From: Cytophagales bacterium | Lineage (GTDB): Bacteria; Bacteroidota; Bacteroidia; Cytophagales; Cyclobacteriaceae | DNA length: 53,841 nucleotides | Assembly (NCBI GenBank): GCA_020403045.1 | Contig: JADBYK010000064.1 | Coordinates: 1-53,841 of the forward strand | Direction: 5' to 3' | Shown: one piece after another, positions 1 through 53,841 of the stretch | How the letters are laid out: each line of letters starts with the position of its first letter | Numbering within the stretch: the stretch's first letter is position 1 | Program-made: the position numbers and the translations under genes | Notes under the pieces: model-generated | What the model was told of the DNA's origin: nothing | The model's database searches: none | Seen by the model: the letters and a program-made list of their open reading frames with translations, nothing else

Positions 1-140
1 GTGATTTTCATTGTCAGGTCAGACGATAAATGTCTGACTCTGACCGCAAGCGTCACGAGGTTTAACCTTGACATCCGCCTCAGGCGGATCGTCAACCCCC
101 TGGGCAAACTATGCATTCCTAATGCATAGTTTGGGTTAAA
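1..140. repeat. Multi-hairpin intergenic repeat, left-end copy
   Basis: Three hairpins lie in series: 13-44 (arms GTCAG.TCAGAC and GTCTGA..CTGAC), 68-95 (TTGAC.TCCGCC, loop TCA, GGCGGA..GTCAA) and 106-132 (AAACTATGCATT, loop CCT, AATGCATAGTTT). The last two are separated by CCCCCTGGGC and enclosed by GGTTTAACC on the left and GGGTTAAA on the right, which can pair with each other. The block recurs at 52679-52818 in the same orientation with one mismatch, at base 56. The element continues to the left in the other copy, so it is probably truncated by the window edge. A relative with different stem sequences lies at 23389-23536. Confidence 0.85.
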
Positions 141-142
141 TG

Positions 143-166
143 TTGGTTCGTGGGGACAAGAACCAA
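143..166. repeat. Short inverted repeat (TTGGTTCGTG family), copy 1
   Basis: TTGGTTCGTG is followed by a short loop and CAAGAACCAA, giving a hairpin with one mismatch. It follows directly after the multi-hairpin repeat. The same hairpin with flanking sequence occurs at 2499 (decayed right arm) and 3185-3208 (perfect arms), always in intergenic DNA. Confidence 0.6.
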
Positions 167-303
167 GCCAGAGCGGGTTTTTGGGCTACAAATAGATTAA
201 CCGTTTATTAGTAGATCCTGCTATTTAAACTTTTGTACATTACATTTAATTTTGAGGGCTATGTCCAAAGAAATTTGTTGAACGAAATGAAAATCGCCAG
301 CCT

Positions 304-849
304 ATGCCAACCAAAAAACTAAAACTTTACCGCAACGAAAAAGTTTCTATTCTTCCTTTCAAGAAAACTCCAAAAGGCCAACGCTATGCCGTTACCGACC
401 ATGGTCGTGTAATTAGTTTTAAGGACTCCCCCTTAGATGGATACTTTCTGCAACATTCTTTATTGGCTCGCTATCCCGGGGTAACCATTCGCAACGGTAG
501 AAAAGAGAGCGGCCATTTAGTGCATCGGTTGGTGGCACAGGCATTTTTAAAAAAGCCAGGTAACCAACATCGTTTCGTTATCCACCTCAACTATAAGAAG
601 AACGATAACCATTTTAAAAATCTGAAATGGGCAACCCGCGAGGAGCTAAGCAAACACCACAGATCAAACCCCAACCGAGAAACAACAATCGGCAACGTCA
701 AGCTTACGCCAGATAAGGTGCGTTTGATCAGACAGCAACTGTCCAGTGGCAAAACCACCTTGAAAGCGTTAGCCAAAAAGTTCCGTGTCAGCGATATGCA
801 AATTCACCGCATTAAAACCGGTGAGAATTGGGCTCACGTGGAGGGATGA
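304..849 (+). CDS. HNH endonuclease-like protein with C-terminal helix-turn-helix
   Basis: This 181-residue protein resembles the NUMOD4/HNH_3 family of small homing-type or phage-type nucleases. The N-terminal part (about residues 25-60) has the NUMOD4-like 'grVisfk' strand. The central LVHRLVAQAF (about 72-81) followed by VIHLNYKKNDN and NLKWAT matches the two-His plus Asn layout of HNH_3 domains. The last 50 residues (LTPDKVRLIRQQL ... ALAKKFRVSDMQIHRI) form a helix-turn-helix often fused to such nucleases. The gene sits alone between repeat-rich spacers, which fits mobile cargo. The usual Asp-Gly after the second conserved His is replaced by Asn-Tyr, so activity is uncertain. The family call is fairly firm; a biological role is not visible. 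Confidence 0.75.
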   Translation: MPTKKLKLYRNEKVSILPFKKTPKGQRYAVTDHGRVISFKDSPLDGYFLQHSLLARYPGVTIRNGRKESGHLVHRLVAQAFLKKPGNQHRFVIHLNYKKNDNHFKNLKWATREELSKHHRSNPNRETTIGNVKLTPDKVRLIRQQLSSGKTTLKALAKKFRVSDMQIHRIKTGENWAHVEG

Positions 850-1083
850 TGGTCTACCTTGGAGTAAAATGGATTTTTGATCGATTTTGTATTTGGCCTT
901 GCCAATAAAAACTTGGTTTACTGTTTTCTCCGCGAGCTGGTTAGGCAACCCGCAAAACTAATTGTTGAACAACATTAACTTAGGTGAAGCACACTATTTC
1001 AAAAACGCAATTCCAGCGAGGGCAAGGTGGCACGTGCTATAAACGCACGCTAACTTAGGAATACGAACGAAGGCAATAGTTCG
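850..1083. other. Intergenic spacer with degraded repeat similarity
   Basis: No gene is seen in these 234 bases. The part around 920-985 aligns loosely with 3085-3145: both read TGTTTTC, then a GGT(T/C)AGG block, CCCGCAA, and ACAT(T/C)AACT. This suggests an older, diverged intergenic repeat. The stretch may hold the 3' end signal of both convergent neighbours, but no clear terminator is visible. Confidence 0.35.
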
Positions 1084-2313
1084 TTATTTTTTTCCAAAAG
1101 GAATTCTTTTCAGTGCTATGTTTCCGTTGCTGATCACCATTAGTGCATCTTGAAGAAAGCGAATTTCTTCCAATGGATTTCCGGGAACCAAAATCATATC
1201 TGCCTCAAAGTCTTTTTCAATTTTCCCAGTGTTTTTCTCTACGCCAAGCAGCTCGGCACTCGTCATCGTTGCGGCTTGAATAGCTTCAAAGGGAGACATT
1301 CCCATTCGCACAAAATGGGCACACTCTAATGAAATGCGACTGGTAGTATTGGCAGTGTAGCTGTTATCGGCCCCTGTAGCAATTTTGACTCCCAACGAAA
1401 AAGCTTTTTTAAAAACTTTTTCTGCTTGAGGCATCATAAATTTCCCTCGCAATTCTAATACCGGGCCTGTATAGTCGCCACCGGGTTGAGTAAGATCTTC
1501 CAGCGTGATAAAAGTAGGAACTAAAAAAGTACCACGTTCTTTCATAAGCCGTAAGGTTTCATCAGAAAGGAAAGTGCCATGCTCAATACTTTTAGCTCCT
1601 GCCAACACCGCTGCGTGCGCACCCTCATCGCCATGCGCATGAATCATCACGGGCACATTTCGTTTTCTAGCCTCTTGTACAATCACACTAATCTGGTGCT
1701 CTGTGTACACTTGCTCGCGTGGATCTGTTTCAGGACGGCCAGCTCGCTCTGTACCTCGTGTTTTTATCACCTTCGCGCCTCTATCAATATTTACATTTAC
1801 AAGCAACTTCAGCTCGTCATCTGTACGAACACCATTGAGAAGAACGCCAAGCCGTGTATCTGCTAAAATTGTTTCTTCAAGCTGTGGCGAAACATACACC
1901 CCCGCGGGCACTACATCGGGGCCCGCAATTTTTCCTGTTCGGCTTAGTTCCATAAGTGCAACATCTTGAAAGGCAGAAACGCCCGCAGTTCGTACGGTGG
2001 TTACGCCAGTTTCTAAAGCCCGTTTAGCGGCAGCCAGATTATCTAAGTGAGAGTGGGCATCAATTAAACCGGGCATGAGAAAATAACCTTCGCAATCAAT
2101 CACTTCATAGCCGCCTGTTGGTTCTCCACTCTTCCCAATCCGTTCAATTTTTCCTCCCTTCGTAAAAATGACTGAACCGCTATAAATCTTATTCTCTTTG
2201 CCATTGAAAAGACTAGCATTGATAAAAGCATAGCTCTTTGTCGATTGCGAAAAACCAGCAGAAGAGAAAAAAAGGAACAAAGAAATAGACAGACTAAATA
2301 CAGTGTGCTTCAT
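1084..2313 (-). CDS. Exported amidohydrolase, imidazolonepropionase-like
   Basis: This is a 409-residue member of the metal-dependent amidohydrolase superfamily. A signal peptide of about 22 residues ending at GFSQ points to export. Metal ligands are visible: HSH in GLIDAHSHLDN (about residues 86-91), the two His of VMIHAHGD, the His of SIEHGT and the Asp of IATGADN. The strand-rich start and the C-terminal 'ADMILVPGNPLEEI' segment form the usual composite beta-sandwich. A Lys in AKVIKTRGTE could be the carbamylated or substrate-facing residue seen in some relatives. Close families include prolidase-type and imidazolonepropionase-like enzymes; the substrate cannot be read from the sequence. 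It is transcribed alone, divergent from the hicBA spacer. Confidence 0.85.
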   Translation of the reverse strand: MKHTVFSLSISLFLFFSSAGFSQSTKSYAFINASLFNGKENKIYSGSVIFTKGGKIERIGKSGEPTGGYEVIDCEGYFLMPGLIDAHSHLDNLAAAKRALETGVTTVRTAGVSAFQDVALMELSRTGKIAGPDVVPAGVYVSPQLEETILADTRLGVLLNGVRTDDELKLLVNVNIDRGAKVIKTRGTERAGRPETDPREQVYTEHQISVIVQEARKRNVPVMIHAHGDEGAHAAVLAGAKSIEHGTFLSDETLRLMKERGTFLVPTFITLEDLTQPGGDYTGPVLELRGKFMMPQAEKVFKKAFSLGVKIATGADNSYTANTTSRISLECAHFVRMGMSPFEAIQAATMTSAELLGVEKNTGKIEKDFEADMILVPGNPLEEIRFLQDALMVISNGNIALKRIPFGKK

Positions 2314-2460
2314 AAACTGGCTATTAAATGATTGGAGAAGATTTAGTCTAAGGTAAACACAGTCTCGTATAAAGCAAATAGATCTGTCACAACAAATTGT
2401 GGTCGCTCGACCAACTTCGAGCCTTGGTTCGTGTCTTCACCATAGGTGTGGGTTGTGGTC

Positions 2461-2528
2461 GGCCAGGATGGGGTACCGTATTAGTTTGGTTTAAAATGTT
2501 GGTTCGTGGGGACTCGGACCATGGCAGG
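2461..2528. repeat. Intergenic direct repeat flanking hicBA, left copy
   Basis: The block reads GGCCAGGATGGGGTA, a short variable part, ATTAGTTTGGTTTAAA, then TTGGTTCGTG and a decayed right arm ending in GGCAGG. It matches 3147-3213 in the same orientation, so the hicBA genes lie between two direct copies. The left copy has lost part of its hairpin. Confidence 0.75.
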
Positions 2529-2610
2529 TTTAAAGTTGCTCGCCCGACACGGCACGAAAAAAATTTGAGTATTTATGATAACTTTACCTGGCAAACAAAA
2601 TCATACATCG

Positions 2611-2823
2611 ATGAGAAGATACCTTATTATTTACGAGAAAGGGAAAGATGGCTACAGTGCTTATGTACCGGATTTGCCAGGGTGTACTTCTGCGGGCGGC
2701 ACCAAGAAAGAAGTAGAGGAAAATATTGTGGAGGCGATCCATCTTCATATTGAGGTGATGAAGGAAGCCGGGTATGAAATACCCGAAACAAATTCTGAGT
2801 CAGAAATGCTCGTTCTCGCCTGA
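2611..2823 (+). CDS. hicB: HicB-family antitoxin
   Basis: This 70-residue protein is typical of the short HicB antitoxin. It starts RRYLIIYEKGKDGYSAYVPD and continues LPGCTSAGGTKKEVEENIVEAI, the partial RNase H-like fold of the family. A longer reading from 2575 adds 12 residues that do not belong to the family and overlaps a possible TAnnTTTA promoter box (2578-2585), so 2611 is preferred. The hicA reading frame begins 7 bases after the stop. HicB normally neutralises the HicA mRNA interferase and represses the operon. No C-terminal DNA-binding domain is present in this short form. Confidence 0.85.
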   Translation: MRRYLIIYEKGKDGYSAYVPDLPGCTSAGGTKKEVEENIVEAIHLHIEVMKEAGYEIPETNSESEMLVLA

Positions 2824-2830
2824 TCTTAAA

Positions 2831-3019
2831 ATGAAGTATTGAGACGTTGTTCAATTAATAGAAGATGATGGCTGGCATCAGGTTCGGCAAAACGGAAGTC
2901 ATAGAGCATACAAACACAACACAAAATTGGGAATCGTTACGATCGCTTATCATAGGCTGTCCGATGAAGTGCCCAAGGGAACACTCAATAGTATTTTTAA
3001 ACAAGCTGGTTTAAAGTAA
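2831..3019 (+). pseudogene. hicA: hicA toxin with nonsense codon at position 4
   Basis: Read from the ATG at 2831, the frame gives MKY, then TGA at 2840-2842, then DVVQLIEDDGWHQVRQNGSH and on to LNSIFKQAGLK before a TAA at 3017. This is the complete 62-codon HicA mRNA interferase (double-stranded-RNA-binding fold) apart from one stop. Family members usually have Arg, Ser or Glu at the fourth position, so a single CGA to TGA transition would explain it. The catalytic His of NGSH is kept and the rest is undamaged, which suggests a recent loss, a sequencing error or readthrough. No ATG, GTG or TTG start downstream would rescue a full fold. Confidence 0.85.
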
Positions 3020-3032
3020 AGTTAGCCTTGTT

Positions 3033-3056
3033 AAAGTTGGTCGCCTGGCCAACTTT
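3033..3056. terminator. Weak hairpin after hicA
   Basis: AAAGTTGG and CCAACTTT form an 8-bp stem around TCGCCTGG, followed by only a short T-rich stretch. It begins 14 bases after the hicA stop and may end that transcript. It could equally be part of the surrounding repeat DNA. Confidence 0.35.
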
Positions 3057-3146
3057 TGTATCACATCATTTTAGTTTAATGTTTTCCTAGGTTGCAGGTC
3101 AGGAGGCCCGCAACAACTCATTTTGACCGACATCAACTGGGGAGCC

Positions 3147-3213
3147 GGCCAGGATGGGGTAGCATATTAGTTTGGTTTAAATTGTTGGTTCGTGCGGACA
3201 CGAACCAAGGCAG
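3147..3213. repeat. Intergenic direct repeat flanking hicBA, right copy
   Basis: This copy carries GGCCAGGATGGGGTA, then ATTAGTTTGGTTTAAA, and a perfect 10-bp hairpin (3185-3194 TTGGTTCGTG with 3199-3208 CACGAACCAA). It corresponds to 2461-2528. The spacer 3020-3239 holds nothing else recognisable apart from a TTGC/GCAA hairpin near 3092-3115. Confidence 0.75.
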
Positions 3214-3239
3214 GGAAGAAGATAGCCGAAAATGACGGT

Positions 3240-3872
3240 TCAGATTATTCCTTTTTCTGAAGCCAAATGTATCAGTTCGCCTGAAGTTTTGGCATGAAGC
3301 TTATGCATAATGTTTCGCCTATGCGTTTTTACTGTGAACTCGCTGAGGCAAAGTTGTGTGCTTATTTCTTTGCTGTTTTTCCCTTCGGCAACACAGCGGA
3401 TGATCTCGATTTCCCGCTCAGATAGTTCGGAAGAATTCATTTTTGAAGTTCTTTTTCCACGCAGGTAATCGAATATCTGCTCGTTTATTTTTGGATGAAA
3501 ATAGTTTTTCATCTGGCTAACCGTGGTTATCGCCTCGACCAATTCGGGTTTGTTGGCGTCTTTAAGGATATACCCTTGCGCACCTTTCTCCAACGCTTTC
3601 TTAATTTGTTTCATGGATTGATGCATGGTGAGCATGAGGATGGGCGTGGTGATACCCTTTGCTCTTATCAGTTCCATGGTGGCTATGCCGTCAATAAGAG
3701 GCATGTCAATATCCATTAAGATTACATTCACTGGCAAAGCCTCTAATAGGGAAACCACTTCGTACCCATTTGTGGTGTGACTTATCAATTCAATTCCATC
3801 TTCGGGTTTAAACATGGCTTTCATGCCCTCGGCAAACAATGCATGATCATCTACTATTAGCACCTTTATCAT
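3240..3872 (-). CDS. NarL/LuxR-family response regulator (locus 1)
   Basis: This 210-residue protein is a transcription factor of the NarL/FixJ class. The receiver (1-120) has the acidic pair in VLIVDDH, the phospho-acceptor Asp54 in VILMDIDMP and the conserved Lys in YILKDAN. The C-terminal LuxR helix-turn-helix (about 145-205) begins LSEREIEIIRCVAEG and has SEFTVKTHRRNI as recognition helix. It overlaps the upstream sensor kinase by 4 bases, so the two are co-translated as a pair. NarL-type regulators bind inverted TAC-containing heptamers as dimers; such sites lie at 6275 and 6365, next to the kinase, and are good target candidates. Confidence 0.9.
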   Translation of the reverse strand: MIKVLIVDDHALFAEGMKAMFKPEDGIELISHTTNGYEVVSLLEALPVNVILMDIDMPLIDGIATMELIRAKGITTPILMLTMHQSMKQIKKALEKGAQGYILKDANKPELVEAITTVSQMKNYFHPKINEQIFDYLRGKRTSKMNSSELSEREIEIIRCVAEGKNSKEISTQLCLSEFTVKTHRRNIMHKLHAKTSGELIHLASEKGII

Positions 3873-5728
3873 AGTAGGGATACACTGTTTGAAATGGGCA
3901 GGTCAATATTTACGGTTGTGCCACTGGCAGGGTTGCTATCAAAGTTGATCTCTCCTTGCTGCTGCTTTACCATTTGCCGGATGCTATGAAGGCCCATACC
4001 ATCGATAGAAGGTTCTCCGTTTTCCGGAAGGTCAAACCCTTTGCCGTTGTCGTGCACCAAAATATTTACGAGGTTGTCTTCCGCAAAGCACGTGAGCAAA
4101 ATGGATAGCTTGGTAGCGTGTGCATGTTTTAGTACGTTACTTACTAGTTCTTGTACAATTCGGTAAATAGCGATTTCGGAAACGGAATCTAATTGGCATT
4201 CCGCCACAGATGCGTTGAACTCCACCTCGAGATCACCCGATTGCCCGAGGTGAGCCACTAAGTCTTTAAGGGCTGGGATCAAACCGAAGTCTTCCGATAT
4301 TCCCATGTTGAGGGAATGCGACATGCCACGCACATCGGAACATGCCTGATCGACCAGCGAAGCAATGGTTTTAAAGTTGGGCATATTACGTTCAGGGATG
4401 CCGTTCAGGTTCACTTTGATGGTGGCCAGTAAACTGCCAAGGTGGTTGTGTAAGTCATGTGCAATGCGCTTGCGCTCTTCTTCCCTGCCTACCACCAGCG
4501 ATTGCATAGCCCTAACCTCTTGTTCTTTGAGCAGGTTTTCAATTCTTTCATCATTTAGTTTTCGCTGATGGTCGGCCATTAGGCGCGTATGTATAAAACG
4601 CTGACGGAAATAGAGCAGCACTACTACCGCCAACAAAAGCAGAATAAACGCAACCAGTATGTAGACCCGGTGGATTATCTTCTCTTGCTGAAGAAGATCA
4701 ATTTCTTTTTCCTTCAGGCTGACTTCAAACTGGGTGCGCTGATCAGCAATCTTCTGTACCACTTCCAGGTTGTTTACATTATCGCGATAAGCAATGTGGT
4801 CTTTGTAATATTTTAACGATTGCTCCGTGTTACCAGCTTGCTCGTGCAACTGCGAAAGCTTGAGGCTGGCTTCGCTGGCTTGTTCTTTCAGGCCGTGTTG
4901 CTGAGCCAGCTTTAAGCTGCGGCCTGCGTAATTCAGCGCAATGGTCAAATCACCTTTTTCAAGATAAATGTCGGCCATGGAAATAAAGTAAGAGCAAATG
5001 GGGTAGTAATCTTTTAATCCTTCCAACAGTTGGATAGCCTCATTTAGATTTCTTTCTGCCAGCTCATTTTTGCCCAAGCTGGCATACACCATACCTACAT
5101 TGCCGAGGTTGTATGCTTTGCCAGTTAATGAATTTGCTTTTTCAAATAAGGTGGCTGATTCCTTAAAATAAAGTAGTGCGGAATCATACTCCTTATGTTT
5201 GCGCAAGGCTTCACCCGCATTTAACAAAGTAGTTGCTAAGCTAAGCGTGTTATCCCCTTGTTTCAAGACGGCAATTGCCTTATAATAATACAGCATGGTA
5301 TTGCTATGGTTATTCGTTGCCCTATAAACCGAAGCAATGGCACTGTAGGTAGTCCCCAATCTAGCCGCATAACCACCCTTAGTTGCGACATCTGCAGCGC
5401 TATAATAATCATTCAACGCCCCATCTAAATCACCCAACAGTTTTTTATTATTACCTCTTAGCAAATACCCCCTATACAGATATATGTTATCCCCATTTTG
5501 TTGAGACAAACGAATCAATTCCTCCGAGTATTTTAAAGACAAGTCAAGGTCGCTTACCTCGTTAAACGATAAATTCCAAAGTAATTCCAGCTTGGTGCTG
5601 TCTGTTAACTTTTCTTCCCTATAAACTTTGACTAAACTATCTGCTAATTTCTGGTCTTGACCAAAAACACAGAGGGTGATTAAATTAACAAAAGTTGCTA
5701 TGTAAACGATTTTCCATTTAAAAACCAT
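3869..5728 (-). CDS. TPR-containing sensor histidine kinase, HisKA_3 type
   Basis: This 619-residue sensor pairs with the overlapping NarL-type regulator. A signal peptide (1-23, ending VFGQ) is followed by a periplasmic region of at least five tetratricopeptide repeats (about 60-310). Then come a coiled coil, one membrane helix (about 353-374) and a second short coiled coil. The cytoplasmic kinase has the HisKA_3 motif RIAHDLHNHLGS with His424, an N box around 527-535 and DNGKGF (560-565) in the ATPase domain. This TPR-TM-HisKA_3 design is widespread in Bacteroidota. The stimulus is not known; TPRs suggest protein or peptide contact. The kinase gene is transcribed in the same direction as the small gene at 5812-6198, 83 bases upstream. 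Confidence 0.9.
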   Translation of the reverse strand: MVFKWKIVYIATFVNLITLCVFGQDQKLADSLVKVYREEKLTDSTKLELLWNLSFNEVSDLDLSLKYSEELIRLSQQNGDNIYLYRGYLLRGNNKKLLGDLDGALNDYYSAADVATKGGYAARLGTTYSAIASVYRATNNHSNTMLYYYKAIAVLKQGDNTLSLATTLLNAGEALRKHKEYDSALLYFKESATLFEKANSLTGKAYNLGNVGMVYASLGKNELAERNLNEAIQLLEGLKDYYPICSYFISMADIYLEKGDLTIALNYAGRSLKLAQQHGLKEQASEASLKLSQLHEQAGNTEQSLKYYKDHIAYRDNVNNLEVVQKIADQRTQFEVSLKEKEIDLLQQEKIIHRVYILVAFILLLLAVVVLLYFRQRFIHTRLMADHQRKLNDERIENLLKEQEVRAMQSLVVGREEERKRIAHDLHNHLGSLLATIKVNLNGIPERNMPNFKTIASLVDQACSDVRGMSHSLNMGISEDFGLIPALKDLVAHLGQSGDLEVEFNASVAECQLDSVSEIAIYRIVQELVSNVLKHAHATKLSILLTCFAEDNLVNILVHDNGKGFDLPENGEPSIDGMGLHSIRQMVKQQQGEINFDSNPASGTTVNIDLPISNSVSLL

Positions 5729-5811
5729 AGATATCTTAGGTAGCGAAGATTTGTCAATAGATCGATTTAATTAACAGACAAAATCGCAGCCATCCTACAA
5801 GTCTAAAAAAA

Positions 5812-6198
5812 TTATTCACCCTTAAGCCTCATTTCTGGGTCTTCAGAGTATGTATTGTCATTATAGGTTATACTCAAGGTGTATTCCGCTTTATCAGAAC
5901 TTCCTGGCTTCACCTTTTTTAGTATTCCAATAAGTGTGGGGGTATTAAGTGCAGTGGGTAGAGCGAATGTTTTCGAAAAGGGGTTGATGCTTCCGTTATT
6001 CCAAATGATTTTACCTGATATAGAACCCCCACCACTTGCCACAGAAGAATCCAAATTAACAGTTAAAAAGACTTGGTCACCACCATTTGCTATAAAATTT
6101 CTTGGGCTAACATTAAGCATGTAAGCGGTTGCTGCTTTGCGGTTGGTCTCTTTGTAAGTACCTTGATAAAGGGTCGCTTCAATAATTCGATTTGCCAT
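5812..6198 (-). CDS. Small predicted beta-sandwich protein, unknown
   Basis: I do not recognise this 128-residue protein. It has no signal peptide or membrane segment. The alternating pattern (VFLTVNLDSS, GKIIWNNGS, YTLSITYNDN) suggests an all-beta fold. It is divergent from the 6599-10634 cassette, and the 400-base divergent region carries the two 16-bp operator-like sites and one leader copy. It is followed by the sensor kinase and regulator genes on the same strand, so it may be the first gene of that transcript or a target of the system. Confidence 0.6.
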   Translation of the reverse strand: MANRIIEATLYQGTYKETNRKAATAYMLNVSPRNFIANGGDQVFLTVNLDSSVASGGGSISGKIIWNNGSINPFSKTFALPTALNTPTLIGILKKVKPGSSDKAEYTLSITYNDNTYSEDPEMRLKGE

Positions 6199-6274
6199 TT
6201 TTTTAAAGTTTAAGTTAAAAATAAGTTTTTAGATTTTAAGTTCTAAAAGTAGAGCGCTTTTCAAAAAAGAGCAA

Positions 6275-6290
6275 TACCTAAAAAGTAGTA
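6275..6290. promoter_or_regulatory. 7-2-7 inverted-heptamer operator candidate, site 1
   Basis: TACCTAAAAAGTAGTA reads as two heptamers, TACCTAA and (reverse complement) TACTACT, separated by AA. It lies 77 bases upstream of the minus-strand start at 6198. The identical 16-mer recurs 90 bases further on, and a close variant lies at 23363-23378. The layout resembles NarL/NarP sites (TACYYMT heptamers, 7-2-7). Binding by the adjacent regulator is inference. Confidence 0.55.
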
Positions 6291-6364
6291 TTTGAAACTT
6301 TACCTCTTTTGGTTTAAAAGCTACTGAAATACTCCACCTAATCAATTTAGAGAGAGCCACCTTC

Positions 6365-6380
6365 TACCTAAAAAGTAGTA
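6365..6380. promoter_or_regulatory. 7-2-7 inverted-heptamer operator candidate, site 2
   Basis: This is an exact copy of the 16-mer at 6275, with the surrounding ACC and TTT also kept. It lies 219 bases before the ATG at 6599 and 115 bases before the leader at 6495, so it is placed well to control transcription into the DUF2589 cassette. Confidence 0.55.
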
Positions 6381-6494
6381 TTTCTCAATATACCGCATTG
6401 TGCCGATGTTTCGCTGCTTGGGTTGCCTGACCTTTGACTTGTCTTAAAGATGATGCGCATCGGAGATCATCTCTCCAACTATTTTAAAAGACAC

Positions 6495-6579
6495 GTGGAG
6501 CAGAACCCACTAAAATAAACGAGCTGTTCCTGTTCAGTAATCAACAGGAGGCGAAAACCGAAAAGCCTTATGAGTAAGG
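6495..6579 (+). ncRNA. Structured leader candidate, copy 1
   Basis: The copy has these blocks in order: GTGGAGCAGAACCCAC (small hairpin GTGG/CCAC), AAACGAGCTG, TCCTGTTCAG, a short loop, AACAGGAGGCGAAAACCGAAA, AGCCT, and ATGAGTAAG. CCTGTT can pair with AACAGG, and AGGC with GCCT. The block ends about 20 bases before the ATG at 6599. A second copy with the same blocks precedes the next gene. No known riboswitch class was recognised. It could be a cis-regulatory RNA or a processed small RNA. Confidence 0.55.
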
Positions 6580-6598
6580 GAATCTTAAACTTTTAATC

Positions 6599-6823
6599 AT
6601 GCCGATTTTAAATGCAGGGGCAACTGCCACACTAGGCCCTTATAACAAAGGAGCCAAATTAACAATCAGTTTACCATTAACTGGAAATATTCATCAATTT
6701 CCAACATTGAATACTGTAGTTATCACATTAAATCCCAATGCACCTAAAACTGTAACATTAGCGCAGGGAACGGTCTATAGGCTGACTGCTGGCACTGCCC
6801 AGATTACCTATTCCACATCCTAA
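6599..6823 (+). CDS. Small unknown protein between two leader copies
   Basis: This 74-residue protein is not recognised. It is rich in Thr, Leu and Pro with beta-like alternation (KLTISLPLT, VVITLNPN, YRLTAGTAQITYS) and has no signal peptide or membrane helix. It sits between the two structured leaders, so it is translated from its own leader and is followed by a second leader for the DUF2589 gene. The composition suggests a small beta domain, possibly a structural or lattice-forming subunit, but that is speculation. Confidence 0.6.
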   Translation: MPILNAGATATLGPYNKGAKLTISLPLTGNIHQFPTLNTVVITLNPNAPKTVTLAQGTVYRLTAGTAQITYSTS

Positions 6824-6921
6824 AGGAGGCTTCTTTAGAATCAGTTATAGCTATGGTGTGATTTTGGTATAGAGCTTTTTAATCTCTCTAGAAAATTCAA
6901 AGCCTTAGGTTTTAAACCGAA

Positions 6922-7028
6922 GTGGAGCAGAACCCACTTTGCCATAATCCGGAATGGCAAAACAAACGGCCTGGTCCTGTTCAGGATGTTTTAGCAGGAG
7001 GCGGAAACTGAAAAGCCTCATGAGTAAG
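6922..7028 (+). ncRNA. Structured leader candidate, copy 2
   Basis: The same conserved blocks as at 6495 appear in the same order: GTGGAGCAGAACCCACT, CAAACGGCCTGG, TCCTGTTCAG, GCAGGAGGCGGAAACTGAAA, AGCCT, ATGAGTAAG. Between the first two blocks it has an extra perfect hairpin (TTGCCAT ... ATGGCAA) absent from copy 1, as expected of a variable stem in a structured RNA. It ends about 20 bases before the ATG at 7050. Paired changes (C to T in the GGCG..AAAC(C/T)GAAA block) are too few to prove a structure. Confidence 0.55.
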
Positions 7029-7049
7029 ACCTAATTATTTTTTAACAGT

Positions 7050-7751
7050 ATGGCAGATTCACCTCAATTACTTTCCATGGCACAGCAATTTTCGGGCTTG
7101 CCGTTGGATTCACTCATTGCTGGTCCATTAAATGCGTCAGCGAATGCTAATGCAGCAATGGCACTAACGCAGACAAAGTTCATCTTGGACAATGGTTTTA
7201 ACAAAACAACTACTGGTACGGGGGCTAGTGCCGTAACCACCTATGATCCCATCATGATCTCTATGACGCTGACGCGTGGGGTTTTAACCCCTGGCGATGC
7301 TACCGCAACTCCTCCAGTAGAAACGAGTATCAAACAGTTCACTACCTCTTTTAACCTTCCTGTTTTGACTATCATCCCTATCAACTCCTTAGGGGTAGAT
7401 AATGTAGATGTGGAATTTGAAATGAATGTGAAATCGTCTTCCTCGGATGACACTTCGCAATCCTCTTCCAATAGCAGTAGCGGAAACGGTGGCTTTGAAG
7501 CGAAAATAGGGTGGGGTCCTGTTTCGGTAACGGTTCACGGAAGTGTTAGCTATGATCATAAGGATTCGCAGACGCACAGCACGCATTATCAAGCAAGCAA
7601 CAGTGCGAAATACACGATCAAAGTTCACGCAGGGCAACTGCCTATTCCGAAAGGTGTGAACACGATTATTGAAGCATTTGCTAATGCTATTCAGCCGATC
7701 ACCATGCCAGCTCCAGCTCCAGCTGCCCCAGCTTCGGGTGGTAGAGGATAA
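7050..7751 (+). CDS. DUF2589-family protein, with Ser-rich insert
   Basis: This 233-residue protein belongs to DUF2589, a widespread bacterial family of unknown function. The diagnostic start (LPLDSLIAGPLNASANANAA, then TKFILDNGF) and LTIIPINSLGVDNVDVEFEM in the middle are shared with the next gene. A Ser/Asp-rich linker (about 130-150) and a Gly- and His-rich stretch separate two beta-rich parts, and the C-terminus is Pro/Ala-rich. There is no signal peptide or membrane helix. It is the first DUF2589 gene of a probable operon with 7807, 8372, 8598 and 9264. Three different DUF2589 relatives side by side with a muramidase suggest subunits of one assembly; that is inference. Confidence 0.75.
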   Translation: MADSPQLLSMAQQFSGLPLDSLIAGPLNASANANAAMALTQTKFILDNGFNKTTTGTGASAVTTYDPIMISMTLTRGVLTPGDATATPPVETSIKQFTTSFNLPVLTIIPINSLGVDNVDVEFEMNVKSSSSDDTSQSSSNSSSGNGGFEAKIGWGPVSVTVHGSVSYDHKDSQTHSTHYQASNSAKYTIKVHAGQLPIPKGVNTIIEAFANAIQPITMPAPAPAAPASGGRG

Positions 7752-7763
7752 TAGTTAATCAAT

Positions 7764-7792
7764 TTTTCCGGGGGGCAAGTCCTCCCGGAAAA
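7764..7792. terminator. 12-bp hairpin between DUF2589 genes
   Basis: TTTTCCGGGGGG pairs with CCTCCCGGAAAA around CAAGT, with one G-U pair. It lies between two same-strand genes, and an A-rich rather than T-rich tract follows. It may attenuate transcription or protect the mRNA end after 7751 rather than terminate fully. Confidence 0.4.
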
Positions 7793-7806
7793 TTAAAAAA
7801 GGAAAT

Positions 7807-8358
7807 ATGGCCAATAACTCTTTCTCAAACGAATTTCAGGGGATCAACATAGATAATATGATTGGTGCCCCGCTTGTGGCGACTGCAAGAGCCAATAGTA
7901 TGATGGCGCGCGAACAAGCTAATTTTATTCTTACTCATTGTTTCACTAACGATGAAAAAGGTTATCACGCAGTGATGATCAAAATGTCACTTACAAAAAA
8001 CTATGTAAAGACAAAGAACACGGAAATAGGAAGCGTGACTGGCTATTTCGATTTGCCCATGCTTACGATTATCCCAATTAACTCCCTTGGTGTTGAGAGT
8101 TTGGAATTGGATTTTGCACTGGAGATCAAATCGCACTATGCCAGAAAAGAGGAAAATGAACGCAGTGCAGTGCTAACTGGCGTAATAGGTTCTCGGAAAA
8201 AAAGTTATCCCAATGCAGGGGCGCAAGATGATCAGTCAGAAGATGCTCACCTACTCGTAAAAATCAAAGCAGGTAGTCTGCCCTTGCCAGTTGGAATAAC
8301 GCATATCATTGAACTGTATTCCAAATCAATCCACCCAACCGAAATTAATGAACAATAA
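7807..8358 (+). CDS. DUF2589-family protein, second paralogue
   Basis: This 183-residue protein is a clear paralogue of the one before it: MIGAPLVATARANSMM matches LIAGPLNASANANAAM, LTIIPINSLGVESLELDF matches LTIIPINSLGVDNVDVEF, and KAGSLPLPVGITHIIELY matches HAGQLPIPKGVNTIIEAF. It lacks the Ser-rich insert and the Pro/Ala tail. A ribosome binding site is weak (AAAAAGGAAAT before the ATG). Function unknown. The tandem paralogues probably arose by duplication and may form a hetero-oligomer. Confidence 0.75.
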   Translation: MANNSFSNEFQGINIDNMIGAPLVATARANSMMAREQANFILTHCFTNDEKGYHAVMIKMSLTKNYVKTKNTEIGSVTGYFDLPMLTIIPINSLGVESLELDFALEIKSHYARKEENERSAVLTGVIGSRKKSYPNAGAQDDQSEDAHLLVKIKAGSLPLPVGITHIIELYSKSIHPTEINEQ

Positions 8359-8371
8359 AAACTCCATAACA

Positions 8372-8593
8372 ATGAGCTACACAACCTCCATAAAGTGTCC
8401 CGTTTGTGAATCGGGCAGTAAAATAGAAATAGAAGTAAGCGCCTTGTTGCAAGGGGTGCAGTTTTCATGCCCAACATGTAAAAGTCAAGTTGGCATTCAA
8501 GAAGACAGCATCGGAGCCGCGCGCAAAGCAGTAGGTGAATTTGAAAATTTAAAAAACAAATTTACAAATTCTCAAAAACCTTTTAAATCTTAA
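8372..8593 (+). CDS. Small zinc-ribbon-like protein
   Basis: This 73-residue protein has two CxxC pairs, CPVC (about residue 9) and CPTC (about 34), spaced as in a zinc ribbon, followed by a charged helical tail. An in-frame ATG at 8348 would add eight residues and overlap the preceding stop; 8372 is preferred because the conserved-looking part begins there. It lies between two DUF2589-family genes, 13 bases after one and 4 bases before the next. No partner or nucleic-acid target is known. Confidence 0.6.
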   Translation: MSYTTSIKCPVCESGSKIEIEVSALLQGVQFSCPTCKSQVGIQEDSIGAARKAVGEFENLKNKFTNSQKPFKS

Positions 8594-8597
8594 GATA

Positions 8598-9236
8598 ATG
8601 ATAGGTTTTGATGATTTTATTAAAGCAATACACGATGCCGTTCTTGCTGCCAATAATTCACTTTCGGAGCGCAATATTGATCTCTTTAGTGAATACTTTG
8701 AGGACTCTGGACAAGCTGCTGAGATGCAGGAGTCTGTTGATTCAGCGCTAAAAGCAACTCAAGATATCCTCAATAACCCACGACCCGGGCGCGATTCATT
8801 CGCAAATGTCAAGAAATCACTAGAGGAAGCAAGCCGGGCACTGAGTGGCGAATCTGGAGGCGATTCGAAAAATATGAAGGCCTTCAATACACAAACTTTA
8901 ATGCCTAAAACGGTTAAACTTGAATATGCATCAAATACCGAAGAGGGTGTAAAACCTCATTATGTCAATGTTCCACTTATCACATTGATTCCAATGCCCT
9001 CCACACAAATTTCACAAGCGCGATTTAAAACGATGCTTGAAGTACAAGAAGAAAATGGCAGACTTATGATAAGTTTCCCTAATAGAACTCAACTATCATC
9101 TGAAACTCCTCCGACCAATGCAATTTCATACTTCACAGAGTTTGAGGTAGTGTTGGAACCCAGAAAGGAAACAGAAGGGTTAAGAAAAGTTGTAGAGGGG
9201 TATGAAAAAATTCTAAGAGCTCAGATGCCTCACTGA
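8598..9236 (+). CDS. DUF2589-family protein, helical-start type
   Basis: This 212-residue protein starts with an amphipathic helical part (DDFIKAIHDAVLAANNSLSE, then FSEYFEDSG) and has the DUF2589 beta core later: VNVPLITLIPMPSTQISQARFKTML corresponds to the LTIIPINSLGV segment of its neighbours, and a second strand pair ends in YFTEFEVVLEP. This longer class of DUF2589 protein is a distinct subfamily commonly found beside the shorter one. No signal peptide. It starts 4 bases after the zinc-ribbon gene, so translation is probably coupled. Confidence 0.65.
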   Translation: MIGFDDFIKAIHDAVLAANNSLSERNIDLFSEYFEDSGQAAEMQESVDSALKATQDILNNPRPGRDSFANVKKSLEEASRALSGESGGDSKNMKAFNTQTLMPKTVKLEYASNTEEGVKPHYVNVPLITLIPMPSTQISQARFKTMLEVQEENGRLMISFPNRTQLSSETPPTNAISYFTEFEVVLEPRKETEGLRKVVEGYEKILRAQMPH

Positions 9237-9263
9237 CAATTGCAATTATAAATTCTAATCATC

Positions 9264-10634
9264 ATGAGAGATCTTAACAACTGGGAAAGAGAAATATTGC
9301 AACAACTATCATCCCTTCAACCTGGTATCAGTATGGATATGGTTGGTTTTCTGAGTTCTTTTTTTTTCAGGCGAGATGCAGCCAAGGCCTTGATATTAAA
9401 TGCGCAGTCAAGGTATGCTATGTTTTTTATGGGAAATCAATCATTCATTGATAATGCCAAAAAAAAAGGAGAAATAAGTAAGTTTCTCAATCTTTTTTCT
9501 TTTCTAAAATACCTTGCCAACGAGGGGTATATTTCTTTTCATCCCATTGAAAATGGCACTGAAATGCCTATTTATTATTTGCAGGATTCATTTGACAAAA
9601 TACCTCCAACTAGTACAAATCCGATTGTTTTGAATTCCTTTGGAGACTGCTTGTCTGCCTCCGATACCATTTTGACTAAGGATAAAAAACTATTTTGCAA
9701 AGGTGTACTCTTCGAACATGAAACCTATGATTTGATTGCAAAAGCAACAATTAGTGGTTTTATACTTACAAAGGATATGTCAATGGCATCAATGGGTTTA
9801 AAAACTAAAAGATCCAAAATGTCAGTAATTACAGTGTGTTTAACATCGATAATATTGCTTGCATTGGTTGGGTTCTTTTTTAGCCTTCGAAGTAGAATAC
9901 AAGATCACCAAAATATGCTCCTCCAATTACTGGAAAGCCACAAGGAAATAAGAAGCAACCTAAGAGAACTTAGAGCACACGTACTTTTGCCGTCCACTTC
10001 TGCAGCGCAGACCACTCAATCTCAAGTACACTATGGTATTGATGTATCCAAATGGAATGGCAATATATTAACTGATTTAAACATGATGGACAGTATTTCC
10101 TTTGCAATTTGCAAAGCGAGCGAAGGAATTGATTATGTTGACCCTGATTTTGCATCCAATAGTAAGTTCCTAAAGGAGAAAGGAGTTATTTGGGGGTTTT
10201 ACCATTTTTTTCACACAGGAGATGATCCCATCAGGCAAGCAGAATTTTTTCTGGATGTTACAGGGCGCGAGCTTAATGCAATTACTCCTATTGTCGATAT
10301 TGAGCAAGAAAGCCTTCCTCTCGGAGTGCAACCTTCACCTACAAAAATTCAGGTTGATTTATTATTGTTCCTTAATCATCTGGAAAGAAACATTGGTCGT
10401 GTGCCTATGATTTATACAGATGAAGCATTTGCTAACCAATATCTCAATAACGAGACGTTCGCCAAATATCCGCTTTGGTTAGCTGAGTATTCAAACGAAG
10501 AACGTCCTGCAATCCCAATTCCATGGAAAGAGAAGAGTTTCAAAGTGTGGCAAAAAAGTAGCAGCTACTCAGTGCAATCAAAGCTTATAGACCTTGACGT
10601 TTTTTTTGGTGAAATCGAGGAGCTTTTGAAATAA
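9264..10634 (+). CDS. Membrane-anchored GH25 muramidase
   Basis: This 456-residue protein combines a novel cytoplasmic N-terminal domain (1-180) with a single membrane helix (about 187-208), a short coiled coil (210-240) and a C-terminal glycoside hydrolase family 25 domain (about 256-455). The GH25 start HYGIDVSKWNGN carries Asp260. The pair in PIVDIEQES (Asp345, Glu347) is the expected catalytic Asp-x-Glu, and YTDEAF and LWLAEY match the family. GH25 enzymes cut the N-acetylmuramic acid-N-acetylglucosamine link of peptidoglycan. The helix would place the enzyme in the periplasm and the unknown N-terminal domain in the cytoplasm. That orientation suits a self-acting or signal-controlled wall lytic effector more than a secreted lysozyme. 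It ends the DUF2589 cassette. Confidence 0.8.
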   Translation: MRDLNNWEREILQQLSSLQPGISMDMVGFLSSFFFRRDAAKALILNAQSRYAMFFMGNQSFIDNAKKKGEISKFLNLFSFLKYLANEGYISFHPIENGTEMPIYYLQDSFDKIPPTSTNPIVLNSFGDCLSASDTILTKDKKLFCKGVLFEHETYDLIAKATISGFILTKDMSMASMGLKTKRSKMSVITVCLTSIILLALVGFFFSLRSRIQDHQNMLLQLLESHKEIRSNLRELRAHVLLPSTSAAQTTQSQVHYGIDVSKWNGNILTDLNMMDSISFAICKASEGIDYVDPDFASNSKFLKEKGVIWGFYHFFHTGDDPIRQAEFFLDVTGRELNAITPIVDIEQESLPLGVQPSPTKIQVDLLLFLNHLERNIGRVPMIYTDEAFANQYLNNETFAKYPLWLAEYSNEERPAIPIPWKEKSFKVWQKSSSYSVQSKLIDLDVFFGEIEELLK

Positions 10635-10641
10635 CACTTCT

Positions 10642-10668
10642 CTTGGTGCCAAGTCTTTCTTTTTTTGT
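10642..10668 (+). terminator. Probable intrinsic terminator of the DUF2589 cassette
   Basis: CTTGG, TG, CCAAG forms a short stem 7 bases after the muramidase stop, followed by TCTTTCTTTTTTTG. The stem is short but the T tract is long. Confidence 0.45.
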
Positions 10669-10679
10669 TTAGGGTCACT

Positions 10680-10832
10680 ATGAATATGGATTTGGATCAC
10701 AATTGGCCTTACCATGCGTCAAAAGATTTGCTCATGAAGAGAAAGCCAAAGTTGGTTGGAAGAAATGACGCTGCATCCTTGTTGGCAAATCCCTATTTGC
10801 CGAGCGCGATAGGGAAATTATCCTATCGTTAA
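10680..10832 (+). CDS. Possible 50-residue protein
   Basis: An open frame of 50 codons starts at an ATG 12 bases after the T tract and begins MNMDLDHNWPYHASKDLLMK. I do not recognise it, and the ribosome binding site is poor. It may be a small real gene or a leftover of a larger one. The remaining bases to 10939 hold only a hairpin. Confidence 0.25.
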   Translation: MNMDLDHNWPYHASKDLLMKRKPKLVGRNDAASLLANPYLPSAIGKLSYR

Positions 10833-10874
10833 CTTATTCTGTTTTTTGGATTGCGTGTGTTATGGATTAGTGAT

Positions 10875-10902
10875 GTGTCAGGTCGTAAGACCTGACGGCA
10901 CA
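10875..10902. repeat. Perfect palindrome between convergent genes
   Basis: GTCAGGTC, GTAA, GACCTGAC is a perfect 8-bp hairpin (10877-10896) with TGTG and CACA flanking it. Its arm shares GTCAGGTC with the first hairpin of the repeat at 1-140. No T tract follows on either strand, so it is more likely a repeat than a terminator. Confidence 0.45.
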
Positions 10903-10939
10903 GGAACACTTTCATCGTACTGGTAGATTGATTTTTTTA

Positions 10940-12226
10940 TTAAAAATGCATAATCTGTATTCTAAAATCTAAGTCTGGGCGCTTGGCGTTAATGAATTTA
11001 GCCTCCGCTTCAAACTCATTAAAAAAAGTTTGAAAATCTTGTTCTTGGACATTGCCAGTTTTTGGATCTATAAAAGCAAACGTAGATAGATCATTCAATG
11101 TATTTCCGTAAATCCCAATCAACAGGCGCGCATGGGAGCTGAGGCCATCGCCAGTAGTAATCCAAATGGGGCCGTAATTCTCTAAAAACTCTTTGTAGGC
11201 TAATGGAATATAATTTGCAGGCGGTTCAGATTTTAAACTAGTGGCTAGCTGAAATAGACTAGTCGATGATTCTGGCAAGCCAGTGTTATTTTTGTAACAC
11301 GTAAGCCAAGGGTCTCCCAGTTCTTCCGCAACTTCGTTTTTAGTCAATGGCTTACCAAGCTTCCATGATTTCATCATTGAATAAACGGCCAACCAACAAT
11401 CATTTTCTTTCTCTTGCTTGATAGGCTGCACCTCGTAACTCACAAAATCAATTTGAGTTTTATACGAGCCCTTTGGATTGCTAAGTCTTTTATTCCCAAT
11501 ACTACCTGTTGCAGACAACTCACCAGGTTGTAGACGCCCGAGCTGCTCATCGTCATCAAAACCCCAGTATAATGCTTTTCCTACAACCAGGTTTGTTTTG
11601 TTATCGACACTTGTTCCTCCGAATTCAAATTTAATGCTATCCAAGATTTTACTTTTAACATTTTCATTCACCGTTGTATTGAAGCTGACTTTATACTCAG
11701 CATCCGCTTGAATTACTTTTTTGATCATTGATATCGGCTTACCTTCATTTTTTCTTATCTCGATTATTTTTTTGCATGCTGCGCTCCGGTTGTTCAACAG
11801 TTCAATGACCGCATCGTCTGGAAGTTCCAATAGTTTTACATTCGTCAACTTTAACTCAATCGTTTTTACTGCCTTAAGCCCCAAATTAGTCGAAGCTTTT
11901 ATTCCTTGCAGATCAAGGTTTAGACTTTCTTGTAATTCTTGGGTAATAGAGATGTCAACAGTAGGTGATTGTCTATACTTTGTAACTACGGAATCTCCGA
12001 AGGCGTTAGCGCACGGACAAATTACATTCATCACACCATTCTTTTCTTTATCTATCACCACTATGGTGCCAGGGGCAGCAAGTTGGTTTGCAGGATTCAG
12101 CTCGGCATAGCCGTACTTTTGCAATACATCATGCAGGGTTTGGGTAGGTTTGAATAGTTGATAAATAAAATAAATTGAAAGAGCACCTGCTATAACTAAG
12201 GCAACTCTAAAAACATTGTTTTTCAT
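10940..12226 (-). CDS. Membrane-anchored papain-like cysteine peptidase (C39/C70-like) with unknown N-terminal domain
   Basis: This 428-residue protein has an N-terminal membrane helix (about 7-25), an unrecognised beta-rich domain (about 30-260) and a C-terminal papain-like peptidase. The peptidase core starts at QEKENDCWLAVYSMM with Cys277, has His365 in SSHARLLIGIY and Asp387 in AFIDPKTG, the Cys-His-Asp triad order of AvrRpt2/C39-like peptidases. The middle domain begins LHDVLQKYGYAELNPANQ and contains VICPCANAFGD and SPTVDISITQ. It might be a sensor or pore-forming part, but nothing proves this. The gene lies between the muramidase cassette and the restriction island, and its upstream neighbour at 12238 is on the same strand 11 bases away. 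Substrate unknown. Confidence 0.7.
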   Translation of the reverse strand: MKNNVFRVALVIAGALSIYFIYQLFKPTQTLHDVLQKYGYAELNPANQLAAPGTIVVIDKEKNGVMNVICPCANAFGDSVVTKYRQSPTVDISITQELQESLNLDLQGIKASTNLGLKAVKTIELKLTNVKLLELPDDAVIELLNNRSAACKKIIEIRKNEGKPISMIKKVIQADAEYKVSFNTTVNENVKSKILDSIKFEFGGTSVDNKTNLVVGKALYWGFDDDEQLGRLQPGELSATGSIGNKRLSNPKGSYKTQIDFVSYEVQPIKQEKENDCWLAVYSMMKSWKLGKPLTKNEVAEELGDPWLTCYKNNTGLPESSTSLFQLATSLKSEPPANYIPLAYKEFLENYGPIWITTGDGLSSHARLLIGIYGNTLNDLSTFAFIDPKTGNVQEQDFQTFFNEFEAEAKFINAKRPDLDFRIQIMHF

Positions 12227-12237
12227 AGTAGTTTTAG

Positions 12238-12905
12238 CTAATTCATTGCTTTAAATTCCTTGAACGCTTTTTGAAATTCACTTATTAGCCGCCCAACTTC
12301 GTTGGTATTTGCGGGTGTTATTTTGTGCTCCCAAAGTTTTCCTTTGTGAGTTAGTAATTTCTCAATTGACGTTGAGCTTGTATTCGAAACAAATATTGTT
12401 TTGTTGGCTGAAAAATCAGTCGTTAATCCAAGAAAGGAACGCCCCAAATGCAATCCAAGTGAAGAAGTGTAATACTTAGCTTCAACGGAAATAATAATTT
12501 TCGAAGAACGTGGAGCAACTCTATCAGGACTCATCCTGCAAAGTTCAGCCTCCTCTTTTCTTAAAACACAGATGTCGCACTCATGAAGGACGTGTGAGTG
12601 TCCCGCTGATCGAATACTAACATGGCTTCTAATTCGGGTTTGTCTGGAAAAATTACTTCCACGAAGGTATAATTTTGAGCTGTCGATGTGATGTACCCAG
12701 GTGATGCTCTAAAGCACAAAGTGCCTGCTGGTGTAATATTTGTAAAAGAATAAGTGCCTCCTTCATTCCGAACGGCTCGAAGAATTAGTGAGAGTAGATA
12801 AACCTCATAGATATTATCAACTGAACTAGCAGAATTAATGTTTGCACCACTGAGGCTTCCAATCTCGGCTGAGATTTCATTTAACAATGTTTGTCTAATT
12901 GGCAT
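12238..12905 (-). pseudogene. Nuclease-like gene split by a frameshift
   Basis: Two adjacent minus-strand reading frames belong to one gene of about 220 residues. The first (from 12905) runs MPIRQTLLNEISAEIGSLSG to KPELEAML and then degenerates. The second frame, entered near 12612-12618, continues SIRSAGHSHVLHECDICVL, then RKEEAELCRMSPD and SVEAKYYTSSLGLHLG. Joined, this gives the HE-D pattern followed by VEAK, as in restriction-endonuclease-like folds (acidic residues and E-x-K). One missing base or two extra bases explain the break. It lies directly downstream of the 161-residue gene and the type III modification gene, overlapping the former by 11 bases. Role unknown; an accessory nuclease of the island is a reasonable guess. 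Confidence 0.75.
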
Positions 12906-13380
12906 TTATTATTTCTTTTTTTAGTTCATTAAGTAACTCGCTTAATTTTTTACAAACTGTATCCATTTGAACTAAACCAGCTGCATGAACTGATGTCATT
13001 TTTGCTCCATCAGATTCATCTTGAAATCTAAATTCATTAATCGGTTGATTGGTGCTGTTAAGTGACTTAATACTATCTTCTGCAATACGAAATGGTAAAA
13101 TCAATCCTTCTTCAACAGAAGTTATCAATAATTCTACCTCCTCCTTAAGTGAATAAGGCTCCGAATAAACTATGTTTTCTTTTGCAGAATAACTCTTTTT
13201 TGCCATTGCGAAGTAATCGGAGGTGTAATTTCCAATTTGCTTCAAATCTTTCATAGACTTGGTAGAAAATTTCCCTTTGGATATTTCCTCGCGCCATTGG
13301 CCTACAACCCACTCGTATTTATTCTGCTCAAGAAAGTTGATTAAAGATGATCTTATGACCAATAATTCTGAATTATCCAT
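12895..13380 (-). CDS. Unknown protein of the restriction island
   Basis: This 161-residue protein is soluble and mostly helical (for example SLKEEVELLITSVEEG and VCKKLSELLNELKKEI). I do not recognise a family. It starts 15 bases after the stop of mod and overlaps the next (frameshifted) gene by 11 bases, so it is co-transcribed with mod and res. The position suggests an accessory factor of the restriction system. No catalytic motif is visible. Confidence 0.6.
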   Translation of the reverse strand: MDNSELLVIRSSLINFLEQNKYEWVVGQWREEISKGKFSTKSMKDLKQIGNYTSDYFAMAKKSYSAKENIVYSEPYSLKEEVELLITSVEEGLILPFRIAEDSIKSLNSTNQPINEFRFQDESDGAKMTSVHAAGLVQMDTVCKKLSELLNELKKEIINAN

Positions 13381-13395
13381 AGCTATGTTTTAAAC

Positions 13396-16173
13396 TTACT
13401 CTACCCTAAACACCTTCATCACCTCATCCCCCAAATGATTAATCACCTTCACCGCAATTCTTCCTGTCTTCGGCTTAGGAAACGGACGAGAAGTATCGCT
13501 GTGCAATGATTCCCAGGCTTCTTGATTGATTTCTGCTTTGAGGGTTGTCTTCAGTGAACTGTAGGGATCATTGGCACCAAGGAAATACGCGTGACGCACA
13601 AAGAAACTCTCTTCATTGTAATCCGTGTCGATGAACCAGCACGCAATGCCATCCGCTCCATCGCTGCGCACTTCGCCTGTGTTGGGGTGGAAGACATCTA
13701 CTCCGTTTACCTTCACTTGAATTTTGTCGTCCTTGGCTTTGATGATGTCGATATCCGGTTCGCCAAAAATCACAAATAGGTTGCCTTTGCCGGTGTTCTT
13801 TAGTTCGTCTGACATGTGGAGGTCTGCATTCATTCGTGCCTTTAATACTGGAATGCGACCCAGCTTGCTGAACTCTGTTGTGTGCGCTTCGTAGTTAAAT
13901 GCGCAAGCGATGAGTACATCAAATTCGGCATCGCCCGCCTCGCGGGCGGCTGCGACTAAGTCGGCACGTTGCACGGTGCCAAACTCGGGGCCGATAAAAA
14001 TAGCAGCACGTTTTTCTTTTTCCCCTTCTAAGTAATGCCCTTCTGCGCTAACCAAATTGCCAGGCCAAGCCACCAGCGAAGTGAAATTGATTTTATCTTC
14101 TTTGTGCGCTTGTTGCACTCCGGCCATTTTCAAGTTATCCAGCACCATCTGGTGGAAGTCTTGCCCGTAGCGGCCTTTCTCTTCGTTTACTTTTAATGGG
14201 TCAATCAACTCATCGTTTTCATCTACACCCAATGTGCGGTGGGGCGACAAGCTCTCCACCGTGAAAGGCCCCGCTACGCGCACTTTCTTTTTATCTTCGT
14301 AGGGTTTGTCATAGAGGTATTCAAACTCGGCTTTGGCGGCAATGGATTTATCAATCTCTTGTTGGCGGCCTATGCGTGCCTTCCACCATTCTTCGTGCAG
14401 GGCTTTGATGGCATCATTCCATTTCGCATCTGCTTCTCTCGGTATCTCCCACTCTTGCCATGATGCTTTTAAATTAGTATTGAGTGACTCCCGCAAAGGC
14501 TCCAACTTCACTTGCCACTTTTCCCAGATTACGTCAATCTCCGTATTGTTCGCAATAGATTTAAGCGTGATGTGCGGTACACGTTCATACACGAAACCTT
14601 GTCTTATGTTTCCATACACAGGTTTTGAACTTGGTGCTGTGCGAGTAACTTCTGCTTCTTTTATTTGACCCTCTTTAGAATCTGCCAATAGATAAAATGG
14701 ATAACGCGCTCCCATTATTCTTGCACGAGCAAGTGCTAATGCTACTCGGGATGTATCAATCGTAATCCATCTTCTTCCCCATTGCTCTGCAACAGTAGCT
14801 GTTGTGCCTGAGCCGCATGTTGGATCCAACACCAGATCACCGGGATCAGTAGTCATCAGAATACATCTCTGAATTATTTCTGGAGCAGTTTGAACAACGT
14901 AGTTCTTCTCAAAGGATACTGCATGGTCAGCCCAGAGATTAGTCAATTTTCGATATGGAAAATCTTCGTGATATAATTTGTAAGCTAATGACTTACCTTC
15001 TTCTCTAAACCTACCAGCTTTACCTATGCGTTCACGCTTCTCTTTTGAGACTACCCAGGCTCCATTATTTGGTGGCGGATATTTGCATCCTTCAAATTCG
15101 AAGGGGACATGCTCAGTTTCTGAAAATGATGGCGCGAGTAAAGAGAAATTTCTAAAAAGTTTTAAGCCTTTTTCAATTTTTAAAGCCTCTTGTTCGCTTT
15201 TTGATAGGGTAATAATATCCTTATAACCCTTCTCAATAAATTTCCAATGGTGCGTTAATTCAGTAGCATAAGCATACAGGTGCCTAAATTTTGTTTTGGT
15301 CGCATCCTTTCCATAAAAAAGAATATGATCATGCATTGTTTCGATATATTTCGCACCGAGCGGTAAAGTCTTTTTTCTAAAAACAATGTTTGCAATAAGG
15401 TTTTCAGAACCGAATACTTCATCTAGAACATTTGACATTAAATGCTGATTTTCAGAATTTATCTGCAAGAAAAACGCACCCGATTCTGATAAAAGGTCTC
15501 TCGCTACTGTGAGTCGATCTCTTATGTAAGTTAGGTAACTGTGAACTCCATCACGCCATGTATCTCTGAAAGCTTTTACCTGCTCTGGCTCTCTAGTAAT
15601 CTGATCAAGTTTTCCATCCTTTACATCTCGGCTAGTTGTACTCCACTGAAAGTTACTATTGAATTTTATCCCGTAAGGTGGATCAAAAAAAATGGTTTGT
15701 ACTCTACCTCTCAATCCTTCGCGCTCGGCCAAGCTTGTCATCACTTGCAACGAATCACCAAGGATCATTCTGTTAGACCAATTCTGATCGTGCTGATAGA
15801 ACTCTGTTTTGTCTACGCCTTTCGGCACACCGTTGAAGTCGGCAAATAAGTCGGCCATGATCTGGCCGCTTGCATATTCCTTTTCTTTTGTCTGCCGCAG
15901 CAGGTCGTCAATTAATGCTTTGGGGTGTACTTTCTCTTGTATGTAGAGAGGGGGAGCATGCACCACCAGGTCGCTCCAGTCTTGCACGTCTTTGCCGCGC
16001 CATACCAACTGAGGGTCTAAGTCTTTGTTGCGCCTTTCGTACGCCACGCGCACGGGGTCTTGTTCATTCTTTTGCAACACCGATTGATACTCGGCTGTAG
16101 GGATAATTTTACGCTTCGCCTCTTCGTGCTTAATGGTTTCAACTGTTTTCGAAACGGTAGGTTTCTTTGCCAT
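13396..16173 (-). CDS. mod: Type III-like restriction system, DNA methyltransferase subunit (Mod)
   Basis: This 925-residue protein is an adenine-N6 methyltransferase of the beta class, in which the catalytic motif comes before the SAM-binding motif. FFDPPYGIKF (DPPY at 164-167) is motif IV, and LDPTCGSGTT (450-459) is motif I. The region between them (about 200-440) would hold the target recognition domain. The long C-terminal half (about 520-925) is typical of large Mod proteins found with SNF2-like Res subunits. The res gene ends 2 bases upstream of this start, so the order res-mod is the reverse of classical mod-res operons. The target sequence cannot be read. The methyltransferase protects host DNA and forms a complex with Res. 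Confidence 0.9.
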   Translation of the reverse strand: MAKKPTVSKTVETIKHEEAKRKIIPTAEYQSVLQKNEQDPVRVAYERRNKDLDPQLVWRGKDVQDWSDLVVHAPPLYIQEKVHPKALIDDLLRQTKEKEYASGQIMADLFADFNGVPKGVDKTEFYQHDQNWSNRMILGDSLQVMTSLAEREGLRGRVQTIFFDPPYGIKFNSNFQWSTTSRDVKDGKLDQITREPEQVKAFRDTWRDGVHSYLTYIRDRLTVARDLLSESGAFFLQINSENQHLMSNVLDEVFGSENLIANIVFRKKTLPLGAKYIETMHDHILFYGKDATKTKFRHLYAYATELTHHWKFIEKGYKDIITLSKSEQEALKIEKGLKLFRNFSLLAPSFSETEHVPFEFEGCKYPPPNNGAWVVSKEKRERIGKAGRFREEGKSLAYKLYHEDFPYRKLTNLWADHAVSFEKNYVVQTAPEIIQRCILMTTDPGDLVLDPTCGSGTTATVAEQWGRRWITIDTSRVALALARARIMGARYPFYLLADSKEGQIKEAEVTRTAPSSKPVYGNIRQGFVYERVPHITLKSIANNTEIDVIWEKWQVKLEPLRESLNTNLKASWQEWEIPREADAKWNDAIKALHEEWWKARIGRQQEIDKSIAAKAEFEYLYDKPYEDKKKVRVAGPFTVESLSPHRTLGVDENDELIDPLKVNEEKGRYGQDFHQMVLDNLKMAGVQQAHKEDKINFTSLVAWPGNLVSAEGHYLEGEKEKRAAIFIGPEFGTVQRADLVAAAREAGDAEFDVLIACAFNYEAHTTEFSKLGRIPVLKARMNADLHMSDELKNTGKGNLFVIFGEPDIDIIKAKDDKIQVKVNGVDVFHPNTGEVRSDGADGIACWFIDTDYNEESFFVRHAYFLGANDPYSSLKTTLKAEINQEAWESLHSDTSRPFPKPKTGRIAVKVINHLGDEVMKVFRVE

Positions 16174-16175
16174 GC

Positions 16176-19100
16176 TTATGCTTTTTCAGTTTTATGGGTT
16201 TGTGCAGCGTCTTTAATCATCTGCTTAAACTGTTGCTCTACTTTCTCTTTAAAATCAACTTCTATCTCATACACATCTCTGAACTCCGCAAAAGCCCAGC
16301 GGCCATATTGCCCGTTGTTGTTCACTCCGGGAATCCAATACGTGTCCATCGTTGATTTTTTTTCTTTGGCATCTTCCCTGCGGTAGCCTTTTATCTCTAC
16401 GATTAAATGTAACAGATCGTCTTTGCCATGCCCATCATCTATCAACACAATAAAGTCAGGAATATACTTTCGCATTTCTGAGCCATAGCGGTAAGGCACC
16501 TCAAGGCCGAGGTTCTGGTTCTTCACATACGCTTTCACTTGCGGATGGCTTTCGGCCACGCGGCAAAACTCTGCTTCCCAATCGCTGTCCAGCACCACCC
16601 AATTGATGTGGCACTTTCGTGAATCGGTTTCCCAACGCGAAGTTTTTGATGTATTAAAATTCACATGCCGGGTGGAGCCAGCAGGGTTGTAAGGGTCAAG
16701 GGAAATTTTAATGGGGCGATGCTTAACGAGTTCGCTCGTAACAATGCCAGCGGTTATTCTTTCGCACGCCATATCGGCAAGCGTTTTATATTTTAGTTGG
16801 GCGGGGTACGTGCCGCCTTTGCAAACCAAATGATGATCGAGCCACTGGCGGGTGATGCGTTTGAGCTGACCAAACAAATGCAGCTTCGGGTCTTCGCCCG
16901 GATCGCGCCACTTCGTAAGCACCAAATGAGAAGTAAGTTCATACGCGATTTGTGCTGAGCGCACATCGCCCGTGTGCACTAAATTTAAATCAGCCTGCTC
17001 GCCAATGATGCCCGAGTTTTGTGTTTGCGTGGCGCCCACTAGTTCGGGGGTAAGCTCCATAGTGGAGTCTTCATTAAACTGCGCCTCTAATTTTTCTTCG
17101 GGTAACTCTACGCGATAACCCACCACTCTGGGGAATTTTATTTCCAAGGCATCGCGCTCGGGGCGCATCGCTTTTACTTGAATGGTTTCGCGTGGCGGTT
17201 GTGGCGGAGCGACTACCGGTTTTGCGGTAAAGTCAAACGGAATGCCCAATACATCCGCATACTCTACATTAAATAATCCTTCTTCATTCAAGTCGTACGA
17301 TTGCCGCCTGAGTGCACGGCCAATTACTTGCTCGCACAAAAGTTGCGTACCAAAAGCACGCACACCCAACACGTGCGTAACGGTATTCGCGTCCCATCCT
17401 TCCGTAAGCATAGAGACAGAAACCACACAGCGGATGGATCCACCCAGTCGGCCATGCTTGCCTACAGTATTCATCACCTCGCGCAGCAGTTCTTGATCCG
17501 TTAGATTTTCTCCTTGGCGGGAATCACCTGTGCGCTCTACAATCTCTCGTCTAAACCGTTCGATCTCATCCGATGCCATGCTGCGGAAGTTATCATCCAA
17601 AGCTTCGCCCGATTCTAACTGTTCGCTATCGATTAATAATGTATTGGGTCGCGCAAGCGGATTTCCGTTACCATCAAAATTTCTAAATAATTCAAGTCGG
17701 CCATTCTCAAACGCGGCTGAGCCATCGTCATTCTGTCGGGTGAACCCGGAGATGTAATCGTACACAAGTTTTGAAGTGGCCGTGTTGTTGCACACAATAA
17801 TGAAACACGGAGGCACTTTTATTCCCGCTTGCTGCCACAAGTTATATGTCTTAGTGTAGTGACCATACAAAGCTTCTAAAGCTGTCTGCAATTGTGTTGG
17901 TATACTTAACGGGTCGAGCGCATTTCCTTTGCCTCTGCCTTTCTTCGGCATCTTGCTGCGAATGTGTTCCCACAGATTTCGGAACATCGGCATTTCGGTG
18001 CCGGGTATATTATCAGCAACGGGAACACGCGGCAGCTTCACAATGCCACACTCAATGGCATCCATGAGCGAGAAGTCACTCATCGTCCAGGGGAACAACG
18101 TTCCTTCTGCATAACCAGAACCACTTAAGAAGAACGGAGTAGCGGAAAGGTCCATCACGCGCGTAATACCAATATTGCGATTGACTGCTTCTAATCCTGA
18201 AATCCACAAACGAGCGGCTTCACGGTTTTTTTCGGCTTCCTTTTTATCATCGCCAGCCAAGTCTTCTACATCCTCTTCAGCTTCTGGCTTCTCTCTGTAG
18301 CAATGATGCGCCTCATCGTTTATGGCCATGATGTTCTTTAAACCCATCAAGTCGGGCATCACACGCTGAATCATCTGGCCTTCTGTCTCGAGTGTATTCA
18401 GTTCTTGGCCTCTGCCTTGTAGCAATGATCTGCCGCCTTTAGAGAGTTCAATTCGCTCTTTGAGTTTGAATGCGTGATAGTTGGTGATTACAATTTTCGC
18501 CCGCTGCAAATCATCCAACATATCGCTGGGTATCAATTCGCGACTCGAATAATAGCTATCGGGATCATTAGGCTGAAGCACGCGCAAGCGGTCTTTGATG
18601 GTAATCCCCGGAGCGACAATTAAAAATCCTCGTGTAAATTTTTGACTTTGGGGTCGCCTCACTGCATTGATGGTTTGCCAAGCGATGAGCATCGCAATCA
18701 CCGTAGTCTTTCCCGCACCCGTTGCGAGTTTAAGCGCCAAGCGAGTCAATTCAGGGTTGGCATCTTTGCTGGCGTTGGCGAGGTGTTCAATCAATCCTTT
18801 GCCCACTTTACCAGAACTTGGCGCAACTTCCGTTAACCAAATAGCCGTTTCAACCGCTTCTACCTGACAAAAGAAAGGACGGATGCTGCTGAACTTATGT
18901 TTACGCCAATGATGAAGCAGCCGAGCTGTTTCCGGTGTTACTTGCCAATCGTTAGCATTAGGTAGCTCTCTCCATTTTGAAACTTCTTGCCGGACTAAAT
19001 TAATAATGGAAGTAGGATCGTATTGCTGCTCTTTCGAAGAGAGTCCCTTCCCTTCATCAAAGATTAGTTGTTCTTGTACAACAGTCTTTCTCTTACGTGG

Positions 19101-19247
19101 CTTCGGAATGGGTGTAATGAAATCAGCTGATCTCCTTTTCTCTAAAATCTTTTGTGTGGGCTGCCCGTGTCCATCCAACTCCCAATGTCGAACGGGTGGT
19201 TCATACGGTGAATTGAGAATGGGGTGCTCGAAGAAGGGGTTGGACAT
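16176..19247 (-). CDS. res: Type III-like restriction system, helicase/nuclease subunit (Res)
   Basis: This 1023-residue protein is a superfamily 2 helicase with a C-terminal nuclease. Walker A is LATGAGKTTV (GAGKT 177-181), Walker B is DEAH at 311-314 and motif III is DLSATPFF. The VSMLTEGWDANTVTHVLG and QVIGRALRRQSY segments are motifs V and VI. Near the C-terminus, IPDFIVLIDDG and HLIVEIKGYRRE give a PD-(D/E)xK nuclease site. The length and architecture are typical of Res subunits that translocate from a recognition site and cut unmodified DNA. It is the first gene of the probable res-mod-161aa-nuclease operon, reading leftward. No disruption is seen. Confidence 0.9.
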   Translation of the reverse strand: MSNPFFEHPILNSPYEPPVRHWELDGHGQPTQKILEKRRSADFITPIPKPRKRKTVVQEQLIFDEGKGLSSKEQQYDPTSIINLVRQEVSKWRELPNANDWQVTPETARLLHHWRKHKFSSIRPFFCQVEAVETAIWLTEVAPSSGKVGKGLIEHLANASKDANPELTRLALKLATGAGKTTVIAMLIAWQTINAVRRPQSQKFTRGFLIVAPGITIKDRLRVLQPNDPDSYYSSRELIPSDMLDDLQRAKIVITNYHAFKLKERIELSKGGRSLLQGRGQELNTLETEGQMIQRVMPDLMGLKNIMAINDEAHHCYREKPEAEEDVEDLAGDDKKEAEKNREAARLWISGLEAVNRNIGITRVMDLSATPFFLSGSGYAEGTLFPWTMSDFSLMDAIECGIVKLPRVPVADNIPGTEMPMFRNLWEHIRSKMPKKGRGKGNALDPLSIPTQLQTALEALYGHYTKTYNLWQQAGIKVPPCFIIVCNNTATSKLVYDYISGFTRQNDDGSAAFENGRLELFRNFDGNGNPLARPNTLLIDSEQLESGEALDDNFRSMASDEIERFRREIVERTGDSRQGENLTDQELLREVMNTVGKHGRLGGSIRCVVSVSMLTEGWDANTVTHVLGVRAFGTQLLCEQVIGRALRRQSYDLNEEGLFNVEYADVLGIPFDFTAKPVVAPPQPPRETIQVKAMRPERDALEIKFPRVVGYRVELPEEKLEAQFNEDSTMELTPELVGATQTQNSGIIGEQADLNLVHTGDVRSAQIAYELTSHLVLTKWRDPGEDPKLHLFGQLKRITRQWLDHHLVCKGGTYPAQLKYKTLADMACERITAGIVTSELVKHRPIKISLDPYNPAGSTRHVNFNTSKTSRWETDSRKCHINWVVLDSDWEAEFCRVAESHPQVKAYVKNQNLGLEVPYRYGSEMRKYIPDFIVLIDDGHGKDDLLHLIVEIKGYRREDAKEKKSTMDTYWIPGVNNNGQYGRWAFAEFRDVYEIEVDFKEKVEQQFKQMIKDAAQTHKTEKA

Positions 19248-19349
19248 TTGTGGCCTGATTATTAAAAATCCATCTTCCTAATTTTAAGGGGATGGGTTGA
19301 AGGATAAAGATAGGGGTTTTAACTGGATAGCGTTGGAGCCATTTCGATG

Positions 19350-21728
19350 TTATTTCTTGGCGGCTGCCAGTTTCTTTTGTGTTTGATTGGCCTTACGCTT
19401 TTGCTGCAGGCGATTGTAATATTCAAAAAATTGAATGTCAAAACCTACGTTAAAGTAAGTAGGTAGACTATTATCTAAGAATGGTTTGTCTTTTACTACC
19501 GGAGTGCCCCATGAAATATTAAAATCCAAATCATTAAAGAAAGTAACGCCTGCGCCAATACCAATTAAGGGCGAATTGAAATTTGAAGTAGTGCCTGTAT
19601 TGGTTAAATTATAAAGCAAACCAGAACCATACAAAAGCAAATGAACATTGCTGATAACGGGTTCTTTTGGTGGAGCCGACCTACGATATAACCTACCCCA
19701 ATAGGAAAATGTTTCGCCTTTCGAAAAAGAGTTTAGGTATTTGTAGTCTCTGACTTTAAACTTGACACCGATCTTCTCTCCTACATATGAATAGTTACGA
19801 ATTTTTGTGTTATCGCTCAGCGTTAAATCTCCACCAAATGATGCGGTATTTGCACCCACAGTAAAATGTAAACTAAAGGGACTATATCGATTATAAGGAA
19901 TTCTTTGCATGCCGGCAAGAAAACCTTCCACATCCAGTTTTATGGCCAATTTTCCGTCTATTTCCTCTACTTTAATATAACTTCTTACGAACGAAATTAT
20001 CTTGTTAATTGACTTTCGCATTTCCTCATCACTAAATACATCGCCTGCATCAGACAATTGATTTACAAAGTCTGCATAGGTCGATGCCTTTTCAAATTCA
20101 TCTACTTTCGTAAAAATGTTGATGAAAGATAGATCAAGCTTTAAGTGAATTGTTTCAAGATCTGTCTGGATCCCCGATATAACACAATTCGAAAACTTCT
20201 GCATTGACAAGCCTACTTCTGAGAAGTCTCTGCTGAATTTTGATAAGTTGTTGATCGCTGGTTTGATTTCTTCTTCATACTCGCGGATGTATGAGAAACG
20301 ACTAAGCCAAATATAATCCAGTTTGTCCATGAAAGAATTAATCTTTTCCAATGCCTCGATTTCTTTCTTTCCAACATTTGCCAACGTACCCATTGAGGTT
20401 CTGGCAGAAGCGTATTTTGTTTTAATTGTCGCAAGCAAAGCAGCGGAATCACACTGGAAGTTACTGGATAGTGTTTTTAGAATACTTTTCCAATTATTCC
20501 CTTTGGCTGATAATGCTTTAATCAAGTTATAATACTTAATATGGGTGTTCAGGTTTTTGGTTACGTTAGTAAATACCTTGTCTGCCAATGGCTTCTTATT
20601 CGTTACGATGTTAAAAAACCGAGCTTTTACCTTCGCATCTAGATACCATTTTAATATGCCATATTGCTTAATTAAATCAGCATTTCCGCTGGCATAAATG
20701 GCACTAACGTCAATGTGATATTGAAGCTGCATGATATTGTTGAAAACGCCAGGCTTTAATCTTGTGTAGTTTTCATTTGCCACAATACCGTAAGTATCAC
20801 CATCTGAAGCGTTGCTTGCGATTTCCTTCACAGCAATTTTAAAGGGTTCGATTAGTTTATCGGAATACATTTTTGCGTCTGTAACCTCAGAGGGAGACAA
20901 TGCTGCTGTTGTACAACAGTGCTCCATTGCGATTTGAATTCTATCTATCAAGTTGCGTTGTGGCTGATAAGTTGGGCTGGTAAGATATTCTTGCGCCTTT
21001 GCCACCGCCTCTACTACTTTCTCATTGTACACCTCATCAGCTAAAGCCAAATATGAATTCATGGAAATATAGTTTTGCAAGTAGTTGGTACGTAGCAGAC
21101 CTAACGCTTTCATCTGATCATTTTGCCGTATAACTTCGGCAAACAAATCAATAACAACACCTACGAAGCGGTTTCTCAGTATTTTAGCTTTGTCGTTACT
21201 GGTTATCTGTGTATCATCAGCCGAGCCACTGGTGTATTCAATTTTTGCAAAGTCTTTCAACCTTAAAGTGGATTGCCCAAATAATGTTTCGCTGACACCG
21301 TAACTTAAGGCCATCGTTTTAAAATCCTCCCATTCCTGAGTGCCCGCTTGTATCGTCTGAATATAATAATCTGCGTACCCTATCACAAAAGCGAGGTTTA
21401 CTACATTCTCTAGCAAGTTCTTCACTCGTATATCAGAATCTTTCTCGTTCAATAATATCTCAATGTTCTGATCGATAAAGGCATAGAACAATCCATTATC
21501 AACACCGAGCTTGTTGAGCAGCATGTTTTTGACAAGTTTTATTTTCACTTCTTTCTGCTTCTCCGCTATGATCTCGGCAATTAGGGCAGCATCTAAATCG
21601 CCCCGGGCGAAAGACAGCCCGCTTAAGCCTACTTGCAGAGACGGGGCTTTGAGATCATCTTGTGCGAGCGAAGGTTTAACAATAATTACGAGTAAAATAG
21701 GGACAAGTAGTTTGCAGTAGGCTTTCAT
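19350..21728 (-). CDS. Large exported protein, unknown
   Basis: This 792-residue protein has a signal peptide (about 1-22, ending PSLAQ) and is otherwise helical for about 600 residues. The C-terminal 180 residues are beta-rich (HFTVGANTASFGGD, LLLYGSGLLYNL, PLIGIGAGVTFFND, VGFDIQFFEYYNRL) and look like outer-membrane beta-hairpins ending in an aromatic residue before a basic tail (QKRKANQTQKKLAAAKK). I do not recognise the family. A surface or outer-membrane role is likely. It is on the same strand as the restriction island but more than 100 bases upstream of it, and has no clear partner. A remnant reading frame lies just upstream. Confidence 0.65.
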   Translation of the reverse strand: MKAYCKLLVPILLVIIVKPSLAQDDLKAPSLQVGLSGLSFARGDLDAALIAEIIAEKQKEVKIKLVKNMLLNKLGVDNGLFYAFIDQNIEILLNEKDSDIRVKNLLENVVNLAFVIGYADYYIQTIQAGTQEWEDFKTMALSYGVSETLFGQSTLRLKDFAKIEYTSGSADDTQITSNDKAKILRNRFVGVVIDLFAEVIRQNDQMKALGLLRTNYLQNYISMNSYLALADEVYNEKVVEAVAKAQEYLTSPTYQPQRNLIDRIQIAMEHCCTTAALSPSEVTDAKMYSDKLIEPFKIAVKEIASNASDGDTYGIVANENYTRLKPGVFNNIMQLQYHIDVSAIYASGNADLIKQYGILKWYLDAKVKARFFNIVTNKKPLADKVFTNVTKNLNTHIKYYNLIKALSAKGNNWKSILKTLSSNFQCDSAALLATIKTKYASARTSMGTLANVGKKEIEALEKINSFMDKLDYIWLSRFSYIREYEEEIKPAINNLSKFSRDFSEVGLSMQKFSNCVISGIQTDLETIHLKLDLSFINIFTKVDEFEKASTYADFVNQLSDAGDVFSDEEMRKSINKIISFVRSYIKVEEIDGKLAIKLDVEGFLAGMQRIPYNRYSPFSLHFTVGANTASFGGDLTLSDNTKIRNYSYVGEKIGVKFKVRDYKYLNSFSKGETFSYWGRLYRRSAPPKEPVISNVHLLLYGSGLLYNLTNTGTTSNFNSPLIGIGAGVTFFNDLDFNISWGTPVVKDKPFLDNSLPTYFNVGFDIQFFEYYNRLQQKRKANQTQKKLAAAKK

Positions 21729-21755
21729 ACTAGTTGGATTTGATTAGTTGTTATT

Positions 21756-21914
21756 CTATTGATTTAATATTAACTCAACACCTCTTTCAGATGTGAATTC
21801 TTTTTGATCTTTTGTTGGATCTTGCGCTATTTGAATAGTGTTACTCGGGAATTCATTTGGGAAATCATCTTCTAAATTACCTAACGGTATAAAAATATTT
21901 CCTTGTATGATCCC
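21756..21914 (-). pseudogene. Start-less coding remnant
   Basis: After an in-frame TAG at 21915-21917, a frame of 52 codons stays open to a TAG at 21756-21758. It reads GNIFIPLGNLEDDFP and later SNTIQIAQDPTKDQKEF, ending in GVELILNQ. The composition is protein-like, but the frame has no ATG, GTG or TTG start. The preceding DNA contains a 7-base A/T homopolymer (21927-21933). It is probably the 3' end of a lost or frameshifted gene. Parent family not recognised. Confidence 0.45.
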
Positions 21915-21977
21915 CTATGCTTGTAAAAAAATTTTCGCCTACTCTTCTTCGGATTTTCGGCTAGCTCCGTTTATGTT

Positions 21978-22181
21978 TTACAAAACCACAATACTTCTAA
22001 TATTCTCCTTCAAAATTTTCACCGGCTTGCCTTCCTTGCTTTGCAGCTTTATCATCACTTCGTCTTGGTGTACTATACAGCCACAATAGTTGTGGCTGTT
22101 GGTAATAATTTGGTATAGCGCATGGTCTTCCATCTGCTTGGAAGTTTTGGCAAATGGATTGAACAGTTTTGATAGTTCCAT
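21978..22181 (-). CDS. Small protein, possible Sm-like beta fold
   Basis: This 67-residue protein has an N-terminal helix and a beta-rich second half (YCGCIVHQDEVMIKLQ, then KPVKILKENIRSIVVL) that recalls the short strand pattern of Sm/Hfq-like barrels, though no signature allows a firm call. It is the last gene of the leftward cluster 23251-21978, starting 10 bases after its neighbour. Confidence 0.5.
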   Translation of the reverse strand: MELSKLFNPFAKTSKQMEDHALYQIITNSHNYCGCIVHQDEVMIKLQSKEGKPVKILKENIRSIVVL

Positions 22182-22191
22182 AGCTTTTTGT

Positions 22192-22461
22192 TTACGCTTT
22201 TTTCGCCAACACTTTATCTGGCAGTCGCTGACCTTCCAATTGCTGCCTCAGCTTTTCTAAAAATTCGGGGCGCTTGCGGGGCGTGGCAGTCATGGCCGTG
22301 CATACTTCCTGGATGGCGCGCTCCACCACGCTTTTGCGATACTGAGGGAAAGCCGTCAGCACATTCTCTACTAGCCAACCGCGCTCGTGCGGTTCGTGGC
22401 AGGCTACGTAGTCGCGGTGAAAGGTGGCTTTGTGTTGTTCGTCAATGGCTGTCCAATTCAT
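22192..22461 (-). CDS. Small unknown protein
   Basis: This 89-residue protein is soluble, helical and basic near the end (LEKLRQQLEGQRLPDKVLAK). I do not recognise it. It starts 7 bases after the peptidoglycan-hydrolase-like gene and ends 10 bases before the next one, so the three are probably one transcript. A role as immunity or chaperone partner is possible but unsupported by motif. Confidence 0.55.
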   Translation of the reverse strand: MNWTAIDEQHKATFHRDYVACHEPHERGWLVENVLTAFPQYRKSVVERAIQEVCTAMTATPRKRPEFLEKLRQQLEGQRLPDKVLAKKA

Positions 22462-22468
22462 AACGTGC

Positions 22469-23251
22469 TTATCTTTTAGTATCTCCTCTCAGGTATTTCT
22501 TTGCAATAGAGTAGTAGGCATCAGAGGTATTTCTTCCGGCTTTGCCGTCAACGCGAAGAGGTAAGCCCACACGGTTCAATAACTTTTGTAATTGCTCTGC
22601 TTTACCGTTGTAGGTATTTGGTGCAAAAGCAACTTGCGCCCCGAATGTTTTAATTTGTGTGATGATGTCTAGTTCACCGATCACAGCTAGTTGTCGCTCG
22701 CTCATTCTGCGCAGCAGCACTGCGGCTCCACACTGTTTGGAAATAGCGTTAGCATCAAAAATTCCATCGGCCGTAAATTTTCCTTTGGTGTAGTGGTTCG
22801 AATAACTCCATAAATAAGGAGAATTGATTCCTCTGGGTCGATAGCCAAAACCGTTGTAGCGCTCTAATTGAAATAGAGTAGCGGGTAAACTCCAGTCTGT
22901 CCATTGATCTAGCTTTTGAAGTTTCAAGGCATCGATGGCACTTGCTTCCCAGGTAAATGGAGGTGTTCCGGTTTTTGGAAAGCCTGCCGGTACTTTTACT
23001 GTTCTTGCCGTAAGCGGATCACCATTGTGAAGATGGGTGGTAAACTTTCCATTGCACTCAAGACTGTGCACAATGCCTGTGAAATACCAGGGCACTTTGG
23101 TTGTTGATGCAATCGTTTCGTAGCGCGCGCGCCCTGCTACGATTTTAGCAAGAATGCTGTCGATCTCAGGGTACTTGGCTTCTTTGATGAGGCAGCTATC
23201 AAACAACTGTTGGTATTCGGCTGCGAGTTGCGGTGTGTAGGTGGTAGGCAT
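22469..23251 (-). CDS. Lysozyme-like protein with peptidoglycan-binding domain
   Basis: This 260-residue protein resembles phage-endolysin-like lysozymes. The segment WYFTGIVHSLECNGKF carries a glutamate (Glu65) in the position used for catalysis in related muramidases, followed by THLHNGDPL and ARTVKVPAGFP. The last 60 residues (EQLQKLLNRVGLPLRVDGKAG, then TSDAYYSIAKK) form a peptidoglycan-binding type 1 domain. No signal peptide is present, so release would need another route or cell lysis. It heads a three-gene transcript, and the 16-bp operator candidate lies 112 bases upstream. A cytoplasmic wall hydrolase parallels the GH25 gene of the first locus. Confidence 0.75.
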   Translation of the reverse strand: MPTTYTPQLAAEYQQLFDSCLIKEAKYPEIDSILAKIVAGRARYETIASTTKVPWYFTGIVHSLECNGKFTTHLHNGDPLTARTVKVPAGFPKTGTPPFTWEASAIDALKLQKLDQWTDWSLPATLFQLERYNGFGYRPRGINSPYLWSYSNHYTKGKFTADGIFDANAISKQCGAAVLLRRMSERQLAVIGELDIITQIKTFGAQVAFAPNTYNGKAEQLQKLLNRVGLPLRVDGKAGRNTSDAYYSIAKKYLRGDTKR

Positions 23252-23362
23252 AGGTTTCCGAATTTTTCTATTTTTTTATTCTGACTGGCGCTATCTATAT
23301 TTTCATTATTTGCTCTTCGTTGTTGGGTATTCAAATCTCCTATTCATTTTATCGATAGTCAA

Positions 23363-23378
23363 TACCCCTTTTTAGGTA
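23363..23378. promoter_or_regulatory. 7-2-7 inverted-heptamer operator candidate, site 3
   Basis: Read on the minus strand this is TACCTAAAAAGGGGTA, differing by two bases from the sites at 6275 and 6365. Its heptamers are TACCTAA and TACCCCT (reverse complement), the second an exact match to the NarL consensus TACYYMT, with a 2-base spacer. It lies 112 bases upstream of the lysozyme-like gene, in the same orientation relative to that gene as site 2 has relative to 6599. Confidence 0.55.
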
Positions 23379-23388
23379 TATTTTGACC

Positions 23389-23536
23389 CAAATTTTGCAG
23401 TAGCAAAATTTGCCTGCGGTTGACGCAAAATGCATGGCATTTTGGTCAAGGTTAACCCTGAAAATACTGACGGTATCGTCTGTATTCTTCAGCCCCCCTG
23501 GGCAGATTTTGCAGCCACTGCAAAATCTGGGTTTAA
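23389..23536. repeat. Multi-hairpin intergenic repeat, variant stems
   Basis: Four hairpins stand in series: 23389-23412 (CAAATTTTGC / GCAAAATTTG), 23420-23449 (TTGACGCAAAATGC / GCATTTTGGTCAA), 23459-23491 (TGAA.ATAC.GACG / CGTC.GTAT..TTCA) and 23504-23528 (AGATTTTGCAG / CTGCAAAATCT). GGTTAACCC, GCCCCCCTGGGC and GGGTTTAA occupy the places held by GGTTTAACC, CCCCCTGGGC and GGGTTAAA in the repeat at 1-140, while the stems are unrelated in sequence. It begins 2 bases after the stop of the peptidase gene. Confidence 0.8.
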
Positions 23537-23537
23537 T

Positions 23538-24329
23538 CTAAAGGATCACACCATAGGCTTCATCAAAAGCAGCTGCCGTGTATGCATTGGATGCGTAGGC
23601 AAAATCTTTGTCGCCCCAACTGGTGCCCCAACTGTTGCGCACAATGAAATGGTTTTTGGTATAGCCCACGAGCGCCACTGCATGACCGTCTTCAGGCCCG
23701 GCACTGGCGCGATCATATTTATCAAGCACACCATCGCTGCCAATGTCATCCCATGTGCTGTCGCACTCCAGACGCACGGCTATGGGGCCATTGTTGGCGA
23801 TCCAGTTGCGGTAGTTCGCGAGTTTGTCTCCTTTGATGAGATTGTAGTAACTCGCAATTTTTCCGTTGGCAGCCTTTGCGTAAAACACATCTTCATCGAG
23901 TGGTGATAGGCCACCGCCAAAGGGTAGGACGGATTCTTGTACGGTACCAAATTTTCGCGCTATGTCCAGTGCTGTCTTAATGCTCGTGCCGGCACCTTCC
24001 AGAAAGGTAGTGGCATAGCTCACGTCTGTGTCTGTCTCTTTCGAGGCCATCCACAGGTAGCGCACCGATAGCAGTTGTTCTTTTTTCAGCACGCCTTTTT
24101 TTACAAAATGCCAACGCAGCACACTGTCGGCCGTAGCCCAGCCCACACACGAGCCAGTTTGTTCTTGATTGGCAATTTTCCACCAGGAGGCGCGCAGGTC
24201 TTTGGAGGTGGGTATGTTGGCCTGCGCAGCTCTGGCGCCTGCTGCAGATTCAATGACCCAGCCTTTTTCTGTCTTGCGCGAGCCGATGCAGTTAAAAATG
24301 CGTTTTTGTTTTTTTCGTTTCCTGGCCAT
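23538..24329 (-). CDS. C1-family papain-like cysteine peptidase
   Basis: This 263-residue peptidase shows all papain landmarks: the oxyanion Gln57 and nucleophile Cys61 in NQEQTGSCVGWA, His216 in DGHAVALVGY and Asn232 in RNSWGTSWGD. No signal peptide is present; the N-terminus is strongly basic (ARKRKKQKR). There is no long propeptide, so activity is probably controlled by another factor or by partner binding. It is 11 bases downstream of the 126-residue gene on the same strand and 287 bases before the lysozyme-like gene. A cytoplasmic peptidase next to a wall hydrolase repeats the combination seen at 9264-12226. Confidence 0.85.
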   Translation of the reverse strand: MARKRKKQKRIFNCIGSRKTEKGWVIESAAGARAAQANIPTSKDLRASWWKIANQEQTGSCVGWATADSVLRWHFVKKGVLKKEQLLSVRYLWMASKETDTDVSYATTFLEGAGTSIKTALDIARKFGTVQESVLPFGGGLSPLDEDVFYAKAANGKIASYYNLIKGDKLANYRNWIANNGPIAVRLECDSTWDDIGSDGVLDKYDRASAGPEDGHAVALVGYTKNHFIVRNSWGTSWGDKDFAYASNAYTAAAFDEAYGVIL

Positions 24330-24340
24330 AGGGTTGAGGT

Positions 24341-24721
24341 TTATTGGGTTAGAAATTGAATGGCTTCTTCTTTGGTGTCAAAAGGCTTAAAGTTCACCGG
24401 ATAGGTCAACAGTATTTCTTTTAATATCCACGGCTTTACAGAGTCGATGCCCGGCAGCCCCACTTTGTCGATGTGTTTCAGTGTGGCTGCGGTAAATTTT
24501 TTTGCCTCCACGACAAACGCAGGCGCTACATAACAATTTCGGTAGTCGGACAGAATCAGCTGAATCCTGGTTTGGGTCATCCACTCGAAATTGGCTTGTT
24601 GCAACTCGATCATTTCTTTTTCCTTTAGCCTTTGGTAATCAACCATAATAATTTCTTTACCGCCATGCACTTCAATGGACAATCGTTCAGTTCCCGTTTT
24701 ATTGGCTTTCGCCTTCGTCAC
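24341..24721 (-). CDS. Unknown protein, possibly STAS/SpoIIAA-like
   Basis: This 126-residue protein starts with a strand (RLSIEVHGGKEIIMVDY), then alternating helices and strands (NCYVAPAFVVEAKKF, LPGIDSVKPWILKEIL) and ends DTKEEAIQFLTQ. The pattern resembles small STAS/SpoIIAA-like regulators of Bacteroidota in which a strand such as RNCYVAPAFV precedes a helix, but similarity is weak and the call is tentative. It is the first gene of the leftward transcript, with the 23-bp operator array starting 81 bases upstream. Confidence 0.5.
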   Translation of the reverse strand: MTKAKANKTGTERLSIEVHGGKEIIMVDYQRLKEKEMIELQQANFEWMTQTRIQLILSDYRNCYVAPAFVVEAKKFTAATLKHIDKVGLPGIDSVKPWILKEILLTYPVNFKPFDTKEEAIQFLTQ

Positions 24722-24800
24722 AATTTCTATGGGTAAAAATGCCAGTCGTCAAACGTTGCTCGTTGGCATTACAAACTTGAGATTCGGGAGGGAGAAAGTC

Positions 24801-24890
24801 AACGTGGTTTTCCCCGTATTTTGCACGTGGTTTTTCTCGTATTTAATACGTGGTTTTCCCCGGTTGAAATACGTGGTTTTCCCCGTATTA
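24801..24890. promoter_or_regulatory. Four-copy operator array with 23-bp period
   Basis: ACGTGGTTTTCCCCGTA begins at 24802, recurs with changes at 24825 and 24848, and again intact at 24871, exactly 23 bases apart each time. Each unit is an imperfect inverted repeat (TACG ... CGTA, best seen as TACGTGG-TTTT-CCCCGTA). The array lies between divergent genes starting at 24721 and 24953. Two more copies with the same period, inverted, are at 28255-28293. A tandem binding site for a dimeric regulator is the simplest reading, and the regulator at 26759 is the nearest candidate. Confidence 0.7.
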
Positions 24891-24952
24891 TTTTACAAAA
24901 AGGATTTTCACCTTTGAGGCGTCAAATAGCCTTTAACCTAAATATTTATAGT

Positions 24953-25204
24953 ATGGCAAAAAAAGCTGGTAAGAGCCCCGCATTTGAATTTGATTTCAGA
25001 GGGGCAGATTTGAAAAAACTGTTGGCTAGTGAGTCGGCAGTCGTGAGATTTACGGTGTATGTCGAAGCCGTTGATAAAAAAGGTGGCGGTCAGGTAGGTG
25101 CATTGCGTATCAGCGCGAAAGGCATTTCGGGCAGTTCAAATAGAACAACGCGTAGGGGCAATGGAATTAATGGCGATCCCCGCCCTCCAGGAATGCCTGA
25201 TTAA
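24953..25204 (+). CDS. Small basic protein, unknown
   Basis: This 83-residue protein has a compact middle (FEFDFRGADLKKLLAS, VVRFTVYVEAVDK) and a Gly/Arg/Asn-rich disordered tail (SSNRTTRRGNGINGDPRP). I do not recognise it. The start at 24953 follows the four-copy operator array by 66 bases, which makes it a likely target gene of that array. The remaining 118 bases before 25323 hold no clear signal. Confidence 0.55.
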   Translation: MAKKAGKSPAFEFDFRGADLKKLLASESAVVRFTVYVEAVDKKGGGQVGALRISAKGISGSSNRTTRRGNGINGDPRPPGMPD

Positions 25205-25337
25205 ATGCGGAGTTTCTAAATAACAAGCAATGGCGAAGATTGTCGACATTCTAACCATCGCGAGCGATCTTTGCTAGTCTGTTTTGTTAGTTTGATTAGT
25301 TGTCTAAGCTAAGTTTCTTTGGTTGTCTAGTATTTTT

Positions 25338-26027
25338 ATGGCCTATTTTCAATTTTTTACTCATAACTTATTAGAGCCTTTCAGCTTTGGGCTGTGCTTT
25401 TTGCTTATCTTAGTTTATACCCGTTTCGACAAACAATGGAAGTGGCGGGCACTAGTGATTTTCTATTTTATGGCAAGCCTTTTAATGTGGAAGGCAGCAT
25501 ACGCTAATCCCAATCTTACCCTTTACAATTTGTTGTGTCTACTCTCAAGTATAGGCATTGGCACCTATTTTTATTACACCTTCATTTCCACTTTAAAAAA
25601 GAGGATCGTTATAGTATATGTTATTGTACAATCGGCCTATTACTTGACTGATGTTTTTCGAGCCGACCCGCCTAAAGTCTTTGATAGTATGGGGTTCGTT
25701 ATTTTGTCGGTAGGAGTTGTGTTGATGTCTTTTTTATTCATGCATCAGATTCTCACCAACGTTACCGAAGAACCTTTGTCTTGGAATTTTGATTTTTGGT
25801 TTGTCTCTTCGCAATTGTTTTACCATTTGGGCTCGTTCTTTGTATTCTTAACCTACGGCTACCTGACCAGAAAACTCCAAATCTCCAACGATTATTCAAT
25901 TGAAAATCGGGTGTACCTTAGCCAGCTATGGTTGGGTCATAATGTTCTCTTATTTTTAAGTGCCCTTGTGATTGCGGGCAGTCTTTTATGGATATACTTT
26001 CGCAAGAAGTCACCATTATTGTTGTAG
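25338..26027 (+). CDS. Seven-helix membrane protein, sensor candidate of locus 2
   Basis: This 229-residue protein has about seven hydrophobic helices (for example LEPFSFGLCFLLILVY, IVIVYVIVQSAYYL, VILSVGVVLMSFLFM, NVLLFLSALVIAGSLLWIYF) and no soluble domain, like the membrane modules of 7TM-type sensors. The ATG at 25338 is used; a TTG at 25323 is possible. Its last 40 bases overlap the start of the histidine kinase gene. The two proteins therefore probably work as one receptor unit, the membrane part sensing and the kinase part signalling. Confidence 0.7.
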   Translation: MAYFQFFTHNLLEPFSFGLCFLLILVYTRFDKQWKWRALVIFYFMASLLMWKAAYANPNLTLYNLLCLLSSIGIGTYFYYTFISTLKKRIVIVYVIVQSAYYLTDVFRADPPKVFDSMGFVILSVGVVLMSFLFMHQILTNVTEEPLSWNFDFWFVSSQLFYHLGSFFVFLTYGYLTRKLQISNDYSIENRVYLSQLWLGHNVLLFLSALVIAGSLLWIYFRKKSPLLL

Positions 26028-26752
26028 GTTCCGCCTTTCTCTTGTTAGTGGCGGTGGGCATCATTGTGCTCTTTCTGGTTTATCAGAAGAGGCAGTTAAA
26101 GTTCTTGTTGGAGAAAAAGGAACTCAGCAATCAGTTTCAGCATGAGCTATTAAAAACGCGCCTCGAAGCGCAGGAGGAAACACTTAACTATCTCGGCAGC
26201 GAATTGCATGACAACATTGGACAATTGTTGGGGAGTGCCAAGTTTTTGGTGGGTGTGGCGGAGCGATCCGGTGCTTCGACCCAACAATTTCAGGTGTTGG
26301 ACGAAACCATTTCAAAGGCGATTCAGGAAGTGAGAGCATTGAGTAAGTCGCTGAACACCGGGTGGCTGGAAAAATTTAATTGGATTGAAAACCTACGCAC
26401 CGAGGCAAACCGGCTGATGGCCTCTAAAGAAGTAACGGTAGAGCTGTTGCATCCTTCCTTGATCAACCTATCGTTCGATCGCCAGATTATCTTATTTCGC
26501 ATTGCTCAGGAAGCCCTGCAGAATGCCATTAAACATGGAAAGGCTTCGCACATATCTGTGCAAGCCGAGCAAAGTGAAACAGTCTTGACCATTTCTATTG
26601 ACGACAATGGGAAAGGGTTCGATGTGAATGACACTTCCATTGAGGGTGTGGGTGTCACCAATATTCGCCATCGGGTTACGCTACTGGGTGGAAAGGTATC
26701 CTGGCAATCGAGTCCAGCGGGGACTCATCTTTTTATTAACTTACCGCTTTAA
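25988..26752 (+). CDS. Sensor histidine kinase, HisKA_3 type (locus 2)
   Basis: This 254-residue kinase has one membrane helix (about 9-31), a coiled-coil linker (35-65), the phospho-acceptor His74 in LGSELHDNIGQLLG and an ATPase domain with RIAQEALQNAIKHGKA (N box) and DDNGKGFD (G1 box). It lacks any extracellular domain, which fits a kinase that takes its input from the overlapping seven-helix protein. The response regulator gene starts 6 bases downstream. The cognate pair would control the operators nearby. Confidence 0.9.
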   Translation: MDILSQEVTIIVVGSAFLLLVAVGIIVLFLVYQKRQLKFLLEKKELSNQFQHELLKTRLEAQEETLNYLGSELHDNIGQLLGSAKFLVGVAERSGASTQQFQVLDETISKAIQEVRALSKSLNTGWLEKFNWIENLRTEANRLMASKEVTVELLHPSLINLSFDRQIILFRIAQEALQNAIKHGKASHISVQAEQSETVLTISIDDNGKGFDVNDTSIEGVGVTNIRHRVTLLGGKVSWQSSPAGTHLFINLPL

Positions 26753-26758
26753 CAACTC

Positions 26759-27436
26759 ATGGAAGAGGAAACAAAAAGCGAAGAAACCTCGCCTGTTATT
26801 TCGAAAATAAAGATAGGACTAGTAGACGACCACCAACTGTTTAGGAAGTCGTTGACGCTGTTGTTGTCTAGTTTTAAAAATACGCAAGTGGTAATGGATG
26901 CCACCAATGGTATTGATCTACAACAAAAGATAGCACAGGCAGACGTGATCCCAGAAGTGATGCTCATCGATGTGTCTATGCCACAGATGGATGGGCCACA
27001 AACTGCAGCGTGGCTGCATCAGACTTACCCGGGCATTCGCAAAGTGGCGTTGTCGATGGACGATAAGGAAGAGACGATTATCAAAATGTTGCGAGCCGGA
27101 TGTTGCTCCTATTTGTTTAAAGATATTCACCCGAACGAATTGGAGCACGCGCTGGATGAAGTGCATCGGTTTGGCTATTACAATCCGGCTATTAGCTATC
27201 AAAAATTGATAAGTTCCGCACAAGAGGCTGAATCGTCTCTTCACCTGACAGAAAGGGAATTGTATTTCTTGAAGCTATCGTGCAGCGACTTATCTTATCG
27301 CGATATTGCATCGATTATGAACTTGAGCGAACGGACTATCGATGGGTATAGAGCCTCGATGTTCACAAAACTAAACGTGCAGAGCAGAACCGGCATGGCG
27401 CTAGAGGCCATTCGTAAGGGATTTGTTAAACTTTAA
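26759..27436 (+). CDS. NarL/LuxR-family response regulator (locus 2)
   Basis: This 225-residue regulator has an N-terminal extension of about 17 residues, then a receiver with the acidic pair in GLVDDHQ and phospho-acceptor Asp71 in MLIDVSMPQMDG, the conserved Lys in YLFKDIH, and a LuxR helix-turn-helix from LTERELYFLKLSCSD, with recognition helix SERTIDGYRASM. It completes the three-gene signalling unit that starts at 25338. Its stop overlaps that of the convergent TerB-like gene by 4 bases. Candidate targets are the 23-bp-spaced sites at 24801 and 28255, and possibly the 16-bp site at 23363. Confidence 0.9.
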   Translation: MEEETKSEETSPVISKIKIGLVDDHQLFRKSLTLLLSSFKNTQVVMDATNGIDLQQKIAQADVIPEVMLIDVSMPQMDGPQTAAWLHQTYPGIRKVALSMDDKEETIIKMLRAGCCSYLFKDIHPNELEHALDEVHRFGYYNPAISYQKLISSAQEAESSLHLTERELYFLKLSCSDLSYRDIASIMNLSERTIDGYRASMFTKLNVQSRTGMALEAIRKGFVKL

Positions 27437-27861
27437 TTAAGCGGCTCGAAGGGCATACCTTTTCGGGCTCTCACCTGTCTGGCGGTTAATTCAATTTCGT
27501 CAAAATCAACATCGGTTCTTTTCAAAGAGTAGAGCAGTAGCCGCACCTCACGCGGATGAATTGATGAATCAGATTCGGAGAGATTATAAAGGTGGACGAG
27601 GGCAGATAACCGTTCTTGGTCGGAACATTTGTTCAACAGGTCAATGCCACAGTGATAGAGATCCTTCTCCGTTTTTTTGGTGATGGTTTCCTGAAAGGCT
27701 GCAAACGTTATTTCAGGAATATTCTCTTCCTGTCGAATTTCCTCAAGGGCTTTTAGTTCGCGCTCGTCTACAAAACCATCTGCATTCATCAACAGATGTG
27801 CAAACAGCAAAAGTCCTTCGTGGTAGGTGGAATGGGTGGGTGGAGAGCAAGTCGCTTTCAT
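27433..27861 (-). CDS. TerB-like helical protein
   Basis: This 142-residue protein shows the TerB-type pattern: LLLFAHLLMNADGFVDERELKAL, an acidic Ca-binding-like loop followed by a helix, and a second half-repeat with LVHLYNLSESDSSIHPREVRLLL. TerB-family proteins are helical and are linked to membrane stress and metal-ion responses. It overlaps the preceding receiver gene by 4 bases and so is translated with it. The transcript starts next to the two inverted operator copies. Confidence 0.65.
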   Translation of the reverse strand: MKATCSPPTHSTYHEGLLLFAHLLMNADGFVDERELKALEEIRQEENIPEITFAAFQETITKKTEKDLYHCGIDLLNKCSDQERLSALVHLYNLSESDSSIHPREVRLLLYSLKRTDVDFDEIELTARQVRARKGMPFEPLN

Positions 27862-28199
27862 TCTAGGTTTAGGTTTTGCATTTCTGTCACTTCGTCTAAC
27901 GTTAGCAAGTTCGCGTTCATCAAATTGAGCAGTCGAACGTGATCAGCCGTTTCCTTTCCCTCGGCCAGCAAAATAACGGGTGTCTTTTTGTTGACCGAGA
28001 AGTTGCGTATAGATCTCACCATTTCGATACCGGTAACCACCGGTAAATCAAGGCCGCAAAGAATGAGATCAAAGTGTTCGACCCGACAGCACAATAATCC
28101 ATCCAATCCTGACATGTAAGATCGAATGTACCATTGCGACAGTTGTGCTTTGATGCTCTCTAAAACGGCCTCGTTCCGGTGGACTACCAATACCTTCAT
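27858..28199 (-). CDS. Stand-alone receiver-like protein lacking the phospho-acceptor Asp
   Basis: This 113-residue protein has the length and fold pattern of a single receiver domain (KVLVVHRN, FDLILCGLDLPVVTG, TPVILLAE). However, the usual Asp after LIL is Gly49, the N-terminal acidic pair is replaced by His-Arg, and no Lys is found at the last conserved site. It can therefore hardly be phosphorylated in the usual way. It may work as a decoy, an adaptor or a ligand-binding pseudo-receiver. It is the first gene of a two-gene operon with the TerB-like protein, 56 bases downstream of two operator copies. Confidence 0.7.
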   Translation of the reverse strand: MKVLVVHRNEAVLESIKAQLSQWYIRSYMSGLDGLLCCRVEHFDLILCGLDLPVVTGIEMVRSIRNFSVNKKTPVILLAEGKETADHVRLLNLMNANLLTLDEVTEMQNLNLE

Positions 28200-28254
28200 C
28201 CTAAATTAACCTTAAACCGAGAGCAAAGGTGGAACGCTAGCGCCTATCTGCGCA

Positions 28255-28293
28255 ACGGGGAAAACCACGTATTTCATACGGGGAAAACCACGT
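28255..28293. promoter_or_regulatory. Two inverted copies of the 23-bp-spaced operator
   Basis: ACGGGGAAAACCACGT begins at 28255 and again at 28278, 23 bases apart, and is the reverse complement of the unit at 24801-24890. The pair lies 56 bases upstream of the pseudo-receiver gene and just upstream of the promoter box at 28330 for the rightward gene. The six copies therefore bracket the two-component locus on both sides. Confidence 0.7.
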
Positions 28294-28329
28294 ATTTTCA
28301 CTTTTTTCGTCTCATTATGGGCTTAACCC

Positions 28330-28337
28330 TATCTTTG
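28330..28337 (+). promoter_or_regulatory. Bacteroidota-type -7 box
   Basis: TATCTTTG matches the Bacteroidota -7 consensus TAnnTTTG. The predicted start of transcription falls just before the ATGs at 28350 and 28359, which rules out the longer reading frame beginning at 28179. No strong -33 TTTG is visible. Confidence 0.55.
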
Positions 28338-28349
28338 CATCCTTTAAAA

Positions 28350-29480
28350 ATGGCAAGGATGAGCAAATCCAAACTTACCCAGAGCGTCCATGCAGGCTCA
28401 ACGGGCGATACATTGTATGGTGGCGTAGTCACCCCAATCTATCCATCTGCGGCTTATGATTATGAGTCGGAGGTATTGTATCCCCGTTACTTCAACACGC
28501 CCAATCAAAAAGTGGTAGTCCAGAAGTTAGCGGCATTAGAAAACGGCCAAGATGGGCTCATTTTCAGTTCGGGCATGGCCGCGATCATGACATCAATGTT
28601 TGCCATGCTCAGGCAAGGCGATCACATTCTTTTTCAAAACGATTTATATGGCGGCACGCACCATGCGACCCTCAGTGAATTGAATCGATATGGGATTCAT
28701 TATTCCATGGTCGATACAGACGATCTCAAAATGTTTGAGGCCGCCATTCGCAAAGAGACAAAGGTGATTTATATCGAGACGCCCTCTAATCCGTTGTTGA
28801 AAATAACGGATATTGCGGCTGTTGCCAAGCTGGCGAAAAAGCATGGATTAATCACCATCATTGATAACACCTTCGCGTCACCTGTCAATCAAAATCCGAT
28901 CGATTTTGGAATTGACATTGTTACGCATAGCGGCACAAAATACATTGGAGGGCATAGTGATCTTTGTTGCGGAGCAGCGATTGCCTCTGAGAAGTTAATC
29001 GCAAAAATAAGAGCCAGTGCGCTTCACTTTGGCGGTAGCTCAGATGCACAAACCTGTTACCTGATTGAAAGAAGTTTAAAGACCATCGTCCTGCGCGTTC
29101 GGCAGCAAAATAAAAACGCGATGGCATTGGCCGGTTTTTTACAGGCAGAAGGAAAAATAGGACGCGTAAATTACCCGGGGCTGAAGGATCACCCGGGTCA
29201 TCGCGTTGCCAGAAAGCAAATGCCAGGTGGCTTTGGCGGAATGCTATCGTTCGAAGTGAAAGGCAATCCCGATCAATTTTTGAGACGACTTAAACTGATT
29301 CGAAAAGCCGTAAGCCTGGGAGGTGTTGAGTCTACTATTACCTCGCCTGCTAAAACTTCTCATGCAAAACTGACAGCAGCCGAGCGCAAACAAGTAGGTA
29401 TTTCGGATAAGTTACTTCGCTTGTCGGTAGGAATTGAAGAAGTAGAAGATTTGATCAACGATATCAAACATGCACTTTGA
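28350..29480 (+). CDS. Trans-sulfuration PLP enzyme (cystathionine gamma-synthase/lyase-like)
   Basis: This 376-residue enzyme belongs to the Cys/Met metabolism PLP family. Landmarks are the VTPIYPSAAY start, SSGMAAIMT phosphate-binding turn, YIETPSNPLLKITDI, IIDNTFASP with the PLP-contacting Asp, the Schiff-base Lys in THSGTKYIGGHSD and SVGIEEVEDLINDI near the end. Members make or break cystathionine or eliminate from homocysteine/methionine. Sequence alone does not separate synthase from lyase. The start at 28350 (or 28359) is chosen because a promoter box lies at 28330 and the family begins KLTQSVHAG. Confidence 0.85.
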   Translation: MARMSKSKLTQSVHAGSTGDTLYGGVVTPIYPSAAYDYESEVLYPRYFNTPNQKVVVQKLAALENGQDGLIFSSGMAAIMTSMFAMLRQGDHILFQNDLYGGTHHATLSELNRYGIHYSMVDTDDLKMFEAAIRKETKVIYIETPSNPLLKITDIAAVAKLAKKHGLITIIDNTFASPVNQNPIDFGIDIVTHSGTKYIGGHSDLCCGAAIASEKLIAKIRASALHFGGSSDAQTCYLIERSLKTIVLRVRQQNKNAMALAGFLQAEGKIGRVNYPGLKDHPGHRVARKQMPGGFGGMLSFEVKGNPDQFLRRLKLIRKAVSLGGVESTITSPAKTSHAKLTAAERKQVGISDKLLRLSVGIEEVEDLINDIKHAL

Positions 29481-29507
29481 AAAATTAACGGGTGAATTAA
29501 CTGCATA

Positions 29508-29972
29508 ATGATGAACACGATTCAAATACGAGAAGCTACCGAACACGACATCCCATCCATCATTGATTTTCAATTGAAGATGGCCTTGGAAACAGAAAAC
29601 ATCACACTAAACATCGCTACCCTTTCGCAAGGGATCCAACGATTGTTTAAGGATTCATCGAAGGGCAGATACTATGTAGCGGAAGAAAATAGCGAAGTAA
29701 TCGGTTGCCTGATGACTACCTATGAATGGAGTGATTGGCGTTGCGGTACGGTGATTTGGATTCAATCTGTCTACATCCCGGAAGCTCATCGCAGCAAGGG
29801 AGTTTATAAAAAATTGTATCAACACATCCAACACCATGTGAATACTGAACCTGATTGGCGTGGTATTCGGTTGTATGTCGATAAGACAAACCAATCTGCG
29901 CAAAACGTGTATACTCGGCTAGGTATGAATGGCGAACACTATCAGGTTTTTGAGTGGATGAAGGTTGATTAA
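29508..29972 (+). CDS. GNAT-family N-acetyltransferase
   Basis: This 154-residue protein shows GNAT features: an N-terminal IQIREATEHDIPSI, the central beta strand VIWIQSVYIPEAHRSKGVYKKL with a variant of the acetyl-CoA pyrophosphate-binding loop (RSKGVYK in place of R/QxxGxG/A), and NQSAQNVYTRLGM near the end. The substrate is unknown. It starts 27 bases after the PLP enzyme, so the two are probably co-transcribed. Confidence 0.8.
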   Translation: MMNTIQIREATEHDIPSIIDFQLKMALETENITLNIATLSQGIQRLFKDSSKGRYYVAEENSEVIGCLMTTYEWSDWRCGTVIWIQSVYIPEAHRSKGVYKKLYQHIQHHVNTEPDWRGIRLYVDKTNQSAQNVYTRLGMNGEHYQVFEWMKVD

Positions 29973-29978
29973 AAATTG

Positions 29979-29986
29979 TATCTTTA
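29979..29986 (+). promoter_or_regulatory. Possible -7 box before the Uma2-like gene
   Basis: TATCTTTA resembles TAnnTTTG and ends 4 bases before the ATG at 29991. The transcript would be nearly leaderless, so the box may be chance. Confidence 0.35.
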
Positions 29987-29990
29987 ACAA

Positions 29991-30527
29991 ATGGAAACCA
30001 CAATTGAACGTCCGCCCCGCACCATGATGGAAGTGTATGAATTGCTTCCGGAGGGGACATTGGCCGAGTTGATCGATAATCAAATCTATATGTCGCCAGC
30101 ACCTAACACCAATCATTTTACAACAGCAAAAAAAATATCAAAAATCTTTGATCAACTGATCGAAGATAAGGGACGTGGATTTGTTTTTTATGCACCTTAC
30201 GATGTTTATCTAGATATGACTCAGAATGCAGTTCAGCCTGACATATTTGTTGTTTTGTCGTCCAATAATGGTGAGATTGAGCCACTCGGTAATTTCAAGG
30301 GAGTGCCTGACTTGGTCGTGGAGGTATTATCTGTTGGGAATCGCTCGCATGATTTGGTAAAAAAGAAAGACCTCTACGCAAAATTCGGAGTTAAGGAATA
30401 TTGGGTCGTTGATCCGGAAACGAAATTAGCCATTGGTTTTGAATGGAAGGAAAATGGCTACATCAAAATCAGCGAAGAAATAGGTAAGATTCAGTCCCGC
30501 CTTTTAAAAGAGGATTTCGCTTTTTAG
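29991..30527 (+). CDS. Uma2-family (DUF820) restriction-endonuclease-like protein
   Basis: This 178-residue protein is a Uma2 family member: AELIDNQIYMSPAPN, then NAVQPDIFVV and GVPDLVVEVLS, which hold the Asp and Glu of a PD-(D/E)xK fold, then KKKDLYAKFGVKEYWVVDP. Uma2 proteins are common in cyanobacteria and Bacteroidota; their cellular role is not known, though the fold is that of a nuclease. It lies between a GNAT gene and uvrA with no operon evidence to uvrA (83 bases apart). Confidence 0.85.
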   Translation: METTIERPPRTMMEVYELLPEGTLAELIDNQIYMSPAPNTNHFTTAKKISKIFDQLIEDKGRGFVFYAPYDVYLDMTQNAVQPDIFVVLSSNNGEIEPLGNFKGVPDLVVEVLSVGNRSHDLVKKKDLYAKFGVKEYWVVDPETKLAIGFEWKENGYIKISEEIGKIQSRLLKEDFAF

Positions 30528-30609
30528 AAATTCAAAAAGAATCGCAAATTCCCGTTGAGCGAGTAGCGGAAAGCACGTAGCTTGCAGCCTCAAGCTTAGT
30601 TTCTATTTC

Positions 30610-33456
30610 ATGCCCACAGCTGTTGCAAAAAAGATAAAGGATATATCAGGCCACGATTTCATTGAAATCATTGGGGCACGCGAACATAATCTCAAGAACA
30701 TAAGTGTCTCTTTTCCGCGCAACAAACTGGTCGTTCTTACCGGTATTAGCGGAAGCGGGAAGTCATCCCTTGCGTTTGACACGATTTATGCCGAAGGACA
30801 ACGCAGGTACATGGAGAGCTTTTCGGCCTACGCGAGAAGTTTTATGGGAAACCTCGAGCGCCCTGACGTAGACAAAATCAACGGCCTAAGTCCTGTCATC
30901 TCCATTGAACAAAAAACGACTTCGCGCAATCCCCGATCTACCGTTGGAACGGTAACAGAGATTTATGATTTCCTTCGCTTGTTATTTGCCCGGGCGGGCG
31001 AAGCGTTCTCCTATCAAACAGGAGACAAGATGGTGCGCCAAAGCGAAGAGCAAATTTTGGATGCCCTCATTTCTAATTTTACCAATAAGAAGTTGATCAT
31101 ATTGGCGCCTGTGATCAAAGGAAGGAAAGGTCACTATCGCGAGTTGTTTGTTCAGATCAGGAAGCAAGGCTATACCAAAGTGCGGGTAGATGGTGAAGTA
31201 GTGGATATCACCGCCAAAATGCAGTTAGACCGTTTCAAGATACATGATATTGAAATGGTGATCGATCGCATTGTACCGACAGCCACTGATCGGTACCGCA
31301 TCAGTCAGTCGATCAATACAGCTTTAAAAGAAGGCAAAGGGGTGATCATGGTACAGGAAGAGAACGGAAAGGTGCACCACTTCTCAAAATTCCTGATGGA
31401 TCCTAAAACAGGTTTATCGTATGATGAGCCCGCACCTAACAATTTTTCATTCAATTCTCCCTATGGAGCGTGCCCTACCTGCAATGGCCTGGGGCAGATA
31501 GAAGAGATCACCGAAGCGTCTGTGATTCCTGATAAAAAGTTGAGTATAAGCCGGGGCGGCATTTTACCACTTGGAGAATACCGCGACATATGGATCTTCA
31601 AAAAAATCGAAGCGATCTTAAAAAGATACAAGCTCACGCTCACTACGCCTATCCAGGATATTCCTAAAGAAGCACTGAGTGTTTTATTATACGGAGATGA
31701 GATGCCGGTGGCTGTCGCTTCGGTGAAGTACCCCGGCACGGAATGGAACACGCAGTTTGAAGGCATTGTCAACTTTCTGCAAAAGCAAAAAGACGAAGGA
31801 TCCGAGTCGATCAAAAAGTGGGTAGATGATTTTACGATTACCAAGATCTGTCCCGAATGCCATGGCGCACGATTGAAAAAGGAATCGCTGCACTTTAAAA
31901 TAGACAATAAGAATATTGCAGAGCTCGCCCAGCTTAATATTGATGTACTTAAGAAATGGTTTGATGGGTTAGAGAATCGTATCAGCGACAAGCAAAACCA
32001 GATTGCCGTAGAAGTATTGAAAGAAATCAGGAAGCGAATAGGTTTTTTATTAGACGTAGGTCTGGACTATTTGAATTTGAACCGACCGCTTCGAACATTA
32101 AGCGGTGGTGAGGCGCAACGCATTCGCTTAGCTACACAGATAGGCACTCAATTGGTAGGCGTGCTCTATATATTAGATGAGCCCAGCATTGGGTTGCATG
32201 CACGCGACAATGCCAAGTTGATAAAAGCGTTGAAGGATCTTCGCGATTTAGGAAACTCCGTCATTGTAGTAGAGCATGACAAAGAGATGATGCTCGAGGC
32301 AGATTATGTTATCGATGTTGGTCCTGGTGCAGGAAGACATGGAGGTCACATTGTGGCGGAGGGAGACCCGGACACATTTTTAAAAATAGATAGCACGACT
32401 GCGAAGTACTTGAGTGGGAAGATGGGTATTACCTATTCAAAAGAACGTAGAAAAGGAAGTGGCGAGAGTCTATCGTTGTTGGGTGCTACGGGCAACAACC
32501 TAAAAAATGTTGACCTACACTTAGCACTTGGCACATTCATTTGCATCACAGGTGTTTCCGGCAGCGGAAAGTCAACACTCATTCACGATACACTCTTCCC
32601 GATTTTAAATCAGTTTTTCTTTAACTCGCGGCAAGAACCATTGCCGTACAAAAAAATAGATGGGTTGAAACTGGTTGATAAAGTGATTGAAGTAGATCAA
32701 TCTCCCATCGGCAGAACCCCGCGATCGAATCCGGCCACGTATACAGGAGTGTTTACGGAAATCAGAGATCTGTTTGCGAACATGCCTGAAGCCAAAATCA
32801 GGGGGTATAAAACGGGGCGCTTTTCCTTCAACGTCAAAGGCGGACGCTGCGAAACCTGCGAGGGTGCAGGCTTGCGGTTGATTGAAATGGAATTTTTGCC
32901 CGATGTATACGTGCCCTGCGAAACATGCAAAGGAAAACGCTACAATCGCGAGACGCTGGAAGTTAGATTCAAGGGCAAATCCATTAGCGATGTGCTGGAT
33001 ATGACGGTGGAGGAGGCCATCACTTTCTTTGACAAACTTCCCCGCATCTTGCGAAAAATACAAACATTGGGCGAAGTAGGTCTGGGCTATATTTCATTGG
33101 GTCAGCATGCGACAACACTTTCAGGAGGAGAGGCGCAGCGTGTGAAGTTAGCGACCGAACTTTCGAAGCGAGACACAGGCAAGACACTATATATATTAGA
33201 CGAGCCTACTACCGGACTTCATTTTCAAGACATCAGCCATCTGCTGGATGTGTTGCAAAAATTAGTCGACAAGGGAAACACAGTATTGGTTATTGAACAC
33301 AACATGGACGTGATCAAATCAGCGGACCACATTATTGACTTGGGGCCAGAAGGTGGCGCCAAAGGAGGTATGATTATAGCAAAAGGTACACCGGAAGAAG
33401 TTTCTAAAAATCCAGCGAGCTATACAGGCAGATTTTTGAAGGCGGAGTTGAAGTGA
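30610..33456 (+). CDS. uvrA: Excinuclease ABC subunit A
   Basis: This 948-residue protein is UvrA of nucleotide excision repair, which with UvrB finds bulky DNA lesions. Two ABC ATPase modules are visible, with Walker [13 protein letters not shown] near the start and [13 protein letters not shown] in the second half. Signature motifs are [12 protein letters not shown] and [12 protein letters not shown], and Walker [13 protein letters not shown] and [12 protein letters not shown]. Zinc-binding Cys pairs CPTCNGLG and CETCEGAG are kept. The length is normal and no defect is seen. Confidence 0.97.
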
Positions 33457-33499
33457 ATTTAATGCCGCTAACATAACTCCTCTTCTTTTCAACCGCTCC

Positions 33500-33507
33500 T
33501 ATCTTTA
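33500..33507 (+). promoter_or_regulatory. Possible -7 box before the LytS-type kinase
   Basis: TATCTTTA lies 13 bases before the ATG at 33520, a spacing that favours this ATG over a TTG at 33511 as the start. It matches TAnnTTTG in seven of eight positions. Confidence 0.4.
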
Positions 33508-33519
33508 CTTTTGCTTTCC

Positions 33520-34569
33520 ATGGTCATCAACAAACAGCGTTGGTATTGGATAATGCAACTCAGTGGTTGGGCTCTTTTTGCCGGACTTCAAATAGTGGCG
33601 GCAATCTTGGCTTCTGGCAAGGAGGGTGTTCAGAACCCGCGAGTTATTTTCTTATTGTATGAGTCGTTGTTCTGTTTGGGGGTGTCTCACCTCTTTCGAA
33701 ACATCATTATTAATTGGAAGTGGCTCAGCCTCGGCTTCTCTCGATTGATTCCGCGCGTTTTGCTATCGGTATTTTTGCTAGGTATTGCCATGTACTTCCT
33801 ACGAGTTCCGGTTTCTATTGCCTTGGGTATGTTCAAGAAAGAGGTTGTTTTCGATCCTTTTACGTTTCTCAGCGGCACGTTTTTTTACGCCATCATTTTT
33901 TTCCTCTGGGCTACATTCTACTTCATTTACACTTACGTGGAGCGTTACAACACTTCGCTCAAGTACGAAGCATCGGTGAAGGAGATTGAATTGAGTAATC
34001 TAAAGGCACAGCTTAATCCCCACTTTATTTTTAATGCGCTAAATAGTATTCGGGCGTTGGTAGATGAGAACCCCGAGAAGTCAAAGCAAGCCATCAATCA
34101 GCTGTCGAATATTCTAAGAAACTCTCTTTCGCGCGACAAAGGACTTACCCGATTTGAGGATGAGCTCAAGATGGTGAAAGACTACCTCGGGTTAGAAGGC
34201 ATTCGCTTCGAAGAGCGGCTGCAAGTAGAATATCAGATTGCGGATGGTTCTAACGATTTTTTGGTTCCTCCGTTAATGATACAAACACTTGTCGAAAATG
34301 GCGTGAAGCATGGAATTTCAAAACTTACAAAGGGGGGGCTGATCCAACTTACAACACAGCTCCAAGAAGACGAACTGAAAATACGCATTCGAAGTAGTGG
34401 TCACTATAATAATAGTATTGAGAGCAGCCCTGGACTCGGGTTGGCAAATACCGCACAGCGGTTGAAATTACTATACGGAGCGGCTGCTCACTTCGAAATC
34501 ACCAATGAAAAAGATAATTTTGTATTAACTGAGTTAACTATTCCACACTTACGAACTCCTAAAAAATGA
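33520..34569 (+). CDS. LytS/YehU-type sensor histidine kinase
   Basis: This 349-residue kinase has four membrane helices in its first 140 residues, then the His_kinase domain with QLNPHFIFNALNSIRALV (phospho-acceptor His) and an ATPase domain with PPLMIQTLVENGVKHGI. It lacks an extra sensory domain, as is usual for Bacteroidota members of the family. It overlaps the LytTR regulator gene by 4 bases (ATGA), showing co-translation. The signal is unknown. Confidence 0.9.
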   Translation: MVINKQRWYWIMQLSGWALFAGLQIVAAILASGKEGVQNPRVIFLLYESLFCLGVSHLFRNIIINWKWLSLGFSRLIPRVLLSVFLLGIAMYFLRVPVSIALGMFKKEVVFDPFTFLSGTFFYAIIFFLWATFYFIYTYVERYNTSLKYEASVKEIELSNLKAQLNPHFIFNALNSIRALVDENPEKSKQAINQLSNILRNSLSRDKGLTRFEDELKMVKDYLGLEGIRFEERLQVEYQIADGSNDFLVPPLMIQTLVENGVKHGISKLTKGGLIQLTTQLQEDELKIRIRSSGHYNNSIESSPGLGLANTAQRLKLLYGAAAHFEITNEKDNFVLTELTIPHLRTPKK

Positions 34570-35282
34570 AGGCACTGATAATTGATGATGAACGCTTGGC
34601 GCGCAAAGAGCTGATAACGTTACTGGAAGCGCACCCCTCCATTGAAATTGTGGGCGAAGCGATGAATGCAGATGAGGCTGAGAAGCTAGTAGAAGAGTTG
34701 AATCCGGATTTGCTGTTCCTTGATATTCAAATGCCGGGTCGCACCGGGTTTCAATTGTTAGAGTCTTTGGATTCGGCTCCCATGGTGGTGTTCACCACCG
34801 CCTACGATCAACATGCCATCAAGGCTTTTGAAGTCAACGCCTTAGATTACCTGTTAAAGCCAATTGTCGCTGAACGATTGAGCGAAGCTGTTCACAAGGT
34901 GATGGAAAAGGAACGAGTGAAGGCGGGGCGGACTGGCGAGAAAAAGCTGGGACTAGAGGATCAGGTGTTCGTAAAGGATGGAGAGCGTTGTTGGTTCGTG
35001 ACGCTTGCCAATGTCCGAATGTTTGAATCAGATGGTAACTACATCAAGGTTTACTTTGACACCAATCGCCCGATGATTCACAAATCATTAAATGCGCTGG
35101 ACGAGAAATTAGATGAACGCGCCTTTTTTCGGGCTAGCCGAAAGCACATTGTCAATTTAAGTTGGGTGGAGGGAATAGAACCTTGGTTTAATGGGGGTTT
35201 GATGGTGAAGCTTCGTGGTGGCGACAAAGTGGAGGTGAGTAGAAGGCAAGCCGCCAAGTTCAAGGATATGATGTCCCTATAG
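34566..35282 (+). CDS. LytTR-family response regulator
   Basis: This 238-residue regulator has a receiver domain with Asp53 in LLFLDIQMPGRTG and the Lys of YLLKPIV, then a LytTR DNA-binding domain (about 135-238) with FESDGNYIKVYF and FRASRKHIVNLSWVEGIE. LytTR proteins bind DNA through a beta-rich fold. It is the partner of the kinase at 33520. No binding site was identified nearby. Confidence 0.92.
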   Translation: MKALIIDDERLARKELITLLEAHPSIEIVGEAMNADEAEKLVEELNPDLLFLDIQMPGRTGFQLLESLDSAPMVVFTTAYDQHAIKAFEVNALDYLLKPIVAERLSEAVHKVMEKERVKAGRTGEKKLGLEDQVFVKDGERCWFVTLANVRMFESDGNYIKVYFDTNRPMIHKSLNALDEKLDERAFFRASRKHIVNLSWVEGIEPWFNGGLMVKLRGGDKVEVSRRQAAKFKDMMSL

Positions 35283-35322
35283 TCGTTTGAATTACCGAAT
35301 CAGCACATCATCGAATCAATCT

Positions 35323-35688
35323 TCATTTCAAGACCAGTTCGATTAATTCTTTTTCCACACTCCAATCTTTGGCCAGTTTTAGCATGGCCGTAGCTTCCAT
35401 CTCCGTCACGTATCCTTTCAGGTTGTTGGCTTGCCAAACCATGTTGATAAGTTCAACCCGCTTTTCTTTGGTATAGTCTCCAATGATTTCGTTCAGGTAA
35501 ATACGCGCCCGATCAAAGGAAGTCAGGTAATCTTTCGCAATAAAATCAAGACCCCACTTCAATTCCTCGGTTGCTTCCATTTTTTCAGCAGTCTCCTCCA
35601 AATCACTTCGCTCCAACTCATCCAACCCGTGGTAATGATAGATCACTGCCTTCAACAGCATAAATACCCTCTTCTCCTCAACTTCCAT
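35323..35688 (-). CDS. Helical protein, unknown
   Basis: This 121-residue protein is predicted to be helical and acidic. The part ELINMVWQANNLKGYVTEMEATAMLKLA resembles the TerB-type helix pair in outline, but the acidic loop is not kept and I would not assign the family. It is transcribed alone between two convergent or divergent neighbours. Function unknown. Confidence 0.5.
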   Translation of the reverse strand: MEVEEKRVFMLLKAVIYHYHGLDELERSDLEETAEKMEATEELKWGLDFIAKDYLTSFDRARIYLNEIIGDYTKEKRVELINMVWQANNLKGYVTEMEATAMLKLAKDWSVEKELIELVLK

Positions 35689-35736
35689 GGCAGAAAATTA
35701 ACGAATCTATTTTGATTTCGATTTCTTTTTTTTGCG

Positions 35737-36855
35737 TTAAGCGAAAAGATCAATTGCGATCTGATCAGCTAATAACATTCCTTTTGGTGTTAGGTTCACC
35801 ACGTGGTCTTTCACTACGGCAAATTGCAGTTCAATTGTTTTTTGGAGGGCGGGAGAGTTCTCCAGCGAGTAGTCGTAGCTAGATTTCAAATGCGTCAAGT
35901 CGCAACCCCACATGGTCCGAAGAGACGTGAAGATGTATTCATTAATCTTATTTTCCCTGGTCAGGACTTCTCGTTCAAAGGTTATTCTACCGTTTGTAAG
36001 AGACTTCATGTATTGATGATTGTTGCTCACGTTAAACTGCCTGCTCACTCCGTTGTAGGAGTGAGCGCTGGGCCCAACACCCAGGTAATTTTGTTGCCTC
36101 CAATAATTGCTATTGTGTTTCGAAACAAAGCCTGGTTTGCTGAAGTTCGATATTTCGTAGTGCTCGTAACCTTCGGATGTCAGATGTTGCATGAGAAATT
36201 CAAAATCAGACACACCGGTTGCTTCGCAGATTGGTTTTAGTCGCTTAGTCTTTTGCCATTTACCAAAAACAGTCTTGTCTTCAATCGTGAGCGTATAAGC
36301 CGACACGTGCTCTGGTTGTAATTTGGTAAGCTCGCTAAGGTCATTTTCCCAAATGGTTTTTGCACGCTCTGGCACGGCATAAATCAAATCTAAGCTAAGA
36401 TTTGCAAAACCGACTTCGCGTGCGTTGGCCACACAACGTAAAGCGTCATCGCGCGTATGCGCTCGATTAAAAAAATGAAGAGTAGCATCATCAAAGGATT
36501 GGATGCCAATACTTAAACGGTTAATGGTGGCCATTTGAAGTTCTCTCAGCTTTTCCTTTGTCAAGTCGTCCGGATTGGCTTCAAGTGTTATTTCTGCTTT
36601 TCCGTGGACGCTGAAGTGTGTATGAATAGCATTTAAAATAATGGCAAGTTCGCGAGCGCTAAGCAGCGAGGGTGTGCCTCCGCCCCAATAAACGGTTTCG
36701 ATCAATTCTCCATCCAGGTAGTTCGCCTGTATTTCAATTTCTTTGGCAATGGCTTCGCACATTTTCGTGCGATAGTCTTGGTTGGTAGAAAAATGGAAAT
36801 CGCAATAATGACAAGCTTGTTTACAAAACGGAATATGGATATAGAGGCCGGCCAT
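35737..36855 (-). CDS. hemW: Radical SAM heme chaperone HemW
   Basis: This 372-residue protein begins GLYIHIPFCKQACHYCDF, whose CxxxCxxC (Cys11, 15, 18) binds the 4Fe-4S cluster of radical SAM enzymes. The next landmark is ETVYWGGGTPSLLS, then ITLEANPDDLT and RLSIGIQSFDD. The order and length match HemW, long annotated as an oxygen-independent coproporphyrinogen oxidase but now known to carry heme. It lacks the extra Cys of HemN. It is transcribed as a single gene. Confidence 0.88.
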   Translation of the reverse strand: MAGLYIHIPFCKQACHYCDFHFSTNQDYRTKMCEAIAKEIEIQANYLDGELIETVYWGGGTPSLLSARELAIILNAIHTHFSVHGKAEITLEANPDDLTKEKLRELQMATINRLSIGIQSFDDATLHFFNRAHTRDDALRCVANAREVGFANLSLDLIYAVPERAKTIWENDLSELTKLQPEHVSAYTLTIEDKTVFGKWQKTKRLKPICEATGVSDFEFLMQHLTSEGYEHYEISNFSKPGFVSKHNSNYWRQQNYLGVGPSAHSYNGVSRQFNVSNNHQYMKSLTNGRITFEREVLTRENKINEYIFTSLRTMWGCDLTHLKSSYDYSLENSPALQKTIELQFAVVKDHVVNLTPKGMLLADQIAIDLFA

Positions 36856-37052
36856 TAGTCCGTCAAACGATTAGGAGAAATCCTCTGATCATAATCATAG
36901 CGTGCTCGTGCAGTCAAAAGTGAATTTCATCTAACTCCTAATTTATTCGCAAAGTAAACTTTTTAGAGGTACTCAATTCCTAAAATAAACCCCAACCCCG
37001 ATTTTTTTCAGGTGAATCAAAGCAAGTGCTCGGTTAACTCTGCCAATTCTGA

Positions 37053-37060
37053 TACTTTTG
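37053..37060 (+). promoter_or_regulatory. Possible -7 box before the DUF4271 gene
   Basis: TACTTTTG matches TAnnTTTG exactly and ends 4 bases before the ATG at 37065. If used, transcription starts at or next to the start codon, giving a leaderless mRNA. Confidence 0.4.
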
Positions 37061-37064
37061 AGCG

Positions 37065-38153
37065 ATGTCTGCGACTATCCGTCTGGTACTGTGTCTTTTT
37101 TTATTCTCTTGGAGCGGGTTTGCACAAGATGGATCACCGAAAGTGAATCTCAAAGATCGTTGGCTAATCAGCCAGGAGGGTAAATTTGTAAAGGCGCCAT
37201 CACCATCCACAAATTCCATTTTTTTCTGGATTGATGCGCGGAAAGAAAAAGGAAGCGTCCTGTGGTTGAAGGGACGACATGCATTTTCCATTTTTATTAA
37301 CTCAAAATTGGCAGTTCGCGCAAAGGGTGAGGTGAAACTTTCTGTTGATAGTCTTGCCAACATTTACTCGAACCAACTTTTTGTTGGATTGTATTCTTCT
37401 TTTGGAATGCATCATCTTAAAACAGAATTGCAACAAAGTGGACAGCCTCCAGCGGTTCAGGAACCTATTTTGCGAAAGGGAAACTACTTTCTGGACTTTA
37501 CTATCTTAGCCTCCCTACTTCTGATAGTCGGGTTCACACTCTTGTTAAGAACAAACCCAACGTTAACATTTGATTACCTTGATGTAAATAAATTGTTTTC
37601 ATTCCAGGATAGAGATGAAAGCACACTTGCACTCCGAATAGCCTCCAGTGTCAATCTGCTTATTTATTTTTTTTGTAGTCTGTTTTTGGCGCTGATCTTA
37701 CTCGTTTCGTTTCACTTGATGGGTGATCAGGTATTGATCGCGTCTAAGTTCGCCATTCGATCCACAGCACATGGATTTCAACAATGGTTCATCTTGTCGG
37801 TGATCATCTTTGGTTTGTTGATTATTAAATTAGTGTGGCTGATGGTATTGAATAAGCTGTTTGGTTTTCGCGATATCGTGCGAATACAGTTTTTCAACTT
37901 TGTGAGGGTTATCTTAATTGCTATGACAGTGTTGACACTAATAACGGTGTTTTATTTTGTCGCAAATGTGAGGGATCAAAACTACTTCTTTCAACTATTC
38001 ACTATTCTGTCGATCATTTTTTGCGGTGGTGCCGTTGTGATGTATTTCAAGTTGATGGCGCGAATGCCCTATCATTTTTTTCATTTATTTTCATACCTTT
38101 GCGCATCCGAAATTATGCCCTTAGTGGTTTTGATTAAGGTGTTTTTCTATTAA
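37065..38153 (+). CDS. DUF4271 membrane protein of the gliding/type IX locus
   Basis: This 362-residue protein has a signal peptide (about 1-20, ending GFAQ), a beta-rich periplasmic part (to about 140) and about seven membrane helices in the second half (for example FTILASLLLIVGFTLLL, LIYFFCSLFLALILLV). This architecture is that of DUF4271, often found next to a HemD-like protein upstream of type IX secretion genes. The gene is 23 bases upstream of the HemD-like gene. Its role is not established; a part in membrane assembly of the machine is inferred from position. Confidence 0.75.
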   Translation: MSATIRLVLCLFLFSWSGFAQDGSPKVNLKDRWLISQEGKFVKAPSPSTNSIFFWIDARKEKGSVLWLKGRHAFSIFINSKLAVRAKGEVKLSVDSLANIYSNQLFVGLYSSFGMHHLKTELQQSGQPPAVQEPILRKGNYFLDFTILASLLLIVGFTLLLRTNPTLTFDYLDVNKLFSFQDRDESTLALRIASSVNLLIYFFCSLFLALILLVSFHLMGDQVLIASKFAIRSTAHGFQQWFILSVIIFGLLIIKLVWLMVLNKLFGFRDIVRIQFFNFVRVILIAMTVLTLITVFYFVANVRDQNYFFQLFTILSIIFCGGAVVMYFKLMARMPYHFFHLFSYLCASEIMPLVVLIKVFFY

Positions 38154-38176
38154 AGGTCAACCCGATACGTGCTGAT

Positions 38177-38953
38177 ATGACAGAAACTGCTACTGACAGG
38201 ATGCGAAAAGTAAAAAGCATCTTGGTCACACAGGAGGCTCCTACTGATGTAAACTCACCTTACCTCAAGCTAGCTGAAAAGTACAACCTTAAGATCGACT
38301 TTAGACCTTTTATTCAGGTCGAACCGGAGCCCGCTAAGGAGTTTAGAAAACAGAAGGTAGATATACTTCAACACACCGCAATAATTTTCACCAGCAGAAA
38401 TGCGGTAGATCATTTTTTCGCTCTTTGCCAGGAACTGAAACTGGAAATGCCCGCTGATATGAAGTATTTCTGCATCTCAGACCAAACCTCCAACTACCTC
38501 CAAAAATACATCGTGATTAGAAAGAGAAAGATATTCTCTGGGCTTAAGGATACGAAGGATCTTTTAGAAATCATTAAAAAGCACAAAAACGAGAAATTTC
38601 TCTTCCCTTGCTCAGACATTCGCAAGAGCGATATTCCGGATTTTTTTAAACAAAATGGCTACACGTTTACGGAGGCTGTTATTAACCATACGGTGGCAGC
38701 CAACTTGAATGACTTGAAGAATGTTTATTACGATATTCTGGCCTTCTTCAGTCCTTCCGGTATTAATTCCCTTTTTGTCAACTTCCCGGATTTCAAACAA
38801 AATAATACGCGTTTGGCGGCTTTTGGCCCTACTACAGCGAAAGCCGTCAAGGAGGCTGGCTTGTTTCTAGATATTGAGGCACCTCTGCCCAATGCTCCGT
38901 CTATGACTGGGGCGTTAGAACTTTATATTAAAAGAGCGAACGGGATTAAATAA
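38177..38953 (+). CDS. hemD: Uroporphyrinogen-III synthase-like protein
   Basis: This 258-residue protein has the two-lobed HemD pattern: KSILVTQEAP at the start, IIFTSRNAVDHFFALC, FLFPCSDIRKSDIPDF in the middle, ILAFFSPSGINSLF and RLAAFGPTTAKAVKEAG. These loops make the substrate-binding cleft in HemD. The family is divergent and catalysis cannot be read from residues. It lies directly between the DUF4271 gene and the SprF-like gene, as in other Bacteroidota genomes. Confidence 0.8.
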   Translation: MTETATDRMRKVKSILVTQEAPTDVNSPYLKLAEKYNLKIDFRPFIQVEPEPAKEFRKQKVDILQHTAIIFTSRNAVDHFFALCQELKLEMPADMKYFCISDQTSNYLQKYIVIRKRKIFSGLKDTKDLLEIIKKHKNEKFLFPCSDIRKSDIPDFFKQNGYTFTEAVINHTVAANLNDLKNVYYDILAFFSPSGINSLFVNFPDFKQNNTRLAAFGPTTAKAVKEAGLFLDIEAPLPNAPSMTGALELYIKRANGIK

Positions 38954-39037
38954 TCCCTTCGCTATTACGTTTTTAGTGAAGATTACATTTTATTGCACTT
39001 TAACTGGATGAAGTTGCCTGTTTGCATTTATTTCATT

Positions 39038-39045
39038 TATCTTTA
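39038..39045 (+). promoter_or_regulatory. Possible promoter of the sprF-gld cluster
   Basis: TATCTTTA lies 17 bases before the GTG at 39063, with a TTG 21 bases upstream of it (39014-39016), close to the Bacteroidota -33/-7 spacing. Seven of eight positions match. Confidence 0.4.
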
Positions 39046-39062
39046 AGTCTATTTTTAAAAAA

Positions 39063-40016
39063 GTGAGAAAAATAATTGTTCTAACTGTGGTGGTATCGAT
39101 GACGCTGGGCAGCTCTTTTGCGCAGCAAGATCCTCAATTTACCCATTACATGTTTAACACGCTATTCTACAATCCTGGCTTTGCGGGTGTGGAAGGCATT
39201 ACCAAACTCACGGCCATTCACCGAAGTCAATGGCTTGGATATACACCAACAGTAGGCGGAGGCGGTGCTCCTACCACTCAATTAGTTTCGATCACTGCTC
39301 CCATATTTAAGTTAAATAGTGGGTTTGGCGCATACATTGTAAATGACCAGTTGGGTCCTCAAAACAATCTAGAGGCACAAGCATCATACGCCTACCACTT
39401 AGGTATCAAGAATAGTAAGCTGAGTATTGGCGTTCGGGCGGGAATGTATTCTCAAACGATTAACTTCGATCAATATCGATTTATCGACCCAAATGATCCT
39501 TTGTTGGGAGATAAAAGAGGTTCTCTTTCTCAGGTGAGGCCTGATTTGGCACTTGGAGTTTACTGGCGTAAAGAGAAGTATTACGCAGGTGTAAGTTTTA
39601 ACCATTTACTAAAGTCAACATTTGACTTTGGGTTGAGCCAGCGAAACTCTTTGCAGACTCACATCTATTTGACTGGTGGCTATTTCTATGAAGTCAACTT
39701 CGATCTTAAGTTCCAATTCATGAGCATTATTCAGTCTGATTTCACGAAGACCACTGTTAACTTAGGCGGGATTGCTTATTTTAAAGATACGATGTGGGGA
39801 GGTTTGTCGTTCAGATCTTCTGAGGCTGCCATATTAATGTTGGGCTATAGCTTATTAAAAGATAAGTCGTTGAAAATAGGCTACGGACTAGACTATATCA
39901 TACAAGATCAGGCAGCTAAGCAGCCAACATCACATGAATTGATGTTGAGCTACGAGTTACCGGTCAATGCGGGAAGCGGAAAAAAAGTGGTGCGAACCCC
40001 GCGTTACAGGCATTAA
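39063..40016 (+). CDS. Type IX secretion membrane protein, PorP/SprF family
   Basis: This 317-residue protein has a signal peptide (about 1-20, ending SSFAQ) and the family start QQDPQFTHYMFNTLFYNPGFAG. The C-terminal strands alternate as in outer-membrane beta-barrels (GYGLDYIIQD, HELMLSYELPV). It opens with a GTG, supported by the signal peptide and the lack of a nearby ATG. SprF/PorP proteins attach large surface proteins to the type IX system. It stands just upstream of gldK, as PorP does in other genomes. Confidence 0.9.
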   Translation: MRKIIVLTVVVSMTLGSSFAQQDPQFTHYMFNTLFYNPGFAGVEGITKLTAIHRSQWLGYTPTVGGGGAPTTQLVSITAPIFKLNSGFGAYIVNDQLGPQNNLEAQASYAYHLGIKNSKLSIGVRAGMYSQTINFDQYRFIDPNDPLLGDKRGSLSQVRPDLALGVYWRKEKYYAGVSFNHLLKSTFDFGLSQRNSLQTHIYLTGGYFYEVNFDLKFQFMSIIQSDFTKTTVNLGGIAYFKDTMWGGLSFRSSEAAILMLGYSLLKDKSLKIGYGLDYIIQDQAAKQPTSHELMLSYELPVNAGSGKKVVRTPRYRH

Positions 40017-40151
40017 GACGGAAATAATTTTGGTTTTTTTAATAATTTGTTGAATTTGGAGCGTTGGAAAGGCTGAAAAAGAATAACTTTCGCGTCCGTT
40101 CGTTAGTAAAACCTAAAAAACTAGTTGCAAGGGCGTATTAATTATTAACCT

Positions 40152-41342
40152 ATGAAGAAAATTGGCGCTGAAAAATTTCTGTATTATGCTTTAATCTTAT
40201 CAGTAACGTCTATTGTTGGCAGTTGCGGTCTTTTAGGTATTGGAGGAAAAGGGGCAGCCAATAAAGATGAGGGAGAACTAATTGAGCAGTCCAAAGTAGA
40301 AAGGCGCCAACGTTATGCCCAAACCATACCTTACGGGATGTTGCCCATTCCGGCAGGAACCTTCCATATGGGTCAGACGGACGAAGACCCCGCATCCACT
40401 CAGATGAATTTCAATAAGCAAATAACCATCGGTTCTTTTTTCATGGATGAAACCGAGATATCTAATGATGAATACAACTTTTTTATCAACGTAGTCAAGG
40501 TTGGACTAACCGGCCCCGACCAGGCGACATCCAAAGAGTTAAAGGAACTATATGACGAATTAAAGGGAATTAACCCTAGCGTCAATAAATTATTTATCTA
40601 TCCTGATACGACCGTATGGAGAAGGGATTTCACCCATCATATGTCAGACCCCTTGGTCGATAACTATTGGTCATATCCTGGTTATCAAGAATACCCTGTA
40701 GTTGGTGTAAGTTGGGAAGCAGCCAGCCTATTCAATAAATGGAGAACTCATTATCTGAATAATTGGAGGGAAGAGCAGAATAACAATGGAAGGAAAGGTG
40801 GCGAAGGCCTCCCCAAATCGCCAGCTTTTCGCTTGCCCTCTGAAGCAGAGTGGGAATATGCCGCGCGCGGTGGAAGAGACATGAATAAATATCCGTGGGG
40901 TAATCCCTATATCAGAAATTCAAAAGGGTGTATGCTGGCTAACTTTAAGCCAGGCAGAGGTAATTACTATGATGATGGGTATGCTTATACATCACCAACA
41001 GGAGCCTATTTCCCTAATGATTTTGGGTTGTACGATATGTCAGGAAATGTGGCAGAGTGGTGCTTGGATGACTTCAACACCTCGTCTGTTCCGACTGTTT
41101 GGGATTTGAACCCCCAATACATTGATAAGAATGCTTATTACTATGACAATAATGGCAACTTACAATCCAAAAAGAGGTATAATGCTATAAAGGTTGTTCG
41201 CGGAGGTTCTTGGAAAGACATAGCCTACTACCTGGAGACCGGAACGAGAACGTATGAATACAAAGACTCGACTCGTGCATACATAGGTTTTCGTAGTGCC
41301 ATGACTAGTTTAGGCCGTTCATCAGGCACAGAATTTCAATAA
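40152..41342 (+). CDS. gldK: Gliding motility lipoprotein GldK
   Basis: This 396-residue lipoprotein has a lipobox IVGSC with Cys25 and then the formylglycine-generating-enzyme-like (sulfatase-modifying) domain: IPAGTFHMGQTDEDP, VVGVSWEAASLFNKW, RLPSEAEWEYAARGG, YDMSGNVAEWCLDDF and VVRGGSWKD. In GldK/PorK this domain is catalytically reduced and builds, with GldN/PorN, a ring at the outer membrane. It is the first of the K-L-M-N genes. Confidence 0.95.
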   Translation: MKKIGAEKFLYYALILSVTSIVGSCGLLGIGGKGAANKDEGELIEQSKVERRQRYAQTIPYGMLPIPAGTFHMGQTDEDPASTQMNFNKQITIGSFFMDETEISNDEYNFFINVVKVGLTGPDQATSKELKELYDELKGINPSVNKLFIYPDTTVWRRDFTHHMSDPLVDNYWSYPGYQEYPVVGVSWEAASLFNKWRTHYLNNWREEQNNNGRKGGEGLPKSPAFRLPSEAEWEYAARGGRDMNKYPWGNPYIRNSKGCMLANFKPGRGNYYDDGYAYTSPTGAYFPNDFGLYDMSGNVAEWCLDDFNTSSVPTVWDLNPQYIDKNAYYYDNNGNLQSKKRYNAIKVVRGGSWKDIAYYLETGTRTYEYKDSTRAYIGFRSAMTSLGRSSGTEFQ

Positions 41343-41398
41343 TAAAAAACTACCACTATATTTATAAAAAACTCAGACTAACCTAAATTAAGAAAACC

Positions 41399-42214
41399 AT
41401 GGCAAAGAAAAAAGGCGGATTTGCTGACTTACTTTTTACGACCATCATGCCAAAAGTATATGGTATTGGTGCAGCAGTTGTTATTGTTGGCGCTCTATTT
41501 AAAATTCAACACTGGGATGGAGCAAGTGAAATGTTGATTGTTGGTCTTGGCACCGAAGCAGTCATTTTCTTCCTAAGTGCATTTGAACCCAAGCATCCTG
41601 AAGCTGATTGGTCTAAAGTTTACCCTGAGTTGGCAGAAGACTATGAAGGGACTGTCAATCAACCATCTAGGATAAGTAACCGCCCTGCTGCCGGAGATTC
41701 TCCCCTTCTGAAAATTGATGAAATGTTGAAAACCGCCAAGGTTGATCAAAACTTACTTGATAATCTGGGTAAAGGGCTTACTAATTTGGCAACATCGGCT
41801 TCTCAAATGAGCAACTTGTCTAATGCTGCAGTCGCTACAAACGACTATGCGAAAAACGTACAAGCCGCTTCGGCTTCATTAACAGAAATGAACAAGTCTT
41901 ACGGTACTGCCATGAAAGCCGTTGGTGCGATGGCAGATGCATCAAAAGATACAAATGAGTACCATAAGCAGGTTCAATCAGTGACTAAGAACTTAGCTGC
42001 CCTGAATACCATTTACGAGATGGAGTTGAAAGACGCAGATTCTCATGTTAAAAATATGAATAAGTTCTACGAGAGCTTAACGGGCGCTATGCAAGGTCTT
42101 TCTAAAGTGGGCGACAATACCGCTAAGTTCACGTCTGAGTTGGGTAATCTAACTACCAATCTAACTGCATTGAACAAAGTCTATGGTAGCATGCTTACTG
42201 CCATGAAGGGGTAG
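41399..42214 (+). CDS. gldL: Gliding motility protein GldL
   Basis: This 271-residue inner-membrane protein has two helices close to the N-terminus (about 14-30 and 45-60; GIGAAVVIVGALFKIQHW and LIVGLGTEAVIFFLSAF) separated by a short loop, and a long helical cytoplasmic tail rich in Asn, Ala and Lys. GldL and GldM form the proton-driven motor of the type IX system. It starts 56 bases after gldK. Confidence 0.95.
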   Translation: MAKKKGGFADLLFTTIMPKVYGIGAAVVIVGALFKIQHWDGASEMLIVGLGTEAVIFFLSAFEPKHPEADWSKVYPELAEDYEGTVNQPSRISNRPAAGDSPLLKIDEMLKTAKVDQNLLDNLGKGLTNLATSASQMSNLSNAAVATNDYAKNVQAASASLTEMNKSYGTAMKAVGAMADASKDTNEYHKQVQSVTKNLAALNTIYEMELKDADSHVKNMNKFYESLTGAMQGLSKVGDNTAKFTSELGNLTTNLTALNKVYGSMLTAMKG

Positions 42215-42266
42215 TTTTGGTGAGTGAAGTTTAGGATTAATTTTTGATAATTTAAATTAATAAGAC

Positions 42267-43862
42267 ATGGCAGGTGGAAAAGAGACACCCAGGCAGAAAA
42301 TGATCGGTATGATGTACATGGTGTTGACGGCTCTTTTGGCTCTCAACGTTAGTAGTGCTGTACTTGAGAAATTTGCCATCATTGATGAAACGCTAAAGGA
42401 ACTCGTTGATACAAGTGGATCTTCCAATGAAGCAATCGTGAAAGGTATTGAAAGCTCAACGGTAAAAAACCAAAAAGTTGACGAGGCAAAAGAGACTGCG
42501 AAAAAGGTAAGGGAGCTTACAAAAGGTACACTAGCTTACATGGAAGATATAAAGAACAAAATGAAGACGGGAGACGATAATTTGCCCCTGAAAGAACTTG
42601 TTCAAGATACGCACCATGCCGATGAATTAATGATGAACGGAGAAGATGAAGCTGGTAAAGTGAGTTTGGCTCAACAATATCAGGCTGAGTTAGACAAATA
42701 CGTTAAGCAACTCAATGATCTTACCAAGCCAGCGAAGCAATTTGCGAAAATAACCAAGCGAGCAGGCGAGTATAAGAGTTTTGTTAACGCTAAGAAGGAG
42801 CTTTTAGATCAGCCCTATACTAAATTTGCCTTTCACGGCACACCTACGATGGGGGCAATTGCCTATGTTACGCAGCAACAGACAGAGGTTTTGGCGTATG
42901 AGAGAGAGGCATTAAACGAATTGTTAAAGGTGACAGAGGGAGATGTTTTTAAAGCGGATCTTTTAGTTGCCATGGTCAGAGCAGAATCAAATAGTGTAGT
43001 GGCAGGTACAAACTACGAAGGTGACTTGTTTCTAGCGGGTGCTGCATCCGGTGGCGAAGATCCGATCATGTTTAAAGGCAGCGAGAAGGTGGACGTGAAG
43101 GACGTGGAAATACGTCCGGGCGAAAGGATAAAAATGGGTAAAATAAAATTCAGGGCATCTGGTTCAGATTTTGATGAGAACGGAGTAGAAAAGAAATCTT
43201 TTCCTGTTAAGATAGTTCTACCTAACCGGGAAAAGCCTATCGAACAAGTAATTAAGTACACGGTTGTTAAGCCAAACGTAAAATTTGAATCTGCGACAGG
43301 AGCCATAGAGCTCTATAGAGAGTGCGGAAACATTAAGAACGTGTCGATACCTGGATTTACGGATTTGTCTGCGATTAATTTAACCTGTTCCCCGGAAGAG
43401 GGTAAAATAATTCCTCAAGGCTCGGGAGCCTATGCGTTTCTTCCATTGAAAGGGAGAATGACAGTAAAAGTAAAGTTGGGCAATGATGAAATTTTTACTC
43501 AGAGATTTGATGCTGTGCCTGTGCCGGAGCCACAGTTCGTTTTAAGGGTTCAAAATCAGGATGTGGACTATAAAAAAGGGGTAGCTCCAAGCGCGAGGGT
43601 TGACGTTACCATCCGCCTACCAAAGGCTTTCACAGATCAAAACAAGAAAGATTCGAAATATACCGTGAAATCAATGGAGATATTTACACCCAGAAGCGGG
43701 ATAAAATCTGTTCAAGGCGACCAAATAAAATTATCTGATTATGGCGCGAGAGGTGGTGATAATTTTTCTATTTATTCGGTAGAGGTGGTTAGAGATACAT
43801 TCGATGGAAGAAAGGTGCCTGTGAATTTTCAGTTTACACCTGTTGCCATTCCGGTTAAATAA
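42267..43862 (+). CDS. gldM: Gliding motility protein GldM
   Basis: This 531-residue protein starts ETPRQKMIGMMYMVLTALLALN, whose single membrane helix joins the GldL pair in the motor. The rest is periplasmic: a helical part (to about 220) and beta-sandwich domains (for example VEIRPGERIKMGKIKFRAS and FSIYSVEVVRDTFDGRKV). The periplasmic rod reaches the outer-membrane ring of GldK and GldN. The length is normal for the family. Confidence 0.95.
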   Translation: MAGGKETPRQKMIGMMYMVLTALLALNVSSAVLEKFAIIDETLKELVDTSGSSNEAIVKGIESSTVKNQKVDEAKETAKKVRELTKGTLAYMEDIKNKMKTGDDNLPLKELVQDTHHADELMMNGEDEAGKVSLAQQYQAELDKYVKQLNDLTKPAKQFAKITKRAGEYKSFVNAKKELLDQPYTKFAFHGTPTMGAIAYVTQQQTEVLAYEREALNELLKVTEGDVFKADLLVAMVRAESNSVVAGTNYEGDLFLAGAASGGEDPIMFKGSEKVDVKDVEIRPGERIKMGKIKFRASGSDFDENGVEKKSFPVKIVLPNREKPIEQVIKYTVVKPNVKFESATGAIELYRECGNIKNVSIPGFTDLSAINLTCSPEEGKIIPQGSGAYAFLPLKGRMTVKVKLGNDEIFTQRFDAVPVPEPQFVLRVQNQDVDYKKGVAPSARVDVTIRLPKAFTDQNKKDSKYTVKSMEIFTPRSGIKSVQGDQIKLSDYGARGGDNFSIYSVEVVRDTFDGRKVPVNFQFTPVAIPVK

Positions 43863-43874
43863 ACTAGAGCAAGA

Positions 43875-44915
43875 ATGAAAAATAATTTGATTTTGGTTTC
43901 TCTTTTGATGATGGCATTATCGGGTTCCGCACAAACGGATACTATATTTAATCCAAAGGCTTTGGAGAAAATCCCTTACTATGAACAATTGTATCGGTTT
44001 AGAGTTTGGCGTGATGTGAATTTTGACGAAAAACAAAATGCCGTTTTTGTTTCGCCAAACTCAAACCTGAAAAAATTTATTATTGAAAGCGTAAAGGCCA
44101 AAAAGCTGAACGCCTATGCTCCAGACGACTACACTTTTGATACACCCCTTTCAGGGCTCGCAAAAGGGAAAGCTGCGCAGTTACCGATGTTTAAACCCAA
44201 TACCGATTATTCTGAAAATGACGAGATCATTTATGGAGATAACAAGTACGTGCCTCGAATGGCATTAGTTTATGTTAGGGAGCCATCAGATGACAATTAC
44301 TGGAAATTAGAGAAGAAAAAGGTGCCCGCAGCACAGCCATTTGATCCAAACAAGTCTTATAGCGAACGCGACCAAGTGCAGTATAATGGAAATAAGTACA
44401 CGGCCACTCAAGAGATGAATGGAGTTCCACTCCCGACAGTTCTAGGAGATTTTTGGAAAGAGAATGGTACTGTTACTAACTATGTAGAGGAGTCTGACAT
44501 CGGATCACTTCAGGTGGTGGAAGATGTTATTTTTGATAGAAGGAGATCTAGACTATACTATGATATAATAGGTCTTAAAATAATTTCAAAAGAGGAGGGA
44601 AGCCCTTACGCAATCATCAATTATAAAGAATTTGCCGACCTTGTTGGGAAATTATCCCATGACAGAGAAATGAGGGTAAGGAACACAGTTAAGTGGAAGA
44701 ATCGATACAATCCCTCACAGGATATGAATTTCGCTGATGCCTTTAAACTAAGGCTGTTTCACGGTATCATCAGTCAGGTGGAAAACCCAGATGATAAAAC
44801 CATAGAGGAAATCTATGTCACAGGAAACAAAAGAACGTATGCAGAAGCAATATTTGCCCGCTGGGAAGAGGAAATGAAGATGATGGAGAAAGAACATAAT
44901 CTTTGGGAATATTAA
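43875..44915 (+). CDS. gldN: Gliding motility protein GldN
   Basis: This 346-residue protein has a signal peptide (about 1-19, ending SGSAQ), the GldN-type start VWRDVNFDEKQN and the later core VVEDVIFDRRRSRLYYDIIGLKII. It forms the outer-membrane-associated ring with GldK. Two short repeated beta units (DENDEIIYGDNKYVPR-like and SERDQVQYNGNKYTAT) occur near residues 110-180; these resemble carbohydrate-binding module 5/12 repeats and look like an insert absent from shorter GldN proteins. It begins 12 bases after gldM and is followed by a strong terminator. Confidence 0.9.
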   Translation: MKNNLILVSLLMMALSGSAQTDTIFNPKALEKIPYYEQLYRFRVWRDVNFDEKQNAVFVSPNSNLKKFIIESVKAKKLNAYAPDDYTFDTPLSGLAKGKAAQLPMFKPNTDYSENDEIIYGDNKYVPRMALVYVREPSDDNYWKLEKKKVPAAQPFDPNKSYSERDQVQYNGNKYTATQEMNGVPLPTVLGDFWKENGTVTNYVEESDIGSLQVVEDVIFDRRRSRLYYDIIGLKIISKEEGSPYAIINYKEFADLVGKLSHDREMRVRNTVKWKNRYNPSQDMNFADAFKLRLFHGIISQVENPDDKTIEEIYVTGNKRTYAEAIFARWEEEMKMMEKEHNLWEY

Positions 44916-44937
44916 TCCGGAAAAATTAATTTGAAAG

Positions 44938-44965
44938 GGCTTCCTAGAACTAGGAAGCCTTTTTT
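44938..44965 (+). terminator. Intrinsic terminator of the gld cluster
   Basis: GGCTTCCTAG, AA, CTAGGAAGCC is a perfect 10-bp stem followed by TTTTTTG, 22 bases after the gldN stop. It separates the type IX cluster from the GNAT gene. Confidence 0.9.
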
Positions 44966-44973
44966 GTTTGAGT

Positions 44974-45450
44974 ATGCCACACATTCGAAAAGGTATAGAA
45001 GGAGACTTGCCACGGACATTGGAGTTAGTGAAAGAATTGGCGGCCTATGAGCGCGCTTTGGGTGAAGTATCTAACACCGTGCAAGCCATGAAGGAGGACG
45101 GTTTTGGGAAAAATCCGATCTTCGGGTTTTTTGTGGCAGAAGTAGATCAAGAAATAGTGGGCGTGTCGCTTTACTACTACAGGTACTCAACATGGAAAGG
45201 TAAGCGTCTATATTTAGAAGACATTATAGTGACCGAGAGGATGAGAGGGCAAGGCATTGGCAAGCTACTTTTTGAAGCAACCCTACATTATTCCTTGAAT
45301 CAGAAATGTACAGGAATGATGTGGCAAGTGTTGGACTGGAATGAACCCGCTATTAACTTCTATAAAAAGTATAGTGCCAAAATGGATGGTGAGTGGGTCA
45401 ACTGTACGTTAGAGGCCGATGAAATTCGACAAATTCTGAATATCGCCTAG
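44974..45450 (+). CDS. GNAT-family acetyltransferase (diamine/spermidine type)
   Basis: This 158-residue protein starts PHIRKGIEGDLPRTLELVKELA and has LYLEDIIVTERMRGQGIGKLL with the RGQGIGK acetyl-CoA loop, then WQVLDWNEPAINFYKKY. This is the diamine/thialysine acetyltransferase subfamily. The ATG at 44974 is preferred over a TTG at 44968 because the family begins there. It starts 8 bases after the terminator's T tract. Confidence 0.85.
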   Translation: MPHIRKGIEGDLPRTLELVKELAAYERALGEVSNTVQAMKEDGFGKNPIFGFFVAEVDQEIVGVSLYYYRYSTWKGKRLYLEDIIVTERMRGQGIGKLLFEATLHYSLNQKCTGMMWQVLDWNEPAINFYKKYSAKMDGEWVNCTLEADEIRQILNIA

Positions 45451-45460
45451 GCGAAATTGA

Positions 45461-45763
45461 TTATACTTCTTCCAGAAGGGTATTGAACACTACATGTCGA
45501 TCTTTGAATCGCTGACGGTGTGTTTCAATAATGGTATCAGTGTGCTGGGCAAGGTACTGAACGACATCTTCAATACGATGAGCAAATAGCTGAATGCTAT
45601 ATGATACAGAGCTTTCATCGTCATGAGTGACAATTCTATACATTTTAGACTCTGCGAAATAACCGGTAGCCCAGACAGCAGGAAGATAGTTTTCCTTTAT
45701 CCATTCTAGCCAGTCTTTTTCTATCTCTTTGTCAATACCAACTGTTACGTTGTATAAAAACAT
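45461..45763 (-). CDS. DUF4286-family protein
   Basis: This 100-residue protein matches the small DUF4286 family of Bacteroidota: FLYNVTVGIDKEIEKDWLEW, then NYLPAVWATGYFAESKMYRI and YSIQLF, with a ferredoxin-like alternation. The function is unknown. Its start is 5 bases after the stop of the dehydrogenase-like gene on the same strand, so they are co-transcribed. Confidence 0.8.
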   Translation of the reverse strand: MFLYNVTVGIDKEIEKDWLEWIKENYLPAVWATGYFAESKMYRIVTHDDESSVSYSIQLFAHRIEDVVQYLAQHTDTIIETHRQRFKDRHVVFNTLLEEV

Positions 45764-45768
45764 ATCAT

Positions 45769-46983
45769 TTATTTTTGATCTACGTAGTCTTGAAGGTAGC
45801 TGAAATTGGAAGTTAATCGGCCATTCTCAGCCATCGTTGCTCTGGCAATGATTCCCTCAGTGTCCTCTACCAACAATGGCTTCATGATTCGATCGATTAG
45901 ATCTCTTCCAAACTCGTCAGAGGCGCTTCTAGGGAGTTCACAAGGCAGATTATCAACGGCCATGACAGTAATGTGAGAGTCACCACTTAATGGTTCAACA
46001 ACAGCATCGGTCTGGGGGATGTAGTCATAAAGCGGATCTGTGATAGTACTAGCTCTTTTTGTGCATGGTACAGAGCCATTAATATCGCAGGTAATATCTG
46101 CTACTACACGAATTCGGAATTGATGCTCACGCATATCTTCTTGCGAAAAGAGTTTTGGTGCAGCCGGGTTCCAGAATGCACCGGCCAGTAAAATATCGGC
46201 AACTTTTGTGAACGGAGAAAAATGAGAAGTGTATTTTTCGGGGTGCTTGTGAAACTCGTTTCGGTTAAAATGGCCACCTTCGATTCGGAGATGGTAGTCT
46301 GCGCTACTTAATTGGGTATAGACAGGTTCTTGAAAAGTGGAATTCAAAAAATCTGCGGGGTCAACTTTTCTGATTCCCGCAGTATCAAGAGTTTCCATTG
46401 CGCCTTTACCTACACGCCCCGCCCCTGTTAAAACAATTTTGATAGGGGGCAGTTTGATTTTTCGCAATTCAAGCTTTAAGTCGTTCACATCAAAGCATTC
46501 GTTTGCCCTTCTGAGTGTATATAGCTTGTATCTTTTTCCGTAGGCCCACAAGCCATTGTAAGCGCCTACGATGCCTGCATATCTACCAAATGCCACTAAG
46601 CGATTCCCTTGCTGGTCTTTTAGCGTTTCATAATCAATCAGTCGAATTTTCTTTTTTAGAATCTCTTGTAGTAGTTTTCGATTATACGGTTGTTTTTTTA
46701 GTGTATGCGAAAAAAATAAATAGGTTTTATTCGCAATTAGATTTTGAATCGGCACTTCTTTGATACCCATCAGGATGTCGCAATCAGAAACATCTTCTTG
46801 CACTGATATGCCCAACTCTTTATACTCGGCTTCTTTGAAGCACCTCGCGGCACTTGGCTGGCAAACCATTTTCACGTGGGTAAAACGTTGCATAATTTCT
46901 TCAGCCTGCAACGGAGTAAAAGGTACGCGTTTGTCGGGAGGAACTTTCCCTTCGCTGATGAGAGCTAGTTTAATTGTATTCAC
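45769..46983 (-). CDS. NAD(P)-dependent dehydrogenase of the AlaDH/PNT fold (saccharopine-dehydrogenase-like)
   Basis: This 404-residue enzyme has an N-terminal AlaDH/PNT domain (IKLALISEGKVPPDKRVPFTP, then CDILMGIKEVP and TYLFFSHTLKKQPYN) and a Rossmann-type half with IVLTGAGRVGKGAMETL. RVVADITCDINGSVPCTKRA is the active-site region shared by lysine-forming saccharopine dehydrogenases and alanine dehydrogenases. The substrate is probably saccharopine or a related amino acid adduct. The enzyme may be catabolic or in lysine metabolism, but this is not fixed by the sequence. Confidence 0.8.
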   Translation of the reverse strand: MNTIKLALISEGKVPPDKRVPFTPLQAEEIMQRFTHVKMVCQPSAARCFKEAEYKELGISVQEDVSDCDILMGIKEVPIQNLIANKTYLFFSHTLKKQPYNRKLLQEILKKKIRLIDYETLKDQQGNRLVAFGRYAGIVGAYNGLWAYGKRYKLYTLRRANECFDVNDLKLELRKIKLPPIKIVLTGAGRVGKGAMETLDTAGIRKVDPADFLNSTFQEPVYTQLSSADYHLRIEGGHFNRNEFHKHPEKYTSHFSPFTKVADILLAGAFWNPAAPKLFSQEDMREHQFRIRVVADITCDINGSVPCTKRASTITDPLYDYIPQTDAVVEPLSGDSHITVMAVDNLPCELPRSASDEFGRDLIDRIMKPLLVEDTEGIIARATMAENGRLTSNFSYLQDYVDQK

Positions 46984-47010
46984 TCGGAATTTATAATTTC
47001 ATAATGCGTT

Positions 47011-47784
47011 TTAGCTTTCAAATAAATTTCCTAGCAAAGAACCTCCTTCTTTTCGGCTGTTGCTTCCATAAGGTGCCAACGCTTGAATGAGTTTTCGAAT
47101 AGGCATTGACTGCAGCCATACCTTACCAGAGCCTCGCAAGGTCGCTAAGAAAATTCCTTCACCACCGAATACCATTGATTTTAAACTACCGGTTGATTCT
47201 ACATCAAAATCTATTTGAGATTCAAAAGCCACTACGCATCCGGTATCCACCCGAAGAGTTTCATTGTTCAGGGTGCGTTCGATAACCGTTCCGCCTGCAT
47301 GCACAAATGCAAGTCCATCGCCTTGTAATTTTTGCAGAATGAACCCTTCGCCACCTACAAGGCCAGCCCCGATCTTGCGATTGAATACGATGCTCAACTT
47401 AGTGCCAAAAGCAGCACATAGAAAGCCGTCTTTTTGAACTACTAATTCTTGTCTTGGACTTTTGGCAAGATCTATTGGAATTACCGTGCCTGGGTAAGGG
47501 GCAGAAAAGCCAACCTTCGCTTTTCTATTTCCGCGATTAGTGAAATGCGTCATAAACAATGACTCGCCTGTGATTAGTCTACTTCCCGCAGAAAGCAGCT
47601 TGTCAAAAAGACCTGCGTTTGGATTGGAGCCATCGCCCATTTTTGTCTCGAAGAGTATTCCCTCTTCCATAAAAAGCATAGCACCCGCTTCCGCAATAAC
47701 GGTCTCTAAGGGGTCAAGCTCTACTTCAACAATTTGAATGCTTTCACCTTTTATTTGATAGTCGATAACATGTGATGATGGCAT
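47011..47784 (-). CDS. AIM24/TIGR00266-family protein
   Basis: This 257-residue protein begins [28 protein letters not shown] and has [20 protein letters not shown] and [22 protein letters not shown], the beta-helix-like repeats of the TIGR00266 family, related to mitochondrial AIM24. The function in bacteria is unknown. It ends 27 bases before the dehydrogenase gene and starts 1 base after the next gene on the same strand, so co-transcription is likely. Confidence 0.85.
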
Positions 47785-47785
47785 A

Positions 47786-48004
47786 TTATTTATTTTTCTT
47801 TTTTAATTTTTTTAGGCGTTCCGTTTCTTCTTTTTCGAGTAATTTCTTGTCGTCTACATTTCTGTCCAGGAAGGAATTTATTTTCTCGATGTTCATATTG
47901 GATTGTAGTCCACCAAATTGATCAATCGAAACTTCAAACCCACTAAGCTCTTTGTGAACACGTGGCTTTCCCTGCTTTGGACTGGGCTTGTCTTTCTTGG
48001 CCAT
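47786..48004 (-). CDS. Small charged protein, unknown
   Basis: This 72-residue protein is basic at both ends ([19 protein letters not shown] and [14 protein letters not shown]) with a middle [22 protein letters not shown]. It resembles small conserved proteins found next to gltX in Bacteroidota but has no known function. It starts 11 bases after gltX. Confidence 0.65.
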
Positions 48005-48015
48005 TTAATTGTCGT

Positions 48016-49551
48016 TTAGGTACCCGCTACTTGAAAATTTTCCAGTGCGTATTTTATCCGGTTAACTGTTTCTTCTTTCCCTAGTATTTCCATCGTTAAC
48101 ATCAAGTCCGGACCAGACGCGCCACCCGTTATTGACATCCGCAGAGGTTGGAGAATTTGGCCTGTTTTTATTCCTAACTCTCCCGTTACCTTTTCTAACG
48201 AAAGCTTTGCAGCGTCAGCCGAGAATGGTTGGGTAACTTTGATTTCTTCTATAAATCCACGTAACGTTCTTACTGCATCGAGGTTCCATTTTTTTGCGAC
48301 TATTTGTTGATCGAATGTAGTCGGGGCTGAAAAGAAAATCTTGCCTTGCTCCCACAAATCACGGGGGAAGGTAATTCGTTCGCGCAAAGCAAAACATATT
48401 TTTTCAGCTTTCTCATGGCTGCAAGATATTCCTTCGCTTGTAAGAGACGCTAGTAGATAATCCGCCAGTTCCTTGTCGGACTTACTGCGTAAGTAGTGTT
48501 GATTAAACCACTGTGCTTTTTGTATATCAAATTTTGCTCCTGCTTTGCCTATTCGTTCTAGGGAGAAAGCCTCCACCAATTCTGTCATTGAGAAAATCTC
48601 TTTTTCGGTTCCCGGATTCCATCCTAAAAAAGCCAAAAAATTGATTAACGCTTCGGGAAGAAATCCACTCTCCTTAAAGCCAGTGGCGAGTTCTTTTGTT
48701 GCAGGATCAGTCCAGTTTAATGGAAAAATTGGGAACCCTATCCGATCTGCATCTCGTTTGCTCAACTTTCCATTTCCATCGGGCTTCAAAAGAAGTGGCA
48801 GGTGTGCAAACTGCGGCATTTCATTTTGCCAGCCTAAAAACTGATATAACAATACGTGCAAAGGAGCTGATGGCAACCATTCTTCACCTCTGATAACGTG
48901 CGAAATCTTCATCAGGTAGTCGTCAACTACATTCGCTAAATGATACGTAGGCATGCCATCCGATTTCATCAGTACTTTATCATCAATTTGAGAGGAGTTA
49001 ACCACCACTTCGCCTCTGATCAGATCAGTCAACCGAACTTCCTTGTTTGTCGGTACTTTTAATCGTATCACATACGCATCTCCCGCTGCTAATTTCTTGT
49101 CGACTTCTTCTTTTTTTAAAGTCAAAGAGTTGTTCATCTGCATACGGCTTCCACTCCCATACTGTTGATTGGCATCACCCGCTGCTTTTAGTCGTTCGCG
49201 CATCGCTTCTAAATCTTGCTCGGTATCAAATGCGTAATAGGCGTTGCCTTCATCGACTAGTTGTTGGGCGTATTGCTTATAAATCGGCTTGCGCTCGGAT
49301 TGGCGGTAGGGTGCATGCGGCCCACCTTTGCCAACGCCTTCATCAATTTGAATACCTACCCAATTCAATGAATTGATAATGTATTCTTCTGCTCCGGGAA
49401 CGTAACGGTTTTGGTCTGTATCCTCAATTCGCAAGATCATGGTGCCATTGTGCTTGCGAGCCAGCAAGTAGTTGTACAGTGCTGTGCGCACTCCACCAAT
49501 GTGTAATGCCCCGGTGGGACTTGGCGCAAACCGCACGCGAACTGGTTTCAT
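48016..49551 (-). CDS. gltX: Glutamate-tRNA ligase
   Basis: This 511-residue class I synthetase charges tRNA-Glu. FAPSPTGALHIGGVRTALYN holds the HIGH-like motif and GKLSKRDADR the KMSKS-like motif. The C-terminal anticodon-binding region (about 350-511) is complete. It starts the leftward group gltX, small charged protein, AIM24-like, dehydrogenase, DUF4286, all spaced by under 30 bases. Confidence 0.96.
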   Translation of the reverse strand: MKPVRVRFAPSPTGALHIGGVRTALYNYLLARKHNGTMILRIEDTDQNRYVPGAEEYIINSLNWVGIQIDEGVGKGGPHAPYRQSERKPIYKQYAQQLVDEGNAYYAFDTEQDLEAMRERLKAAGDANQQYGSGSRMQMNNSLTLKKEEVDKKLAAGDAYVIRLKVPTNKEVRLTDLIRGEVVVNSSQIDDKVLMKSDGMPTYHLANVVDDYLMKISHVIRGEEWLPSAPLHVLLYQFLGWQNEMPQFAHLPLLLKPDGNGKLSKRDADRIGFPIFPLNWTDPATKELATGFKESGFLPEALINFLAFLGWNPGTEKEIFSMTELVEAFSLERIGKAGAKFDIQKAQWFNQHYLRSKSDKELADYLLASLTSEGISCSHEKAEKICFALRERITFPRDLWEQGKIFFSAPTTFDQQIVAKKWNLDAVRTLRGFIEEIKVTQPFSADAAKLSLEKVTGELGIKTGQILQPLRMSITGGASGPDLMLTMEILGKEETVNRIKYALENFQVAGT

Positions 49552-49656
49552 ATTTCGTTATTTGATCGCCAAAGTTATATCAAAATATTCATCCAAAGGC
49601 GGAGGAAAACGCTGTGAGGTCTTGGCAATTATTCAGATCACCTTCCTATGGTTGTA

Positions 49657-50037
49657 CTAACCTACTGCGATACAGGAAATTTCCACATTGACATCTTTCG
49701 GCAATCGGCTTACTTCCACCGTTTCACGAGCGGGTGGATGAGCTGAAAAACTTTTTCCATACACTTCGTTGACTTTAGGGAAGTTGTTCATGTCTTTTAG
49801 AAAGATGGTACACTTTACCACGTGACTAAAGTCCATATTCGCAGCTAGTAAGATTTCGCTCAGGTTCTTCATCACTTGCTCGGTCTCTTCAGCGATCGTG
49901 GCTGTGATCATTCCACCGGAAGACGTGTCAATCGCAATTTGCCCTGATACAAAAAGCATATTCCCAGTCTTTACAGCCTGGCTGTAAGGCCCGATTGGTT
50001 CGGGGGCGTTGGGGGAGTAAATTACTTCTTTGGTCAT
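49657..50037 (-). CDS. ridA: RidA-family imine/enamine deaminase
   Basis: This 126-residue protein starts EVIYSPNAPEPIGPYSQAVKTGNMLFVSGQI and has the arginine of PPARETVEV, both hallmarks of RidA, which hydrolyses reactive enamines and imines formed by PLP enzymes. Length and motifs are normal. Its neighbours are not functionally linked. Confidence 0.92.
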   Translation of the reverse strand: MTKEVIYSPNAPEPIGPYSQAVKTGNMLFVSGQIAIDTSSGGMITATIAEETEQVMKNLSEILLAANMDFSHVVKCTIFLKDMNNFPKVNEVYGKSFSAHPPARETVEVSRLPKDVNVEISCIAVG

Positions 50038-50091
50038 AGCGAAAGGATGAGTAGTTTTGATTCAAATATCTGAAAAACTTCTGTTTTGCTT

Positions 50092-50733
50092 ATGAATATT
50101 TTAGTGGTTGGCCATGAATCGCAGGCGGCAGAGTGCAGGCAGAAGTTTGGTGAAACCCATCACTACGAGATTGCTGCGCAGCCAACCTCCGATTCCATCA
50201 ACTGGGCAGATGTGATCTTTGATTTTCTGTTGGAGGAAGATTCGCTGAAGCGATATGCAAAATTGCAGACGCCTGTTTTTTTGAATACTGTGTTTACCAC
50301 ACTCGCATCCCTTAAAAAGAAAAATCCGGACTTGCTCACGGTGTTTGGCTTTTGTGGCATGCCCACATTTTTTAACCGTGAATTGTTGGAAGTCAGTTTA
50401 CGTTCAACCGATCAACGAACTGATCTGGAGAAAATCTGCCAATTATTATCAACGGATTTCGCTGTTGTCGATGATCGTGTGGGCTTGGTAACACCGCGCA
50501 TCATTTGTATGATCATCAACGAAGCCTATTACACCGTGCAGGAAGGCACCGCTTCGCGCGCAGACATTGATCTGGCCATGAAGCTCGGCACCAATTATCC
50601 CTTAGGCCCTTTTGAATGGTGCAATAAAATTGGAATTGAACATGTCTACCACCTGCTCAACACCGTCTACCACGACACCCACGATGAGCGCTATAAGATT
50701 TGTGCGTTGCTGAAGAGGGATTGTTTGACGTAA
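50092..50733 (+). CDS. Truncated 3-hydroxyacyl-CoA dehydrogenase-like protein
   Basis: This 213-residue protein has the C-terminal domain of 3-hydroxyacyl-CoA dehydrogenases: VTPRIICMIINEAYYTVQEGTAS, then IDLAMKLGTNYPLGPFEWCNKIG. The N-terminal Rossmann half is shortened to about 100 residues. It starts NILVVGHESQ with no second and third glycine of the NAD-binding loop. Family members are usually near 280 residues or longer, so NAD binding is doubtful. It may be a degenerate or specialised protein rather than an active dehydrogenase. The ATG at 50092 is chosen over a TTG at 50086. Confidence 0.75.
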   Translation: MNILVVGHESQAAECRQKFGETHHYEIAAQPTSDSINWADVIFDFLLEEDSLKRYAKLQTPVFLNTVFTTLASLKKKNPDLLTVFGFCGMPTFFNRELLEVSLRSTDQRTDLEKICQLLSTDFAVVDDRVGLVTPRIICMIINEAYYTVQEGTASRADIDLAMKLGTNYPLGPFEWCNKIGIEHVYHLLNTVYHDTHDERYKICALLKRDCLT

Positions 50734-50815
50734 AATAATCATTCGGTGGTTTAGGGTGAAGTTAAATCCCGAAAGCATTATCAGCAGGCTAGAAATAAAA
50801 CCTTTTGGAACAACA

Positions 50816-52102
50816 TCAGGAAACGATCAATGTCTTTTGAATCGCATCACGAAGATCTTCCTTTACACGCATCTTGTCCGCGTACTGCGGCCATTTTTTT
50901 ACTATCCCATTGATTTGCTGGATAATTGCTTCTGGTTTTTTGATGCTCATGTTGTGAGCTACTTCCAGCATATCGGAAACGGTAATGTCTTTTCTTTTTC
51001 CGTTGACGCTTAATGATTGCTGACTTACCCAAGTGCTTGCAGGGCGGAAGGCATGACAAATGTCAAAGGCGGGCGCCAGTTTCCATTTCCCGGATTTATT
51101 CATGATGAATGAAAAGTTTTTGGTGTGATCATCACAATTTCGCGCGATAACATTAAACACCATGCGCCTGAAAAGTTCTTCGGCTTGCGGATACGGAAGC
51201 CTGAGTTGGCGCATCGTTTGGAACAATTGTTCGTAGCTGAATGAGAGCACGTCATTAAAATCAAAGTGCTGCATCGCATAGAAGCTTTGCACGTGAACCT
51301 TTTCTTTGCCGTCCGGTCGGTCAAATCTCCGCGTCATGAAATGGGCGCGACCATTTTCTTCTAGTAACTGGCATTCGGTCATTTCTATGCCGCAATCTTT
51401 TGTCATAAGGTGATAGGCCATTTCAACACGACCAAATCCTGCGGTCACGCCAAGCTGATTGTCGGTGACACCATCAAATTTGATAAGCCATTGTGAAAAT
51501 CCTTTTGGAGCATCGGCCTGCCCAGAGCGGACTTCGCGTGTGGAAGGATTATAGGCAATGATGGCCTTGGCTCTAGCGCCACCTGCAGAAGTACCAATCT
51601 TGAGAATATCCAGTAATGCCTTTTCTTCATTGCCAGTTAAACTAGTTGCAAAGTCTTGTCGGCCGGAAAGAATCTTGGTGGCCATATCAATCAGACTATC
51701 CAACTCTAATTTGGTCGTAGTATTTTTTCCTTTCGGCATGGCGGGTTCAAATTCCAAACCTCCCATTCCTCGCTCACCAATGTAACAAAGCATCTCAACC
51801 GGAGTGAGGCTGTTAGCGGGACGACCATTATGTGCAAGCCAGGCATTGATTAGCGTACTTCCGTATTTATCGGGCAATACATCCGACAAAAGCCCCGGCA
51901 ATCCTTTGAATGATGTGTTTCGAAGTTCTGGAAAGGAAAAAATGGTTTGAGATGATTCAATCGGCATTTTTATCGGTGCTATATCCCATGCGTTTTCAGC
52001 AAAGGTGGAATCAAATTCAAATGATGCCACGCCCGTATCTGAATCCCAAGCCACTGCACCGACACGTTTTTTCCAAAGGTGGATGAATGCTGTGGTTATC
52101 AT
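50816..52102 (-). CDS. hipA: HipA-family serine/threonine kinase toxin
   Basis: This 428-residue protein is a full-length HipA. The N-terminal part has the family subdomain with LPGLLSDVLPDKYGSTLIN. The Gly-rich loop is IGTSAGGARAKAIIAY, the activation region includes FMTRRFDRPDGKEK, and the catalytic loop RNCDDHTKNFSFIM is followed by LAPAFDICHA with the metal-binding Asp. HipA kinases phosphorylate tRNA synthetases or related targets and are held in check by HipB. The hipB gene ends immediately upstream. Confidence 0.92.
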   Translation of the reverse strand: MITTAFIHLWKKRVGAVAWDSDTGVASFEFDSTFAENAWDIAPIKMPIESSQTIFSFPELRNTSFKGLPGLLSDVLPDKYGSTLINAWLAHNGRPANSLTPVEMLCYIGERGMGGLEFEPAMPKGKNTTTKLELDSLIDMATKILSGRQDFATSLTGNEEKALLDILKIGTSAGGARAKAIIAYNPSTREVRSGQADAPKGFSQWLIKFDGVTDNQLGVTAGFGRVEMAYHLMTKDCGIEMTECQLLEENGRAHFMTRRFDRPDGKEKVHVQSFYAMQHFDFNDVLSFSYEQLFQTMRQLRLPYPQAEELFRRMVFNVIARNCDDHTKNFSFIMNKSGKWKLAPAFDICHAFRPASTWVSQQSLSVNGKRKDITVSDMLEVAHNMSIKKPEAIIQQINGIVKKWPQYADKMRVKEDLRDAIQKTLIVS

Positions 52103-52474
52103 TTACCAATCCGATTGTTTGTCATTTCTTTTATCCTTTTCTGATCGCTTTTTTGGCCTGGCGCGATGGCGTTTGCGCTGTTCCAACTTCGCCAGTTTCA
52201 TGGGACTTATTTGTGCAGGGAGCAGGAATTGGTTGAGTACATGAAATTGTTCAAGGCAGCGGAGCAGGCGGATCAATGTTGCCATAGTTCCTCCACTACC
52301 TTTTTCTATACGAACCAACGTCATTCGCTGAATTCCGGCAGCAATTGCCACATCTTCCTGTGTCTTATTCTGGCTTAGCCTTGTCTCACGGATAAATGCC
52401 CCCAGAACCTCCAAAACGGCAGAGTCGCTCATTTGATAGGAGATATTGCTACTATTTTCAATCAATAAAGGCAT
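52103..52474 (-). CDS. hipB: HipB-like helix-turn-helix antitoxin
   Basis: This 123-residue protein has an Xre-type helix-turn-helix (about 25-75): IRETRLSQNKTQEDVAIAAG followed by RMTLVRIEKGSGG, and a long basic tail (KRHRARPKKRSEKDKRND). A start at the ATG 14 codons inside (MSDSAVLEVLG) is possible. It overlaps no base with hipA but its stop is directly next to the hipA start, so coupling is strong. HipB represses its own operon; inverted repeats upstream fit this. Confidence 0.88.
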   Translation of the reverse strand: MPLLIENSSNISYQMSDSAVLEVLGAFIRETRLSQNKTQEDVAIAAGIQRMTLVRIEKGSGGTMATLIRLLRCLEQFHVLNQFLLPAQISPMKLAKLEQRKRHRARPKKRSEKDKRNDKQSDW

Positions 52475-52487
52475 TTTTTGTTGATAA

Positions 52488-52544
52488 TGATCTTAATTTA
52501 GATCAAATATACAAACTAATTAATGTATAAAAAAAAATACATTA
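52488..52544. promoter_or_regulatory. Operator candidates upstream of hipBA
   Basis: Two inverted repeats precede hipB: TGATCT-6-AGATCA (52488-52505) and TAATGTAT with ATACATTA (52521-52544). A further TGATCT half-site follows near 52546. Palindromes just upstream of the ATG are typical of HipB autorepression. Which one is bound is not known. Confidence 0.5.
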
Positions 52545-52585
52545 TTGATCTAAAAACCACTTATAGATATAATTTACGATCATTA

Positions 52586-52818
52586 AACCCAGATTATGCA
52601 ATGCTGACGGTACTGTCAGCATTGTATAATTGACGAATGAAAATCAACGATTTAGCCCCAAGTAAGAAAACCAAGTTGGTGATTTTCATTGTCAGGTCAG
52701 ACGATAAATGTCTGACTCTGACCGCAAGCGTCAGGAGGTTTAACCTTGACATCCGCCTCAGGCGGATCGTCAACCCCCTGGGCAAACTATGCATTCCTAA
52801 TGCATAGTTTGGGTTAAA
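52586..52818. repeat. Multi-hairpin intergenic repeat, right-end copy with partial inverted element
   Basis: At 52593-52630 a 16-bp hairpin (ATTATGCAATGCTGAC / GTCAGCATTGTATAAT) is preceded by AAACCCAG, which is the inverted form of the CTGGGTTT end of the family at 23389. Then AATGAAAATCA (52636-52646) pairs with TGATTTTCATT (52680-52690). From 52679 to 52818 follows the 140-bp block identical to 1-140 except for one base. No gene is present in 52475-53073. A further loose hairpin (ACCCGA ... TCGGGT, 52954-52984) lies before the REP palindrome. Confidence 0.8.
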
Positions 52819-53003
52819 AAATAAGCTGCCGATGGAATGGAGCGCGAAAATAGCGGCCTCAAATTGATCGATGAAGTTCTCTAAGCTCGACTATTATAAG
52901 ATGCCATAATTGATCAAAACTAAGATTACCGTGAACACCGATTTGATCCTTTTACCCGATTAAATTCTAATGCATAATTCGGGTTAAACTGCGTATCCTT
53001 CCC

Positions 53004-53033
53004 CGCAGAGTTACCCGTTTCGGGAACTCTGCG
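53004..53033. repeat. REP palindrome upstream of the transposase
   Basis: CGCAGAGTT.CCCG, TTT, CGGGAACTCTGCG forms a hairpin with one bulged base, 40 bases before the transposase ATG. It is inverted relative to the copies downstream, as is usual for REPs around RAYT genes. Confidence 0.85.
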
Positions 53034-53073
53034 CGAGTGAAAGCCTTAGAACATAAAATGCTAACTTGCCTAC

Positions 53074-53658
53074 ATGGCCGTTCGCAGGGAGATAACTGAA
53101 TATAGCGGCATTTACTTCATCACGGTTACCTGTAGTCGTTGGCTGAGGCTGTTCGAAATTGCCAATGCCTATGATGAAGTGTATAAGTGGTTTGATCACC
53201 TGAAGGGCAAAGGGCATTATATCCTTGGCTACGTGATCATGCCCAACCACATCCACGCCCTTATTGGTTTTCGACAAACGCAGGGGGCATCTATTAACTC
53301 AATCGTAGGCGAGGGCAAGCGTTTCATGTCGTACGGAATGGTGAAGCGACTGAAAATCAAAGGTGAGGAGGGAATATTGACACAATTGACTGAACTCGTT
53401 AATACAACAGACAGGAAGCGGGGCAAAATACACGAAGTATTTGAGCCTTCGTTTGATTGGAAGGAATGCCGTAACAACAAATTCATTGAGCAAAAATTGA
53501 ACTACATCCATACAAACCCTTGCCGAGGAGCGTGGGATTTGGTCGCGGATGAATGTGAATATCCGCATAGTTCGGCACGGTTTTATGCTACTGGTGAGCA
53601 AGGAACATATGCGGTTACGAACTACCCCGAACTTGAAGATGTTGACTTAACGAAGTAA
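53074..53658 (+). CDS. REP-associated tyrosine transposase (RAYT, IS200/IS605-like Y1)
   Basis: This 194-residue protein is a Y1 HUH transposase. MPNHIHALI carries the HxH metal site and QKLNYIHTNPC the catalytic Tyr. YFITVTCSRWLRLF at the start and PHSSARFY near the end are typical of RAYTs. Such enzymes bind and nick single-stranded REP hairpins and are usually single-copy, domesticated relatives of IS200 transposases. REP palindromes with the same arms lie at 53004 and from 53674 onwards, supporting a functional unit. The 3' end of this gene is included in the tandem repeat that follows. Confidence 0.92.
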   Translation: MAVRREITEYSGIYFITVTCSRWLRLFEIANAYDEVYKWFDHLKGKGHYILGYVIMPNHIHALIGFRQTQGASINSIVGEGKRFMSYGMVKRLKIKGEEGILTQLTELVNTTDRKRGKIHEVFEPSFDWKECRNNKFIEQKLNYIHTNPCRGAWDLVADECEYPHSSARFYATGEQGTYAVTNYPELEDVDLTK

Positions 53659-53673
53659 ATTGAGCCAATAGAG

Positions 53674-53703
53674 CGCAGAGTTCCCGAAACGGGTAACTCT
53701 GCG
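53674..53703. repeat. REP palindrome, downstream copy 1
   Basis: CGCAGAGTTCCCG, AAA, CGGG.AACTCTGCG. It is the reverse complement of 53004-53033 and lies 16 bases after the transposase stop. Confidence 0.85.
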
Positions 53704-53736
53704 AAGAATGAAACGAAGTAAATTGAGCCAATAGAG

Positions 53737-53766
53737 CGCAGAGTTCCCGAAACGGGTAACTCTGCG
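53737..53766. repeat. REP palindrome, downstream copy 2
   Basis: This is an exact copy of 53674-53703, 63 bases further on, in a tandem unit that begins in the last codons of the transposase gene but lacks 18 bases of them. Confidence 0.85.
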
Positions 53767-53817
53767 AAGAATGAACTTGAAGATGTTGACTTAACGAAGT
53801 AAATTGAGCCAATAGAG

Positions 53818-53841
53818 CGCAGAGTTCCCGAAACGGGTAAC
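53818..53841. repeat. REP palindrome, downstream copy 3 (cut by window end)
   Basis: The palindrome begins at 53818, 81 bases after the previous copy, and is cut at the window end. The unit between contains the full repeated 3' end of the transposase gene. Confidence 0.8.

Follow-up and report, generated by a model that had tools for sequence, protein, structure and literature searches.

DUF2589 genes linked to exchangeable hydrolases form a compact cassette in a Cytophagales bacterium and may serve to open the cell wall

Introduction

Explosive cell lysis and holin-endolysin release are the described processes closest to the locus reported here. The endolysin of explosive cell lysis reportedly comes from a pyocin gene cluster. 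A subpopulation of cells lyses in that process and cytosolic content is freed (PMC4834629), and the action that we propose below for a gene cassette would be alike in both respects. Holin-endolysin release, or type 10 secretion, accounts for the release of Tc toxin in Yersinia entomophaga, for example, and in that case also involves lysis of a subpopulation (PMC10847048).

We analyzed 53,841 nucleotides of a Cytophagales genome (the whole stretch, hereafter named the window). A cassette found there has in common with type 10 secretion a wall hydrolase encoded beside signal-less proteins and under regulation; a wall hydrolase in the operon is itself a mark of type 10 secretion, and the cassette has one (Pfam GH25). 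It departs from type 10 secretion in its core, which is made of DUF2589 proteins, in having no recognised holin and a LuxR-type sensor pair nearby, and in a hydrolase that is either held by a transmembrane (TM) stretch or drawn, from locus to locus, from families with no relation to each other. Among ORFs down to the sizes of the small ones in Table 1, no small membrane holin was seen: the DUF2589, 5812, 6599 and zinc-ribbon products have no TM stretch, and of the operon's products the GH25 protein alone has one. It differs from explosive cell lysis in that DUF2589, searched with one query, had no match in 50,697 phage records.

Results

A self-contained cassette at locus 1

Features of the window are collected in Table 1. 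The genes named in an earlier, sequence-only reading of this DNA are indeed open frames, and their family assignments are supported by Pfam, save for 22469-23251.

Table 1. Features of the cassette and of the neighbouring genes, with the evidence for each.
Feature	Position	Strand	Evidence
Response regulator 1, NarL/LuxR-type	3240..3872	-	Pfam Response_reg and GerE; within the cassette kept in congener G034
Histidine kinase 1	3869..5728	-	Pfam TPR and HATPase; HisKA_3 just under cut-off
Small protein, no TM stretch	5812..6198	-	No Pfam match; 94% identical to the G034 copy, which adjoins the same kinase
Possible small protein, 74 aa, uncertain	6599..6823	+	ORF only
DUF2589 paralogue a	7050..7751	+	Pfam, 98.6 bits
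DUF2589 paralogue b	7807..8358	+	Pfam, 72.9 bits
Zinc-ribbon protein	8309..8593	+	Two CxxC pairs by eye; weak zinc-ribbon matches under cut-off
DUF2589 paralogue c, divergent	8598..9236	+	Pfam, 37 bits
GH25 muramidase, one TM stretch	9264..10634	+	Pfam Glyco_hydro_25, E 3.5e-33; hydropathy
C70 (AvrRpt2-like) cysteine peptidase, N-terminal TM stretch	10940..12226	-	Pfam Peptidase_C70
Relative of peptidoglycan-binding proteins, no TM stretch	22469..23251	-	Annotations of relatives; hydropathy
Papain-family (C1) peptidase, no TM stretch	23538..24329	-	Pfam Peptidase_C1; hydropathy
Histidine kinase 2	25988..26752	+	Pfam
Response regulator 2	26759..27436	+	Pfam; genome-wide best matches

Locus 1 is a compact cassette, from 3246 to 10678 in the window. 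The congener G034 carries the same stretch at 92-97% DNA identity between unrelated flanks, with a kinase 1 protein that is 88% identical, and the limits of the shared stretch coincide with gene ends, which indicates that the cassette is self-contained. The conserved unit is this stretch only; outside it lie locus 2, the C70 peptidase and the restriction genes, which are of type III. Besides what the sequence-only reading had named, the DUF2589 cluster includes the zinc-ribbon gene; its true start is probably an inner ATG, and relatives of its product are found in three other DUF2589 loci (L040, L055 and L062). No tblastn relative of the 6599..6823 ORF was found among the loci compared. Promoter matches gave no signal (10, versus 13.6 in shuffles).

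DUF2589 proteins

All three paralogues exceed the Pfam cut-off of 23 bits for DUF2589 (PF11655), and the group of the divergent paralogue c aligns with the DUF2589 profile (hhalign 98.4%, E 5.7e-15). Paralogue a has a Ser/Thr-rich loop of 58 residues, which may form an amphipathic beta-hairpin, and the loop of paralogue b is shorter (39 residues). Ser and Thr together make up 26% of DUF2589 loops, versus 16% overall, and the alternating hydrophobic pattern exceeds that of shuffles at P<0.05 in 27 of 65 loops, a result that would suit the membrane-crossing hairpin of a beta-pore-forming protein but that an ordinary surface hairpin could give as well. Sequence searches of solved structures returned nothing for DUF2589 (best E 0.74), and weak FtsH matches alone for the helical partner c2 (best E 0.34). 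A relationship between DUF2589 and the partner c1 is not claimed, the profile match being weak (35.6%). Pfam assigns the family no function, and none was found in the open-access literature searched.

DUF2589 is uncommon, being present in 4 of 58 relatives, in 28 of 395 genomes of the phylum sample and in 9 of 398 genomes of the phylum of a Rheinheimera genome (own or centre genome counted in). Searches of viral contigs gave one relative with query A3 and none with two single-protein queries. The sporadic distribution, together with a pair of type III restriction genes 2.8 kb farther along the window, would suit a role in phage defence, by abortive infection or otherwise, which the sequence-only reading had considered. 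This we judge very unlikely. PADLOC gave no match among the eight non-restriction proteins scanned (the three DUF2589 proteins, GH25, C70, and the 5812, 12895 and 22469 proteins), the restriction genes are not part of the conserved unit and have no DNA match on the whole contig of the congener, and systems of this sort are not usually controlled by histidine kinases.

Linkage of DUF2589 to hydrolases

GH25 genes adjoin DUF2589 genes far more often than expected: among 39 DUF2589-positive genomes, a subset of those found, 5 of 23 GH25 genes did so, versus about 0.07 expected (P ~1e-8, or 8e-7 if four are counted). The survey set comprised 52 loci, 4 of them on plasmids, and was reduced to 44 by removing 8 at 80% identity. 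Three of the 28 positive genomes of the phylum sample (G072, G113 and G205; partial matches) were left out of it, and one locus (L068, from G185, also a partial match) has no core. Using 24 queries, wall hydrolases and proteases drawn from the near genes themselves, a match was found within 4 kb in 25 of the 44 loci and in none over a far span of about equal length; non-self matches numbered 16 near and 0 far. Pfam families found on near genes were Phage_lysozyme, GH19, Muramidase, SLT, Amidase_3, CHAP, S8, trypsin and PG_binding_1. For this Pfam comparison (near, n=76; far, n=124 of 160 ORFs), one near gene that was itself a DUF2589 gene (L072:9680) was swapped for the next gene behind (L072:10542); the families listed, for 25 of 44 near and 25 of 186 far, are not an enrichment count, and the query-based comparison serves as the control. 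Among relatives, distant bacteria included, the DUF2589 core is kept, and the hydrolase often belongs to another, unrelated family or is absent nearby.

DUF2589 and GH25 or other hydrolases thus co-occur beyond chance, as opposed to the chance association that the sequence-only reading had named as the outcome that would count against it. Taken with the LuxR-type regulators, which are commoner near DUF2589 than at a distance (below), this makes an undescribed system likely.

The variety of proteins near DUF2589 resembles that of cargo, since it includes wall hydrolases, proteases, a Tle1-like phospholipase domain, an insecticidal-toxin-B-like protein and endonuclease/phosphatase-family proteins. 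The hydrolases could then be antibacterial effectors delivered to other cells with DUF2589 proteins as their carriers or adaptors, and a few downstream genes could encode immunity or inhibitor proteins: in L232 and L071 the hydrolase gene is followed by a same-strand gene for a membrane protein, and in L043 and L058 the S8 gene by one for a protein of 66-67 aa. We consider such delivery unlikely. The gene following the hydrolase, in 21 loci, lay on the same strand in 14 and on the opposite strand in 6 (one contig end), and no common immunity-like gene was apparent by eye. No secretion or injection genes were recognised in the operons read, a reading that was unsystematic. Moreover, the GH25 type is anchored in the membrane of the very cell that makes it. 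Sheath, tube or baseplate proteins, the marks of a tailocin or contractile injection system, were not found among eight window proteins (including DUF2589 a and c but not b), whose PHROGs matches were confined to a peptidase, endolysins and families of unknown function.

Membrane topology of the hydrolases

The Glyco_hydro_25 domain, the sole GH25 match in this genome, covers residues 259-438 of the muramidase (profile positions 1-178 of 180), and its relatives among solved structures are lysozymes, muramidases and endolysins. By hydropathy, a TM stretch preceded by basic residues lies at 188-206, and that of the C70 peptidase lies at 8-26. With one TM stretch each, and with enzyme domains predicted to face the periplasm or wall (GH25) and the periplasm (C70), both would be anchored outside the cytoplasm. 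The idea that the hydrolases are kept inside the cell or anchored in the membrane therefore fits these two as regards anchoring, but not as regards retention.

A single TM stretch precedes the enzyme domain in each of four GH25 proteins checked. No TM stretch was predicted by hydropathy in 11 other wall-hydrolase candidates, nor in an M15-like one; two Vibrio SLT proteins have one at the N-terminus. Most non-GH25 hydrolases near DUF2589 have neither export signal nor anchor.

The tethered and, by prediction, wall-facing enzyme of all four GH25 examples would also suit ordinary envelope remodelling, in which the muramidase cuts local gaps for a surface structure made of DUF2589 and the other small proteins, with no lysis. 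One DUF2589 protein is moreover fused to Big_1 Ig-like repeats, which are usual on extracellular proteins. The soluble, signal-less endolysin types found elsewhere would, however, require another exit from the cytoplasm, and remodelling seems to us rather improbable.

Locus 2 and the neighbours of the cassette

The C70 peptidase is probably a convergent neighbour rather than a member of the cassette. No C70 gene adjoins the cassette of G034, and tblastn gave no relative in the loci compared for any of five proteins encoded in 10940-21728 of the window, a selection that leaves aside both restriction genes. The proposal that the C70 peptidase, the restriction genes and locus 2 form one system with the cassette is accordingly not supported.

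The 22469-23251 product, described earlier as lysozyme-like with a peptidoglycan-binding domain, matched no Pfam domain. Its relatives, on several plasmids and one phage, are annotated 'peptidoglycan-binding protein', so that a lysozyme-like nature is plausible. Neither it nor the C70 protein matched any solved structure. The idea of two parallel loci holds in part: distant relatives of the papain-family peptidase lie near DUF2589 in L147 and L149, and regulator 2 groups with DUF2589-adjacent regulators, but the locus-2 operon has no DUF2589 gene. The membrane protein at 25323 was compared with the k8 membrane protein of Flavobacterium loci and rejected as a relative (hhalign 0.4%).

Sensor pairs and regulators

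Kinase 1 has a hydrophobic, signal-like N-terminus, a TPR sensor part, predicted to lie outside the membrane, and a TM stretch at 355-373 (hydropathy); its HisKA_3 score is 23.4 bits, versus a cut-off of 24. LuxR-type regulators were found 10 times near and 3 times far in the 44 loci, a modest excess (P 0.046). They numbered 20 near and 5 far in a larger set, the 80 best of 108 loci, which was derived from a close-subset alignment and is skewed to one subfamily.

Conserved orthology between regulator 1 and the DUF2589-linked regulators of other genomes is not supported: 8 genomes gave matches, and in these the best ones do not adjoin DUF2589. In 7 of 14 genomes, by contrast, the genome-wide best match to regulator 2 is the regulator beside DUF2589, and its subfamily is the one adjoining DUF2589 in Flavobacterium and Tenacibaculum. 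Relatives of kinase 2 also occur in DUF2589 loci, which were picked for DUF2589, so that this is no proof of linkage.

Discussion

We propose that DUF2589 proteins and a partner hydrolase bring about signal-triggered opening of the wall, or lysis, and thereby release signal-less proteins; we put the probability of this at about 0.45. The LuxR-type sensor pair probably controls the divergent operon of three DUF2589 genes, the zinc ribbon and GH25. The DUF2589 proteins would be cytoplasmic, and the GH25 enzyme, anchored in the inner membrane, would be able to reach the peptidoglycan. On a signal, DUF2589 proteins may assemble, the partner enzyme would open the wall, and the cell, or a fraction of the cells, would lyse or leak. 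Signal-less proteins, whether DUF2589 products or effectors associated with them, might then be released, in a manner resembling holin-endolysin systems without a recognisable holin. In favour of this proposal are the cassette limits shared with the congener, the linkage to GH25 and other hydrolases, the excess of LuxR-type regulators, the subfamily of regulator 2, the DUF2589 protein fused to Big_1 repeats and the alternating hydrophobic pattern of the loops.

Several observations weigh against wall opening. No such hydrolase lies within 4 kb in 19 of the 44 DUF2589 loci, and the genes around many c0-c1-c2 operons of Chryseobacterium and Tenacibaculum are ordinary ones. The absence of a recognised holin, the modest size of the regulator excess, the lack of orthology for regulator 1 and the choice of query hydrolases from near genes count against it too. 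DUF2589-related genes have also been reported from Archaeoglobus, which to our knowledge has no peptidoglycan.

A broader version of the proposal, which we hold to be doubtful, would make DUF2589 the core of an unrecognised cell-opening system present across phyla. Cytosolic beta-hairpin proteins would assemble at the membrane, as something pore-like or as a releasable particle. They would work with interchangeable hydrolases and be controlled by a sensor kinase, and the system would match phage lysis without needing a holin.

Because DUF2589 is linked, in several phyla, to hydrolases of walls and proteins that replace one another, the family now has a testable role. The linkage may also offer insight into the release of proteins without an export signal by some Bacteroidota and other bacteria.

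Anatomy and extent of the cassette

All genes named in the sequence-only reading are present in the window, which comes from a genome of 4.02 Mb, and their order is given in the table below. The group of the protein encoded at 8598 aligns with DUF2589 over almost its whole length (hhalign, 98.4%). By blastn, the congener G034 shares three blocks with the window (3246-5589, 5830-6576 and 6899-10678, 92-97% identity), and beyond these its whole 65-kb contig has no window match at E 1e-5. The unit is therefore bounded by the regulator on one side and by the muramidase on the other. The candidate system is smaller than was drawn in the sequence-only reading: the C70 peptidase and the restriction genes are outside the unit. 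C70 and four non-restriction proteins encoded at 12238-21728 were compared by tblastn with the loci examined, nearly all chosen for their DUF2589 genes, and no relative was found. Of 40 genomes from the genus, 2 match the GH25 protein over its full length: the source genome, where it is the sole GH25 match, and G034.

Features of the window (positions in nucleotides)
Feature	Position	Arrangement
Kinase and regulator 1	3240-5728	divergent from DUF2589 operon
Small protein	5812	
DUF2589 a	7050	first operon gene
DUF2589 b	7807	second operon gene
Zinc ribbon	8309	third operon gene
DUF2589 c	8598	fourth operon gene
GH25	9264	fifth operon gene
C70 peptidase	10940-12226	outside the unit
DUF805b cis-regulatory RNA (Rfam)	21936-21970 (-)	
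22192, 22469, C1 peptidase, 24341		one operon, one strand (locus 2)
Membrane protein, kinase, regulator 2		second operon, opposite strand, divergent from 22192-24341 operon
Weak TerB-like protein, orphan receiver domain	27433-28199	after regulator 2, opposite strand
Sulfatase-modifying-factor-like gene, GldM gene	40152-44915	in apparent gldKLMN row
HipA-type kinase	50816-52474	small gene upstream

The DUF805b RNA is the window's only gathering-level Rfam match. The gldKLMN genes belong to gliding and type IX secretion, so the host probably has such a system. The HipA-type kinase and its upstream gene are possibly a toxin-antitoxin pair.

DUF2589 loci and their hydrolases

DUF2589 is uncommon: counting the centre genome each time, it occurs in 4 of 58 relatives, in 28 of 395 genomes sampled from the phylum and 14 of 395 from the class, in 9 of 398 from the phylum of a Rheinheimera genome and in 3 of 119 from that of an Acidobacteriota MAG. 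We examined 44 loci, dereplicated at 80% identity from 52 that included 4 plasmid loci. Three arrangements recur: c0-c1-c2, where c0 is DUF2589 and the others are recurrent partners; that of the window (two DUF2589, a zinc ribbon, a divergent DUF2589 and a further gene, often a hydrolase); and DUF2589, c1, DUF2589 and a zinc ribbon, in some loci together with a hydrolase.

Pfam matches listed for 76 genes within 4 kb of the DUF2589 core (25 of 44 families) include GH25 and PG_binding_1 (three each), phage lysozyme and S8 (two each), and Muramidase, SLT and Trypsin_2 (once each); single Pfam scans added CHAP, Amidase_3 and GH19. By eye, and without Pfam support for the names, L199 was assigned as M15-like and L057, L062 and L203 as caspase-like, and L226 was called SLT-like because it resembles L232, whose own SLT match stays under the cut-off.

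A phmmer comparison of 24 hydrolases with every ORF in the 44 loci covered about 330 kb of near and 335 kb of far sequence. It matched 26 ORFs within 4 kb, spread over 25 loci, and none beyond; the other 19 loci had no such hydrolase within that distance. Because most queries were themselves near genes, the non-self count is the fairer figure, with 16 ORFs in 15 loci near versus 0 far. Among 39 DUF2589-positive genomes, 20 carry 23 GH25 genes, five of which adjoin DUF2589 (G000, G034, G394, G1205, G1283) against about 0.07 expected, taking a uniform 12 kb per 4.1 Mb (P about 1e-8; 8e-7 for four, congeners counted once). Both the linkage of DUF2589 to hydrolases and the anatomy are solid.

Other small genes accompany DUF2589. 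A conserved protein of 85-94 aa adjoins it in L069, L070, L071, L047 (cluster k75) and, by eye, L200, with Vibrio, a deltaproteobacterium and others as hosts. The zinc-ribbon partners (c36) of L042, L203 and L227 begin, by eye, with hydrophobic or amphipathic segments, as if membrane-bound. A gene for a 66-67 aa protein comes after the subtilisin genes that adjoin DUF2589 (L043:12254-12454, L045:6370-6573, L058:12140-12343) and perhaps encodes a propeptide-like inhibitor; for the L058 protein, Pfam gives no support for this.

In locus 2, relatives of the 22469 protein were found in 12 plasmid records and one phage; among 118 genomes from the order, its own was the single one with a match. A Microvirga plasmid carries a 52% identical peptidase next to an Amidase_2 protein and serine peptidases, again a pairing of protease and wall hydrolase. 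Papain-family peptidases lie near DUF2589 in L147 (Chitinophagaceae MAG) and L149 (Bacteroidetes MAG).

Regulators

With a model built from such proteins of these very loci, LuxR-type regulators numbered 10 at 0-4 kb (9 loci) versus 3 at 4-9 kb in the 44 loci (P 0.046); over the 80 loci scanned, the counts were 20 near versus 5 far (P 0.002, not independent of the former). In 7 of 14 genomes, which represent few lineages, the top genome-wide match of regulator 2 is a DUF2589-adjacent regulator (G344, G144, G367, G1400-G1403), 2.1-3.6 kb from the core; in G144, G367 and G1401 no other match reaches E 1e-20. In G363 and G265 the top match is some 10-14 kb away from DUF2589, and in G394, G455 and G1404 it is elsewhere in the genome; G307 and G425 have none. 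The genome-wide best matches of regulator 1 show no DUF2589-adjacent pattern. Regulation is moderately supported.

Topology and proposed function

Transmembrane stretches were called from hydropathy with a simple rule rather than with a trained predictor. In the window GH25, such a stretch (residues 188-206) follows basic residues, so the domain (259-438) should be periplasmic. A single stretch near the N-terminus is present in the GH25 proteins of L055, L228 and L231, and both Vibrio SLT proteins have an N-terminal one. The rule found none in 11 other wall-hydrolase candidates (two GH24, a GH19, two muramidases, two SLT-like, an amidase, two PG_binding and a CHAP), in the S8, trypsin and papain-type proteases, in the M15-like and caspase-like proteins, or in DUF2589 a, b and c.

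The DUF2589 loop spans 18-70 residues across 66 dereplicated proteins and is rich in Ser/Thr (26% vs 16%). In 27 of 65 loops tested, hydrophobicity alternates more than in shuffled versions of the same loop, the Fisher value being inflated by homology. One DUF2589 (L057:10159-11748) is fused to Big_1 Ig-like repeats in two stretches, and those of L063, L065 and L067 carry insertions. The loop, fusion and insertions fit a protein ending outside the cell or at the membrane, which could be a pore, a particle or a scaffold.

An adjoining hydrolase, wall-facing or soluble, and a nearby sensor pair make regulated opening or lysis of the cell, with release, the best reading. We infer this mechanism at a probability slightly short of one half. 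Among known systems, its counterparts would be explosive lysis (PMC4834629) and the release systems of holin-endolysin type (PMC10847048). In the open-access literature searched, DUF2589 is scarcely mentioned, and no mention was found of PF11655 or of pYEATS, the domain that one of the near genes matches. We regard these results as a good lead to a system not yet described.
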